DNA of 40,891 nt. Origin: Bacteroidaceae bacterium (lineage in GTDB: Bacteria > Bacteroidota > Bacteroidia > Bacteroidales > Bacteroidaceae). Of the stretch, positions 1 to 40,891 are shown piece by piece (within the stretch, counting starts at the first letter, position 1; each line of letters begins with the position of its first letter). Made by a program: the position numbers and the translations under genes. The stretch spans positions 1-40,891 of the forward strand of contig JAFXTO010000028.1 of assembly GCA_017535725.1 (NCBI GenBank), in the 5' to 3' direction. The notes beneath the pieces were generated by a model, which made no database searches, had not been told where the DNA came from, and saw nothing but the letters and a program-made list of their open reading frames with translations.

Positions 1-444
1 AAATTCGTCCATTGACAACGGACGAATTACCTCCAGAGACATTAGATGCCTTTCTTGCCGTTGGTTTTACGAACCATTATGAGATACTGGCCCAAAAGAA
101 GGATGTAGAGCAACGATTGTTCTATATCGTGAATTGTGCCATTGGATTTTGGAATGGCGACAAGTTGAAATATTATATGAAGGACGATTTGTTTGGAAAG
201 CGTGGCAACTGCCCAATAACTTTGCAAGAACCATTGCAAATGTGGATTTGCGCAGTAAGGCTTTACGCTCGTTCAAGGACGAATATCTGCTTGATTTTGT
301 GAACATTGAAGATCCTGACGAGACAGATGAACGTGTAATAGAGCAGCAGATTGTTCACAATATCAAGAACTTCATCATGGCTTTGGGTAGTGATTTCTCG
401 TTTATGGGTAATCAGTATCGTCTTGTTGTTTCTGAAAAAGAGAA
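1..444 (+). pseudogene. Remnant of a YhcG/DUF1016-type nuclease, frameshifted and truncated
   Basis: The first frame, open from the window edge, reads FTNHYEIL, DVEQRLFYIVNCAIGFWN and KDDLFGKRG. Near base 205 the recognisable homology moves to another frame, continuing LPNNFARTIANVDLRS, FKDEYLLDFVNIED and then MGNQYRLVV. This order (paired N-terminal helices, a 'yvLDFL'-like stretch, then 'F..G.QYRL.V') matches the DUF1016/YhcG family, whose C-terminal half is a PD-(D/E)XK nuclease fold. Homology stops just after QYRLVV, so most of the nuclease domain is missing, and the 5' end lies outside the window. A one-base deletion or two-base insertion plus a 3' truncation would explain what is seen. 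Family members are often linked to defence or restriction islands. This copy is almost certainly non-functional. Confidence 0.6.
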
Positions 445-484
445 ATCTAATTATCTAATTTTCAAAATATCTAATTATCAGAAT

Positions 485-676
485 ATGAAAAAAGAATATA
501 TAGCTCCCCTTGTGACTATCGTTAAACTCTCTAATAGGAACATGATTGCAAGTTCCATCATAAGCACTAGTGGTGTCGAAGATCTTGGTGTCGGTGGTTA
601 TACCGAAGGAGTCGTGTCCGAAGGTGCAGCCAAGGCCAACAACTACTCTGTCTGGGACGAAGACTGGTCAGACTAA
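485..676 (+). CDS. Small hypothetical protein of the Prevotella MKKxYIxP type
   Basis: A 63-residue ORF starts MKKEYIAP, has a central MIASS stretch, then a Gly/Ser/Asp-rich segment, and ends in VWDEDWSD. Many Prevotella and Bacteroides genomes carry short proteins with this plan (MKK.Y..P start, a hydrophobic 'M(L/I)A.S' centre, acidic tail); their function is unknown to me. It reads in the same frame as the degenerate nuclease remnant upstream, so a fused 180-residue ORF exists, but the internal ATG at 485 is the plausible start because similarity to the nuclease ends before it. No signal peptide or membrane segment is obvious. The call rests on recognising the protein type, not on any domain. 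Confidence 0.5.
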   Translation: MKKEYIAPLVTIVKLSNRNMIASSIISTSGVEDLGVGGYTEGVVSEGAAKANNYSVWDEDWSD

Positions 677-851
677 TAAGTATCATACATGTATTTTGGG
701 AATAACATTCATTTGTTAGTTTAGTTTGTTGTTAGTTACGCCTTCATTTGAACCTTCTCGATGGTTGAATCTTCTCATCTATCATCATCGCATCACTGTT
801 CTTCAGGGCAGAACTATATAAAAATACGTATTTGGAAGATTCTTACTACCA

Positions 852-988
852 TTTGACAGGATTCTGAAAGGATAATCTCGATTTTTTTCGTACCTTTGCA
901 AAAATTTTGCGAAGATGGGCTGCACCTCAGCAATGTGAGCGAGCTCGATTGCATTCGGTTTGCACCATCATTGCAGCAGTTTTCAGAA
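852..988 (+). promoter_or_regulatory. Promoter plus leader block, copy 1 (ahead of GH43)
   Basis: This block is nearly identical to 14820-14957. Both begin with TTTGACAG, have TACCTTTG (a Bacteroidetes -7 box, here 891-898) 38 bases after the TTGACA, and continue into about 90 bases of leader. The leader holds GGGCTGCACCTCAG, a CTCA-6 nt-TGAG hairpin, the palindrome CGAGCTCG, and ATTGCATTCGGTTTGCACC. It ends about 20 bases before the ATG at 1010. The hairpin loop differs between copies (GCAATG here, GTAATC in the other) while the stem is kept. It probably provides the transcription start and a structured 5' UTR. The gap 677-851 before it shows nothing recognisable. Confidence 0.75.
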
Positions 989-1009
989 ACATTTACGTAA
1001 AAGAGTATA

Positions 1010-2074
1010 ATGAAAAGAATGTTCCTGCTGGCGATGCTTGCCGCCATACTCCTTCCCTTCGGGATGCAAGCAAAGAAACGAGTGCCTGCCGAAAAGGAGA
1101 TGGCGGGTTACTTGATGGTTTATCACAAGGATCAGGACCACGGGCTGCACATGGCCGTCAGCAGCGACGGCTACACATGGACGGCGTTGAATGATGACAA
1201 GCCAGTTATCGACGGCGACTCCATCGCCGTTCAGCACGGAATCCGCGACCCGCATATCTTCCGTGGCCCCGACGGAGGGTTCTATCTCTCCATGACCGAC
1301 CTGCACGTCTTCGGTCTGCGCGACGGCAAACGAGACACCGAATGGGAGCGCGACGGTGCCCGATACGGCTGGGGCAACAACCGCGGCTTGGTATTGATGA
1401 AGAGCTTCGACCTCATCCATTGGACACGCACGAACCTCGACTTTTCCACCTTGCCCCCGCAGGAAGACATGAACTGGACGGAGGTAGGGTGCGTGTGGGC
1501 ACCGGAGACGGTGTTCGATGAAGAGACGGGTCAGCTGATGGTTCACTTCACCACCCGCGAGGGCAATGGTATGAACCGCATCTACTATGCCTACGTGAAT
1601 AACGAATACAATGCCTTGACCTCACAGCCGCAGTTACTGGTCGAGGCTCCGAATCGAGCCTACAACATTATCGACTCGGACATCATCAAGGTCGCCGACA
1701 CCTATCACCTCTTCTATGTGAGTCATGAAAATGGTGCTGCACCCAAGCACGCTACAGCCCAGAAGATAACTGGTCCCTATCGCTTCGATGATACCTATCA
1801 GGACGGTGAGCGTCGTGCACATGAGGCACCTAATTGCTGGAAGCGGATAGGAAGCGACACCTACGTCGTCATGTTCGACAACTACAGCTTCCGCCCCATG
1901 AACTTCGGCTTCGTGGAGACCCGCGACTTCTTCACCTATCACCCTATCGGCTACTTTGACGCTCCAGGCTCACCCATGAAGCGCACGAACTTCAGCGAAC
2001 AGAAGCACGGTGCCGTCACTTATATCACGAAAGAAGAGCTGAAGCGGCTGGTTGGCTACTTCGGTGTGCGGTAG
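1010..2074 (+). CDS. Secreted GH43-family glycosidase, single domain
   Basis: A 354-residue protein with a signal peptide (MKRMFLLAMLAAILLPFGMQA) followed by one five-bladed beta-propeller of the GH43/clan F type. The likely catalytic triad is the Asp in GIRDPHIFRG, the Asp in DSDIIKV (pKa modulator) and the Glu in HEAPNCWK (general acid). GH43 enzymes are usually alpha-L-arabinofuranosidases, beta-xylosidases or endo-arabinanases acting outside the cytoplasm. It resembles the N-terminal half of the double GH43 at 16853-19123 (shared GYL..Y, AL, GIRDPHI, GWG.N.G.VL.KS.DL..WT). It is transcribed alone from the conserved promoter/leader block. Its last 19 bases overlap the end of the convergent regulator gene. 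The exact subfamily and substrate are not resolved. Confidence 0.88.
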   Translation: MKRMFLLAMLAAILLPFGMQAKKRVPAEKEMAGYLMVYHKDQDHGLHMAVSSDGYTWTALNDDKPVIDGDSIAVQHGIRDPHIFRGPDGGFYLSMTDLHVFGLRDGKRDTEWERDGARYGWGNNRGLVLMKSFDLIHWTRTNLDFSTLPPQEDMNWTEVGCVWAPETVFDEETGQLMVHFTTREGNGMNRIYYAYVNNEYNALTSQPQLLVEAPNRAYNIIDSDIIKVADTYHLFYVSHENGAAPKHATAQKITGPYRFDDTYQDGERRAHEAPNCWKRIGSDTYVVMFDNYSFRPMNFGFVETRDFFTYHPIGYFDAPGSPMKRTNFSEQKHGAVTYITKEELKRLVGYFGVR

Positions 2075-4134
2075 TCAGATGGTAGGACGCCGAACATCTT
2101 CTTGAAGTTGGAGGAGAAGATGCGTGGTGAGTTGAAGCCGACGCGCTCTGAGATTTCGGTGATGGAGAGTTTTGTGGTGGTAAGGAGTTCTGCGGCACGC
2201 TTGAGGCGGACGTTGCGGATGAAGTCGGCGGGCGAGATGCCGAGCATGTTGCGCAGTTTGCCGTAGAGGTTGGTGCGGCTCAGGGCCACGTCGGAGGCTA
2301 ACTGCTCCACGCCGTAGTTCTCGTCGGTGATATGCGCTTCAATGGCTTTCAGCAGTTTGGCGACTAATACTTCCTCCTCGGGGTTCACGCCAATCTTCTT
2401 CGGGTCAACGTTGGTGCCCACGGCAAACTGGTGGCGGGCTTCTTCGCGCATCTCAAAGAGCTGGTTCACGCGATTGTCGTTCTCGCGCATCAAGGCCGCC
2501 TTCTTTTTCCTTAGATATAGCGTAAGGAAAAAAGCAATAAGAGCACAAAGCAAAAGAGCATACAAGGTTTTTGCCCACCACGTCAGCCAGAACGGGGGAC
2601 GGATGAATACTTGCACGGTCAGGGCTTCACTCCACTCACCATCTGCTGAGGCGGCCTGTGCCTCAAAGATATACTCCCCTGGCGGCAGGGCTTTGTAGTC
2701 GGCCTCGGCAAGACCGATGGTCTCGCTATCTGTGTGCCAGTCTTCCTCCAGTCCACGCAGACGGTAGCGGTAGCGGGTGTGCGAGGGATGGGCATAGTCG
2801 AGGGAAGAAAACTGAAAAGTGAGGTAATTATCGTCAAAATGCAGAGAACGCAGGGGATACAGAGGACACGGTGTAGAGAGCTCTGGCTGGCTGTTCACAA
2901 AGAGGGCTGTGAGCACCGGAGTGAAAGGCATGGAGTCGTCGCTCAACCATTCAGGGTGGAACACCGTTGCTGCCGAACTGTGATGGACAAACACCAGACG
3001 ACTGTCATCCGTCAGGCATGCGGCACGCTCCATCATGGAAACAGGCGGTATTCCATCATCCTCACCATAATTGACCACAGTAGGTGTAATCCTCGAAATG
3101 CCGCACGCCGTTCCTGCCCATAACCGACCGTCGGCATCCAAGACAAGACTGCGGATGCAGTTGTTGGCAAGGCCCTCAATTCTGATAACCTCCCATTTTT
3201 CACTTTTCACTCTTTCTTCAGACTCGCGCTGCTCGAAGAAGCGTTCCTGGGGGCCGAGCGCACTTTTCACTTGAAACAGTCCGTTCTGTGTCCCCACCCA
3301 CAGAGTCCCGTCTCGTCCTCGCAACATGCAGTTATACTTATCTGTATATTCCCCAATGACCTCCGCTGCCGGAAACGCCGCCAGCGTGTCGGCCTCGGTG
3401 TCAAGCAGACAGGCACCGTTTTGCGAATAGAGAACCACCCACGGTTCAGCCAGTACACAGGCTCCTACGATGTTTCGATAGCCATTTAACTGAGGCAAAC
3501 GCTCGTTGAGAGGGTCGAAGCGGTTTGCGTCAGGCAGAAAATAGCCTATCCTATTCAGGCCACGCCTCTGCAACAGCCGTCCGTCACCGAGCCTGACATT
3601 AAATTCTGCAGCCCCTCGGGCAAATCCTATCAAAGGGTCGCCTTCAAGTATTTCCGCCATGTGCCGCTGAGGCGGCGTGTAGGCAATGCCGTTTCCCATC
3701 GTCCCCGTCCAGGTGCCTCCTTGCCAATCGGTGACGGTGGTGGGCGAAAGATGGAACTCACCCAGTGAGTTCAGCCGCCCTTCTATGTCGTAGCGTAATG
3801 AACGTGTGCGCATGTCGAAAAGATATATGCGGTAGAAGTCGCGCAGCCACAGCAGCGAGTCGCCTTGCCACTGATGGCCATAGCCCGCCGAGTCAGCATA
3901 ATGCTCCAGCAGATACGCTTTCCGTCGGTCGCAGGGCACGACAGAGAAACCTGCACCATTACTGATACAAAAGATTCCCTCGCAGTTCACCAGCATCTGG
4001 TGGTTGGGCAGCGCGATAATCTGCCGCACTTCGCCCGTAGGCAATCCGTCCAGAACGCCCCATTGCCGTGTCTGTGCGTCCATTGTCACCCAGCAAAGCA
4101 CCATGCTTATTGTCATCAATATCCTAATTCTCAT
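2056..4134 (-). CDS. HTCS-like one-component regulator: periplasmic propeller, Y_Y_Y domain, TM, AraC HTH
   Basis: About 692 residues. After a signal sequence (MRIRILMTISMVLCWVTMDAQ) come beta-propeller repeats typical of hybrid two-component systems (for example GRDGTLWVGTQNGLF and DADGRLWAGTACGISRI), a Y_Y_Y domain (about 430-495, YRYRLRGLEEDW), one membrane helix (about 520-542), and an AraC/XylS helix-turn-helix over the last 100 residues. The histidine kinase, ATPase and receiver domains of a classical HTCS (usually over 1,300 residues) are absent: only about 45 residues separate membrane and DNA-binding parts. It may act like ToxR/CadC, with sensor and DNA-binding domain in one membrane protein, and probably controls the flanking glycosidase operons. 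A -7 box at 4159-4166 lies downstream of the first in-frame ATG (4161), so I prefer the start at 4134; 4140 and 4143 are alternatives. Confidence 0.85.
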   Translation of the reverse strand: MRIRILMTISMVLCWVTMDAQTRQWGVLDGLPTGEVRQIIALPNHQMLVNCEGIFCISNGAGFSVVPCDRRKAYLLEHYADSAGYGHQWQGDSLLWLRDFYRIYLFDMRTRSLRYDIEGRLNSLGEFHLSPTTVTDWQGGTWTGTMGNGIAYTPPQRHMAEILEGDPLIGFARGAAEFNVRLGDGRLLQRRGLNRIGYFLPDANRFDPLNERLPQLNGYRNIVGACVLAEPWVVLYSQNGACLLDTEADTLAAFPAAEVIGEYTDKYNCMLRGRDGTLWVGTQNGLFQVKSALGPQERFFEQRESEERVKSEKWEVIRIEGLANNCIRSLVLDADGRLWAGTACGISRITPTVVNYGEDDGIPPVSMMERAACLTDDSRLVFVHHSSAATVFHPEWLSDDSMPFTPVLTALFVNSQPELSTPCPLYPLRSLHFDDNYLTFQFSSLDYAHPSHTRYRYRLRGLEEDWHTDSETIGLAEADYKALPPGEYIFEAQAASADGEWSEALTVQVFIRPPFWLTWWAKTLYALLLCALIAFFLTLYLRKKKAALMRENDNRVNQLFEMREEARHQFAVGTNVDPKKIGVNPEEEVLVAKLLKAIEAHITDENYGVEQLASDVALSRTNLYGKLRNMLGISPADFIRNVRLKRAAELLTTTKLSITEISERVGFNSPRIFSSNFKKMFGVLPSDYRTPK

Positions 4135-4158
4135 ACCCATCATATCATTTTGATGGTA

Positions 4159-4166
4159 CAAAGGTA
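4159..4166 (-). promoter_or_regulatory. -7 promoter box for the HTCS-like regulator
   Basis: On the minus strand this reads TACCTTTG, matching TAnnTTTG. Transcription would start near 4152, about 18 bases before the preferred start codon. That excludes the longest ORF start. Confidence 0.6.
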
Positions 4167-4218
4167 CTATATTTTATCAAGAAAACTGCTTGGAACGTTC
4201 AAATTGTATGTCTGAAAT

Positions 4219-4239
4219 GTACAAATTCACCATTTGTAC
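4219..4239. promoter_or_regulatory. Perfect inverted repeat in the divergent regulator/operon intergenic region
   Basis: GTACAAAT, five bases (tcacc), ATTTGTAC. The 8-bp arms match perfectly and lie between the divergent promoters of the regulator (4159-4166) and the lyase operon (4295-4302). Position and symmetry suggest an operator. Whether the AraC-type protein encoded alongside binds it is inference, since AraC-family sites are more often direct repeats. Confidence 0.45.
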
Positions 4240-4294
4240 GCCTTAGACAGCGGAATTGGGACGAAAGAGACACGTGTGTATGCGGTAAAACACC

Positions 4295-4302
4295 TAATTT
4301 TG
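4295..4302 (+). promoter_or_regulatory. -7 promoter box for the five-gene polysaccharide operon
   Basis: TAATTTTG matches TAnnTTTG and is followed by an A-rich leader of about 25 bases to the ATG at 4334. No convincing -33 TTG is seen at the standard spacing. Confidence 0.55.
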
Positions 4303-4333
4303 CAGCAGGAAAACAAAAACAATAAGTAACGTT

Positions 4334-7168
4334 ATGAATAGAATCAAGGCAATCGTTGGGCTGCTCCTGCTGATGGCGGGACAGGTCGTGGCACAGACAA
4401 CCGAGTATGAAAGCAATCGCGGATTCATCCATCCGGGCGGACTGCACACACAAGAGGACTTCGACCGTGTTAAGGCGCAGATTGCTGCAGGTAACAAGAC
4501 GGTAAAGGCCGCCTTTCAGAAGCTGACGTCTTCGGAGTACTCGCAGGCCAGTGTGCAGACTTACCCCACGGAAATCATCGTGCGCGGTGGCGGCAACGGC
4601 GAAAACTATATGAATGCGGCTCGCGGTGCAGCGATGGCCTATCAAAACGCGCTGCGCTGGAAGATTGCTGGCACGAAGGCTAATGCCAACGCTGCTGTGC
4701 GCATACTGATGGCTTGGGCACGCACGACGAAGGGAATTGGCGGCGATTCGAACTATGCCCTTGCGGCCGGACTCTACGGCTACCAGTTTGCGCAGGCCGC
4801 CGAGTTGATGCGTGACTACGAAGGGTGGAGCCGCGAGGACTTTGCTGAGTTCCAGCTCTGGATGCTCAATGTGTGGTACCCCTCGGCAATCGGCTTCCTG
4901 CGTGGACGTAATGGAACGTGGGAGAACGCCGGCAAGTGGTGGCAAGCTCCCGGACACTACTGGAGCAACTGGGGACTCTGTAATGCGCTATGTGTCATTA
5001 GCATCGGCGTATTGTGTGACGATGTTTTCATCTACAATCAGGGCATGTCTTATTTTAAATACGACCAATGCGGCACGTTCAAGGATCCGCGCACGGAGAC
5101 TCCTATTAAGAATGATGGTTTGACAGAATTCCTTGGCAATCTGGTAGTAACGACCTACGAGAGCGAGTTGGAGACGGGTGCATACGGGCTGTTGGGCCAA
5201 CTGAACGAAAGCGGACGCGATGCAGGCCACTCATCAATGTCGCTTGGCGTGGCACTCGACGTAGCAAAGGTGGGCTGGAACCAGGGCGATGACCTCTTCG
5301 CCTACATGGATCACCGCCTCGCTGCGGGCATCGAGTATCTGGCGGCGCAGTCGCTGAGTGTGGAGGGGTTGCCGTGGGTGGATTATATCTATGGCACGAA
5401 CGGATATTACTACACCGACTCGCGTTGCTGGACAATGACCAGCCCAGCCATGGGCGCTCAGATGCGGCCCTACTGGGGCACCGTCATCGGCATTTATGAG
5501 GGCGTGAAGGGCGTGCAGATGCCTTTTGCCGAGCAAGCTTACGCGAATATGGGCATCGACGGTGGCGGTGCGGGTTCGACCAGCGGCGGCTATGACCACT
5601 TGGGCTTCTCCGTGCTGATGAACACACGCGATATACAGCTCTGCCCTGCCGACCAAGTGCCGACGGAACTGCAACCGCAGATGACCTACAGTGGTGCCGT
5701 GAACACAAATCTCATCCCCTCGCTCACGCAGGAGCGGACGCGCAAGCTGGTCAGCGGCAAGACCATCCGCCACAACGAACTGGGCGGGCTGGTCAATACC
5801 TTCACCGTAAACAACAACACCACCGTGCCTGCGGGGCAGACACTGACGCTGCAACCCCAACTGCCCGAGGGTGAGGAGGACACGGGCCGCTGGCTGTGGA
5901 GCACGGGCGAGACTACACGAGAGATCACCGTCGGCACAGACAGCAGCCGCATCTATCGCGTACATTATATCAATAAGAATGGCATTGAGAGCCAGCTGGC
6001 ATTCTTCATAGCCTCCACGGGCGACTGCATCCCCGACGAACTGAGTCCCCGCGTCACCGTGGCCGGCGGCGAGGAACAGCAGACGGCCTCAGTAGATGTG
6101 CTTTACGGCAAGAGCGTGACACTGGGTGTGCAGCCCTCGCGTGGATGGGGAACCTATAAATGGAGCACGGGTGCCACCACGGCCACGCTCACCAAGAACG
6201 TGACGGCGGACGTTCAATATACGCTCGACTTCAAGAATCAGGGCGGTGCCTTGACATCCATCACCTTTGACATCCGTATGTTGCCCGCGTTGCCCTACGT
6301 TAGCCTCGGCACATCAGCGGCACAGGAGGGACGGACGCAGGTGGTGGCCTCACCAGGTCAGAGCGTCACTTTAGGGCTGACGCTGCCTTCGACCGTGAAA
6401 CCCGCGGCTGTGCAGTGGAGCACAGGAGCCACGGATGCCACGCTGACGCTGGATGACGTGCAGACCTCCACCACCTGCACCGCCACCTTCACCCTGCGCA
6501 ATCAGGAATACTCTTTCACCTTCGAGGTCTTTGTCTCTGCCACCGATGCAGCCCCCTTCGAGGACGGCACCTACCTGCTGCGCCACGTGGCCACAGACAC
6601 CTATCTCACCGCCACAGAGAAGGGTCAGCCGGTCACCTTCCAGCCCGCAGGAACAGGTGATGGAGTGCAGCTCTGGCTGGTGCAGCACAACGCCACGGGG
6701 AAGTATGACTTTATAAGCCTGGCCACCGCAGACAGCCTCCACCTGGCCATAAGCGGCAAGCTGGCCGCGTCGGCCTACTATCCCTTTTATCTGGACCAGG
6801 CTGTGGGAAGCACGCACATAGCCCTCTGCACGGGTTCCAACTCTGCCCGCAAATACTGGGATGCCGCTGCCGACGGCACCGTCCTCACTGCCGCTTCTAC
6901 AAAGCTCGATGCCTTCCCTTTCGAGCTGGTGGCCGTGAGTTCCACGGGAATTGAGGAAGTGAGGCCCCTCTCTAACTCCCCCCGTGGGGGGGAGGACTCT
7001 TGGGCAAATGGTCGCTCGGCCCAAGGGGACGCTTCACACTTGAAGAAATGGTATGACCTCAGTGGAAGACAAATCGCCCCCCTTGGGGGGCCACAGAGGG
7101 CTTTGTCATCTTCCGTACTCTCTAAGGGGGTATATATTGTGAACGCCCGGAAGGTAGCTGTCCGTTAA
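4334..7168 (+). CDS. Secreted alginate-lyase-like enzyme with Ig-like repeats, ricin-like domain and T9SS-type tail
   Basis: 944 residues. After a signal peptide (MNRIKAIVGLLLLMAGQVVAQ) comes an alpha-helical toroid resembling the Alginate_lyase (PF05426) group, about residues 30-440. Conserved-looking clusters are HYWSNWGLCNA and NESGRDAGHSSMSLG, the latter like the Arg/His site of such lyases. Then come three Ig-like repeats (each with W.WSTGATT), a beta-trefoil/ricin-like domain (starting near DGTYLLRH, about 740-870), and a C-terminal WYDLSGRQI...KGVYIVNARKVAVR motif typical of Prevotella sorting tails. Probably a polysaccharide lyase or related enzyme on a uronate-containing glycan. It is first in an operon, with the GH43 gene 13 bases downstream. 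Two GC-rich repeat insertions interrupt the linker and the tail itself (6962-7049 and 7075-7131) without breaking the frame. Confidence 0.75.
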   Translation: MNRIKAIVGLLLLMAGQVVAQTTEYESNRGFIHPGGLHTQEDFDRVKAQIAAGNKTVKAAFQKLTSSEYSQASVQTYPTEIIVRGGGNGENYMNAARGAAMAYQNALRWKIAGTKANANAAVRILMAWARTTKGIGGDSNYALAAGLYGYQFAQAAELMRDYEGWSREDFAEFQLWMLNVWYPSAIGFLRGRNGTWENAGKWWQAPGHYWSNWGLCNALCVISIGVLCDDVFIYNQGMSYFKYDQCGTFKDPRTETPIKNDGLTEFLGNLVVTTYESELETGAYGLLGQLNESGRDAGHSSMSLGVALDVAKVGWNQGDDLFAYMDHRLAAGIEYLAAQSLSVEGLPWVDYIYGTNGYYYTDSRCWTMTSPAMGAQMRPYWGTVIGIYEGVKGVQMPFAEQAYANMGIDGGGAGSTSGGYDHLGFSVLMNTRDIQLCPADQVPTELQPQMTYSGAVNTNLIPSLTQERTRKLVSGKTIRHNELGGLVNTFTVNNNTTVPAGQTLTLQPQLPEGEEDTGRWLWSTGETTREITVGTDSSRIYRVHYINKNGIESQLAFFIASTGDCIPDELSPRVTVAGGEEQQTASVDVLYGKSVTLGVQPSRGWGTYKWSTGATTATLTKNVTADVQYTLDFKNQGGALTSITFDIRMLPALPYVSLGTSAAQEGRTQVVASPGQSVTLGLTLPSTVKPAAVQWSTGATDATLTLDDVQTSTTCTATFTLRNQEYSFTFEVFVSATDAAPFEDGTYLLRHVATDTYLTATEKGQPVTFQPAGTGDGVQLWLVQHNATGKYDFISLATADSLHLAISGKLAASAYYPFYLDQAVGSTHIALCTGSNSARKYWDAAADGTVLTAASTKLDAFPFELVAVSSTGIEEVRPLSNSPRGGEDSWANGRSAQGDASHLKKWYDLSGRQIAPLGGPQRALSSSVLSKGVYIVNARKVAVR
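6962..7049. repeat. In-frame composite palindromic repeat in the lyase-like gene
   Basis: The left part is a GC-rich palindrome around CTCCCCCCGTGGGGGGGAG. The right part is a hairpin module: CGCTCG, then GCCCAAGGGG, then ACGCTTCACACTTGAAGA, with TTCA-cact-TGAA at 7033-7044. The same right-hand module recurs near 12139, 14539, 14580 and 16502. It translates as a low-complexity linker (PLSNSPRGGEDSWANG) before the sorting tail. Confidence 0.7.
7075..7131. repeat. In-frame GC-rich palindromic repeat inside the sorting tail
   Basis: The GCCCCCCTTGGGGGGC palindrome is followed by spacer and CTCTCTAAGGGGG. It separates the two halves of the usual tail (DLSGRQI and KGVYIVN), which are contiguous or nearly so in the family. 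Confidence 0.6.
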
Positions 7169-7181
7169 TGCATGATTGGCG

Positions 7182-8927
7182 ATGATCAAGTTCAAGTACT
7201 ATTGTCTTTTGCTGGCATTGAACCCACTCTGGGTGAATGCACAATACAGATCGGAGGTCTGGTCGCCCGACCGCTCGGCCGAAGGACGCTTGCAAGGCAA
7301 GAACGGCGACGGAACCTACACGAATCCTGTATTGTATGCCGACTACAGCGACCCCGATGTGTGTGCGGTGGGTGAGGACTATTACTTGACGGCCTCGTCG
7401 TTCAACTGCGTGCCGGGGTTGCCGATTCTACATTCACGCGACTTGGTGAACTGGGAGATTGTGGGGCACGCACTGCAGGAGCTGGAGCCGAAAGAGTTGT
7501 TTGACAAGCCCCAGCACGGCAAAGGCGTGTGGGCTCCTTCCATTCGTCATCATAACGACACCTTATATATATATTGGGGCGACCCGGATCATGGAATCTT
7601 TATGGTGAAAGCCCCTGTAAGTGAAAAAGGAAAAGTGAAAAGTGAAAAATGGTCTGCGCCTAATTGTGTGATTACAGGCAAGGGGATGATTGACCCGTGT
7701 CCGCTGTGGGACGAGGACGGGCGCTGCTACTTGGTGAATGCATGGGCCAACTCGCGGGCGGGCTTCAACTCCGTGCTCTCTGTGAGGGAACTCTCTGCTG
7801 ACGGCACAAAGGCAATTGGTCAGCCTCGCATCGTGTTCGATGGCGGGCAGGAGAATCATACAGCTGAGGGGCCGAAGTTCTACAAACGCGATGGTTGGTA
7901 CTGGATACTATGTCCTGCTGGTGGCGTGGCGATGGGCTGGCAGTTGGCTATGCGAAGTAAGTCGCCATATGGCCCCTACGAATGGCGGCGCGTGATGTGG
8001 CAGGGCAAGACCGACATCAATGGACCTCATCAAGGTGCGTGGGTTCACACGGCCTTCGGCGAGGATTGGTTCCTGCATTTCAATGACAAAGGAGCCTATG
8101 GGCGAGTTGTCTATCTGCAACCTGTTGATTGGTCGAGCGGTTGGCCGATTATGGGACGCCTCATCCCCAACCCCATTCCCGAGCAAAGCTCGCCTACCCG
8201 TAGCCTTTCTCCTGTGGGCGAGGGGAGTGATTACATTGGAGAGCCTTATAAGAGCTATCACAAGCCAAAGTCAAATAGCAAATTAATTGTGAATCCGCAG
8301 GAGAGCGATGAGTTTAATGATGGCTTAGGGTTGCAATGGCAGTGGCACGCTAATTACCATCAGTTCTACGGTCAGCCCACAGCCTACGGTACCTACCGTC
8401 TCTACACGATGGACCCGCCTACAGAGTTTAAGAGTCTTTGGGATGTTCCCAACCTGCTGCTACAGAAGCCTACGGCGCCTCGTTTTACAGCTACTGCCAA
8501 GGTGCGTTTCGCTGCAAAAGAGGACGGACAGTATGGCGGACTGGTGATGATGGGACGCGATTATTCCGCACTTGTTATCTGTCGTGAGGGCGATGCGTTC
8601 CAGCTTCAACGGCACACGACCATAGGGGCCGATGAAGGAGCAAGTGAAATGCAACAGGCCATCACCACCTTGCAGCCTACTGACCGCGACACCATCCCCT
8701 ACGCCCCTGCCATTTATCTCGACATCTTCCTCCGCCTCACCGTAAAGGACGGTATCGTGAACTTTTCTTATAGCCAGGACGGCAAACATTTCAAGTCTGC
8801 CAGCGATCCTTTCAAGATGCGTGAAGGCAAGTGGATTGGTGCCAAGTTCGGTTTTGTGGCCGAGTGTTGTGAACGCAAGGCGAGCCGCGGCTGGCTGGAT
8901 ATCGACTGGATAAGAATCACAAAATAA
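7182..8927 (+). CDS. Secreted GH43 glycosidase with C-terminal beta-sandwich domain
   Basis: About 581 residues. The ATG at 7182 gives a signal peptide (MIKFKYYCLLLALNPLWVNAQ); a TTG two codons upstream is less likely. The GH43 propeller carries the Asp in YSDPDVCAVG (base), the Asp in MIDPCPLWD (pKa modulator) and the Glu in TAEGPKFYKR (acid). The C-terminal part (from about DEFNDGLGLQWQW) resembles the concanavalin-like domain of beta-xylosidase/arabinofuranosidase GH43s. Probably removes xylose or arabinose in the periplasm or at the cell surface. Second gene of the operon. In-frame repeats occur at 7269-7300 (CGCTCG...CGCTTG-like), 7620-7652 (AGTGAAAA tract, VKSEKW) and 8166-8232 (CTCCTGTGGGCGAGGGGAG palindrome), each where homologues would have a short loop. 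Confidence 0.9.
   Translation: MIKFKYYCLLLALNPLWVNAQYRSEVWSPDRSAEGRLQGKNGDGTYTNPVLYADYSDPDVCAVGEDYYLTASSFNCVPGLPILHSRDLVNWEIVGHALQELEPKELFDKPQHGKGVWAPSIRHHNDTLYIYWGDPDHGIFMVKAPVSEKGKVKSEKWSAPNCVITGKGMIDPCPLWDEDGRCYLVNAWANSRAGFNSVLSVRELSADGTKAIGQPRIVFDGGQENHTAEGPKFYKRDGWYWILCPAGGVAMGWQLAMRSKSPYGPYEWRRVMWQGKTDINGPHQGAWVHTAFGEDWFLHFNDKGAYGRVVYLQPVDWSSGWPIMGRLIPNPIPEQSSPTRSLSPVGEGSDYIGEPYKSYHKPKSNSKLIVNPQESDEFNDGLGLQWQWHANYHQFYGQPTAYGTYRLYTMDPPTEFKSLWDVPNLLLQKPTAPRFTATAKVRFAAKEDGQYGGLVMMGRDYSALVICREGDAFQLQRHTTIGADEGASEMQQAITTLQPTDRDTIPYAPAIYLDIFLRLTVKDGIVNFSYSQDGKHFKSASDPFKMREGKWIGAKFGFVAECCERKASRGWLDIDWIRITK
7620..7652. repeat. AGTGAAAA-type tract inside the GH43 gene
   Basis: An AGTGAAAAAGGAAAAGTGAA-like simple tract encodes SEKGKVKSEKW in a loop before the conserved GKGMIDPCPLWD. 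The same motif appears at 3192-3219 (reverse), 11129-11178 and 12226-12262 (reverse). Confidence 0.65.
8166..8232. repeat. In-frame GC-rich palindromic repeat in the GH43 linker
   Basis: GAGCAAAGCTC followed by CCTTTCTCCTGTGGGCGAGG, ending in GGGAG. It encodes SSPTRSLSPVGEGSDY between the propeller and the C-terminal domain, and belongs to the CCCTCTCC/GGAGAGGG family. Confidence 0.6.
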
Positions 8928-8980
8928 ACGGCGATGGTGCCAAGGATGACATCCATTAACTTCTCATAATTACTTAGACT

Positions 8981-10840
8981 ATGCGCAAGCTATATATTTC
9001 TCTTCTCCTTTTGCTGTCATTGCATGCCTCCGCTCAGTGTCGCCTCAGTTCGCCCGACGGGCGAAACCAGTTTGTAATCGCGCAGACTGGCGATGAGTTC
9101 GTTTATAGTGTTTCTCACGATGGCAAGGCGATAGTGAGCGACTCGCGTTTGGGGCTGGACTTGGATAATTATACTTGGGAGCGGGCTCTCGCACGCCATT
9201 ATCCGCAGTACGACTGTTGGATGAATGGCTTTACGATGGATTCTGTCAGCACCTCTGAGCATCGAGCCACGATTACGAACCTATGGGGCGAACAGGCCGT
9301 GGTTCCCGACAACTACAATGCTGCCACGCTTCACCTCTCCAAACACGACGGTAGCAACTACCGGCTGGACATCGAGATGCGGGCATACAACGAGGGCATA
9401 GCTTTCCGCTATTTCCTGCCCGAACATCCGCAGGCGGTGTTCCACAAAGTCACGGCCGACCTGACGGAATACTCGTTTGAGCCTGGCACGAAGGTGTGGG
9501 CTGCCGAATGGGCGCAGGCTCCATACGAATTGAAACTGGTGGAAGAGGTGACCAGTCCCATTGAACGTGCCGTGACGGTAGAGCTATCCAATGGCCTCTA
9601 CTGCGCCTTGGCTGACGCCGATGTCGATGACTGGTGTCTGGAGAAGAACGTGGCCTCAGCGACGAAACCCAGTACGCTCACCACTACGATGTACTCGCCC
9701 GTGGATATCGTGACCTACTACGCCACGCCCTGGAAGGTTATCATCACGGCAGAGAGCTACGCCCAACTGCTTGAGCATCGCTATATCATCGACAACCTGA
9801 ACCCGCCCTGCGAGATACCCGATGCGGCAGAGTGGATCAAGCCCGGAACCATCATGCGCTGCACAACGCTTTCCACTGAGGCGGTTCTGCGCAACATAGA
9901 CTTCTGTGCCCAGCACCATATCCCTTATATGCTCTTCGACTGGAAATGGTACGAGCCTTGCACCAGCCACGACGGAGATGCCACAAAGGTCATCCCACAG
10001 ATTGATATGCCGCGTGTTGTTGCCTACGGACGCCAGCACGGCGTAGGCATCTGGCTTTATGTGAACCAGCACGCTCTTCAAAAGCAGATGCGCCAGTTGT
10101 TCCCCCTGCTGCATGAGTGGGGCATTGTCGGGGTGAAGAGCGGCTTCGTGGAATACGCTTCGCATCGCTGGGCAGTCTGGCTTCATGACATGGTGCGCTA
10201 TGCTGCTGAGAACCATCTCATGATAAATATCCATGATGAATACCGGCCGTCGGGTTTCTCGCGCACTTATCCCAACCTGCTCACGCAAGAGGGCATACGC
10301 GGCAACGAGGAATTCCCCGATGCCACGCACAACACCGTCTTGCCCTTCACCCGTATGATCAATGGTCCTGCCGACTACACCATCTGTTACTACGACCGCC
10401 GTCTAAAGAATACTCACGGTCACCAGCTTGCGGCTTCGCTCGTCTATTATTCCCCGCTCACCACACTCTTCTGGTACGACAAGCCAGAAACAGCCAACGA
10501 CGAGCCGGAACTCCGTTGGTTCGACAACCTTAAGACCGCTTGGGACGAGACTCGTGTCCTCGATGGTGCACCTGGTTCACACATCGTCATCGCCCGCCGC
10601 AGCGGAGAGGAATGGTATGTAGCTGCGATGACAAATACCGAGGCGCGGATGGTTACGATTCCCACCGACCTCCTCGAAGAAGGCAAACGATACACCGTCA
10701 CGATATTTAACGATGATCCAGCGGTAAACACCCGCACGAAGGTCAGCGTTAAGACGATTACCATCAAGGCAGGAAAGTCTATCACTTTACAGCTGCAACC
10801 CTGCGGTGGAGCAACAATGCATTTTACATTATCACATTAA
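8981..10840 (+). CDS. Secreted GH97-family glycosidase
   Basis: 619 residues. Signal peptide MRKLYISLLLLLSLHASAQ, an N-terminal beta-sandwich (about 20-270), a catalytic TIM barrel (about 280-540), and a C-terminal beta domain. GH97 hallmarks are YMLFDWKWY, HGVGIWLYVN, NIHDEYRPSGFSRTYPNL, TQEGIRGNEE and THNTVLPFTR. GH97 includes inverting alpha-glucosidases (SusB) and retaining alpha-galactosidases. Here the 'GVKVDF'-like position that carries the Asp nucleophile in retaining members reads GVKSGFVEY, so this copy probably belongs to another GH97 subgroup and should not be assumed to be a retaining alpha-galactosidase. Third gene of the operon, 53 bases after the GH43. No repeat insertion was seen in it. 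Confidence 0.88.
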   Translation: MRKLYISLLLLLSLHASAQCRLSSPDGRNQFVIAQTGDEFVYSVSHDGKAIVSDSRLGLDLDNYTWERALARHYPQYDCWMNGFTMDSVSTSEHRATITNLWGEQAVVPDNYNAATLHLSKHDGSNYRLDIEMRAYNEGIAFRYFLPEHPQAVFHKVTADLTEYSFEPGTKVWAAEWAQAPYELKLVEEVTSPIERAVTVELSNGLYCALADADVDDWCLEKNVASATKPSTLTTTMYSPVDIVTYYATPWKVIITAESYAQLLEHRYIIDNLNPPCEIPDAAEWIKPGTIMRCTTLSTEAVLRNIDFCAQHHIPYMLFDWKWYEPCTSHDGDATKVIPQIDMPRVVAYGRQHGVGIWLYVNQHALQKQMRQLFPLLHEWGIVGVKSGFVEYASHRWAVWLHDMVRYAAENHLMINIHDEYRPSGFSRTYPNLLTQEGIRGNEEFPDATHNTVLPFTRMINGPADYTICYYDRRLKNTHGHQLAASLVYYSPLTTLFWYDKPETANDEPELRWFDNLKTAWDETRVLDGAPGSHIVIARRSGEEWYVAAMTNTEARMVTIPTDLLEEGKRYTVTIFNDDPAVNTRTKVSVKTITIKAGKSITLQLQPCGGATMHFTLSH

Positions 10841-10854
10841 TAGTCCCACTGATT

Positions 10855-12132
10855 ATGCGAACTCGTTTATTACTATTCATTCTTCCTGTGTTTTTCTTAG
10901 CCTGCCGACAAGAACAAGCATTTGATGCTGATAGGCAGCTGCAGTATTGTCATCAACAAGTAGAACGAGCTTTGGTTGCACTGCGTGACAGCACATACAA
11001 CTATGATTTTTCAATGATGCCACGCAATATTCTGGAAGGCGATACCATTTGGAACCTTCGTAAAGCCAAACCTGAAGAATGGTGTTCGGGCTTCTGGGCA
11101 GGCGTGCTCTGGATGGACTATGAGTATAAAGTGAAAAATGATAGAGTGAAAAGTGAAAAATATGATTGTGAAAAGTTGAAGGAGGTTGCAGAAGGCTATA
11201 CGGAGGCACTGATACCCGTCGTGGAGGCACCCGTCTATGACCACGACCTTGGGTTCATCACCATCAACTCATTCTTGAAGGGATATGAGGTAACGAAGAA
11301 TGATCGCTACCGCGAAGTAGCCCTGCGCGCTGCCGACTCCCTCGCCACGCTCTTCAATCCCACCGTCGGCACCATCCTCTCTTGGCCCCGTCACGTAAAA
11401 GACTATGGTGGTCACAACACCATCATGGACAACATGATGAATCTGGAACTGCTGTTCTGGGCAGACCACGACAGCATCGCTGTCCGCCACGCCGAGACCA
11501 CGATGAAGCACCATTTCCGCGAGGATGGCAGCTGTTACCACGTCGCCGTTTATGACACGTTGGACGGCCACTTCATAAAAGGCGTGACACATCAGGGCTA
11601 TGCCGACTCTTCTATGTGGAGCCGTGGACAGGCGTGGGCCATTTATGGCTACACAATGGTTTATCGCTACACTCACGACCAACGCTTCCTCGACTTCGCA
11701 CAGAAAGTCACCGACATCTATCTGAAACGATTGCGCGAGACCAGCGATGACTGGGTTCCCTATTGGGATATGGACATTCCGGAAGTGAAAAATGAGCAAA
11801 CAACTCGTCAACTTGTCAACTCGTTTACTCGTCAACTCCTCGGATTAAAAGATGCTTCTGCGGCGTGCGTGGTAGCCTCGGCTTTGTTGGAACTCTATCA
11901 ATATGTAGGAGGTGAGAAAGCTACGACCTATCGCGAAGCGGCCATCAATATGCTCCTAGATCTCAGCACCGACCGTTACCAGAGCCGCGACCGCAACGTC
12001 GCTTTCCTAATGCACTCCACAGGCCACCATCCCGCAGGCTCCGAAATCGATGCCAGCATCATCTATGCCGACTACTATTATATTGAAGCTCTTAGCCGGT
12101 ATAATAAACTATCTTTAAACTCTAAACTCTAA
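10855..12132 (+). CDS. GH88 unsaturated uronyl hydrolase, lipoprotein
   Basis: 425 residues with a lipoprotein signal (MRTRLLLFILPVFFLAC). The (alpha/alpha)6 barrel shows GH88 signatures: WCSGFWAGVLWMDYEY, TIMDNMMNLELLFWA (with the catalytic Asp before NMMNL), and SSMWSRGQAWAIYGYTMVYRYT. GH88 enzymes hydrate and release the 4,5-unsaturated uronic acid left at the non-reducing end by polysaccharide lyases. That fits the lyase-like genes on both sides and points to a uronate-containing substrate. It lies 14 bases after the GH97 gene. Two in-frame repeats are present: an AGTGAAAA tract at 11129-11178 (VKNDRVKSEKYD) and a CTCGTCAACT decamer tract at 11783-11838 (TTRQLVNSFTRQL), both where relatives have short loops. 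Confidence 0.9.
   Translation: MRTRLLLFILPVFFLACRQEQAFDADRQLQYCHQQVERALVALRDSTYNYDFSMMPRNILEGDTIWNLRKAKPEEWCSGFWAGVLWMDYEYKVKNDRVKSEKYDCEKLKEVAEGYTEALIPVVEAPVYDHDLGFITINSFLKGYEVTKNDRYREVALRAADSLATLFNPTVGTILSWPRHVKDYGGHNTIMDNMMNLELLFWADHDSIAVRHAETTMKHHFREDGSCYHVAVYDTLDGHFIKGVTHQGYADSSMWSRGQAWAIYGYTMVYRYTHDQRFLDFAQKVTDIYLKRLRETSDDWVPYWDMDIPEVKNEQTTRQLVNSFTRQLLGLKDASAACVVASALLELYQYVGGEKATTYREAAINMLLDLSTDRYQSRDRNVAFLMHSTGHHPAGSEIDASIIYADYYYIEALSRYNKLSLNSKL
11129..11178. repeat. AGTGAAAA-type tract inside GH88
   Basis: AAAGTGAAAAATGATAGAGT followed by GAAAAGTGAAAAATA. It encodes KVKNDRVKSEKYD between helices of the barrel. Confidence 0.65.
11783..11838. repeat. CTCGTCAACT decamer tract inside GH88
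   Basis: A short AGTGAAAAATGAG start runs into AACTCGTCAACTTGTCAACT and CGTTTACTCGTCAACTC. It encodes VKNEQTTRQLVNSFTRQL just before the conserved DASAACVVASALLEL helix. Confidence 0.7.
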
Positions 12133-12189
12133 ACCCTACGCTCGACCTATGGTCGCTTGACCCTTCAAGAACTCTAAACAATTCAACTC
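12113..12189. repeat. AAACTCT heptamer repeat with hairpin module between GH88 and fusion gene
   Basis: AAACTCTAAACTCTAAACCC is followed by CGCTCGACCTATGGTCGCTT and GACCCTTCAAGAACTC, then the heptamer resumes (TAAACAATTC). CGACC-tat-GGTCG and CTTGA-ccct-TCAAG form stems. The block overlaps the end of the GH88 gene and ends beside the ATG at 12190. Confidence 0.7.
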
Positions 12190-14799
12190 ATGCGCACCCG
12201 TTCCTTATTATTTATCATTTCTTTATTCTTCACTTTTCACTCTTTCACTTTTCATTCTTTCGCCCAGTCCGACCTCCGAGACTACAAGATGGCAGGCCCC
12301 TACGATGTTGTGGCCCGCGACGGTGAGTTCCGTGCTTCGAAGGGCGGCAGCGAGCGGGATATGTGGACGGCGTGGCAGTGTGCGAAGAGCTCAGAGAGCA
12401 CAGAGCAGACAGAGGACACAAAGGCTTGCACCACAAAGGCATTAGAGATAATTAATGCCTACGCCGCAACATTGCAACGCTTTGACGGTCATGATGCGCC
12501 GCTGTGTTGTATCCAAGGTTATTGGTTGGTGAGGGCGATGACCATTCTGCGGTCGCACGCGACAGCTGAATGGGGAAGCATGATTCGACGGGCAATGCTG
12601 CCGACCATCGACAAGTTCGAGGCAGACAGCCCATACGCTAATGGCAACTGGGGAGCGATTGTGAACCGTTGCAGGATGGCCTGTGCCATCTTCTTGGAGG
12701 ACAGCACGCTCTATCAAGCCAGCATTGACTATTTCCTACACGCCAACGACAACGGCTCGCTGCCCAACTACGTCAGCGAGACAGGTCAATGTCAAGAGAC
12801 GGGCCGCGACCAAGGTCATGCACAGTTGGGACTTGGTGCTATGTGCGACATCTGCGAAATGGCTTGGGAAGGGCTACGGGCAGGCGACGGCACGTCGGGG
12901 ATGCAGGGCAATGACCTTTGGGGCGCTCTTGACAATCGCCTCATGAAAGGGATTGAGTACTCAGCGAAGTATAACCTCGGCTACGACGTACCTTTTGAGA
13001 CATGGACGGACTGCACAGGACTTTACAACGACTGGACAGAGCCCGGCTCGATGGGACGTGGTCGCATCCGCTGCATCTACGACCTTCCCTACAACCATTT
13101 CGTGAAACGAAAGGGATTGAAGATGCCCTATACGAAGAAGCTTCTCGACCTGCAACGAAAAGCCGAGAAGCGCGGAGAGATACAACAGAACCCCGAGGCC
13201 AATCAGTTCACGGTGAAGGGTGTACAGGAAGGCGAGCGCCTGCATCAGGTCTTTACCTATCCAGCTCCCGATGGCGCTCCGCTGAAGCACGACTATGATG
13301 TGTTCGTACAGCCGCGAGGTAGTAAGGAATGGACGAAGGTGGATACGTATATGGCGAAGGTGAATAGCAGCCCCACCCCCGATCCCTTCCGTAATGGAGG
13401 GGAACCTGGCGGAGGGAAACACCAAGTATCGGAGATAAGTTACTGCGTGTTTGACTTCACTGGCGATGTCTTTGTGCGGGTCATTTCCAAGAACCGCAAG
13501 TTCACGACGGCGCGGATTCGTCCTGATTATCGTGGGACGATTGCCAATGTTCAGAACGATAGCACCGTTCAATTTCTCTTGTTTCAGCCAGAGAATGTCA
13601 GTGTGGAACTCGACGGCGACATCACCAACAATCTGCTCGTCTTCACCTCTAAGCCACCCGTGTCGAAGGAAGACGCAGAGGCAGAGGCTAAGACACAAGG
13701 ACGTACCTTCAAGTATTATGCTCCTGGTTACTACGCTACGCCCGATAGCATCGCCGTACCCTCCAACACAACGGTCTATCTGGCACCAGGCAGCTACTTT
13801 GCAGGCACATTCAGCATTGACGATGCCCACGACGTGAGTATTCTCGGACGAGGTATCGCCCGTCCGACAAGAGGCTACGAGGGCTGTCGCATCAGACGCG
13901 GAAAGAATGTCCTTGTCGATGGTCTTGTGCTGAACACTTGTCCGATGGGCGAGTCGCAGAACGTCACCCTGCATGATGTACGCAGTATCTCTCATCCCTC
14001 GTGGGGCGATGGGCTTAACATTTTCGGCGGCTGCTCAGACATCCTCTTCGACCGCGTGTTTTGCCGCAACAGCGACGACTGCACCACGGCCTACGCCACA
14101 CGCAAGGGTTTTAATGGCAATGTCCGTAATGTGACGATGCGAAACAGTACACTTTGGGCCGATGTGGCACACCCAATCATGATTGGACTACACGGGAACT
14201 CAGAGCGCGGCGACACCATTGAACACCTGCGCTACGAGAATATCGACATCCTCGGACAGGCAGAACCACAGGTGGATTATCAAGGCTGCCTCGCCATCAA
14301 CTGCGGTGACAACAATCTGGTACGCGATGTGGTCTTTGACAACATCCGTATTGAGCAGATTCAGCAGGGAAGTATCCTACAAGCGAAAGTATGCTGGAAC
14401 GACAAGTACTGCACCGCTCCCGGTCGCGGCATCGAGAACATCACCTTCCGAAACATACGGTATTATGATTTAGTTGACAAGTCGACAAGTAAACAAGTAA
14501 ACGAGTTGGATGACCACAAGCATAACAAACAACTTGTCCGCTCGGTGCTTTGCGACGCTTCACGCTTTAAGAACTCGTCCGCTCGAGCTTGCTCGCTTGA
14601 TACTTCAAGAACTAACCTCTCCATCATCAATGGTTACAACGAACAACGTTGTGTTCGCAACATCACTTTCGAGGGTCTGAAAATCAACGGCCGTACCATC
14701 TACGACGAGATGCCAGGCAAGCCACGCTGGTACAAAACTGCCGATTACGTGCCCATATATGTCGGCAACCACGTAGAAAATATCCTGTTTAAGAAGTAG
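12190..14799 (+). CDS. Fusion of alginate-lyase-like domain and GH28/GH49-like beta-helix
   Basis: 869 residues, predicted secreted. Residues about 27-310 resemble the alginate-lyase-like toroid of the 4334 gene: GNWGAIVNRCRMACAIF and ETGRDQGHAQLGLGAMC parallel HYWSNWGLCNA and ESGRDAGHSSMSLG. Residues about 330-490 form a beta-sandwich (ending VSVELDGDITNNLLVF), as in front of GH49-like helices. From about 500 on there is a right-handed beta-helix with WGDGLNIF, NSDDCTTAYA and GLHGN in the order of the GH28 NTD / DD / GHG sites. Two catalytic modules in one chain suggest lyase-like cleavage coupled to hydrolysis of a uronate-rich glycan. The signal peptide core (FTFHSFTFHSFAQ) is encoded by a repeat at 12226-12262. 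Other in-frame repeats lie at 12389-12422, 13369-13420 and 14471-14613. Last gene of the operon. Confidence 0.75.
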   Translation: MRTRSLLFIISLFFTFHSFTFHSFAQSDLRDYKMAGPYDVVARDGEFRASKGGSERDMWTAWQCAKSSESTEQTEDTKACTTKALEIINAYAATLQRFDGHDAPLCCIQGYWLVRAMTILRSHATAEWGSMIRRAMLPTIDKFEADSPYANGNWGAIVNRCRMACAIFLEDSTLYQASIDYFLHANDNGSLPNYVSETGQCQETGRDQGHAQLGLGAMCDICEMAWEGLRAGDGTSGMQGNDLWGALDNRLMKGIEYSAKYNLGYDVPFETWTDCTGLYNDWTEPGSMGRGRIRCIYDLPYNHFVKRKGLKMPYTKKLLDLQRKAEKRGEIQQNPEANQFTVKGVQEGERLHQVFTYPAPDGAPLKHDYDVFVQPRGSKEWTKVDTYMAKVNSSPTPDPFRNGGEPGGGKHQVSEISYCVFDFTGDVFVRVISKNRKFTTARIRPDYRGTIANVQNDSTVQFLLFQPENVSVELDGDITNNLLVFTSKPPVSKEDAEAEAKTQGRTFKYYAPGYYATPDSIAVPSNTTVYLAPGSYFAGTFSIDDAHDVSILGRGIARPTRGYEGCRIRRGKNVLVDGLVLNTCPMGESQNVTLHDVRSISHPSWGDGLNIFGGCSDILFDRVFCRNSDDCTTAYATRKGFNGNVRNVTMRNSTLWADVAHPIMIGLHGNSERGDTIEHLRYENIDILGQAEPQVDYQGCLAINCGDNNLVRDVVFDNIRIEQIQQGSILQAKVCWNDKYCTAPGRGIENITFRNIRYYDLVDKSTSKQVNELDDHKHNKQLVRSVLCDASRFKNSSARACSLDTSRTNLSIINGYNEQRCVRNITFEGLKINGRTIYDEMPGKPRWYKTADYVPIYVGNHVENILFKK
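12226..12262. repeat. AGTGAAAA-type tract (reverse) forming the signal peptide core
   Basis: TTCTTCACTTTTCACTCTTT followed by CACTTTTCATTCTTTCG. It encodes FFTFHSFTFHSF. On the minus strand it is the same AGTGAAAA motif found in other genes here. Confidence 0.65.
13369..13420. repeat. In-frame GC-rich palindromic repeat in the fusion gene
   Basis: CCCCACCCCCGATCCCTTCC-gtaat-GGAGGGGAACC...GGAGGG. It encodes SSPTPDPFRNGGEPGGGK in the beta-sandwich region. The arms CCCTTCC/GGAGGG pair imperfectly. Confidence 0.6.
14471..14613. repeat. Composite decamer/hairpin insertion in the beta-helix gene
   Basis: It starts with TTGACAAG-type decamers (VDKSTSKQVNELDD), then CAACTTGTC in the opposite sense, then two CGCTCG...CTTGA/TCAAG hairpin modules (the second with CTTGA-tact-TCAAG at 14596-14609). 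It separates FRNIRYYD from NLSIINGYNE, which look adjacent in this beta-helix family. Same plan as 16319-16563 and 17701-17887. Confidence 0.75.
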
Positions 14800-14819
14800 A
14801 TGACAGTTTTTTGCTAATT

Positions 14820-14957
14820 TTTGACAGAATAATGAAAAGGAATATGAGGAATATGCAGTACCTTTGCAAAAATTTTCGAAGGTGGGCTGCACCTCAGTAA
14901 TCTGAGCGAGCTCGATTGCATTCGGTTTGCACCATCATTGCACCAGATTTCTGAAAC
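14820..14957 (+). promoter_or_regulatory. Promoter plus leader block, copy 2 (ahead of GH30)
   Basis: A near-identical copy of 852-988. The -7 box TACCTTTG is at 14859-14866, 38 bases after the start of TTGACA, as in copy 1. Leader changes include GGTGGGCTG for GATGGGCTG, which restores a GGTG/CACC pairing, and the loop GTAATC. It gives the GH30/double-GH43 unit its own promoter inside the locus and may coordinate it with the GH43 gene at 1010. Confidence 0.75.
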
Positions 14958-14972
14958 AAAAACCATAGGACA

Positions 14973-16847
14973 ATGAAGAAACTGACATTATTATTATTGA
15001 TGGCCGTGGGCTTGCAGGCCTCGGCACAGACATTCACACAGTACACCACGACGGAACAGCAGCCGTGGCAGACGAAAGGCAAAGTCTCGCTCTCGACGAA
15101 AGCGAAGTCCAAATCAATTCATAATTCACAATTCATAATTCATAATTCAAAGCCCTTCCGGGCTTGGGGTACCTGTTTCAACGAACTCGACCTTGATGCC
15201 ATCCGCCTTTTGACAAAGGAGGAGCAGGAGAAAATCATGCACGACATCTTTGCACCCGACGGCGACCTGCGGTTCACTCGCGGACGTCTGACGATGAACG
15301 CCAACGACTACAGCCGTGCGTGGTACTCGTGCGATACGGTGGCGGGCGACTTCGCGCTGAAATACTTCAATATCGAGCACGACAAGGAGAACGTCATCCA
15401 ACTCATCAAGATGGCGCAGCGGTGGCAGCCCGCCATGACCTTCTGGGTGTCGCCATGGAGTCCGCCCTCGTGGATGAAGATCAACCAGGACTACTGCGTT
15501 GTCAGTTCGCCGTTTAACACGCAGCCGAAGGAGAAGGACTACTTGCTATTTAGCCCCTCTCTAACTCCCCCCGTGGGGGGGAGAATTTCCGTGGGTGACT
15601 CGGCTCTCCCCCCCACGGGGGGAACGGGGAGCGGGGCCGTTGATCCTAATGAGATGCAATTTATGGATGGTCAGCGCGGACGGCTCTTCCCCAAGAAGCT
15701 GGCCACGCAGAACTATTTCATCCAAGACCCGCGCTACCTGCAGGCCTACGCGAACATGTTCTGCAAGTTCATCGACCTCTATGCAGAAGAGAATATACCT
15801 ATCGACATGGTGATGTACCAAAACGAGGCCTACAGCTATACGCCCTATCCGGGCTGCGCGTGGACGGCAGAGGGAACGATACGTTTTAATAAGGAATATC
15901 TGGCGCCCACGCTGCGCGAGAAGCACCCCGAGGTGAAGCTCTATGTGGGCACGTTCAACACCAACCGACAGGACTACGTGGAAAAGATAGTCAGTGGCCT
16001 CACCCCCACCCCCTCTCCCAAAGAGAGGGGAGTGGATATTGATGCGACAAAGGATACTTTGATTATTCAAGGTATAGGATTTCAGTGGGAGGGCCGCGAG
16101 AACCTCGACTTTATGCGCGAGCATCACCCCGACCTTCACATGGTGAGCAGCGAGAGCGAGTGCGGCAACGGACAGATGGACTGGCGTGCCGGCGAGCACA
16201 CCTTCTACCTGCTGCACGAGTATATCGGTCGTGGCTGCGACGAGTACTACAACTGGAACTTCATCCTCTGTGACCAGGGACGCAGTGCGTGGGGCTGGAA
16301 GCAGAATGCGTTAATTCAGGTTGACAAGTTGACAAGTACACAAGTTGACAAGTTGACAAGTACACAAGTTGACAAGTTGACAAGTACACAGGTTGACAAG
16401 TTGACAAGTACACAAGTTGACAAGTTGACAAGTACACAAGTTGACAAGTTGACAAGTACACAAGTTGACAAGTTGGATGATGGTGATGGTAACAACTCGT
16501 TCGCTCGGCCCAACGGGACGCTTGACACTTCAAGAACTCGTCAACTCGTTAACTCGTCAACTGAATATACTTACCGCTACACCCCCGAGTACTACGCCTA
16601 CAAGCACTTCTCGCATTTCGTGGAGCCGGGTAGCACGCTCCTTGCCTTCTACCCGATAAAGGACGGTCTGCAGGCCATTGTCTTCCAACGTCCCGACGGC
16701 AAGCGCGTCGTCATCTGTGGCAACACGAACAACGAGGCGAAGACTCTGAGCATCGGACTTAATGGTCAAATTGTAAATGGTCCAATTGTCAAATATTTGA
16801 ATGTAACCCTCGCCGCTCATTCCTTCAACACATTTGTAGAAAAATAA
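14973..16847 (+). CDS. Secreted GH30-family glycosidase with four in-frame repeat insertions
   Basis: 624 residues. After a signal peptide (MKKLTLLLLMAVGLQASAQ) comes a GH30 TIM barrel and a closing beta-sandwich ending VTLAAHSFNTFVEK. The acid/base Glu is in VMYQNEAYS and the nucleophile Glu in VSSESECGNG. FRAWGTCFNE, RLTMNANDYS and FWVSPWSPPSWMK are family signatures. GH30 members act on beta-glucosyl, beta-xylosyl, beta-fucosyl or beta-1,6-linked glycans; the specificity here is open. In-frame insertions occur at 15113-15150 (NSQFIIHNS type), 15552-15640 and 16001-16035 (GC-rich palindromes), and 16319-16563 (six VDKLTSTQ repeats plus inverted decamers). The frame and both catalytic Glu remain intact, so the enzyme may still be active. 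It is followed 5 bases later by the double GH43. Confidence 0.88.
   Translation: MKKLTLLLLMAVGLQASAQTFTQYTTTEQQPWQTKGKVSLSTKAKSKSIHNSQFIIHNSKPFRAWGTCFNELDLDAIRLLTKEEQEKIMHDIFAPDGDLRFTRGRLTMNANDYSRAWYSCDTVAGDFALKYFNIEHDKENVIQLIKMAQRWQPAMTFWVSPWSPPSWMKINQDYCVVSSPFNTQPKEKDYLLFSPSLTPPVGGRISVGDSALPPTGGTGSGAVDPNEMQFMDGQRGRLFPKKLATQNYFIQDPRYLQAYANMFCKFIDLYAEENIPIDMVMYQNEAYSYTPYPGCAWTAEGTIRFNKEYLAPTLREKHPEVKLYVGTFNTNRQDYVEKIVSGLTPTPSPKERGVDIDATKDTLIIQGIGFQWEGRENLDFMREHHPDLHMVSSESECGNGQMDWRAGEHTFYLLHEYIGRGCDEYYNWNFILCDQGRSAWGWKQNALIQVDKLTSTQVDKLTSTQVDKLTSTQVDKLTSTQVDKLTSTQVDKLTSTQVDKLDDGDGNNSFARPNGTLDTSRTRQLVNSSTEYTYRYTPEYYAYKHFSHFVEPGSTLLAFYPIKDGLQAIVFQRPDGKRVVICGNTNNEAKTLSIGLNGQIVNGPIVKYLNVTLAAHSFNTFVEK
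15113..15150. repeat. CATAATT/CACAATT simple repeat near the GH30 N-terminus
   Basis: AATTCATAATTCACAATTCA followed by TAATTCATAATTC. It encodes SIHNSQFIIHNS right before the conserved PFRAWG start of the barrel. Confidence 0.65.
15552..15640. repeat. Double GC-rich palindrome inside GH30
   Basis: CTCCCCCCGTGGGGGGGAG and, 24 bases later, CTCCCCCCCACGGGGGGAAC, flanked by CCCCTCT on the left and GGGGAGCGGGG on the right. Each half can fold alone, or the whole can form one long imperfect stem. It encodes SPSLTPPVGGRI...LPPTGGTGSG. Confidence 0.7.
16001..16035. repeat. GC-rich palindrome inside GH30 (second)
   Basis: CCCCCTCTCCCAAAGAGAGG followed by GGAG; stem CCCTCT/AGAGGG. It encodes TPTPSPKERGV in a loop before the strand leading to GFQWEG. 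Confidence 0.65.
16319..16563. repeat. 24-bp tandem repeat with inverted decamers inside GH30
   Basis: Six near-perfect 24-bp units (each TTGACAAG twice, then TACACAAG) encode VDKLTSTQ. They are followed by GGATGATGGTGATGGTAAC, a CGCTCG...CTTGA-cact-TCAAG hairpin module (to 16534), and inverted decamers AACTCGTCAACTCGTTAACT. Left arm and right end are complementary, so the whole insertion can fold back. It separates QNALIQVD from YTYRYTPEYYA. Confidence 0.85.
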
Positions 16848-16852
16848 GAAAA

Positions 16853-19123
16853 ATGTATATGAAACGAATAATTCTTTCCCTATTGGCAATAGCTTTATGT
16901 TTGGGACTAACAGCACAGGTAACTACTCCCCTCGCCAGTCGGAGAGGGGCTGGGGGTGAGGCCTCTGGCTACCTTTTCGCCTACTTCGAGGGCGGTGGCG
17001 ACAAGAACCTGATGGAGCAGCTGCGCTTCGCCGTGAGCGAGGACGCACAGAATTGGTATGCGCTGAACGGCAACAGGCCGATCATAGCCAGTGACAGCAT
17101 CAGCGAGAGCGGCGGCATTCGCGACCCGCATATCCTGCGAGGCGAGGACGGCTGCTACTATATTGTGGCAACGGACATGCATGTGTTCGACCCGAAGCAG
17201 GGCTGGGGCGCGAACCCGGGCATCGTGCTGCTGAAGTCAAAAGACCTCGTGAACTGGACGCACTCGAAGATTAACCTCGCGAGGGATTGGAGTGAACACT
17301 TCGGCGATGCCTACTGGGTGTGGGCCCCGCAGACCATCTACGACCACAAGGCGAAGAAGTATATGATTTACTTCACGTTGCAGCGCAACGACCGCAAGAC
17401 ACTCATCACCTATTATGCATACGCCAATAAGGACTTCACGGCCTTCGAGAGCGAGCCGAAGGTGCTGTTCTCGGCCAAGTACGGCAGCATCGACAATGAC
17501 ATCATCTACAAGGATGGCGTGTACCACCTCTTCTATAAAGGCAACACGAAGGATGAGAACGGCAAGGAAATCAAGAACGGCATCCAGCAAGCGACATCTA
17601 AAAAGTTGACGGGACCGTACAAGGAGGATTTCGAGTATATTGATGCATACGCTGGAACAAGGACGCATGTGGAGGGCAGCGGAGTGTTTGAATTGAATGA
17701 AGTTGACAAGTTGACAAGTACACAAGTGGACAAGTTGACAAGTACACAAGTTGACAAGTTGAGAAGTACACAAGTGGACAAGTTGAGAAGTACACAAGTT
17801 GACAAGTTGACAAGTAAACAAGTGGACAAGTTGGGTGATGGCAATGGTAACAACTCGTCAACTCGTCAACTCGTTAACTTGTCAACTGATTATATTCTCA
17901 TGTATGACTTATACAGCTCCGGCCGCTACGAGTTCCAGCGTTCGAAGGACTTGAAGACGTTTACCAAGGAGCCAGAGTCGTTCCGTAAGGACTTCTTTCC
18001 CCGTCATGGCACGGTGATGTCGGTGACGGCCGACGAACTGGAGCGCTTGCAGCAGAAGTGGGGCTATGTGCTGACCCACGAATTTGAGAGTGATGGCAAC
18101 CCCATCATTCGTGACAAGCATACAGCTGACCCCGCCGTATTGGTGGAGGGCGACACGCTCTGGCTCTTTGCCGGACACGATGCCGCAGGCAACCAATCGG
18201 GTTACGTGATGAAGGACTGGCTGCTCTACTCGACCACCGATATGAAGCACTGGACAGAGTACCCCTCGCCCCTGCGTATCGATGACTTCAAATGGGCTGA
18301 CAGCAAGCAAGCCTACGCTGGACATGTGGCTCGTGGCAAGGACGGCAAGTATTATTGGTATGTCTCGACCAACTGGTGCGGCATCGGCGTGGCAGTGAGC
18401 GATAAGATTACCGGTCCTTACAAGGACGCACTTGGAAAACCGTTGCTTACTAACAAGGACTGCTTCGCCTCGAAACACAGCTGGGCATGCATTGATCCCG
18501 CCATCTTTATTGATAGACCCACCCCCCAGCCCCTCCCTGTGAGGGAGGGGAGTAGATACTATCAAGGCAGTAGTTCAATGGAAGAGGTAACCGCTCCCTC
18601 CCTCACAGGTGGTTCGAAGACGGAACTATTAAGTGTTCCGGCTGGAGAAGCTGCAGGGGGAGGGTCTGATGGGACTGCTTATATCATCTGGGGAAATAAG
18701 GAATGTTACTACGCTAAACTGAAGGATAACATGATTGAGATTGACGGCGACATCCATCGCATCGATGTACCCAATTTCACCGAGGCTCCGTGGATGCACA
18801 AATACAACGGCAAGTACTACCTGACCTACGCTTCGGAGTGGCCCGAGAAGATTGCCTACGCCGTCAGCGACCACATCGGCGGTCCCTACACTCCCATGGG
18901 CATTATTAGTGAGATTGCCGGCAACTCGAACACCACGCACCTGGCCATCGTCAATTTCAAAGGCCAATGGCTTTTCTTCTCTCACAACGGAGGCCTTCCT
19001 GATGGTGGAAGCTACAGCCGTAGCATCATCGCCGAGCCGATGAGCTATGACGACGAAGGGGGCATCCGTAGAATTCCAGCCTCCACCCAAGGTGTCAGCG
19101 AGATGCCGAAGACATCAAGATGA
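16853..19123 (+). CDS. Secreted double GH43 (two fused beta-propellers)
   Basis: 756 residues. Signal peptide MYMKRIILSLLAIALCLGLTAQ (a start at 16859 is possible). The first GH43 propeller (about 35-390) has GIRDPHILRG, NDIIYKDG and EGSGVF, and matches the single-domain enzyme at 1010. The second (about 410-750) has TADPAVLVEG, ACIDPAIFID and EAPWMHKYNGKYYLTYA. Each propeller shows its Asp/Asp/Glu triad, so both may be active, giving two debranching activities in one secreted chain. It forms a transcription unit with GH30. In-frame repeats at 16924-16964, 17701-17887 and 18519-18671 fall in the N-terminal linker, before the last blade of domain 1, and between FID and GTAYIIWGN of domain 2. 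It ends 4 bases from the convergent permease gene. Confidence 0.88.
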   Translation: MYMKRIILSLLAIALCLGLTAQVTTPLASRRGAGGEASGYLFAYFEGGGDKNLMEQLRFAVSEDAQNWYALNGNRPIIASDSISESGGIRDPHILRGEDGCYYIVATDMHVFDPKQGWGANPGIVLLKSKDLVNWTHSKINLARDWSEHFGDAYWVWAPQTIYDHKAKKYMIYFTLQRNDRKTLITYYAYANKDFTAFESEPKVLFSAKYGSIDNDIIYKDGVYHLFYKGNTKDENGKEIKNGIQQATSKKLTGPYKEDFEYIDAYAGTRTHVEGSGVFELNEVDKLTSTQVDKLTSTQVDKLRSTQVDKLRSTQVDKLTSKQVDKLGDGNGNNSSTRQLVNLSTDYILMYDLYSSGRYEFQRSKDLKTFTKEPESFRKDFFPRHGTVMSVTADELERLQQKWGYVLTHEFESDGNPIIRDKHTADPAVLVEGDTLWLFAGHDAAGNQSGYVMKDWLLYSTTDMKHWTEYPSPLRIDDFKWADSKQAYAGHVARGKDGKYYWYVSTNWCGIGVAVSDKITGPYKDALGKPLLTNKDCFASKHSWACIDPAIFIDRPTPQPLPVREGSRYYQGSSSMEEVTAPSLTGGSKTELLSVPAGEAAGGGSDGTAYIIWGNKECYYAKLKDNMIEIDGDIHRIDVPNFTEAPWMHKYNGKYYLTYASEWPEKIAYAVSDHIGGPYTPMGIISEIAGNSNTTHLAIVNFKGQWLFFSHNGGLPDGGSYSRSIIAEPMSYDDEGGIRRIPASTQGVSEMPKTSR
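16924..16964. repeat. GC-rich palindrome at the N-terminus of the double GH43
   Basis: CTCCCCTCGCCAGTCGGAGA followed by GGGGCTGGGGGTGAGG; stem CCCCTC/GAGGGG. It encodes TPLASRRGAGGEA between signal peptide and first strand. Confidence 0.65.
17701..17887. repeat. Tandem repeat with inverted decamers inside the double GH43
   Basis: About five 24-bp units (VDKLTSTQ, with variants VDKLRSTQ and VDKLTSKQ) run into TTGGGTGATGGCAATGGTAA and then inverted AACTCGTCAACTCGTCAACT decamers. Same plan as the GH30 insertion, but without the CGCTCG hairpin module. It interrupts VEGSGVFEL...YILMYDLY. Confidence 0.85.
18519..18671. repeat. Composite GC-rich palindromic insertion in GH43 domain 2
   Basis: CCCCTCCCTGTGAGGGAGGG, then unrelated spacer, then CCGCTCCCTCCCTCACAGGT and later GGGGGAGGG. 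It encodes TPQPLPVREGS and PSLTGGSKTELLSV, splitting IDPAIFID from GTAYIIWGN, which are nearly contiguous in GH43 proteins. Confidence 0.7.
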
Positions 19124-19127
19124 GCAT

Positions 19128-20423
19128 CTACAGCTCGCGGGTCATCCGTCGAACGGGCAACCAGACGGCGAGGAAACCGACAAGGAGGACGGTGAGGAAG
19201 GTGAGGAGGAGGTCGGAGGGTTGGATGCTGACGGGATAGGAGTCGATGACAAAACTGCCTTCGCTGGCTCCTAACTTGACGAGGCCAAAGGTGATTTGTA
19301 GCCAGCAAAGCCCCAGGCCTCCAATAATTCCAATTACGGCACCGATTCCAGAAATCAGCCAACCCTCGAAGAGGAAAATCTGGCGCACCTGACCGTCGTC
19401 GGCTCCGAGGGCGCGCAGGGTGGCTACATTCTCCTGTTTCTCAATCATCAACATGGCGAGGGAGCTGATGATGTTGAAGGAGGCGACGAGGAGGATGAAG
19501 GAAAGGAAGAGGTAGGCGATGAATTTCTCCACCTGCATGATGCGGAAGGTGTCTGCCTGCTGTTCGTAGCGGTTGAGCACCAGAAAGCGGTCGCCGAGGA
19601 GCTTTCGGATTTGTTTCTGGGCGCTGTGCAGGTTGGTGCCGGGCTTCAGCTTTAGCTCCACCGCAGAGAGGCGTCCTTGCTGGTCGAAGAGACGGCGGGC
19701 GAAGCTGAGGGAGGTCAGGATGTAGGTGGCGTCGTACTGCAACTGGTTGGTGTTGAAGACGACACCGGGTGAGTATAGTTCATCGCTGTTGAAGCTCTGC
19801 ATAGGATTTCCCATGTTGACGCGCTCTCCACGACGGAGTGCATAGACGGGCAGGCCGCCTTCGTAGCTGGTACCGAGGCCGAGGGCGCTGGCCAGCCGGA
19901 TGCCCATGACACCGTATTCGAGCACGTCGGCATGAAGGCAGAACTCTCCGTCGCCATAGCGGATGCTGCTGATGTCCACCAGTTTCGTGAAGTTGTCATC
20001 GACGCCCTTGATGTTGACCACCCACTGGCGTTCTTTCCCCACAATCAGGGCCTGATCCTGAAGGGTTTCTGTGAAGACGTCTATGAAGTCGAGTTCACGC
20101 ACCTTGTCCAACGCAGGATCGTCGGCCGCAAAGGTTTTTCCCTCTGCTGGCATCACCTTCAGCTCCGGGTCAAAAGCGGTGAAGAAGGAGGCGACCATAT
20201 CGCGGAAGCCGTTGAAGACCGACAGCGTCACTATCAGGGCTGCCGTCGCCAGCGCCACCCCACAGATGGAGATGACGGAGATGACGCCTGTAGTCAGATG
20301 GCGCTTGCGGGCAAAGAGGTAGCGACGCGCGATGAAGAGGGGAAAGAGAAGAACGGACCCACCCCCCGCCCTCCCTTTGAGGGAGGGAGTAGAATGTATT
20401 TGAGTGGATGCATTCTTTCCCAT
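19128..20423 (-). CDS. LolC/LolE-like FtsX-family ABC permease
   Basis: About 431 residues. The N-terminal FPLFIARRYLFARK is followed by a membrane helix (about 50-75), a large periplasmic core with GVDDNFTKL and GIRLASALGLG, and three C-terminal helices around LLVASFNIISSLAMLMIEKQ, the FtsX signature, including the coupling motif QENVATLRALGADDGQVRQIF. The family exports lipoproteins from the inner membrane (LolCDE) or acts with MacB-like ATPases; no ATPase gene is adjacent. A longer ORF begins at 20576, but its first 50 residues are translated simple repeat, so I place the start at 20423 (MGKNAST). Even so, residues 8-24 (IHSTPSLKGRAGGGSVL) are encoded by a GC-rich palindrome. Downstream of rbfA on the same strand. 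Confidence 0.85.
   Translation of the reverse strand: MGKNASTQIHSTPSLKGRAGGGSVLLFPLFIARRYLFARKRHLTTGVISVISICGVALATAALIVTLSVFNGFRDMVASFFTAFDPELKVMPAEGKTFAADDPALDKVRELDFIDVFTETLQDQALIVGKERQWVVNIKGVDDNFTKLVDISSIRYGDGEFCLHADVLEYGVMGIRLASALGLGTSYEGGLPVYALRRGERVNMGNPMQSFNSDELYSPGVVFNTNQLQYDATYILTSLSFARRLFDQQGRLSAVELKLKPGTNLHSAQKQIRKLLGDRFLVLNRYEQQADTFRIMQVEKFIAYLFLSFILLVASFNIISSLAMLMIEKQENVATLRALGADDGQVRQIFLFEGWLISGIGAVIGIIGGLGLCWLQITFGLVKLGASEGSFVIDSYPVSIQPSDLLLTFLTVLLVGFLAVWLPVRRMTREL
20356..20393. repeat. GC-rich palindrome at the permease N-terminus
   Basis: CCCACCCCCCGCCCTCCCTT followed by TGAGGGAGGGAG; stem CCCTCCCT/AGGGAGGG. It adds a low-complexity N-terminal extension ahead of FPLFIARRYL. 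Confidence 0.65.
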
Positions 20424-20565
20424 TGTCTTATAAAATTGAAATATTGAAATATTGAAAGGTTGAAAAATTGAAAAATTGAAACGTTGAAAGAATGAAGGAT
20501 GGAGCGGCCGATTAGTTGTCGTAATAACGTAATAACGTGATAACGTAATAACGAAGGCCGCGATT
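20424..20565. repeat. Simple-repeat gap between rbfA and the permease gene
   Basis: Plus strand: ATTGAAATATTGAAA-type units (20436-20491), then GCGGCCG, then TAATAACG units (20521-20552), then GGCCGC. The TAATAACG tract is thus bracketed by GCGGCC/GGCCGC, which can pair. On the coding strand the TTTCAAT tract ends about a dozen bases before the permease ATG. Confidence 0.7.
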
Positions 20566-20904
20566 TCAATTTTCACTTAAGAGCTTGTCGATATTCTCCG
20601 CGTAATCCAGGCTATCATCTACGAAGAACTTGAGTTCGGGTATGATGCGGAGCTGATGGCGGGTGCGTTGTCCGAGTTCGTAGCGTATTTGGGCAACGTT
20701 GGCATTGATGTTGTCGCAGATTTCCTGAGCACGTTCGCTGGGAAAGATGCTGAGGTAGCCGCGACAGACACTCATGTCGGGGCTGACGCGGCAGACGGAG
20801 ACGCTGACCAGCACGCCGCGCGTGGCCTGGGTCTGGCGCTGGAAGATATCGCTGAGTTCCTTCTGGATGAGGCGGGCAATCTTCTGTTGACGAGTGGATT
20901 CCAT
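20566..20904 (-). CDS. rbfA: Ribosome-binding factor A
   Basis: 112 residues, the usual size. The single KH-like domain is recognisable from TRQQKIARLIQKELSDIFQ at the N-terminus, then LVSVSVCRVSPDMSVCRGYL and the C-terminal RHQLRIIPELKFFVDDSLD..ENIDKLL. RbfA binds the 30S subunit and helps mature the 5' end of 16S rRNA in the cytoplasm. The rbfA-permease order is common in Bacteroidetes. An ACGGCC/GGCCGT hairpin (20913-20927) lies only 8 bases before its start codon on the transcribed strand, which may affect initiation. No other oddities. Confidence 0.93.
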   Translation of the reverse strand: MESTRQQKIARLIQKELSDIFQRQTQATRGVLVSVSVCRVSPDMSVCRGYLSIFPSERAQEICDNINANVAQIRYELGQRTRHQLRIIPELKFFVDDSLDYAENIDKLLSEN

Positions 20905-20910
20905 AATGGG

Positions 20911-21112
20911 GCACGGCCTGAGGCCGTAGTTTAATGTTTGATATGCACGGCCTGAGGCCGTAGTTTAAAGTTTAAGGTTTAAAGTTTAATGTTTAAGGAG
21001 GGCTGCGCGGAGTGGTTTTCAAGCCGGAGGTCGTTAAACCTTAAACTTTAAACCTTAAACTACGGCGTAGCCGTGTCTTAACCTTCGCTCTTTGAGCGAG
21101 CCTTAAACGCGA
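20911..21112. repeat. Hairpin plus TTTAAAG heptamer module, copy A1 (sufE-rbfA gap)
   Basis: Two CACGGCCTGAGGCCGTAG hairpins alternate with GTTTAA(A/T)G heptamers, then GGGCTGCGCGGAGTGGTTTT, AAGCCGGAGGTCG, opposite-sense heptamers (CCTTAAACTTTAAACC), CTACGGCGTAGCCGTG, and a CGCTC-ttt-GAGCG hairpin (21086-21098). Left and right heptamers are inverted, so the block can fold as one long cruciform. It supplies the stop codon and last residues of sufE. Confidence 0.8.
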
Positions 21113-21512
21113 GCGCGTACATCTTCATTTGTTTGAGCATTGCGAGGAGGCCGTTGCTGCGGGTGGGAGAGAGGTGTTCGCGCAGGCCTATCTGTTCGAT
21201 GAAGTAGAGGTCGGCATCAAGAATCTCTTGTGGCGTATGGTCGCTGAGGACGCGGATGAGCAGGGTGACAATGCCCTTGACGATCAGGGCGTCGCTCTCT
21301 GCTTCAAAGTGGATAAGGCCGGCGGGAGTGAGGTCGGCGGTCAGCCACACACGGCTCTGGCAACCCTCGATGAGGTTCTGCTCCGTCTTGGCGCTGGCGG
21401 GTAGGGGCTGTTGTTCTGAACCGAGGTCGATGAGGAGCTGGTATTTATCCATCCAGTCGTCGAAGTCAGAGAATTCCTCGATGATGGAGTCTTGTATTTC
21501 GTTAATGGTCAT
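21078..21512 (-). CDS. sufE: SufE-family Fe-S assembly / sulfur acceptor protein
   Basis: 144 residues, typical length. NEIQDSIIEEFSDFDDWMDKYQLLIDLG at the start and LIEGCQSRVWLTADL with the persulfide-accepting Cys are SufE signatures; LREHLSPTRSNGLLAMLKQMK closes the domain. SufE accepts sulfur from the SufS desulfurase during Fe-S cluster assembly; sufS is not in the window. The C-terminal KARSKSEG and the stop codon come from the A1 repeat module, so the native tail has been altered. A GGCCTATGGCC hairpin lies 6 bases upstream of the start codon. The gene sits between the two related modules A1 and A2. Confidence 0.93.
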   Translation of the reverse strand: MTINEIQDSIIEEFSDFDDWMDKYQLLIDLGSEQQPLPASAKTEQNLIEGCQSRVWLTADLTPAGLIHFEAESDALIVKGIVTLLIRVLSDHTPQEILDADLYFIEQIGLREHLSPTRSNGLLAMLKQMKMYALAFKARSKSEG

Positions 21513-21516
21513 ATTT

Positions 21517-21770
21517 ACACGGCCTATGGCCGTAGTTTAATGTTTAAAGTTTAATGTTTAAGGAAGGCTGCGCGGAGTGGTTTTTACACGGCCTATGGCC
21601 GTAGTTTAATGTTTGATATACACGGCCTATGGCCGTAGTTTAAAGTTTAATGTTTAATGTTTAAGGAGGGCTGCGCGGAGTGGTTTTCAAGCCGTAGGTC
21701 GTTAAACCTTAAACTTTAAACCTTAAACTACGGCGTAGCCGTGTCTTAACCTTCGCGCGTAGCGCGAGCC
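21517..21770. repeat. Hairpin plus TTTAAAG heptamer module, copy A2 (cyclase-sufE gap)
   Basis: Three CACGGCCTATGGCCGTAG hairpins with TTTAATGTTTAAAG heptamers, two GGCTGCGCGGAGTGGTTTT segments, AAGCCGTAGGTCG, inverted heptamers, CTACGGCGTAGCCGTG, and CGCGC-gta-GCGCG (21754-21766). Compared with A1, the last stem has a T-A to G-C compensatory change and the first hairpin has a different loop. It fills nearly the whole 270-base gap. Confidence 0.8.
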
Positions 21771-21782
21771 TATTTCCAATAT

Positions 21783-22814
21783 TCAATTATCGTTGTATAT
21801 CAATTGCAGAAGCGTTTGGCCAACGGCTTTGAGGACGGCCGGGTCAATGGCTTCGGGGGTATCGTTGATGGTATGCCAAGTGGGTCCGAAGTTGGAACGT
21901 CCATTTGAATGATGGGGGACGATGTCGATGGCTGGAATGCGCGCCAACTGATTGAGGGGCACATGGTCATCCGTGACATATCCGGACTTGTGTTGTATGA
22001 AGAACTCGCCGTAGCCCAGCTGGTCCGCCAGATGCCACACCATGTTTACCAAGGGGGTGGCATAGTGCACGGAGAAGCCCTCCATCTCAAAGCGCGCACC
22101 ACGACCTCCTACCATGTCCAAATTGATGGCATAGCGGGCGGTGTAGCCTGTAGCATAGGCCGTTTCGGCCCAGTAGCGCGAGCCGAGACACCAGTAGTCG
22201 CCCTCGTCGGACAGTTCCACGTCAATCGTCTCGTCCTCTGCCCATTGGGGTGTCCCCTGGTCTTCGAGGTCGAAGCACACGAAGTCCACTCCGCACGCGA
22301 GGCCCTTGGTCATCAGGAGCCGGGCAATTTCCAGCATCACGGCAACACCCGAAGCGCCGTCGTTGGCAGCCATAACGGGCTTGTGGTGGTTGGCCGCGAC
22401 GCGGTCGTTGTCTGCCCAGGCACGGCTATCCCAGTGGGCCGTGAAGAGGATGCGGTCAGTCAGGTCGGCATTCATGGATGCCGAGATATTGCGGCAGGGC
22501 ATTAACTCGCCGTCGTAGCCACGCAGTTCCGTGCGCTGCTCGCGCACCTCGGCACCAAACTCCTGGAATTTGCTGATAATCCAGTCACCACAGGCCTTGT
22601 GCGCCGCACTCCCCGGAACACGGGGACCGAAGTTACACTGTGCTATGATATAACTCATGGCGGAGTCGGCCACGAACTTGGGTGCCGGAGCGAGGGCTAT
22701 GGTGTCGCTCCCCTTGCCTTTCTTTGTGCGACCTGTGCAAGAGCCAAGGCTCATCATGAGCACAACGGCTGATATTATTAATAAGGTATGAGCGACGTAA
22801 AATCTGCTACGCAT
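21783..22814 (-). CDS. Type II glutaminyl cyclase / M28-family zinc lipoprotein
   Basis: 343 residues with a lipobox (VLMMSLGSC). The M28 fold shows LFTAHWDSRAWADND, MAANDGASGVAVMLEIAR, FDLEDQGT, YWCLGSRYWA, YAINLDMVGG and TDDHVPLNQLARIPAIDI. The Asp of AANDGA, the Glu of DLED and the His of TDDH would bind a single zinc, as in bacterial type II glutaminyl cyclases, which convert N-terminal Gln to pyroglutamate on exported proteins. Bacteroidetes glutaminyl cyclases share this layout, so I favour cyclase over aminopeptidase. It follows the peptidase fusion gene by 32 bases on the same strand. No repeat insertion was seen inside it. Confidence 0.85.
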   Translation of the reverse strand: MRSRFYVAHTLLIISAVVLMMSLGSCTGRTKKGKGSDTIALAPAPKFVADSAMSYIIAQCNFGPRVPGSAAHKACGDWIISKFQEFGAEVREQRTELRGYDGELMPCRNISASMNADLTDRILFTAHWDSRAWADNDRVAANHHKPVMAANDGASGVAVMLEIARLLMTKGLACGVDFVCFDLEDQGTPQWAEDETIDVELSDEGDYWCLGSRYWAETAYATGYTARYAINLDMVGGRGARFEMEGFSVHYATPLVNMVWHLADQLGYGEFFIQHKSGYVTDDHVPLNQLARIPAIDIVPHHSNGRSNFGPTWHTINDTPEAIDPAVLKAVGQTLLQLIYNDN

Positions 22815-22846
22815 AGTTTCTTTTTTTTATGTCTTTCATTTTCTAT

Positions 22847-24682
22847 TCATTCTCTTTGTCTGTGCATCACCCTCAGGAAGTTGCCTCCCCAAATACGACG
22901 GAGGTCGTCCTCTGAGTAGCGCTGACGCAGGAGGCGGCGTGTGAAATTGATGAGTTCGGAGGCCGAGGCCAAACCGGGCACGCCGCCGCCACCATCGAAG
23001 TCCGTGCCAATTCCCACGTGCTCCACGCCCATCACCTGCACCATGTGGTTTAGGTGCGCTACGGCATCGAGAATCGAAGCCTCGCCCTCCTCGCGCAGGA
23101 AACCTTTATAAAAGGTGACTTGCGCCACACCGTCTTTCTTAGCGAGGGCGCGCAGCTGGTTGTCGGTAAGGTTACGCGGGTGGTTGCAGAGGGCTCGGCT
23201 GCTGGAGTGAGAGCACACAATAGGTTTTTGGCTGATTTCCAGCGCATCGTAGAAACTCTGCTCGCTGGCGTGGGAGAGGTCCACCAGGATTCCCAGGCGG
23301 TTCATCTCGCGGATGACATCGGCGCCGAAGGCCGAGACACCCAGCGGCCGTTCCCCCTCGCCAGGCGAGGCCGAGCCGCAGATGTCGTTGTTGCCGTTGT
23401 GACAGAGAGTCATGTAGATGATGCCGTGTTCCCTGGCGAAGAAATCCAATAGCGAGAGATCCCGTCCGATGGCGTAGCCGTTCTCGATGCCGAGTAGGAT
23501 TGCCCGCTTGCCAGCTGCCTTCAGGCGTGCTATCTCTGCACCGTTGTAGGCGATAGCTACGGCATTATCATTCTCTGCGGCCAGCTGCTTAACGCGCCGT
23601 AGCTGGCTGTTTGCGTAGTCAAACGCGTCCGCGTAGCCTTTGGAGGTAAGGGGTCCCTGGGGAATATAAGCTACCATGATACTTGCATCCAGTCCTCCTT
23701 CCTGCATCTTGTGCAAGTCCACGAGTATGCGCGGGTCGCGCTCTGCGAAATCGATGTCTTGGTCAAAGAACATGGGAGTGTCGCAATGGCTGTCGAGGGT
23801 GATGATGCGGCTATGTACGTCGCGGGCTTCCCGGTAGTTCTGTGCTTCGACCTTGAGCCAGTGGAAGAGCGGCATCATGGAGTCATCGCCTGCGAGACAG
23901 AAGCATTCGGGATGCCATTGCACTCCGAGAATGCTCTTGTGTTCCGACGACTCCACCGCTTCAATAACACCGTCAGGCGCAGTTGCCGCGATGCACAGAT
24001 GAGGACCCGCCTCGCGGACAGCCTGATGGTGGAAGCTATTGACATATTTGAGCCCAGATATGATACTGTTCAACAGCGACCCACAAACCTGTATGGTATG
24101 CGATGCTACAGAGCGGTCCAACGACTGGTCGTGCTTGATGGGTTTCCAAGGTGCCGGAGTCTCAGGGCTCTCGGAGGCTCCTGGGTTCTCAGCGGTCTCT
24201 TTGGCTCTGGAGTTATAGAACTCTCCCAAGTCCTGCCAGATGCTTCCGTCGAGTGCGGTGACCAACATCTGCATACCACGGCAGATGCCAAGGATAGGAA
24301 TCTGACGGTCGAAGGCCAGACGGATAAGCAATAGCTCACAGAGGTCGCGTCGCGGACAGATACCATGGAGGGCAGGGCTTGGTTCCTCGCCCACGAAAAG
24401 CGGATTGAGGTCCGCACCTCCAGAGAGCAGCAGGCCATCGATGTGATCGAGGTATGTTGTGAGGGCGTCGGTGTCGTCTGTAGGAGGAAGGATTAAGGGA
24501 GTGGCACCAGCACGAAGGATGCTCTCGAAGTACCCTTCAGCCAGTTCACAGCCTTTCTCACCGAAATTGCCCGTGATACCTATCACCGGTGTACGATGAG
24601 TTCCAGGGAAATCTGCGTGCAAATGATTGTAACAGGATTTCCAGTCAAAAGTCAAAGCCGCTTTCATATCATCATTCGTCAT
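22847..24682 (-). CDS. Fusion of C26 glutamine amidotransferase-like hydrolase and M19 dipeptidase
   Basis: 611 residues, probably cytoplasmic (no signal seen). The N-terminal part (about 30-275) is a class I amidotransferase-like peptidase C26 domain: LLLSGGADLNP, nucleophile Cys in ILGICRGMQ, and His/Glu in GVQWHPE, as in gamma-glutamyl-GABA or gamma-glutamyl hydrolases. The C-terminal part (about 290-605) is a renal-dipeptidase/M19 domain: LDSHCDTP, GIENGYAIG, LVDLSHASEQSFYDAL, PIVCSHSSSRAL, GIGTDFDGGGG. It could process gamma-glutamyl peptides and then the dipeptides. A low-complexity insert (24154-24213, AKETAENPGASESPETPAP) lies inside the C26 domain. The start at 24682 could also be 24667. 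Confidence 0.88.
   Translation of the reverse strand: MTNDDMKAALTFDWKSCYNHLHADFPGTHRTPVIGITGNFGEKGCELAEGYFESILRAGATPLILPPTDDTDALTTYLDHIDGLLLSGGADLNPLFVGEEPSPALHGICPRRDLCELLLIRLAFDRQIPILGICRGMQMLVTALDGSIWQDLGEFYNSRAKETAENPGASESPETPAPWKPIKHDQSLDRSVASHTIQVCGSLLNSIISGLKYVNSFHHQAVREAGPHLCIAATAPDGVIEAVESSEHKSILGVQWHPECFCLAGDDSMMPLFHWLKVEAQNYREARDVHSRIITLDSHCDTPMFFDQDIDFAERDPRILVDLHKMQEGGLDASIMVAYIPQGPLTSKGYADAFDYANSQLRRVKQLAAENDNAVAIAYNGAEIARLKAAGKRAILLGIENGYAIGRDLSLLDFFAREHGIIYMTLCHNGNNDICGSASPGEGERPLGVSAFGADVIREMNRLGILVDLSHASEQSFYDALEISQKPIVCSHSSSRALCNHPRNLTDNQLRALAKKDGVAQVTFYKGFLREEGEASILDAVAHLNHMVQVMGVEHVGIGTDFDGGGGVPGLASASELINFTRRLLRQRYSEDDLRRIWGGNFLRVMHRQRE
24154..24213. repeat. Low-complexity insert in the C26 domain
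   Basis: On the coding strand a loose repeat of GAGA.CC.., GAGAACCC, GAGAGCCC encodes AKETAENPGASESPETPAP, followed by the restored domain sequence. It is another simple-sequence expansion, different from the other families here. Confidence 0.5.
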
Positions 24683-24696
24683 TCATCGTTATCCCC

Positions 24697-25230
24697 TCAG
24701 TCCTCCAGCATATCTGTGGTGAGTCCTGCCTTCTTGGTGGCCAGTGCCTGAATGGCGGCAACATCCTTATCGGAGAGTCCAATGGGAACCTCGGTCTTGA
24801 TGCTTTGTTTCAGGGAGATAAGTGTCTCTGTGGCGATGACGCCAGGTATTTCCTGCAAGCGGTCATTCAGCAAGGACATCAGATGGGCATTGTCGCGGGC
24901 ATAAAGCTTGATGAGCATGGTGTAAGGGCCCGTGGTGAAGTGGCATTCTACGATTTCCGGAATCTTCTCGAACTCCGAGACCACGTGTTTGTACATGGAG
25001 CCGCGCTCGAGGGTAATTCCCACGTAGGTGCAGGTGTTGTAGCCCAGTGAAGCAGGGTTGACGTGGTATCCTGAACCCGTAATGACGCCGATGTCAACAA
25101 GTCGCTGAACACGCTGGTGGATGGCTGCGCGAGAGACGCCGCATTCAGCTGCCACATCTTTAAAAGGTATGCGCGCGTTGCGCGTAATAATCTCGAGTAT
25201 TTTCTTGTCGAGGCTGTCAATCTTTTCCAT
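24697..25230 (-). CDS. Lrp/AsnC-family transcriptional regulator
   Basis: 177 residues starting MEKIDSLDKKILEII (the longer ORF to 25323 lacks a sensible start). An N-terminal winged helix (IPFKDVAAECGVSRAAIHQRVQRL) is followed by an RAM/AsnC ligand-binding domain (GITLERGSMYKHVV...VECHFTTGPYTMLIKL). It binds DNA as a multimer with an amino acid or related effector. The C-terminus (after about residue 150) is longer than the minimal family core. It lies 14 bases upstream of the peptidase fusion gene, so it may regulate peptide or amino acid metabolism. Promoter: -7 box at 25259-25266 on the minus strand. Confidence 0.92.
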   Translation of the reverse strand: MEKIDSLDKKILEIITRNARIPFKDVAAECGVSRAAIHQRVQRLVDIGVITGSGYHVNPASLGYNTCTYVGITLERGSMYKHVVSEFEKIPEIVECHFTTGPYTMLIKLYARDNAHLMSLLNDRLQEIPGVIATETLISLKQSIKTEVPIGLSDKDVAAIQALATKKAGLTTDMLED

Positions 25231-25258
25231 ATTCGTCGGTTTTCTTTCCTTTTTGCTG

Positions 25259-25266
25259 CAAAAGTA
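25259..25266 (-). promoter_or_regulatory. -7 promoter box for the Lrp/AsnC gene
   Basis: TACTTTTG on the minus strand (TAnnTTTG), about 28 bases before the start codon and just after the FKBP terminator, so the two transcripts are well separated. Confidence 0.55.
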
Positions 25267-25302
25267 GGTAAAAAGTTTCAAAGAGCCAGCATTTAAACGA
25301 AA

Positions 25303-25337
25303 AAAAAGACACCAAAAGGCCATTTTGGTGTCTTTTT
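25303..25337 (-). terminator. Intrinsic terminator after the FKBP cluster
   Basis: A perfect 15-bp stem, AAAAAGACACCAAAA (25303-25317) with TTTTGGTGTCTTTTT (25323-25337) and a 5-base loop. It starts 19 bases past the stop of the 25357 gene and ends in a U-run on that strand. Confidence 0.85.
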
Positions 25338-25356
25338 GCAGTTTTTAGGTGTTGTG

Positions 25357-26250
25357 TTACTTCACAATCTCCAAAAGCTCGACGGTAAAGATGAGTGCAG
25401 AGAAGGGAGGTATCTTGCCCGACTCGCGGTCTCCGTAGGCCAGTTCCTGGGGGATGTATATCTCCCACTTGGAGCCCACGGGCATCATGGTCAGCGCTTC
25501 CGTCCAGCCCTTGATGACCTGGTTGCAGGCGAAGGTGGCGGGTTGCTTGCGCTTGTAGCTGCTGTCGAACTCGGTGCCATCGATGAGGTGTCCCTCATAG
25601 TTCACCTTCACCTTGTCCGTGGCGACGGGCACGGCACCTGTTCCGGCGGTAATCACCTTGTACTGGAGCCCGCTGGCGGTGACCTTCACGCTATCATTCT
25701 TGGTGTTCTCAGCCAAGAATGCTTCGCCGGCTCTGCGGTTGTCACCGAACTTGGCTTCCATTTTCACCTTGTGGTAATACTCCACCTGTTTGCTGGCAAT
25801 AGCCTGTGCGCTGTCCTGAGTCATGCGTCCATTGTTCTGGATGCCAGCGCGGAAGCCTTCGAGGAACGATGCCTTGTCGATGAGATCCACGCTGTCGTTG
25901 ACCTGACGGTTGGCCTGGGGGAGCAGTTGGTGTTCCAGCTGTTGGCGGATTTCGGTACCCGTGACCCAAGCCTTCAGCTTCTTCACCTCCGGCGTTGCCT
26001 CGTCGTACGCGAATCCCTGCATGAAGTCTTCGAGGTATTCGAGATCCACTCCGGCACGTTGCGAGAGGTAGTTCAGGAGCCCGTTGCTCTGGGCGATGCC
26101 ATAGGCATAGCTAAACTCCTTCATGGGCACCGTGTCTACCTTCTCCTCCACCACCGGCTGCTTGGCTTTCTTGCTCTTGCGCTTCTGTGCGGAGACATTC
26201 GTGCAGCAAAGCAGGACGAGTACCAGCGAGAGATATTTCAAGTACTTCAT
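25357..26250 (-). CDS. FKBP-type peptidyl-prolyl isomerase, exported
   Basis: 297 residues. Signal peptide [21 protein letters not shown], an N-terminal FKBP_N dimerisation region (about 40-190, with [17 protein letters not shown]), then a C-terminal FKBP domain: [77 protein letters not shown]. It resembles Mip/FkpA-type periplasmic foldases that help outer-membrane and secreted proteins fold. Last of three FKBPs; an intrinsic terminator follows. Just 22 bases separate it from the middle gene. Confidence 0.94.
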
Positions 26251-26272
26251 TGTCTTCTTCTACTCAGAAGTC

Positions 26273-27139
26273 TTACTTCTCGATGCTGATAAGGTCGATG
26301 GTGAAAATCAGGGCGCTGAAGGGCTTGATGGTACCCATATCCTGTGCGCCGTAGGCCTGATCCTGGGGAATGTAAACCTTCCACTTGGAACCGACAGGCA
26401 TAGTGGTCAGAGCAGCCTTGAAGCCGGGGATGACCTGGCTGGCTCCGAAGACGGTCGGGTCGCGCTCGAGGTTGCTATCGAAGACGGTGCCATCGATGAG
26501 AGTGCCCTCGTAGTGAACCTTCACGCGGCAGGTGTCAGCAGCGACTTCGCCGGTGCCCTCGGTCAGAACTTCGTAGTACACGCCGTTGCCGAGCTCTTTG
26601 ACGCCGTCCTTCTTGGCAATCTCAGCCATGAACTTCTCGCCGTTTTCCTTGTTCTCGCCGTACTGCTTTTCCTTGGCAGCCTGCTGGATAGCATCCATGT
26701 GTGTCTGGACATAGTTATTGGCGCTGTCGAGATCCATGACCTTGAAATTGCCAGCAACGGCAGCCATGAAGCCAGCGTAGATATTCTTCTCGTTGACGGT
26801 CTGGGTGCTGTCTTCGCCGAAAATCATCTGGTTGATGTTCTTCACCATACCCTGGCTGACCTGCTGTCCAATCTGGATACCAGCATAGTAAGCGTTCTTC
26901 TTGGGATCCTTGCTGGCCTGTGCGCTCTCATAGAAGCCCTTGAGGAAAGCATCGATGTAAGTGGTGTCAACGCCCATTCGCATGACGAGGTAATCTTTCA
27001 GACCCTGGGTCTGGCTCATACCGATAGCATAGCTCAGGGTGTCAATGTCGCTCTTCAGGTTTGCGGTGGGAGCGGACTGGTTGCAGGAAGTCAGGATAGC
27101 GGCCATGACTACTGCGAGGAAAATAGAAATCTTTTTCAT
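26273..27139 (-). CDS. FKBP-type peptidyl-prolyl isomerase, lipoprotein
   Basis: 288 residues with lipobox MKKISIFLAVVMAAILTSC. The FKBP_N region (DIDTLSYAIGMSQTQGLKDYL) is followed by the FKBP domain ([54 protein letters not shown]). A membrane-anchored foldase related to the two neighbours; sequence divergence suggests an old duplication. Middle gene of the FKBP operon. Confidence 0.94.
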   Translation of the reverse strand: MKKISIFLAVVMAAILTSCNQSAPTANLKSDIDTLSYAIGMSQTQGLKDYLVMRMGVDTTYIDAFLKGFYESAQASKDPKKNAYYAGIQIGQQVSQGMVKNINQMIFGEDSTQTVNEKNIYAGFMAAVAGNFKVMDLDSANNYVQTHMDAIQQAAKEKQYGENKENGEKFMAEIAKKDGVKELGNGVYYEVLTEGTGEVAADTCRVKVHYEGTLIDGTVFDSNLERDPTVFGASQVIPGFKAALTTMPVGSKWKVYIPQDQAYGAQDMGTIKPFSALIFTIDLISIEK

Positions 27140-27197
27140 TTTGCTTTTTAATTTTTATTTGGGGTTAAAAGTTATTTCGGGGTTTGATAGATTTATA

Positions 27198-27782
27198 TTA
27201 TAGGACTTTGATGAGTTCCACGTCGAAGATGAGTGTGGAATAGGGGGGGATATTGCTTCCGGCACCGCGCTCACCATAGCCGAGGATATAGGGGATGAAG
27301 AAGCGGTACTTGGCACCCTCTTTCATCAGCTGCACGCCCTCGGTCCATCCGGGAATAACGCCATTGAGTGGGAAGTCAGCGGGTTCGCCGCGCTGGTAAC
27401 TGCTGTCGAAGACATTTCCGTTGATAAGCCAGCCCTCATAGTGGCAGCGCACTTTGTCGGTAGCCTTTGGGCTACGGCCAGTGCCCTCGGTGAGCACCTG
27501 ATATTGTAGGCCGCTCTTGGTGGTGATGACACCTTCTTTCTTGGCATTTTCTTCGAGGAACACTTTTCCCTCGGCGATGGCGTCTTTGGCTTGATCGCGG
27601 GCCTGCTTGTCGAAATACTCATTCAGCAGGGCTTGCGCCTCGCGGTGTGAAATAGCAGGTTTCGCGTCTGACAGCACATCGCTGATGCTTCTGGTGAAGT
27701 CTTCGAGACTGAAATCTTCGATGCCCATATTCTTAAGTTGGTGTCCGATACCCAAACCAAGGGCGTAACTAATCTTGTTCAT
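27198..27782 (-). CDS. FKBP-type peptidyl-prolyl isomerase, no signal peptide
   Basis: 194 residues, starting MNKISYALGLGIGHQL directly with the FKBP_N helix and lacking an export signal, so it is probably cytoplasmic. The catalytic domain is complete: VITTKSGLQYQVLTEGTG, VRCHYEGWLINGNVFDSSY, VIPGWTEGVQLMKEGAKYRF, YGERGAGSNIPPYSTLIFDV. First gene of the FKBP cluster. A -7 box at 27818-27825 serves it, back to back with the sirtuin promoter. Confidence 0.94.
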   Translation of the reverse strand: MNKISYALGLGIGHQLKNMGIEDFSLEDFTRSISDVLSDAKPAISHREAQALLNEYFDKQARDQAKDAIAEGKVFLEENAKKEGVITTKSGLQYQVLTEGTGRSPKATDKVRCHYEGWLINGNVFDSSYQRGEPADFPLNGVIPGWTEGVQLMKEGAKYRFFIPYILGYGERGAGSNIPPYSTLIFDVELIKVL

Positions 27783-27817
27783 ACTGTTTTTTGCTTTTCC
27801 TTTTTTAAAATCGCGCG

Positions 27818-27825
27818 CAAAGGTA
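27818..27825 (-). promoter_or_regulatory. -7 promoter box for the FKBP operon
   Basis: TACCTTTG on the minus strand, about 35 bases before the start at 27782. Confidence 0.6.
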
Positions 27826-27899
27826 CTGCTTTTTGTTCAAAGTGAGGCTTTTTTTATTTTTTTTAGCGCAGAAATTCGCTACCTTACGTGTTTTTTGCT

Positions 27900-27907
27900 T
27901 ACTTTTG
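27900..27907 (+). promoter_or_regulatory. -7 promoter box for the sirtuin gene
   Basis: TACTTTTG (TAnnTTTG), about 29 bases before the ATG at 27937. It supports the short start over the longer ORF beginning at 27775. Confidence 0.6.
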
Positions 27908-27936
27908 CATGGTTTTTCACTTCAAAAGCATCTTTT

Positions 27937-28641
27937 ATGAAGAAAATTGTGGTCCTGACAGGTGCCGGAATGTCGGCCGAAAGTGGTATAAGCACCTTCC
28001 GTGATTCGGGAGGTCTCTGGGAGCAATATCGTGTGGAAGACGTAGCCACCATCGAAGGCTATGTCCGCGACCCCGAACTCGTAATCAACTTCTACAACGA
28101 ACGTCGCAAGCAACTGCCCACGGTCACTCCCAACCGCGGACACGAACTCGTGGCGGCCTTGGAACAGTATTTTGACGTGACTGTTGTCACCCAGAACGTC
28201 GACGACCTACACGAGCGGGCTGGTTCCTCCAACATCATTCACCTCCACGGCGAACTGATGAAAGTCACCTCCACACGCTCGCCCAATGACCCCTCTCAGA
28301 TTCAAACCCTCTCGCCCGACCATCTGGAGATTCATATAGGCGACAAGGCCGCCGATGGTAGCCAGCTGCGCCCCTTCATCGTCTGGTTCGGCGAAGCTGT
28401 TCCGAAAATCGAGGATGCCGTGGAAGCCGCGATGCAAGCGGATATCTGTATCGTCATCGGAACAAGCATGAATGTATATCCTGCAGCAGGACTGGTCCGT
28501 TTCGTACCCGATGATTCACCCATTTACCTCATCGACCCCGCTGATGTAGCCTGGACGGCCCAACGACCTTTCACGCATATTAAAAAAGGTGCATCGGCTG
28601 GAATGGCGGAACTGTTTGAAAAATTGAAAAACGAACAATAA
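27937..28641 (+). CDS. Sir2-family NAD-dependent protein deacylase (sirtuin)
   Basis: 234 residues. The Rossmann-type NAD site GAGMSAESGISTFRD, TQNVDDLHERAG, the catalytic His in HLHGEL and VIGTSMNVYPAAGL define the family. FYNERRKQL matches the Tyr-x-x-Arg pair (FYN.RR) that class III sirtuins such as CobB use to bind acidic acyl groups, so desuccinylase or similar activity is plausible. The structural zinc Cys tetrad is not seen: the region after HGEL reads STRSPNDPSQ and IHIGDKAADGSQLRP without Cys. Some Bacteroidetes sirtuins are thought to share this. The start at 27937 fits the promoter at 27900-27907. Confidence 0.92.
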   Translation: MKKIVVLTGAGMSAESGISTFRDSGGLWEQYRVEDVATIEGYVRDPELVINFYNERRKQLPTVTPNRGHELVAALEQYFDVTVVTQNVDDLHERAGSSNIIHLHGELMKVTSTRSPNDPSQIQTLSPDHLEIHIGDKAADGSQLRPFIVWFGEAVPKIEDAVEAAMQADICIVIGTSMNVYPAAGLVRFVPDDSPIYLIDPADVAWTAQRPFTHIKKGASAGMAELFEKLKNEQ

Positions 28642-28667
28642 GGAGGGCAGTATCGGCATCTCGACAT

Positions 28668-28830
28668 TTCGTTCATTCGTTCATCCGTTCATTCGTTATT
28701 GCGTTCATTCGTTATTACGTTCATTCGTTATTACGTTCATTCGTTATTACGTTCATTCGTTATTACGTTCATTCGTTATTACGTTCATCCGTTATTACGC
28801 TCATTTGTTATTACGTTAATCCGTTAATCC
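28668..28830. repeat. GTTCATTCGTTATTAC 16-bp tandem repeat
   Basis: About nine copies, exact in the middle and drifting at both ends (CATCC, TGCG, TTAATCC). It occupies almost the whole 195-base gap between sirtuin and nucleoside kinase and ends 6 bases before the kinase ATG. Confidence 0.85.
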
Positions 28831-28836
28831 AATAAT

Positions 28837-29826
28837 ATGAAGAGTCCTAAACTTGAAGCCTTAGTTGCCGAGCAGAAGCGTTGGCAAGAAATCGTGGGAA
28901 TGCGCACGGTGGCCGAGTTGAATGGAGCCATCCGTTCAGGCCACGCCACGGAAATCATCAACGTCAGCGAAGCGCTGCAGGAGCGTAAGATAGCGAAGGT
29001 CGCCGACGAAATCTGCGCCCTCGGTCGCCGCCTGGTACTCTTGGCAGGCCCCAGCAGTAGCGGCAAGACCACCACCAGCAAACGACTGGCGATTCAGCTG
29101 GCCGCTTGTGGAATGCGCCCGATGACCATTTCCATGGATGACTACTTCGTCAACCGCGTGAACACCCCTCTGGATGAAAACAACGAGTACGACTACGAGT
29201 GCCTGGGTGCTTTGGACGTTCCATATTTCAACAAGCAACTGACCCAACTACTGTCGGGTGAGACCGTGGAACTGCCTCGCTACGATTTCGTCTCAGGTGA
29301 GCGTGTGCCCAGCGGTAGACGCCTGACCCTGAAGGACAATAACATCCTCATCATCGAAGGCATCCACGCCCTTAACCCCGACCTGACGCCGCAGATTCCG
29401 CGCGAAGAGAAGTTCCAGGTCTACGTTACCGCGCTGACCACGATTCAGCTCGACGAGGAGAAGAAGATTTCTACCTCTGACGCCCGACTGCTCCGCCGCA
29501 TGTTGCGCGACAAGAACTTCCGCAACTACTCCGCTGAGGAGACCATCCACCGCTGGCCCAGTGTCAGGGCTGGTGAGGAGAAGTGGATCTTCCCCTTCGA
29601 GAACAATTGCGACATGATGATTAACACGGCGCTGCTCTATGAATTGTCGGTGCTGCGTGTCCACGTCCTTCCTATCCTGGAGGAGGTGCCCACTACGGCG
29701 CCCGAGTATTCCGAGGCCTTCCGCCTGCGTCAGTTCATCGGATTCTTCGAACCAATCTCAAGCAAGCAGATACCACCCACCTCGCTGCTTCGCGAGTTCC
29801 TCGGAGGCAGTAGCTTCCGCTATTGA
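28837..29826 (+). CDS. Nucleoside (uridine) kinase-like P-loop protein, N-terminally short
   Basis: 329 residues. The Walker A motif GPSSSGKTTTSKRLAIQL, MDDYFVNRVNTPLDE, LPRYDFVSGER and IIEGIHALNP place it in the phosphoribulokinase/uridine kinase family. Bacteroidetes relatives are commonly about 550 residues with an N-terminal TGS/ThrRS-like half; here only the last part of that half (ELNGAIRSGHATEIINVSEALQERKIAKVADEI) is kept, so about 200 residues are missing. The truncation point coincides with the tandem repeat at 28668-28830. The kinase domain itself looks complete. The trkH gene starts 6 bases after its stop. Confidence 0.88.
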   Translation: MKSPKLEALVAEQKRWQEIVGMRTVAELNGAIRSGHATEIINVSEALQERKIAKVADEICALGRRLVLLAGPSSSGKTTTSKRLAIQLAACGMRPMTISMDDYFVNRVNTPLDENNEYDYECLGALDVPYFNKQLTQLLSGETVELPRYDFVSGERVPSGRRLTLKDNNILIIEGIHALNPDLTPQIPREEKFQVYVTALTTIQLDEEKKISTSDARLLRRMLRDKNFRNYSAEETIHRWPSVRAGEEKWIFPFENNCDMMINTALLYELSVLRVHVLPILEEVPTTAPEYSEAFRLRQFIGFFEPISSKQIPPTSLLREFLGGSSFRY

Positions 29827-29832
29827 CGCATC

Positions 29833-31290
29833 GTGATAAACTGGAGAATCATCTGGAAAATTATCGGTCAGCTGCTCTTCATCGAGGCTGGCATGATGGC
29901 GCTGTGCGTAGTGATGTCCTTCGTCTATGGCGAGGATGACACCATGGCATTCCTCATCGCCGTCCTTGCCACAGTTGTGGGAGCCTGCCTGATGCAATGG
30001 GCAGGCCACGGCTCCTCTGATACGATGTCGCGCCGCGACTCGTACCTCGTCGTGACCATCATCTGGATTATCTTCAGCTTCTTTGGTGCCATCCCTTTCG
30101 TTGCCAGCGGCTACGTCCCCAGCCCTACGGATGCCTATTTCGAGACAATCTCTGGGTTCACCACCACGGGTGCCAGCCTCATCGACGACGTGGAACGGTT
30201 GCCGCACGCTTTGCTTTTCTGGCGAAGTTTGACGCAATGGATTGGCGGTTTGGGTATCGTCTTCTTCACGTTAGCCACTCTTCCCTCCCTCGTCGGCGGT
30301 AGCGTCAAGGTCTTCTCCGCCGAAGCCACCGGCCCTATGCGTTCCCGTATGCACCCACGCCTCAGCACCACAGGGCGCTGGATATGGGGTATTTATTCCA
30401 CGCTGACACTTGTCTGTGCCATCTGTTTCTACCTCGAGGGTATGAGTCTCTTCGACTGCGCCAATTATGCCATGACGGTTACGGCTACCGGCGGCTTTGC
30501 CACTCACAACAGCAGCACAGGCTACTTCCACAATGCCGCCATCGACTACACCGCCATCCTCTTCATGTTCCTTTGTGGCACCAGTTTCACCTTGCTCTAC
30601 CTGACGCTCTTCAAGCGCCGGCTCAGGGCGTTTCTCCACAATTCCGAATTCCGTCTGTACCTGGCTATTGTCGTAACCGCCACCTTAGCTATTATGGGAA
30701 TCTTGATGTACAGCTGCGGTTACGACTTCTGGCTTGCCCTGCGTAACAGCCTTTTCCAAGTCATCTCCTTTGTCACCACCACAGGTGTCTTCAACGACGA
30801 TGCAGGCCAATGGCCTCACATTACGTGGGTCATCCTTTCTATCTGTATGTTCATAGGTGGTTGCGCAGGCTCCACCAGCGGTGGCCTGAAATGTGTGCGA
30901 GGTGTGATGTTGATAGAGATGGTGCGCAACGAGTTCAAGCGCCTTGTTCATCCAAATGCCGTATTGCCGGTGCGCGTCAATGGTATATCGGTGAGCTATC
31001 AGAACCAGCTATCGTTGTTTGCTTTTCTGGTGATGTACTTCGCCCTCTGCATCTTCACTTATTTCGTCATGATTATCACGGGGGTCGATAGTACCAACGC
31101 CATCACAATCAGTCTCAGTTGTGCCAGCAATGTGGGTCCCACTCTCGGACTTGAAATCGGTCCTACGATGTCGTGGAGCATTCTCCCCGATATCGTCAAA
31201 TGGTTACTCTCGTTACTGATGCTCATGGGACGTCTGGAAATCCTCAGCATCGTTGTTCTTTTCACCCCCGCTTTTTGGCGAGACAAATAA
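29833..31290 (+). CDS. trkH: TrkH-family potassium uptake channel subunit
   Basis: 485 residues with about ten membrane helices in the four-fold M1-P-M2 plan. Filter-like loops are FTTTGASL, VTATGGFATHN, FVTTTGVFND and SCASNVGPTLG. It forms the pore of the Trk K+ uptake system in the inner membrane, normally gated by TrkA, which is not in the window. The start is GTG at 29833, just after the kinase gene; no ATG fits better. Complete and without repeat insertions. Confidence 0.93.
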   Translation: MINWRIIWKIIGQLLFIEAGMMALCVVMSFVYGEDDTMAFLIAVLATVVGACLMQWAGHGSSDTMSRRDSYLVVTIIWIIFSFFGAIPFVASGYVPSPTDAYFETISGFTTTGASLIDDVERLPHALLFWRSLTQWIGGLGIVFFTLATLPSLVGGSVKVFSAEATGPMRSRMHPRLSTTGRWIWGIYSTLTLVCAICFYLEGMSLFDCANYAMTVTATGGFATHNSSTGYFHNAAIDYTAILFMFLCGTSFTLLYLTLFKRRLRAFLHNSEFRLYLAIVVTATLAIMGILMYSCGYDFWLALRNSLFQVISFVTTTGVFNDDAGQWPHITWVILSICMFIGGCAGSTSGGLKCVRGVMLIEMVRNEFKRLVHPNAVLPVRVNGISVSYQNQLSLFAFLVMYFALCIFTYFVMIITGVDSTNAITISLSCASNVGPTLGLEIGPTMSWSILPDIVKWLLSLLMLMGRLEILSIVVLFTPAFWRDK

Positions 31291-31308
31291 TCCTGAGTTT
31301 GTAAGTGT

Positions 31309-32088
31309 TCAGTAGGCCACGGAGCAAGAAAGCCCGAGGTCGCGGACGCGTTGTGCGATGGCGTCGAGGGTTTCGGGCTGCGCCTTGCAGAGGGTACTGA
31401 CGGGCGTCTCGCGGTCGATGGTGTAAATCATGACCTGCTGAGGACCAATGAGGCTGAGGGCCTCTAACCAGGGCTTGACGAAATGGTCGGAAGTGTTGGT
31501 GATGTCGCGACCATCGGCATCGGTTCCGCAAAGGAACATGGTCTGGATGATGACATGACCACGAAAACGGATGAGGCCTTCGACGATGGCTTCCACGAAA
31601 TAGTGTCCTGTGGGACGGTCCACGGCATGAATGAAGTCCGTGTCCACCGTGTCTAATTTCAAGATGTTGTTATCCACTCGGCAGAGCGCGGCGAAGACAT
31701 TGGGCTTCAGGATTTGCGTGGCGTTGCTCAATACGCTGATACGCGCTTCGGGAAAATATTGATTGCGCAGGCGGATGGTGTCGTTGATGATTTCCGCGAA
31801 GTGGGGATGCAATGTGGGTTCTCCGTTACCCGCGAAGGTGAATACATCGGGCCGAGGTCCTTCGGCCTGCATTTGTTGCAGACGTGCCTCGAGTGCGGCA
31901 CAGACCTCTTCGCGAGTAGGCATCTTCTGGTTAGGATGCCGTTCTGCATTCAGTCCGCATTCGCAATAGATGCAGTCGAAGCTGCAAACCTTGCCATCGG
32001 CAGGCAAGAGATTGATGCCCAGCGAGACACCTAAGCGGCGGCTGTGGATAGGCCCAAAGATGGGCGAAGGATAGATTACGGTACTCAT
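31309..32088 (-). CDS. Radical SAM protein
   Basis: 259 residues from MSTVIYPSPIFGP (the longer ORF to 32190 runs through the divergent promoter region and is rejected). The CSFDCIYCECG cluster (CX3CX2C) binds the 4Fe-4S cluster. GPIHSRRLGVSLGINLLP, FTFAGNGEPTLHPHF and ILKLDTVDTDFIHAVDRP are typical of the subgroup often annotated as radical SAM 'molybdenum cofactor-like' or wybutosine-like proteins, whose substrate is unknown. It is divergent from the polyprenyl synthase gene. Confidence 0.85.
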   Translation of the reverse strand: MSTVIYPSPIFGPIHSRRLGVSLGINLLPADGKVCSFDCIYCECGLNAERHPNQKMPTREEVCAALEARLQQMQAEGPRPDVFTFAGNGEPTLHPHFAEIINDTIRLRNQYFPEARISVLSNATQILKPNVFAALCRVDNNILKLDTVDTDFIHAVDRPTGHYFVEAIVEGLIRFRGHVIIQTMFLCGTDADGRDITNTSDHFVKPWLEALSLIGPQQVMIYTIDRETPVSTLCKAQPETLDAIAQRVRDLGLSCSVAY

Positions 32089-32146
32089 TTCGGGGACAAA
32101 ATTACAGATTTTCTTCGAAACGGCGCGTCGTTTCCCAGAAAATCTG

Positions 32147-32154
32147 TACCTTTG
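32147..32154 (+). promoter_or_regulatory. -7 promoter box for the polyprenyl synthase gene
   Basis: TACCTTTG lies only 11 bases before the ATG at 32165, so the transcript is nearly leaderless. Confidence 0.65.
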
Positions 32155-32164
32155 CACCCGAATT

Positions 32165-33130
32165 ATGTTAGATTCCATTCGAAAACCCATCCAAATGGAG
32201 TTGGAATGCTATCAGCAGCTGTTCCGCTCCTCACTTCAGTCCGACAACGTGCTCCTGTCGGCTGCCCTCGAGCACTTGACGCGCAAGCTTGGGAAGATGA
32301 TGCGTCCCACCTTGGTGCTGTTGTGTGCCCGCGAAGCAGGTGTCGTCAACGATGAGGTATTGCACGCGGCCGCCGGACTGGAGATGTTACATACCGCCAG
32401 CCTGGTCCATGATGACGTGGTGGATGAGAGCGACATGCGACGCGGCCAGCGCAGTATCAATGCCCTCTTCGACAACAAGGCAGCGGTGCTCGTCGGCGAT
32501 TTCATCACCTCCAAGGCGCTCTCTGAGATTGCGCAGACCCATAGCCTTGAGGCCGTGGAGCGCACTGCATGGTTAGGACAGACCTTGGCCGACGGCGAAC
32601 TCCTGCAACTGGGTAATACTCAGCGCAGTACCTTCAGCCAGGAATCCTATTTCAAGGTCATCAGCATGAAGACGGCGGCACTCTTCAGCACTTGTGCCCG
32701 ACTGGGAGCCCACCTCAGCGGTGGCGATGCGGTTTCGGTGACGCGCCTCGAACGCTTCGGCCACCTCGTAGGACTTTGCTTCCAGTTGCGCGATGATATT
32801 TTTGATTTCGACGAGTCGCTGAATGTGGGCAAACCCAAGGGTAACGACCTTCAGGAAGGCAAGCTGACACTTCCCGTGCTCCACGCCCTCGACGGGTGTG
32901 ACGACTATCACCGCCGCCTTGCTCTGAAAGTGCGTGCACACGAGGCCTCGCGACTGGAAATACAAGAACTCGTGGACTACACCATTCAGCGTGGTGGCAT
33001 CCAGTACGCCGAGGCGGAGATGCAGCGCCTGCGCAACGAAGCCCGTGGGTTGCTCCAAGACCTGCGCGACCAGGAGGTAGCCACCGCCCTCAGTTTTTAC
33101 CTCGACTACGTAGTACAACGCAACCTATAG
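32165..33130 (+). CDS. Long-chain polyprenyl diphosphate synthase
   Basis: 321 residues. The first Asp-rich motif HDDVVDESDMRRG (FARM), GDFITSKAL, and the second LRDDIFDF with KPKGNDLQEGKLTLPVL are trans-prenyltransferase hallmarks. It lengthens prenyl diphosphates with isopentenyl diphosphate; octaprenyl or a similar chain for menaquinone is the usual role in Bacteroidetes. The first Met aligns with the family N-terminus. A near-leaderless message is inferred from the promoter at 32147-32154. aroQ follows 3 bases later. Confidence 0.93.
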   Translation: MLDSIRKPIQMELECYQQLFRSSLQSDNVLLSAALEHLTRKLGKMMRPTLVLLCAREAGVVNDEVLHAAAGLEMLHTASLVHDDVVDESDMRRGQRSINALFDNKAAVLVGDFITSKALSEIAQTHSLEAVERTAWLGQTLADGELLQLGNTQRSTFSQESYFKVISMKTAALFSTCARLGAHLSGGDAVSVTRLERFGHLVGLCFQLRDDIFDFDESLNVGKPKGNDLQEGKLTLPVLHALDGCDDYHRRLALKVRAHEASRLEIQELVDYTIQRGGIQYAEAEMQRLRNEARGLLQDLRDQEVATALSFYLDYVVQRNL

Positions 33131-33133
33131 ACT

Positions 33134-33559
33134 ATGAAGAAGATTCAAATCATCAACGGCCCCAACCTGAACCTCCTCGGTCGCCGCGAGCCGGGAATAT
33201 ATGGTGCTCGCAGCTTTGAAGACTACCTCGAAGAACTGCGCCAGCAGTACCCCGACGTACAACTCAGTTATTATCAGAGCAACCACGAAGGCGACCTCAT
33301 AGACTGTATTCACTCGTGCGGCTTCGAGGTGGATGGCATCGTACTTAATGCCGGAGCCTACACCCACACCAGCGTGGCTTTGCACGATGCCCTGCGGGCC
33401 GTGCCAGCTCCAGCGGTGGAAGTACATATATCTAATGTTCACACGCGCGAGGAATTCCGCCACCGTAGCCTCATCAGTGCCGCTTGCCGCGGTGTCATCT
33501 GCGGCTTCGGCCTCGACTCATACCGCCTGGCCGTGGAAGCACTAAGTAGGTGTTCATAA
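33134..33559 (+). CDS. aroQ: Type II 3-dehydroquinate dehydratase
   Basis: 141 residues, standard size. INGPNLNLLGRREPGIYG with the catalytic Tyr, QSNHEGDLID, VLNAGAYTHTSVALHDAL and EVHISNVHTREEFRHRS are the family motifs. It dehydrates 3-dehydroquinate to 3-dehydroshikimate in aromatic amino acid synthesis. The last residues (LSRCS) and the TAA are encoded by the left arm and spacer of an inverted repeat (33543-33582), so the native C-terminus was probably changed. Directly after the polyprenyl synthase gene. Confidence 0.95.
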   Translation: MKKIQIINGPNLNLLGRREPGIYGARSFEDYLEELRQQYPDVQLSYYQSNHEGDLIDCIHSCGFEVDGIVLNAGAYTHTSVALHDALRAVPAPAVEVHISNVHTREEFRHRSLISAACRGVICGFGLDSYRLAVEALSRCS

Positions 33560-33582
33560 TTAGTTCTTTGAATACCTACTTA
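33543..33582. repeat. Inverted repeat TAAGTAGGTGTTCA / TGAATACCTACTTA, copy 1
   Basis: The arms are 33543-33556 and 33569-33582, with one mismatch over 14 bp. The left arm runs to the aroQ stop and the last base of the right arm is the A of the methyltransferase ATG (33582). Confidence 0.8.
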
Positions 33583-34337
33583 TGTGTTTAGATGACTACA
33601 TCCTTGCCCACATAGACCCAGAACCGGAGTACTTGCATCGGCTCTGGCGGGCGACGAACCTGCATCTGAACTACCCGCGTATGGCAAGTGGCCATCTGCA
33701 AGGGCGTCTGCTGCGGATGCTGGTCCACATGATTCGCCCGAAGAACATTCTGGAGATTGGCACCTTTTCGGGCTACAGCACCCTCTGTATGGCAAGTGCC
33801 TTGGAGCCTGGTGCCTTCATCCACACCATAGAAATCAATGATGAACAGGAGGATTTCACCCGACCCTGGTTAGAGAAATCACCCTGGGCAGACAAGATTC
33901 GTTTTTATATTGGTGATGCACTAAGGAGCCCTTTCCTTGCATCTCCTCAAGGGGAGGAATCCTCTTCTGTCGGATTCTTTGTCGGTTCCTCTGAAAAATT
34001 GAGTTCCTCCCCAATGGGAGAGGAACCTATTCTCTTTGACCTCGTCTTCATCGATGCCGACAAGCGTCACTATGTGGATTATTATCGAGCCGTGTTGCCA
34101 CGTGTCCGTCCCGGAGGTTTCATCCTGGCGGACAATACCTTGTGGGACGGACATGTGGTTGATGCATCTATCCATGTCAAAGGTGAAGGAGAAAACGAGC
34201 GAGCTCCCTTGAATGCCAAGGACTCACAGACCCAAGGCATCCTCGACTTCAACGACCTCGTGGCTTCAGACCCCGCCGTAGAGCGAGTCATTCTCCCGCT
34301 TCGCGACGGACTCACCCTCATCCGCAAGATTCCTTAA
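33582..34337 (+). CDS. Class I SAM-dependent O-methyltransferase
   Basis: 251 residues of the COG4122/Methyltransf_3 type. ILEIGTFSGYSTLCMASAL (SAM motif I), FDLVFIDADKRHYVDYYRAV and RPGGFILADNTLWDGHVVD (catechol-type site) are intact. The usual contact between GDAL and FDLVFIDADK is broken by a repeat insertion at 33938-34029, so about 30 extra residues lie in a loop. The substrate is unknown; the family methylates small phenolics and related hydroxyls. The start codon overlaps the right arm of an inverted repeat, and another copy follows the gene at 34393-34440. Confidence 0.9.
   Translation: MCLDDYILAHIDPEPEYLHRLWRATNLHLNYPRMASGHLQGRLLRMLVHMIRPKNILEIGTFSGYSTLCMASALEPGAFIHTIEINDEQEDFTRPWLEKSPWADKIRFYIGDALRSPFLASPQGEESSSVGFFVGSSEKLSSSPMGEEPILFDLVFIDADKRHYVDYYRAVLPRVRPGGFILADNTLWDGHVVDASIHVKGEGENERAPLNAKDSQTQGILDFNDLVASDPAVERVILPLRDGLTLIRKIP
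33938..34029. repeat. Composite palindromic insertion in the O-methyltransferase
   Basis: CATCTCCTCAAGGGGAGGAA, a spacer with GTCGGATTCTTTGTCGGTTC, and later GAGTTCCTCCCCAATGGGAG followed by AGGAAC. The arms TCCTC/GAGGA and GTTCCTC/GAGAGGAAC pair. It encodes PFLASPQGEESSS...LSSSPMGEEP in a cytoplasmic enzyme. Confidence 0.7.
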
Positions 34338-34392
34338 TAAGAAAATTAAAGAATGAAAAAATTAAAAGTTAGATAATAAGATAATGAGATAA

Positions 34393-34440
34393 TAAGTAGG
34401 TGTTCAAAACTACATAAAAGTAATTATGAACACCTACTTA
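34393..34440. repeat. Inverted repeat TAAGTAGGTGTTCA / TGAACACCTACTTA, copy 2
   Basis: A perfect 14-bp inverted repeat (34393-34406 and 34427-34440) in the methyltransferase/GH98 convergent gap, preceded by GATAATAAG/GATAATGAG tandem units. It could act as a terminator for either gene, though no U-run follows. Confidence 0.8.
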
Positions 34441-34478
34441 CTTAATACCAACTTATTATTTAACGCTTACTTATCTTC

Positions 34479-37400
34479 TTATTTCACCATTACCTTGTGC
34501 GTCCGTCCGTCGGCGGTACGAACGATGTTCAGACCCCGACTGACCGTAGCGCGGCGACGTCCATCGACGGTGTAGATGGAAGATGAACGAGTGTTGGTAG
34601 ATAACCATTCGTCGTTCCTCATGCGCAGGTCTTCGACACCTACTGGTGTGATGTCGTTCAGGCGGCACTCAAGGAGCAGAAATTCGCTGAATCCTGTTCC
34701 GTTGTTGGCAAAACGGATGATGTAGTTGCCTGCGGTGGCGACAGAGAACTCCAGTTCATTGACTTTGGCGCTGGAGAGGTTGGCGCTATTGTTGCCGCCG
34801 GCATTGGGTGTTGCTGAGAGTAGACTGCTCTCGGCAATCTTGGAGTTGTCGGCATCGAGAATGCTGGCGCGGTAACGGGGCGTTCCCTGCCAGGCGGCGC
34901 AGACGAAGATGAGCTTGTAGGTGCCGGGATTGAGATATAGCGGATAGGCAGCTTGACGACCATATTCTGCGCAGTTCTCGCGCCAATAAAGACCCTGTCC
35001 CTGATAGCCTTTGAATCCAGTCATGATGCGGGCTCCGGAGCCATAAGAGTTGGGGTATTCGTGAACCTCGTTGTTGCCTTGCACACAACGCCAACCCTGA
35101 GGAATCGAGCGACCGGCGGCAGCTGCGAAGTCCAGCGCATAAACCTGGCTGATGTCCGTGAACACGGGTTGCAGGGTCACATTGTCATCGGGCATCACGA
35201 AGGTGACGCTGGTACGGTCTTCACCCAGTTCGATGGTACGTGCCATGGTGAAATAGACGGAGTTGACGACACGCAGCTCCGTCAGCTGGTAGCCTTCTTC
35301 CGCATCCACGCGGAGCGTCACTTCCTGTCCTTCGGCAGCTTCGGTGAAGTCTGCGCTGATGGTTCCGTGCTCAGCAGGACGCACCGTGACGAGGAATTTC
35401 TCGGCTTCTGTTCCAGCGGGCGAATAGATAATCTGGTCGATGACAATAGGCAACGCTCCGGTATTGGTGAGGGTGAGTGTGTTGGTGCCCTCCTTCAGGG
35501 TGGCGTCGAAGGTCACCTTTACCCATTCCTTTTCTCCCGTCTGCTCGCAATGCACGTTCTGCCTGACATTATTCACGTTGGTCGCCAAGTTGCCACTCTT
35601 CGTGGGACAGTTGTAGCGCACGGCAATGGTGTAGTCACCTCCCTCGGCCAACTTCAGCTGATGGCGCAACGCGGCGGAGGTGCTGGTCCCCATTTCCACG
35701 AATCCGTTTCCTGCAAATTCTTCGCGTTCAGGAGCATACCACCCACTGCTGGTGAGTGCTACGGACTTCACGTTCTTGTAGTCCATATCTTCTGCCTCCA
35801 CAACGATGGGACCATGGTAGGCTTCTGGCTGGCGCGGCAGGTCGGCGGTGAGGGTGGTGGCAGCAGCTGCATCCGTGGATCGCTCGGTGGCATCACCAGC
35901 ACAGTTGACGCTGATGTCGAAAGGTCCGAGGTGCTTCACTTGCAGGGTGAGCGTTCCCTCCTCGGCATTCCATTCCTGCGTGACTTTGCCCACAGCTTTG
36001 CCACGCTTGGTGGAGGTGACGGTGGGTTCGGCCTTGATGCCCTTGATGATGAGCTCGTCCACCACTTGCGTGGTAGTGTCTGTGCGGTAGTTGTTCAGAT
36101 AGAAGTCGATGCGGTCGGCATGTTCGCGCACGAGAGCCGTGGAGAGTTTGCCCAGCGTCATTTCCAGCGTGTCGCAGGTGTTGTAGAGCAGAGGCACGCT
36201 GGCGGTGGCCGTCGTGTGGGAGTTCAGGTAGGAATAGGGGGTGTAGGTGACGAGCTGGTTCTTGATGCGCGCCACAAAGAGGTCGCCCTCAGATACTTCG
36301 GGATAGAGCTCGTTGAACTCCTTTGTCTTCTTGGTCAGGGTGCTCCAGCGGGAGCTGTATGCCGACCGCTTCACCTGTACGGGAATCGCCTTGGCAAGGT
36401 CGTCGGCGAGTTCGGGCGTGATGGGTACGGCTCCGTAGCGTCCTGTGCTCTTGAAATAGCAGAAGTTGTTCATCCACTGGCCGTCGCCCTTGTTGAAGGG
36501 GTCTTTCTGTTTGTAGAGTCCGTCGTAGAGGTTGCCCCATGCAGCATACTTATCCTCGTCGCTACCGGAAGTAGCGTTGGCGAGGACGACGACCTTGGTG
36601 CGTTCCACGACCTCCTCGCGCGAAGGTATATATAAGGTGCCGTCGATGACCTTGCGGAACATATCAATCCAGATGTTGTCAAAGCCGGGGAAGGTACCCC
36701 AGTTGCGGCGTGTGTAGTTGCTGACGGTGGTGCTGGCCAGGTTCTGGAAGTCCTCTGTCCAGATGAGTTCCGGCCCGTCCCATACGGCACCTCCATTGAT
36801 ACCCGTCTGTTCCATCACCGTTCCGATACCTGCTGCCACGGGATATTTCTTTCCGTGGTTGCTTCCCAGGACGCCATCCAGGGCTCCATTCCATCCACAG
36901 TTGTCGTAGCGCACGCCATAGTTCTTGGCGAGGCCAGAAACGAAGGGACCGAAGGTGACGCTCTCGTTGTTGTAAAAGCAGGAGGACGTGGTGTATTTAT
37001 ACAACCAGAGGATGGCTTCGGGATAGTCTCGGCAGGCCTGTAGCAAGTCCTTGTTGCGCTTCATCATTCCTACGGGGTTCAGCGGGTGGCTCCATATATT
37101 TCCGCAGAAGGAGATGGTCAGGAAGCCTCCGTACTTATGGGCCATCGGCACCAGCTTGGCGAAGAGGGCGATACGCGATGCCTGTGTGCTGGAGCTCTTG
37201 TCGCCCGACTCGTCGAAGCCCCAGAACTGCTCGGCGTAGTTCCAGCCGAGGAAGTTGGGGAAGCGCCGGAAGAAGTATTCGAACGTCTCGAGGTCGTCGT
37301 CCTGGATGTGGGTGTGACCGCCGGAGGCAGGCTGACAGGTGAACCAGAGCCCGTTCTTCTGGCAGATGGTTCCCCAGGACTTATAGGTCCTCACCGCGCA

Positions 37401-37646
37401 GCGAGGCATCTTGTAGATATTCCGCTCCGTGTCGTATTGGCAGGAGAACGAGAGATTCATGCAGACGTAGGGTCGGATATCCTCTGGAATGAGGTCGATG
37501 ATTTTCTGGGGATCTGCGGTGTTCCACACATCCACATGAATCATCCACATCGGATGGCGGGAGTCGATGGGCCGGCGTTCCTGCGCCGAAAGGAGGTTAA
37601 AGGCAAAGAGCGGCAACAATAGTGCCAGCAGAAGGGACTTCTTCAT
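34479..37646 (-). CDS. Secreted GH98 endo-glycosidase with CBM-like and InlB-like domains
   Basis: 1,055 residues from MKKSLLLALLLPLFAFNLLSAQ; the ATG at 37673 lies upstream, inside the preceding GH43. The catalytic module (about 25-590) opens with HPMWMIHVDVWNTADPQKII, a GH98 hallmark. GWNYAEQFWGFDE, RYDNCGWNGALDG and WDGPELIWTED supply acidic residues typical of the family active site. Then come a carbohydrate-binding domain starting VVEAEDMDYKN (CBM6/35-like), an InlB-type repeat (VTVRPAEHGTISADF), a further beta domain, and a tail YTVDGRRRATVSRGLNIV resembling Prevotella sorting signals. Known GH98 activities are blood-group endo-beta-galactosidases and endo-xylanases on glucuronoarabinoxylan. 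Its partner, a GH43 16 bases upstream, favours xylan. Confidence 0.87.
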   Translation of the reverse strand: MKKSLLLALLLPLFAFNLLSAQERRPIDSRHPMWMIHVDVWNTADPQKIIDLIPEDIRPYVCMNLSFSCQYDTERNIYKMPRCAVRTYKSWGTICQKNGLWFTCQPASGGHTHIQDDDLETFEYFFRRFPNFLGWNYAEQFWGFDESGDKSSSTQASRIALFAKLVPMAHKYGGFLTISFCGNIWSHPLNPVGMMKRNKDLLQACRDYPEAILWLYKYTTSSCFYNNESVTFGPFVSGLAKNYGVRYDNCGWNGALDGVLGSNHGKKYPVAAGIGTVMEQTGINGGAVWDGPELIWTEDFQNLASTTVSNYTRRNWGTFPGFDNIWIDMFRKVIDGTLYIPSREEVVERTKVVVLANATSGSDEDKYAAWGNLYDGLYKQKDPFNKGDGQWMNNFCYFKSTGRYGAVPITPELADDLAKAIPVQVKRSAYSSRWSTLTKKTKEFNELYPEVSEGDLFVARIKNQLVTYTPYSYLNSHTTATASVPLLYNTCDTLEMTLGKLSTALVREHADRIDFYLNNYRTDTTTQVVDELIIKGIKAEPTVTSTKRGKAVGKVTQEWNAEEGTLTLQVKHLGPFDISVNCAGDATERSTDAAAATTLTADLPRQPEAYHGPIVVEAEDMDYKNVKSVALTSSGWYAPEREEFAGNGFVEMGTSTSAALRHQLKLAEGGDYTIAVRYNCPTKSGNLATNVNNVRQNVHCEQTGEKEWVKVTFDATLKEGTNTLTLTNTGALPIVIDQIIYSPAGTEAEKFLVTVRPAEHGTISADFTEAAEGQEVTLRVDAEEGYQLTELRVVNSVYFTMARTIELGEDRTSVTFVMPDDNVTLQPVFTDISQVYALDFAAAAGRSIPQGWRCVQGNNEVHEYPNSYGSGARIMTGFKGYQGQGLYWRENCAEYGRQAAYPLYLNPGTYKLIFVCAAWQGTPRYRASILDADNSKIAESSLLSATPNAGGNNSANLSSAKVNELEFSVATAGNYIIRFANNGTGFSEFLLLECRLNDITPVGVEDLRMRNDEWLSTNTRSSSIYTVDGRRRATVSRGLNIVRTADGRTHKVMVK

Positions 37647-37662
37647 ATTATAATATAGGTGT

Positions 37663-39330
37663 TTATTCGTCATTCATTACCCTCTTGTAGCGGAAATCCT
37701 TGAAGTCCGCATAGCCTCCGAGCGCTTTGGTGGCGTAGTTGAAGAGTGCGAACTTGGAGCCCATGAAGAAGCGGCGGTAATCGAAAATCATCCGGTAGTT
37801 CGTTGTGCCTATCTGCTTCCATGTCTCGCCGTCGAGACTATAGAAGAAGTTGGCGGCATCCCGTCCGCCCCGTTCACCTGCACGGAAGTCGGCGTCGATA
37901 CGCAACCACACCTTCTTCTCGCGCGGCGAGAGTTGGGAGAGGTTCTCCTCGGCGACCACCTTCTCATCCACCTTGGTGACCGCCTTCTCGCGCTCGGTCA
38001 GCGCCACGGACTGTTCGCTCATCTCCAGGAAGAACTTCTTGCCCTTGCGCTTGATGGTCAGCACGCCGGAGTCGCCGTTGAATGCCGAGAAGCCAGCGCA
38101 GTCGCCATCCTTCATCTGGGAATAGTCCACCACTACGGTAGCGGTACATTGCGGTCCCTCCATTCGCTGGGTCAGCGTATTGGGAGCCAGATAGAGGTTG
38201 TCCACCACGCGTGCCGTCTTCAAGCGGAGCCATCCCTGCCGTTCCGTCAGCGACCAGGCCTCGTCGATTGGGTTGTGGTTCCATTGCCAGTGCAGTCCCA
38301 GCTTCGGGCTGGAGAAATCATCGCTCTGTACCACGCCCGTCTGAGGTTCGCCCGAGACCAGTGGTCGCAGGGTCTGCGGCACCTTGCCGTCCTCATCTCC
38401 AATCATAGGCCATCCGTCGAGCCATCGTACGGGCGAGGCCGTCAGTATGCGACCCACGCCGCCTCGGTCCTGGAAGATGATTCCGTACCAGTCGCCGTAT
38501 TCCGAGTCCACGATAGTACCCTGTCCCACGTAGGGGAATCCCCCGAAGTCGCTCTCCAGAATCACCTTCTTCTCGTAGGGACCCTGGATGTTGTCGGCGC
38601 GGTAGCACACCTCGCGGCGATGCCTTCCAGGCGCCCAGACATGACTGATCATGAGCAGGTAGTACTTGCCGTTGTGCTTAATCATGCGTGACCCTTCCAG
38701 GAGCCCCGTCTCGTCTGCCTCGCGCTGGAAGATTCGGCGGTGGGAACCCTCGATGACATCGCTCAGGTCGCCTTTCAGCTCCATCATCTCGCCAGTACCG
38801 TAGATAACATACACCCGGTCGTCGTCATCGAAGAACAATGAGCAGTCGTGGAAGTGACGCATGCGGGAGACCAGCGTCCAATTGCCCGTCGGGTCTTCCG
38901 TGGAGAAGATATAGGTGTCACCCATCGGCCCTCCCTCATTGGGAGCGAGCAGGGCGTAGAATTTTCCCTTGTGGTATTTCAGCGAAGTAGCCCATTGCCC
39001 ACGGCCATAGACCGACCCTTCCAGAAGGTCGTATTTAGGCGAGTCCGTCAGGCGGTCGAAGATATATCCCACCGTCTTCCAGTTCACCAGGTCACGGGAA
39101 CTCATGATGGGTGCCCCCGGCATCAAGTGCATGGTCGTTGTCACCATATAAAACGTATCCCCCACGCGGATGACATCGGGGTCAGGACAGTCTGCCCACA
39201 GGATAGGGTTGTGTCCGACTGTTGTTGTTTCACTTGCAACAGGAGTGTCCTGCGCCATGCAGGGCACCATCGCGAGGCTGGCACCAATCATCGCCATCCC
39301 CAGCACCTTTCTTAGATGTTTCTGAGCCAT
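37663..39330 (-). CDS. Secreted GH43 glycosidase (GH43_12-like) with C-terminal domain
   Basis: About 555 residues from MAQKHLRKVLGMAMIGASLA (a start at 39342 is also possible). Signal peptide, then a GH43 propeller with WADCPDPDVIRVG (base Asp), HDCSLFFDDD (second Asp) and EGSRMIKHNGKYYLL (acid Glu), then a beta-sandwich from DDFSSPKLGLHWQWNHNP. Members of this type are alpha-L-arabinofuranosidases or beta-xylosidases. It is the first gene of an operon with GH98. The transcript from the -7 box at 39589-39596 would carry about 220 bases of decamer repeat in its 5' UTR. Confidence 0.9.
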   Translation of the reverse strand: MAQKHLRKVLGMAMIGASLAMVPCMAQDTPVASETTTVGHNPILWADCPDPDVIRVGDTFYMVTTTMHLMPGAPIMSSRDLVNWKTVGYIFDRLTDSPKYDLLEGSVYGRGQWATSLKYHKGKFYALLAPNEGGPMGDTYIFSTEDPTGNWTLVSRMRHFHDCSLFFDDDDRVYVIYGTGEMMELKGDLSDVIEGSHRRIFQREADETGLLEGSRMIKHNGKYYLLMISHVWAPGRHRREVCYRADNIQGPYEKKVILESDFGGFPYVGQGTIVDSEYGDWYGIIFQDRGGVGRILTASPVRWLDGWPMIGDEDGKVPQTLRPLVSGEPQTGVVQSDDFSSPKLGLHWQWNHNPIDEAWSLTERQGWLRLKTARVVDNLYLAPNTLTQRMEGPQCTATVVVDYSQMKDGDCAGFSAFNGDSGVLTIKRKGKKFFLEMSEQSVALTEREKAVTKVDEKVVAEENLSQLSPREKKVWLRIDADFRAGERGGRDAANFFYSLDGETWKQIGTTNYRMIFDYRRFFMGSKFALFNYATKALGGYADFKDFRYKRVMNDE

Positions 39331-39355
39331 AGTTCTTAACATATCACTTATTTAC

Positions 39356-39575
39356 TTCAACTTGTCAACTTGTCAACTCGTCAACTCGTCAACTAATCAA
39401 CTCGTCAACTCGTCAACTCGTCAACTTGTCAACTCGTCAACTTGTCAACTCGTCAACTTGTCAACTTGTCAACTTGTCAACTCGTCAACTTATCAACTTA
39501 TCAACTTATCAACTCGTCAACTTGTCAACTCGTCAACTAATCAACTTGTCAACTCGTCAACTAATCAACTTATCA
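39356..39575. repeat. CTCGTCAACT decamer tract upstream of the GH43-GH98 operon
   Basis: About 22 decamers, alternating CTTGTCAACT, CTCGTCAACT, CTAATCAACT and CTTATCAACT. The tract lies between the -7 box (39589-39596, minus) and the start codon, so it is transcribed as AGTTGAC(A/G)AG units. An ORF through it translates only repeats and is not a gene. Confidence 0.9.
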
Positions 39576-39588
39576 TCCTTTTGCGCTG

Positions 39589-39596
39589 CAAATATA
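39589..39596 (-). promoter_or_regulatory. -7 promoter box for the GH43-GH98 operon
   Basis: TATATTTG on the minus strand (TAnnTTTG). The transcript would start near 39582 and run through the decamer tract. Confidence 0.55.
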
Positions 39597-39723
39597 CAAA
39601 AAATTTTGTAAACGAGACGCTATGTGTCTCCAAAAACACGAAAATTAGTTAAGAAGTACGAAAAAATGCCTCTGCCGCGTATAGTTTTTGTCCTAATCAC
39701 ACCTCAGATGATAACATAATGTG

Positions 39724-39731
39724 TATCTTCG
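39724..39731 (+). promoter_or_regulatory. Probable -7 box for the histidine phosphatase gene
   Basis: TATCTTCG, one mismatch from TAnnTTTG, followed by GCACCCC as in other promoters here. The stretch 39597-39723 between the divergent promoters shows no gene. Confidence 0.4.
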
Positions 39732-39751
39732 CACCCCTAATCATAGGCATT

Positions 39752-40018
39752 ACTTGTCAACTCGTCAACTCGTCAACTTGTCAACTTGTCAACTCGTCAA
39801 CTTGTCAACTTGTCAACTCGTCAACTTATAAACTCGTCAACTCGTCAACTTGTCAACTCGTCAACTTGTCACTCGTCAACTTGTCACTCGTCAACTTGTC
39901 AACTCGTCAACTTGTCAACTTGTCAACTTGTCAACTTATAAACTCATAAACTCCTCAACTCGTCAACTCGTCAACTCGTCAACTCGTCAACTTGTTTACT
40001 CATAAACTCCTCAACTCA
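39752..40018. repeat. CTCGTCAACT decamer tract upstream of the phosphatase gene
   Basis: About 26 decamers of the same family and orientation as 39356-39575, with two 8-base slips (CTTGTCACTCGTCAACTTGT) and TATAAACTC variants. It ends 7 bases before the ATG at 40026. Confidence 0.9.
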
Positions 40019-40025
40019 TACACTC

Positions 40026-40532
40026 ATGACCACACTTTATTTAGCACGTCATGGCGAGACGGTAGATAATGTCGCCAGAATCATGCAAGGCCAACGCCAT
40101 GGAGAGCTGACGCCAGCGGGCATAGCCCAAATCGAGCAACTCGCCATCTCCCTCGATGCCGTACCCTTCGATGCCATTGTGTCGAGTGACCTGCGGCGAT
40201 CCTACGAATCGGCCATGATTATAGCCCGGAAACGGGACTTGGAGGTCACCCAGACCCCTCTGCTGCGCGAACGAGACTGGGGCGACTTCACAGGATTATA
40301 CATTCCCGGTCTGAAGAACCTGCCCATGCCGCTGAACGTAGAGCCGATGCCCGACCTGCTGCAGCGTGCCGGCAACTTCTTGGATTGGATCCGGACAAAC
40401 TACCCGAATCAGGTCGTCCTCGCCGTGGGGCACGGCATCATCAACAAGGCCATCCAGGCCGTTCACTACGGCAAGCTAACTCGCGAAATCCCGCGAATGG
40501 AAAACGCCGAATGCAGAATCCTCAATCTGTAG
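40026..40532 (+). CDS. Histidine phosphatase family protein
   Basis: 168 residues, cytoplasmic. LYLARHGETVDNVARIMQG carries the RHG phospho-acceptor His, FDAIVSSDLRRSYESAMII follows, LLRERDWGDFTGL holds the acid, and VLAVGHGIINKAI supplies the second His. Related to phosphoglycerate mutase and alpha-ribazole or sugar phosphatases; the substrate is unknown. Its 5' UTR is almost wholly decamer repeat. It is slightly shorter than the usual about 200 residues, lacking extra C-terminal segments. Confidence 0.9.
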   Translation: MTTLYLARHGETVDNVARIMQGQRHGELTPAGIAQIEQLAISLDAVPFDAIVSSDLRRSYESAMIIARKRDLEVTQTPLLRERDWGDFTGLYIPGLKNLPMPLNVEPMPDLLQRAGNFLDWIRTNYPNQVVLAVGHGIINKAIQAVHYGKLTREIPRMENAECRILNL

Positions 40533-40565
40533 CGCATAGCCCATCTCTCATCTTAAGATAATAAT

Positions 40566-40653
40566 GTATATACGTGTTGTCCAAGTCGTATATACGTGTT
40601 GTCCAAGTCGTATATACATGTTGCCCAAAACGTATATACGTGAGGACGAAAAC
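40566..40653. repeat. Four copies of a 22-bp repeat
   Basis: The unit begins GTATATACGTGTTGTCC and ends AAGTC; copies 1 and 2 are identical, 3 and 4 drift (ATGTTGCCCAAAAC, GTGAGGACGAAAAC). GTATATAC is itself palindromic. It begins 33 bases after the phosphatase stop. Confidence 0.85.
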
Positions 40654-40676
40654 GAACGGACGTGAGATTCTTGAAC

Positions 40677-40717
40677 GCAGTAACGCAGTAACACAGTAAC
40701 ACAGTAACACAGTAACA
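40677..40717. repeat. CAGTAACA octamer repeat
   Basis: Five tandem units of (G/A)CAGTAAC. It is followed by a purine-rich G tract (40740-40858) and an AT-rich end (40860-40891) with no gene seen. Confidence 0.75.
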
Positions 40718-40891
40718 TGGGTGGCTTTGTATGTTTGCTGTTGGGGGTGGGGAGGTGGTATGGAGAGGGATGGAGAAGGGAGAGGTAGGTGGAATGTAGA
40801 GAGGATGAATAAGGGGCGGAGAGGTGAAATGGAAAGGGAATGAAAAAGAGAGGAGAATCATTTACTATATATTTATTATATATATTATATA

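Follow-up and report, generated by a model that had tools for sequence, protein, structure and literature searches.

Unrelated short repeat families lie in frame within enzyme genes of rumen Prevotella

Enzyme genes of rumen Prevotella contain, in frame, several unrelated and often hairpin-forming families of short repeats. About 20 repeat or palindrome blocks were counted in the window, that is, the whole 40,891-nt stretch of DNA analyzed here; 13 of them match a gap in same-genus homologues, and the blocks in the glycosidase genes are confirmed as a real observation. Judged from sequence, they are probably repeat cassettes that belong to several unrelated families, preserve the frame, and are translated; they would be tolerated by the proteins that carry them and copied from gene to gene.

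Repeat blocks in the glycosidase locus

The original prediction had placed at least 17 blocks of several unrelated families in frame in the genes of this locus, between conserved motifs, with four in GH30 alone; the unrelated families, the preserved frame, and the position between motifs are upheld. The 13 gap-matched blocks, which are insertions relative to the homologues, are distributed over GH43 at 7176 (three), GH88 (one), the lyase-like gene at 12190 (three), GH30 (four, all between invariant alignment columns, in addition to a fifth, N-terminal AATTCAT block), and the double GH43 (two). Gap calls were based on 15 homologues for GH30, 14 for GH43, five for the double GH43, and only one each for GH88 and the lyase-like gene; across the glycosidase genes, the inserts were missing in most of the same-genus homologues tested. 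Six more homologue gaps (two in GH88, four in the gene at 4334) were not counted because they are repeat-free or lie outside the window. The features are as follows (window coordinates, strand; z, RNA folding relative to shuffles):

6964..7052, +: gene at 4334, C-terminal tail with a GC-rich palindrome plus a CGCTCGGCC..CTTGAAGAA palindrome, found by repeat match; one 31-mer is the same as 15553-15583 and related to 16501-16541
7272..7301, +: GH43 insert, aa 33-42, CGCTCGGCC-like; missing in 13 of 13 spanning homologues
7614..7652, +: GH43 AAGTGAA tandem block (SEKGKVKSEKW); aa 147-152 missing in 10 of 14 homologues; a similar peptide occurs in CTP synthase loop 130 of locus L152
8163..8237, +: GH43 insert, aa 330-354, GC-rich palindrome; missing in 12 of 14 homologues; many genus tblastn matches to GH43 are interrupted here, at about residues 328/355
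11126..11176, +: GH88 insert, AAAGTGA tandem block; gap in one homologue
11790..11841, +: octamer array of AACTCGTC in GH88; repeat depth 21 at 11801-11841
12229..12261, +: lyase-like gene TTCACTTT tandem block, within the signal peptide; tandem-repeat detection
12388..12420, +: lyase-like gene insert, aa 67-77, weak tandem repeat; gap in one homologue
12871..12903, +: lyase-like gene insert, aa 228-238 (GLRAGDGTSGM); gap in one homologue; a similar peptide occurs in CTP synthase loop 505 of locus L091
13373..13430, +: GC-rich palindrome block of the lyase-like gene, recognized by eye
14464..14611, +: composite octamer and CGCTCG palindrome cassette of the lyase-like gene; gap in one homologue; a search for an inverse octamer arm found none, and folding showed no excess (z -0.25)
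15116..15149, +: GH30 AATTCAT tandem block, by tandem-repeat detection; two close relatives (L015 and L016) have a different repeat-like stretch of equal length at this site
15553..15641, +: GH30 GC-rich inverted pair, aa 200-223 extra; missing in 14 of 15 homologues; z -6.3; a different GC-rich block occupies this site in genome G015
15997..16061, +: GH30 GC-rich palindrome block, aa 346-363; missing in 14 of 15 homologues; z -5.6; an octamer block occupies this site in genome G018
16317..16562, +: GH30 octamer cassette, consisting of a GTTGACAA array with a 24-nt higher-order unit, a spacer with a nested CGCTCGG palindrome, and an inverse array; homologue gap; z -1.5 (folded only from 16464)
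16761..16794, +: GH30 AATGGTC block, close to the C terminus; aa 599-606 missing in 15 of 15 homologues
16919..16962, +: double GH43 GC-rich palindrome, following the signal peptide; self-BLAST repeat
17697..17890, +: double GH43 octamer cassette, consisting of a stop-free array, a spacer, and an inverse array; aa 284-342 missing in three of five homologues, the other two having different inserts there; z -4.95 for 17797-17890
18515..18664, +: double GH43 GC-rich composite, 50 extra residues; missing in five of five homologues; z -3.6
20349..20403, -: GC-rich palindrome at the start of a LolE-like permease gene; self-BLAST repeat
39357..40027, no strand: intergenic octamer arrays in a single orientation, a contrast to the above in having no inverse arm and no open frame on the GTTGACAA strand

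Genome-wide distribution

The wider sample comprised the window and 20 stretches of 20 kb (440,891 bases), with genes modeled by our own codon-score predictor; the stretches were not random, having been taken from contigs with matches in preceding searches, including an octamer pattern search, and those of G018 were picked for octamer matches. The repeats exceed what chance would give: the octamer pattern itself had 37 matches in the genome and none for the reversed control, and of 233 tandem arrays in the sample, 104 have units of 7 or 8 nt (35 and 69, respectively). Depletion from coding sequence depends on the kind of repeat; with 86% of bases coding, 18 of these 104 arrays but 21 of 34 GC palindromes lie inside predicted genes. 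By self-BLAST, 38 of 132 repeat segments lie inside genes, spread over 21 of the 311 predicted genes, and the phenomenon is thus genome-wide: 12 are in the window, 13 in a single 20-kb stretch (asnB, pyrG, dapF, gltB, and gltD), and 13 in the other 19 stretches. The carriers include CTP synthase, glutamate synthase (GltB/D), carbamoyl-phosphate synthase (CarAB), DapF, topoisomerase III (TopB), HolB, and RnfB, as well as core enzymes of G018. The original restriction of the segments to secreted glycosidases is therefore rejected, since cytosolic enzymes carry them too, and as densely in another stretch; the accompanying suggestion of a general process rather than a single element fits the several unrelated families found genome-wide.

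Recurrent insertion in CTP synthase and CarAB

Across different species, three loops of CTP synthase carry inserts; these belong to four families, of which each loop has two or three, and take the place of native loop residues; the family labels come from regular expressions, some of them set by eye. Since four families, as defined by pattern, occur in the CTP synthase loops alone, one specific element is ruled out. GH30 likewise has different families at one site. All anchored loop distances (106, 105, and 110 for the three loops, counts that include seven rows with a core identical to another row, apparently from the same genomes) are multiples of three and stop-free, as are the lengths of the CarAB linker in the 21 of 24 fetched loci that could be anchored. 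From the scan of genome contigs, which gave 582 loci, the best 80 were retained. A tree of 94 distinct CTP synthase cores, with 17 of its 91 inner branches strongly supported, requires at least 22, at least 9, and at least 21 changes at the three loops; nine loci, some of them insert-bearing, were left off this tree (seven lacked an anchor and two had no single open frame).

The check for conservation in unrelated genera covered the top solved CTP synthase and the top solved glutamate synthase, both of which are without the segments. In three cultured strains, the CTP synthase loops are of native length and the octamer has no match, and a search for the GC palindrome in P. ruminicola KHT3 and X. 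ruminicola Ga6B6 found none. Target-site duplications were not seen in five comparison sets, in which the pairs were only 86-93% identical. A gene fusion created by the repeat in carAB was also considered and rejected; other genomes of the genus have open frames of ∼740-1,520 aa spanning the query, so that the repeat merely occupies a linker.

Hairpins and candidate mobilizing enzymes

Eleven inserts picked by the analyst were folded and compared with shuffles. Eight gave z of -3 or lower, down to -11, with long stems of the kind known from Rickettsia palindromic elements (RPEs), and seven form mainly one long hairpin; the other three fold as expected by chance (z -1.5, -0.25, and -1.1). The outer arms pair in these hairpins, for example in a CTP synthase insert, in the manner of the terminal inverted repeats of MITEs.

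A search for a mobilizing enzyme among RAYT-like genes and a transposase family found none. In the window genome, which is 76% complete, the contig with the strong RAYT-like gene (L108, the stronger of two matches, L109 being weak) had no BLAST match to the sampled repeats, and that gene is set among another palindrome. The transposase-family search had no match in G018, yet this genome has 70 GC palindromes. RAYT as mover of these families thus receives no support.

Coding copies and their intergenic relatives

According to the proposed mechanism, many cassettes would consist of two inverted arms flanking a short spacer, so that a copy can fold as a long hairpin, with arms that may be either GC-rich palindromes or 7/8-nt tandem arrays. 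They would settle in a few tolerant loops and linkers throughout the genome, where the native loop may be replaced, and copies that shift the frame or bring in a stop would be lost, leaving survivors that are stop-free and multiples of three in length. The insert peptides are rich in P, S, T, and G (39%, vs. 24% in the sampled proteome).

The coding copies differ from the intergenic ones. All nine in-gene octamer arrays of the GTTGACAA family have one common codon phase, which may follow from a fixed left end and one open frame, and the TGA due at every third octamer is replaced in 25 of 25 cases, as against changes in 14 of 199 other codons. In octamer arrays of CTP synthase and CarAB genes located by homology, 13 of 13 TGA positions are changed, vs. 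39 of 122 others; the phase of these arrays is not independent, because they were chosen by peptide motif, and one (L211) is the same array as L042 of the nine-array set while another (L213) fits the octamer poorly. Frames on the unit strand are closed in 14 of 17 intergenic octamer arrays and open in nine of nine in-gene arrays, an openness that is partly due to gene calling, working genes being open anyway. Four intergenic GC-rich composites have no open frame among 24. TGA replacement and closed intergenic copies together speak for translation. The GC-rich family is, by eye, read in more than one frame, and phase-locking is shown for one family only, GTTGACAA.

With one codon phase and the third octamer altered where TGA would be read, the GTTGACAA coding copies resemble a separate lineage, which suggests that these cassettes spread between genes in a form that already codes. 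Prevotella may, at a little under even chances in our view, harbor lineages of such translated mobile cassettes, which would move from gene to gene as coding sequence, be locked to one frame, grow in 24-nt steps, compete with unrelated cassette families for the same loops, and be separate from their intergenic relatives.

Alternatively, an intergenic stock could insert into genes and the stops then be lost site by site, so that the coding copies would form no separate lineage. Insertion followed by stop loss has been proposed for selfish palindromes in general; here, the families are present both in and between genes, and repeats cover 0.63% of coding vs. 11.5% of non-coding bases in the sample. 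However, AAA or ACA, two changes away, stands at most of the TGA positions, with the same variant in different genes (an amino-acid preference rather than common descent could also yield this), and an inverse arm is present in eight of nine in-gene arrays and absent from 14 of 17 intergenic ones, the three exceptions being at apparent gene junctions in G018. We regard this route as plausible but, on balance, doubtful.

Other explanations

Local slippage or drift in loop length, by which tandem blocks would expand on the spot from the native sequence without being copied from site to site, is already unlikely: it would suit the 24-nt higher-order unit of long in-gene arrays and loops whose lengths vary anyway, but many unrelated sites share the same families and GC-rich hairpins are not a product of slippage. 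Adaptive diversification of secreted enzymes, with inserts selected for new binding or antigenic variety, is more doubtful still. The glycosidase locus is dense in repeats, its genes containing nine of the 18 sampled 7/8-nt arrays that are mostly coding (several of the remainder being placed at the ends of predicted genes); however, cytosolic enzymes are struck as densely elsewhere. Removal of the segments before or during translation, whether intron-like, by ribosome bypass, or by protein splicing, is very improbable; many segments are strong hairpins, but the anchored loops are uniformly multiples of three, the coding copies lack stops, an observation that together with the closed intergenic copies speaks against removal, and a search of the window, L042, L043, and L046 against Rfam gave nothing at gathering scores. 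Finally, an assembly or binning artefact is scarcely credible, for although the window genome, in 72 contigs, resembles a metagenome assembly and the records of the named CTP synthase loci with inserts are titled MAG or uncultured, a sheep locus (L130) and a goat locus (L132) have one loop-130 insert in common, and the finished chromosome of the isolate Prevotella communis E15-14, where five of seven GC palindromes fall in frame within long ORFs, mfd among these, excludes assembly error as the cause.

Comparison with known systems

In-frame palindromes are present in both the cytosolic enzymes and the secreted glycosidases of a rumen genus, with enough close genomes to follow gain, loss, and replacement at single loops, so that the survival of repeats in proteins becomes directly testable. 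Repeat-derived segments can also mislead when Prevotella enzymes are annotated or aligned or their structures predicted.

The best-known in-frame selfish palindromes are those of Rickettsia. RPEs are described as palindromes of ∼100-150 nt that form several families and lie both between genes and, in frame, within conserved genes unrelated to one another (PMC2229807, PMC10969869), and the account of R. conorii gives ten families and 44 insertions (PMC10969869). The Prevotella repeats are similar in that their palindromes, too, form several families and occupy both intergenic sites and, in frame, unrelated conserved genes. They differ in phylum, the insert-bearing hosts being Prevotella and relatives and none Rickettsia, and in arms that include 7/8-nt tandem arrays; they may also differ in the reuse of loops by different families and in the contrast between coding and intergenic architecture.

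REPs of the GTAG and CGTC superfamilies are likewise reported within coding genes, as palindromes and dimers, and octamer arrays are not mentioned in the part of that report cited here (PMC3733652); the likeness is one of form and position. REPINs are outlined as two inverted REPs (PMC3116915), and the Prevotella GC-rich family, alone among the families, often forms hairpin-capable inverted +/- pairs, spaced 81-87 nt apart outside genes and 78-91 nt at gene edges. Unlike in REPIN/RAYT systems, the RAYT-like gene here lies amid another palindrome, on a contig that shares nothing with the sampled repeats.

Short tandem heptamer repeats are dispersed in cyanobacteria, and the many dispersed 7-nt arrays of Prevotella are STRR-like in this arrangement. 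The TAACTGA arrays of Beggiatoaceae are described as dispersed 7-nt tandem arrays, mainly intergenic, some such arrays also occurring in Bacteroidetes, and a forward TAACTGA insertion would end a gene (PMC4679880); the Prevotella coding copies are without a stop. In the mitochondria of Nematomorpha, inverted repeats are reported in translated genes, with arms that encode conserved protein (PMC6649704), whereas the arms of the Prevotella cassettes lie in variable loops.

Repeat blocks in the glycosidase genes

Approximately 20 repeat or palindrome blocks were counted in the glycosidase genes between positions 6962 and 18671 of the window, a 40,891-base contig whose source genome comprises 2.9 Mb in 72 contigs and is 76% complete. 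Thirteen window blocks match gaps in same-genus homologues (15 homologues for GH30, and a single one each for the lyase-like gene and GH88), bearing out the original prediction that repeats interrupt these genes. Many blocks are 7- or 8-nt tandem arrays with differing units (GTTGACAA, hereafter the octamer, AATTCAT, and AAGTGAA) or GC-rich palindromes, the latter frequently in inverted pairs. At two of the same GH30 loops, another genome of the genus, G018, has families unlike those of the window gene, and a different GC-rich block occupies a third loop in genome G015. Side features of these genes were as follows:

901-991 and 14868-14958: 91-nt pair, 91% identical, directly upstream of the glycosidase genes at 1010 and 14973; it may represent a common control region
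14537-14611 and 16497-16541: CGCTCGG..CTTCAAGAAC palindrome nested within octamer cassettes, also found in the CarAB cassette and, on visual inspection, in the CTP synthase genes of loci L085 and L171
L055 (G015), reverse strand: a single 1,252-aa open frame uniting homologues of the lyase-like gene and of GH88, in the order opposite to the window

Insert-bearing genes beyond the glycosidases

A restriction to secreted glycosidases was not supported, several other genes also holding segments:

Repeat segments in other genes
CTP synthase: four
Glutamate synthase: four in the large subunit, two in the small subunit
Fused carbamoyl-phosphate synthase: two
Diaminopimelate epimerase: two
Topoisomerase III: two
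Asparagine synthase B, RnfB, and HolB: also insert-bearing

The segments are absent from the top solved CTP synthase in the alignment and, within the part of the alignment examined, from the top solved glutamate synthase. In G018, genes with octamer cassettes match leucyl-tRNA synthetase, an AMP-binding enzyme, a class-III aminotransferase, and a TMEM260-like protein, and a further one weakly matches glycine dehydrogenase. At L042:16323-19364, carA and carB form a single fused frame, their linker filled by an octamer cassette; this linker is widely variable in the genus, and in the 21 of 24 fetched loci that could be anchored, all 21 lengths are multiples of three without a stop. By eye, GC-rich palindrome subtypes seem locally clustered (L043 and the window), with one in gltB/gltD, another in pyrG/dapF, and a third twice in the window.

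Recurrent insertion in CTP synthase loops

Three CTP synthase loops were measured between protein anchors in 110 loci, with no frame assumed. The in-frame character originally claimed for the inserts held here: every distance found (106, 105, and 110 for loops 130, 440, and 505) is a multiple of three, and none of these stretches contains a stop.

Inserts at the three CTP synthase loops (types by pattern; duplicate rows counted among lengthened rows)
Loop 130: GC-rich, GTTGACAA, and GTGAAAA types; 29 rows lengthened, 12 fitting no pattern; at least 22 presence/absence changes
Loop 440: GC-rich and GTTGACAA types; 13 rows lengthened, 3 fitting no pattern; at least 9 changes
Loop 505: GC-rich, AATGGTC, and GTGAAAA types; 32 rows lengthened, 10 fitting no pattern; at least 21 changes

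The changes were counted on a tree from which the loops had been left out; it covers 94 distinct cores and has modest branch support. Outside these loops, an alignment of 30 rows shows five or more extra residues at a single internal site, near residues 300-306. At loop 130, a MAG 92% identical in CTP synthase to Prevotella communis isolate E15-14 has a GC-rich hairpin replacing native residues, and no target-site duplication was seen in five comparison sets; judged from such comparisons, the inserts appear to be replacements of the native loop rather than clean insertions. A short stretch in the L114 CTP synthase resembles both ends of the octamer cassette and is perhaps its remnant.

Hairpin architecture

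On RNA folding, 8 of 11 inserts had z-scores of -3 or lower, the other three being no better than shuffles; the window genome's 131-nt CTP synthase insert (z -11) and one GTGAAAA insert (z -6.8) each form a single long hairpin. An inverse array lies within 150 nt downstream of the in-gene octamer array in 8/9 cases, whereas 14/17 intergenic octamer arrays have none; the remaining three are similar octamer hairpins in G018 (L072: 7241, 7971, and 8728), at apparent successive gene junctions of what we take to be an Nqr-type operon. In four intergenic GC-rich composites, the palindromes stand 81-87 nt from each other and enclose an AT-rich middle; one CTP synthase pair in the window genome lacks this middle and is spaced 49 nt apart.

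Stop codons and reading frame

In a pure GTTGACAA array, TGA recurs every 24 nt whatever the frame, as 8 and 3 have no common factor. Of 17 intergenic octamer arrays, 14 are closed in all three frames, and the exceptions are the three G018 arrays described above; the nine in-gene arrays whose coding strand carries the unit each have one or more open frames (Fisher 7e-5, though gene calling itself requires openness). The informative point is the manner of this openness: codon phase at the start is identical in 9/9, and the TGA is replaced at all 25 places where it would fall (14 AAA, 10 ACA, 1 CAA), compared with changes in only 14/199 other codons. In 12 CTP synthase and CarAB arrays, picked by peptide motif in genes located by homology and sharing one array with the set of nine, TGA positions were changed in 13/13 cases vs 39/122 others. 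Among four intergenic GC-rich composites, 0/24 frames were open. P, S, T, and G make up 39% of insert peptides vs 24% of the sampled proteome. The stop and frame pattern, as read from sequence, speaks against removal before translation and suggests that the cassettes may form coding lineages.

Genome- and genus-wide distribution

The non-random sample of 440,891 bases (the window plus 20 stretches of 20 kb) held 233 tandem arrays, 104 of period 7 or 8; 18 of these lie mostly in genes vs 86 outside, though 86% of sampled bases are coding, and nine of the 18 fall in the window's glycosidase genes. A 22-nt period, as in the intergenic repeat at 40566-40642 (3.5 copies), is the fourth commonest (15/233, all 15 outside genes). 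According to self-BLAST, repeats make up 0.63% of coding vs 11.5% of non-coding bases, with 38/132 segments in genes, spread over 21/311 genes; GC palindromes, under a stricter rule, are less depleted in coding sequence (21/34 in genes). The octamer pattern occurs in 27/81 genomes of the genus and, among 247 genomes drawn from the order, in the window genome only, a draw with just two others of its family. Ranked by CTP synthase, the best 80 of 582 loci belong to Prevotella and its relatives; most are metagenome assemblies, and many are labelled as rumen or other ruminant gut.

Assembly artefact, the doubt attached to the original prediction, was excluded by the finished chromosome of E15-14, in which five of seven GC palindromes of the insert type are in frame within long ORFs; two other cultured strains had no GC palindromes.

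Palindrome-bearing ORFs of E15-14
mfd: 785 bits vs a cut-off of 800, frame cut by the locus end
Helicase: weak RecD2 match
ABC-transporter ATPase gene: palindrome near the start
ORF with the palindrome directly behind an apparent signal peptide
610-aa frame: without family match

The window genome has one strong RAYT-like gene (L108:6605-7204), which lies amid GCGTCC..GGACGC palindromes. These form a different, further repeat family without BLAST matches to the sampled stretches, and the contig has no repeat in common with the sample. The RAYT-like family was above cut-off in 26/81 genus genomes and had no match in G018.

Comparison with known systems

A literature search, partly judged by titles and abstracts, found no paper on in-frame repeats of Prevotella genes. 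Conserved genes of Rickettsia are known to contain palindromes in frame; ten families and 44 insertions are given for one species (PMC10969869). Intragenic REPs are present in other bacteria (PMC3733652). The Prevotella inserts follow the same principle in a new host group; tandem-array arms, coding copies free of stops, and the recurrent occupation of particular loops are the features that would set them apart.
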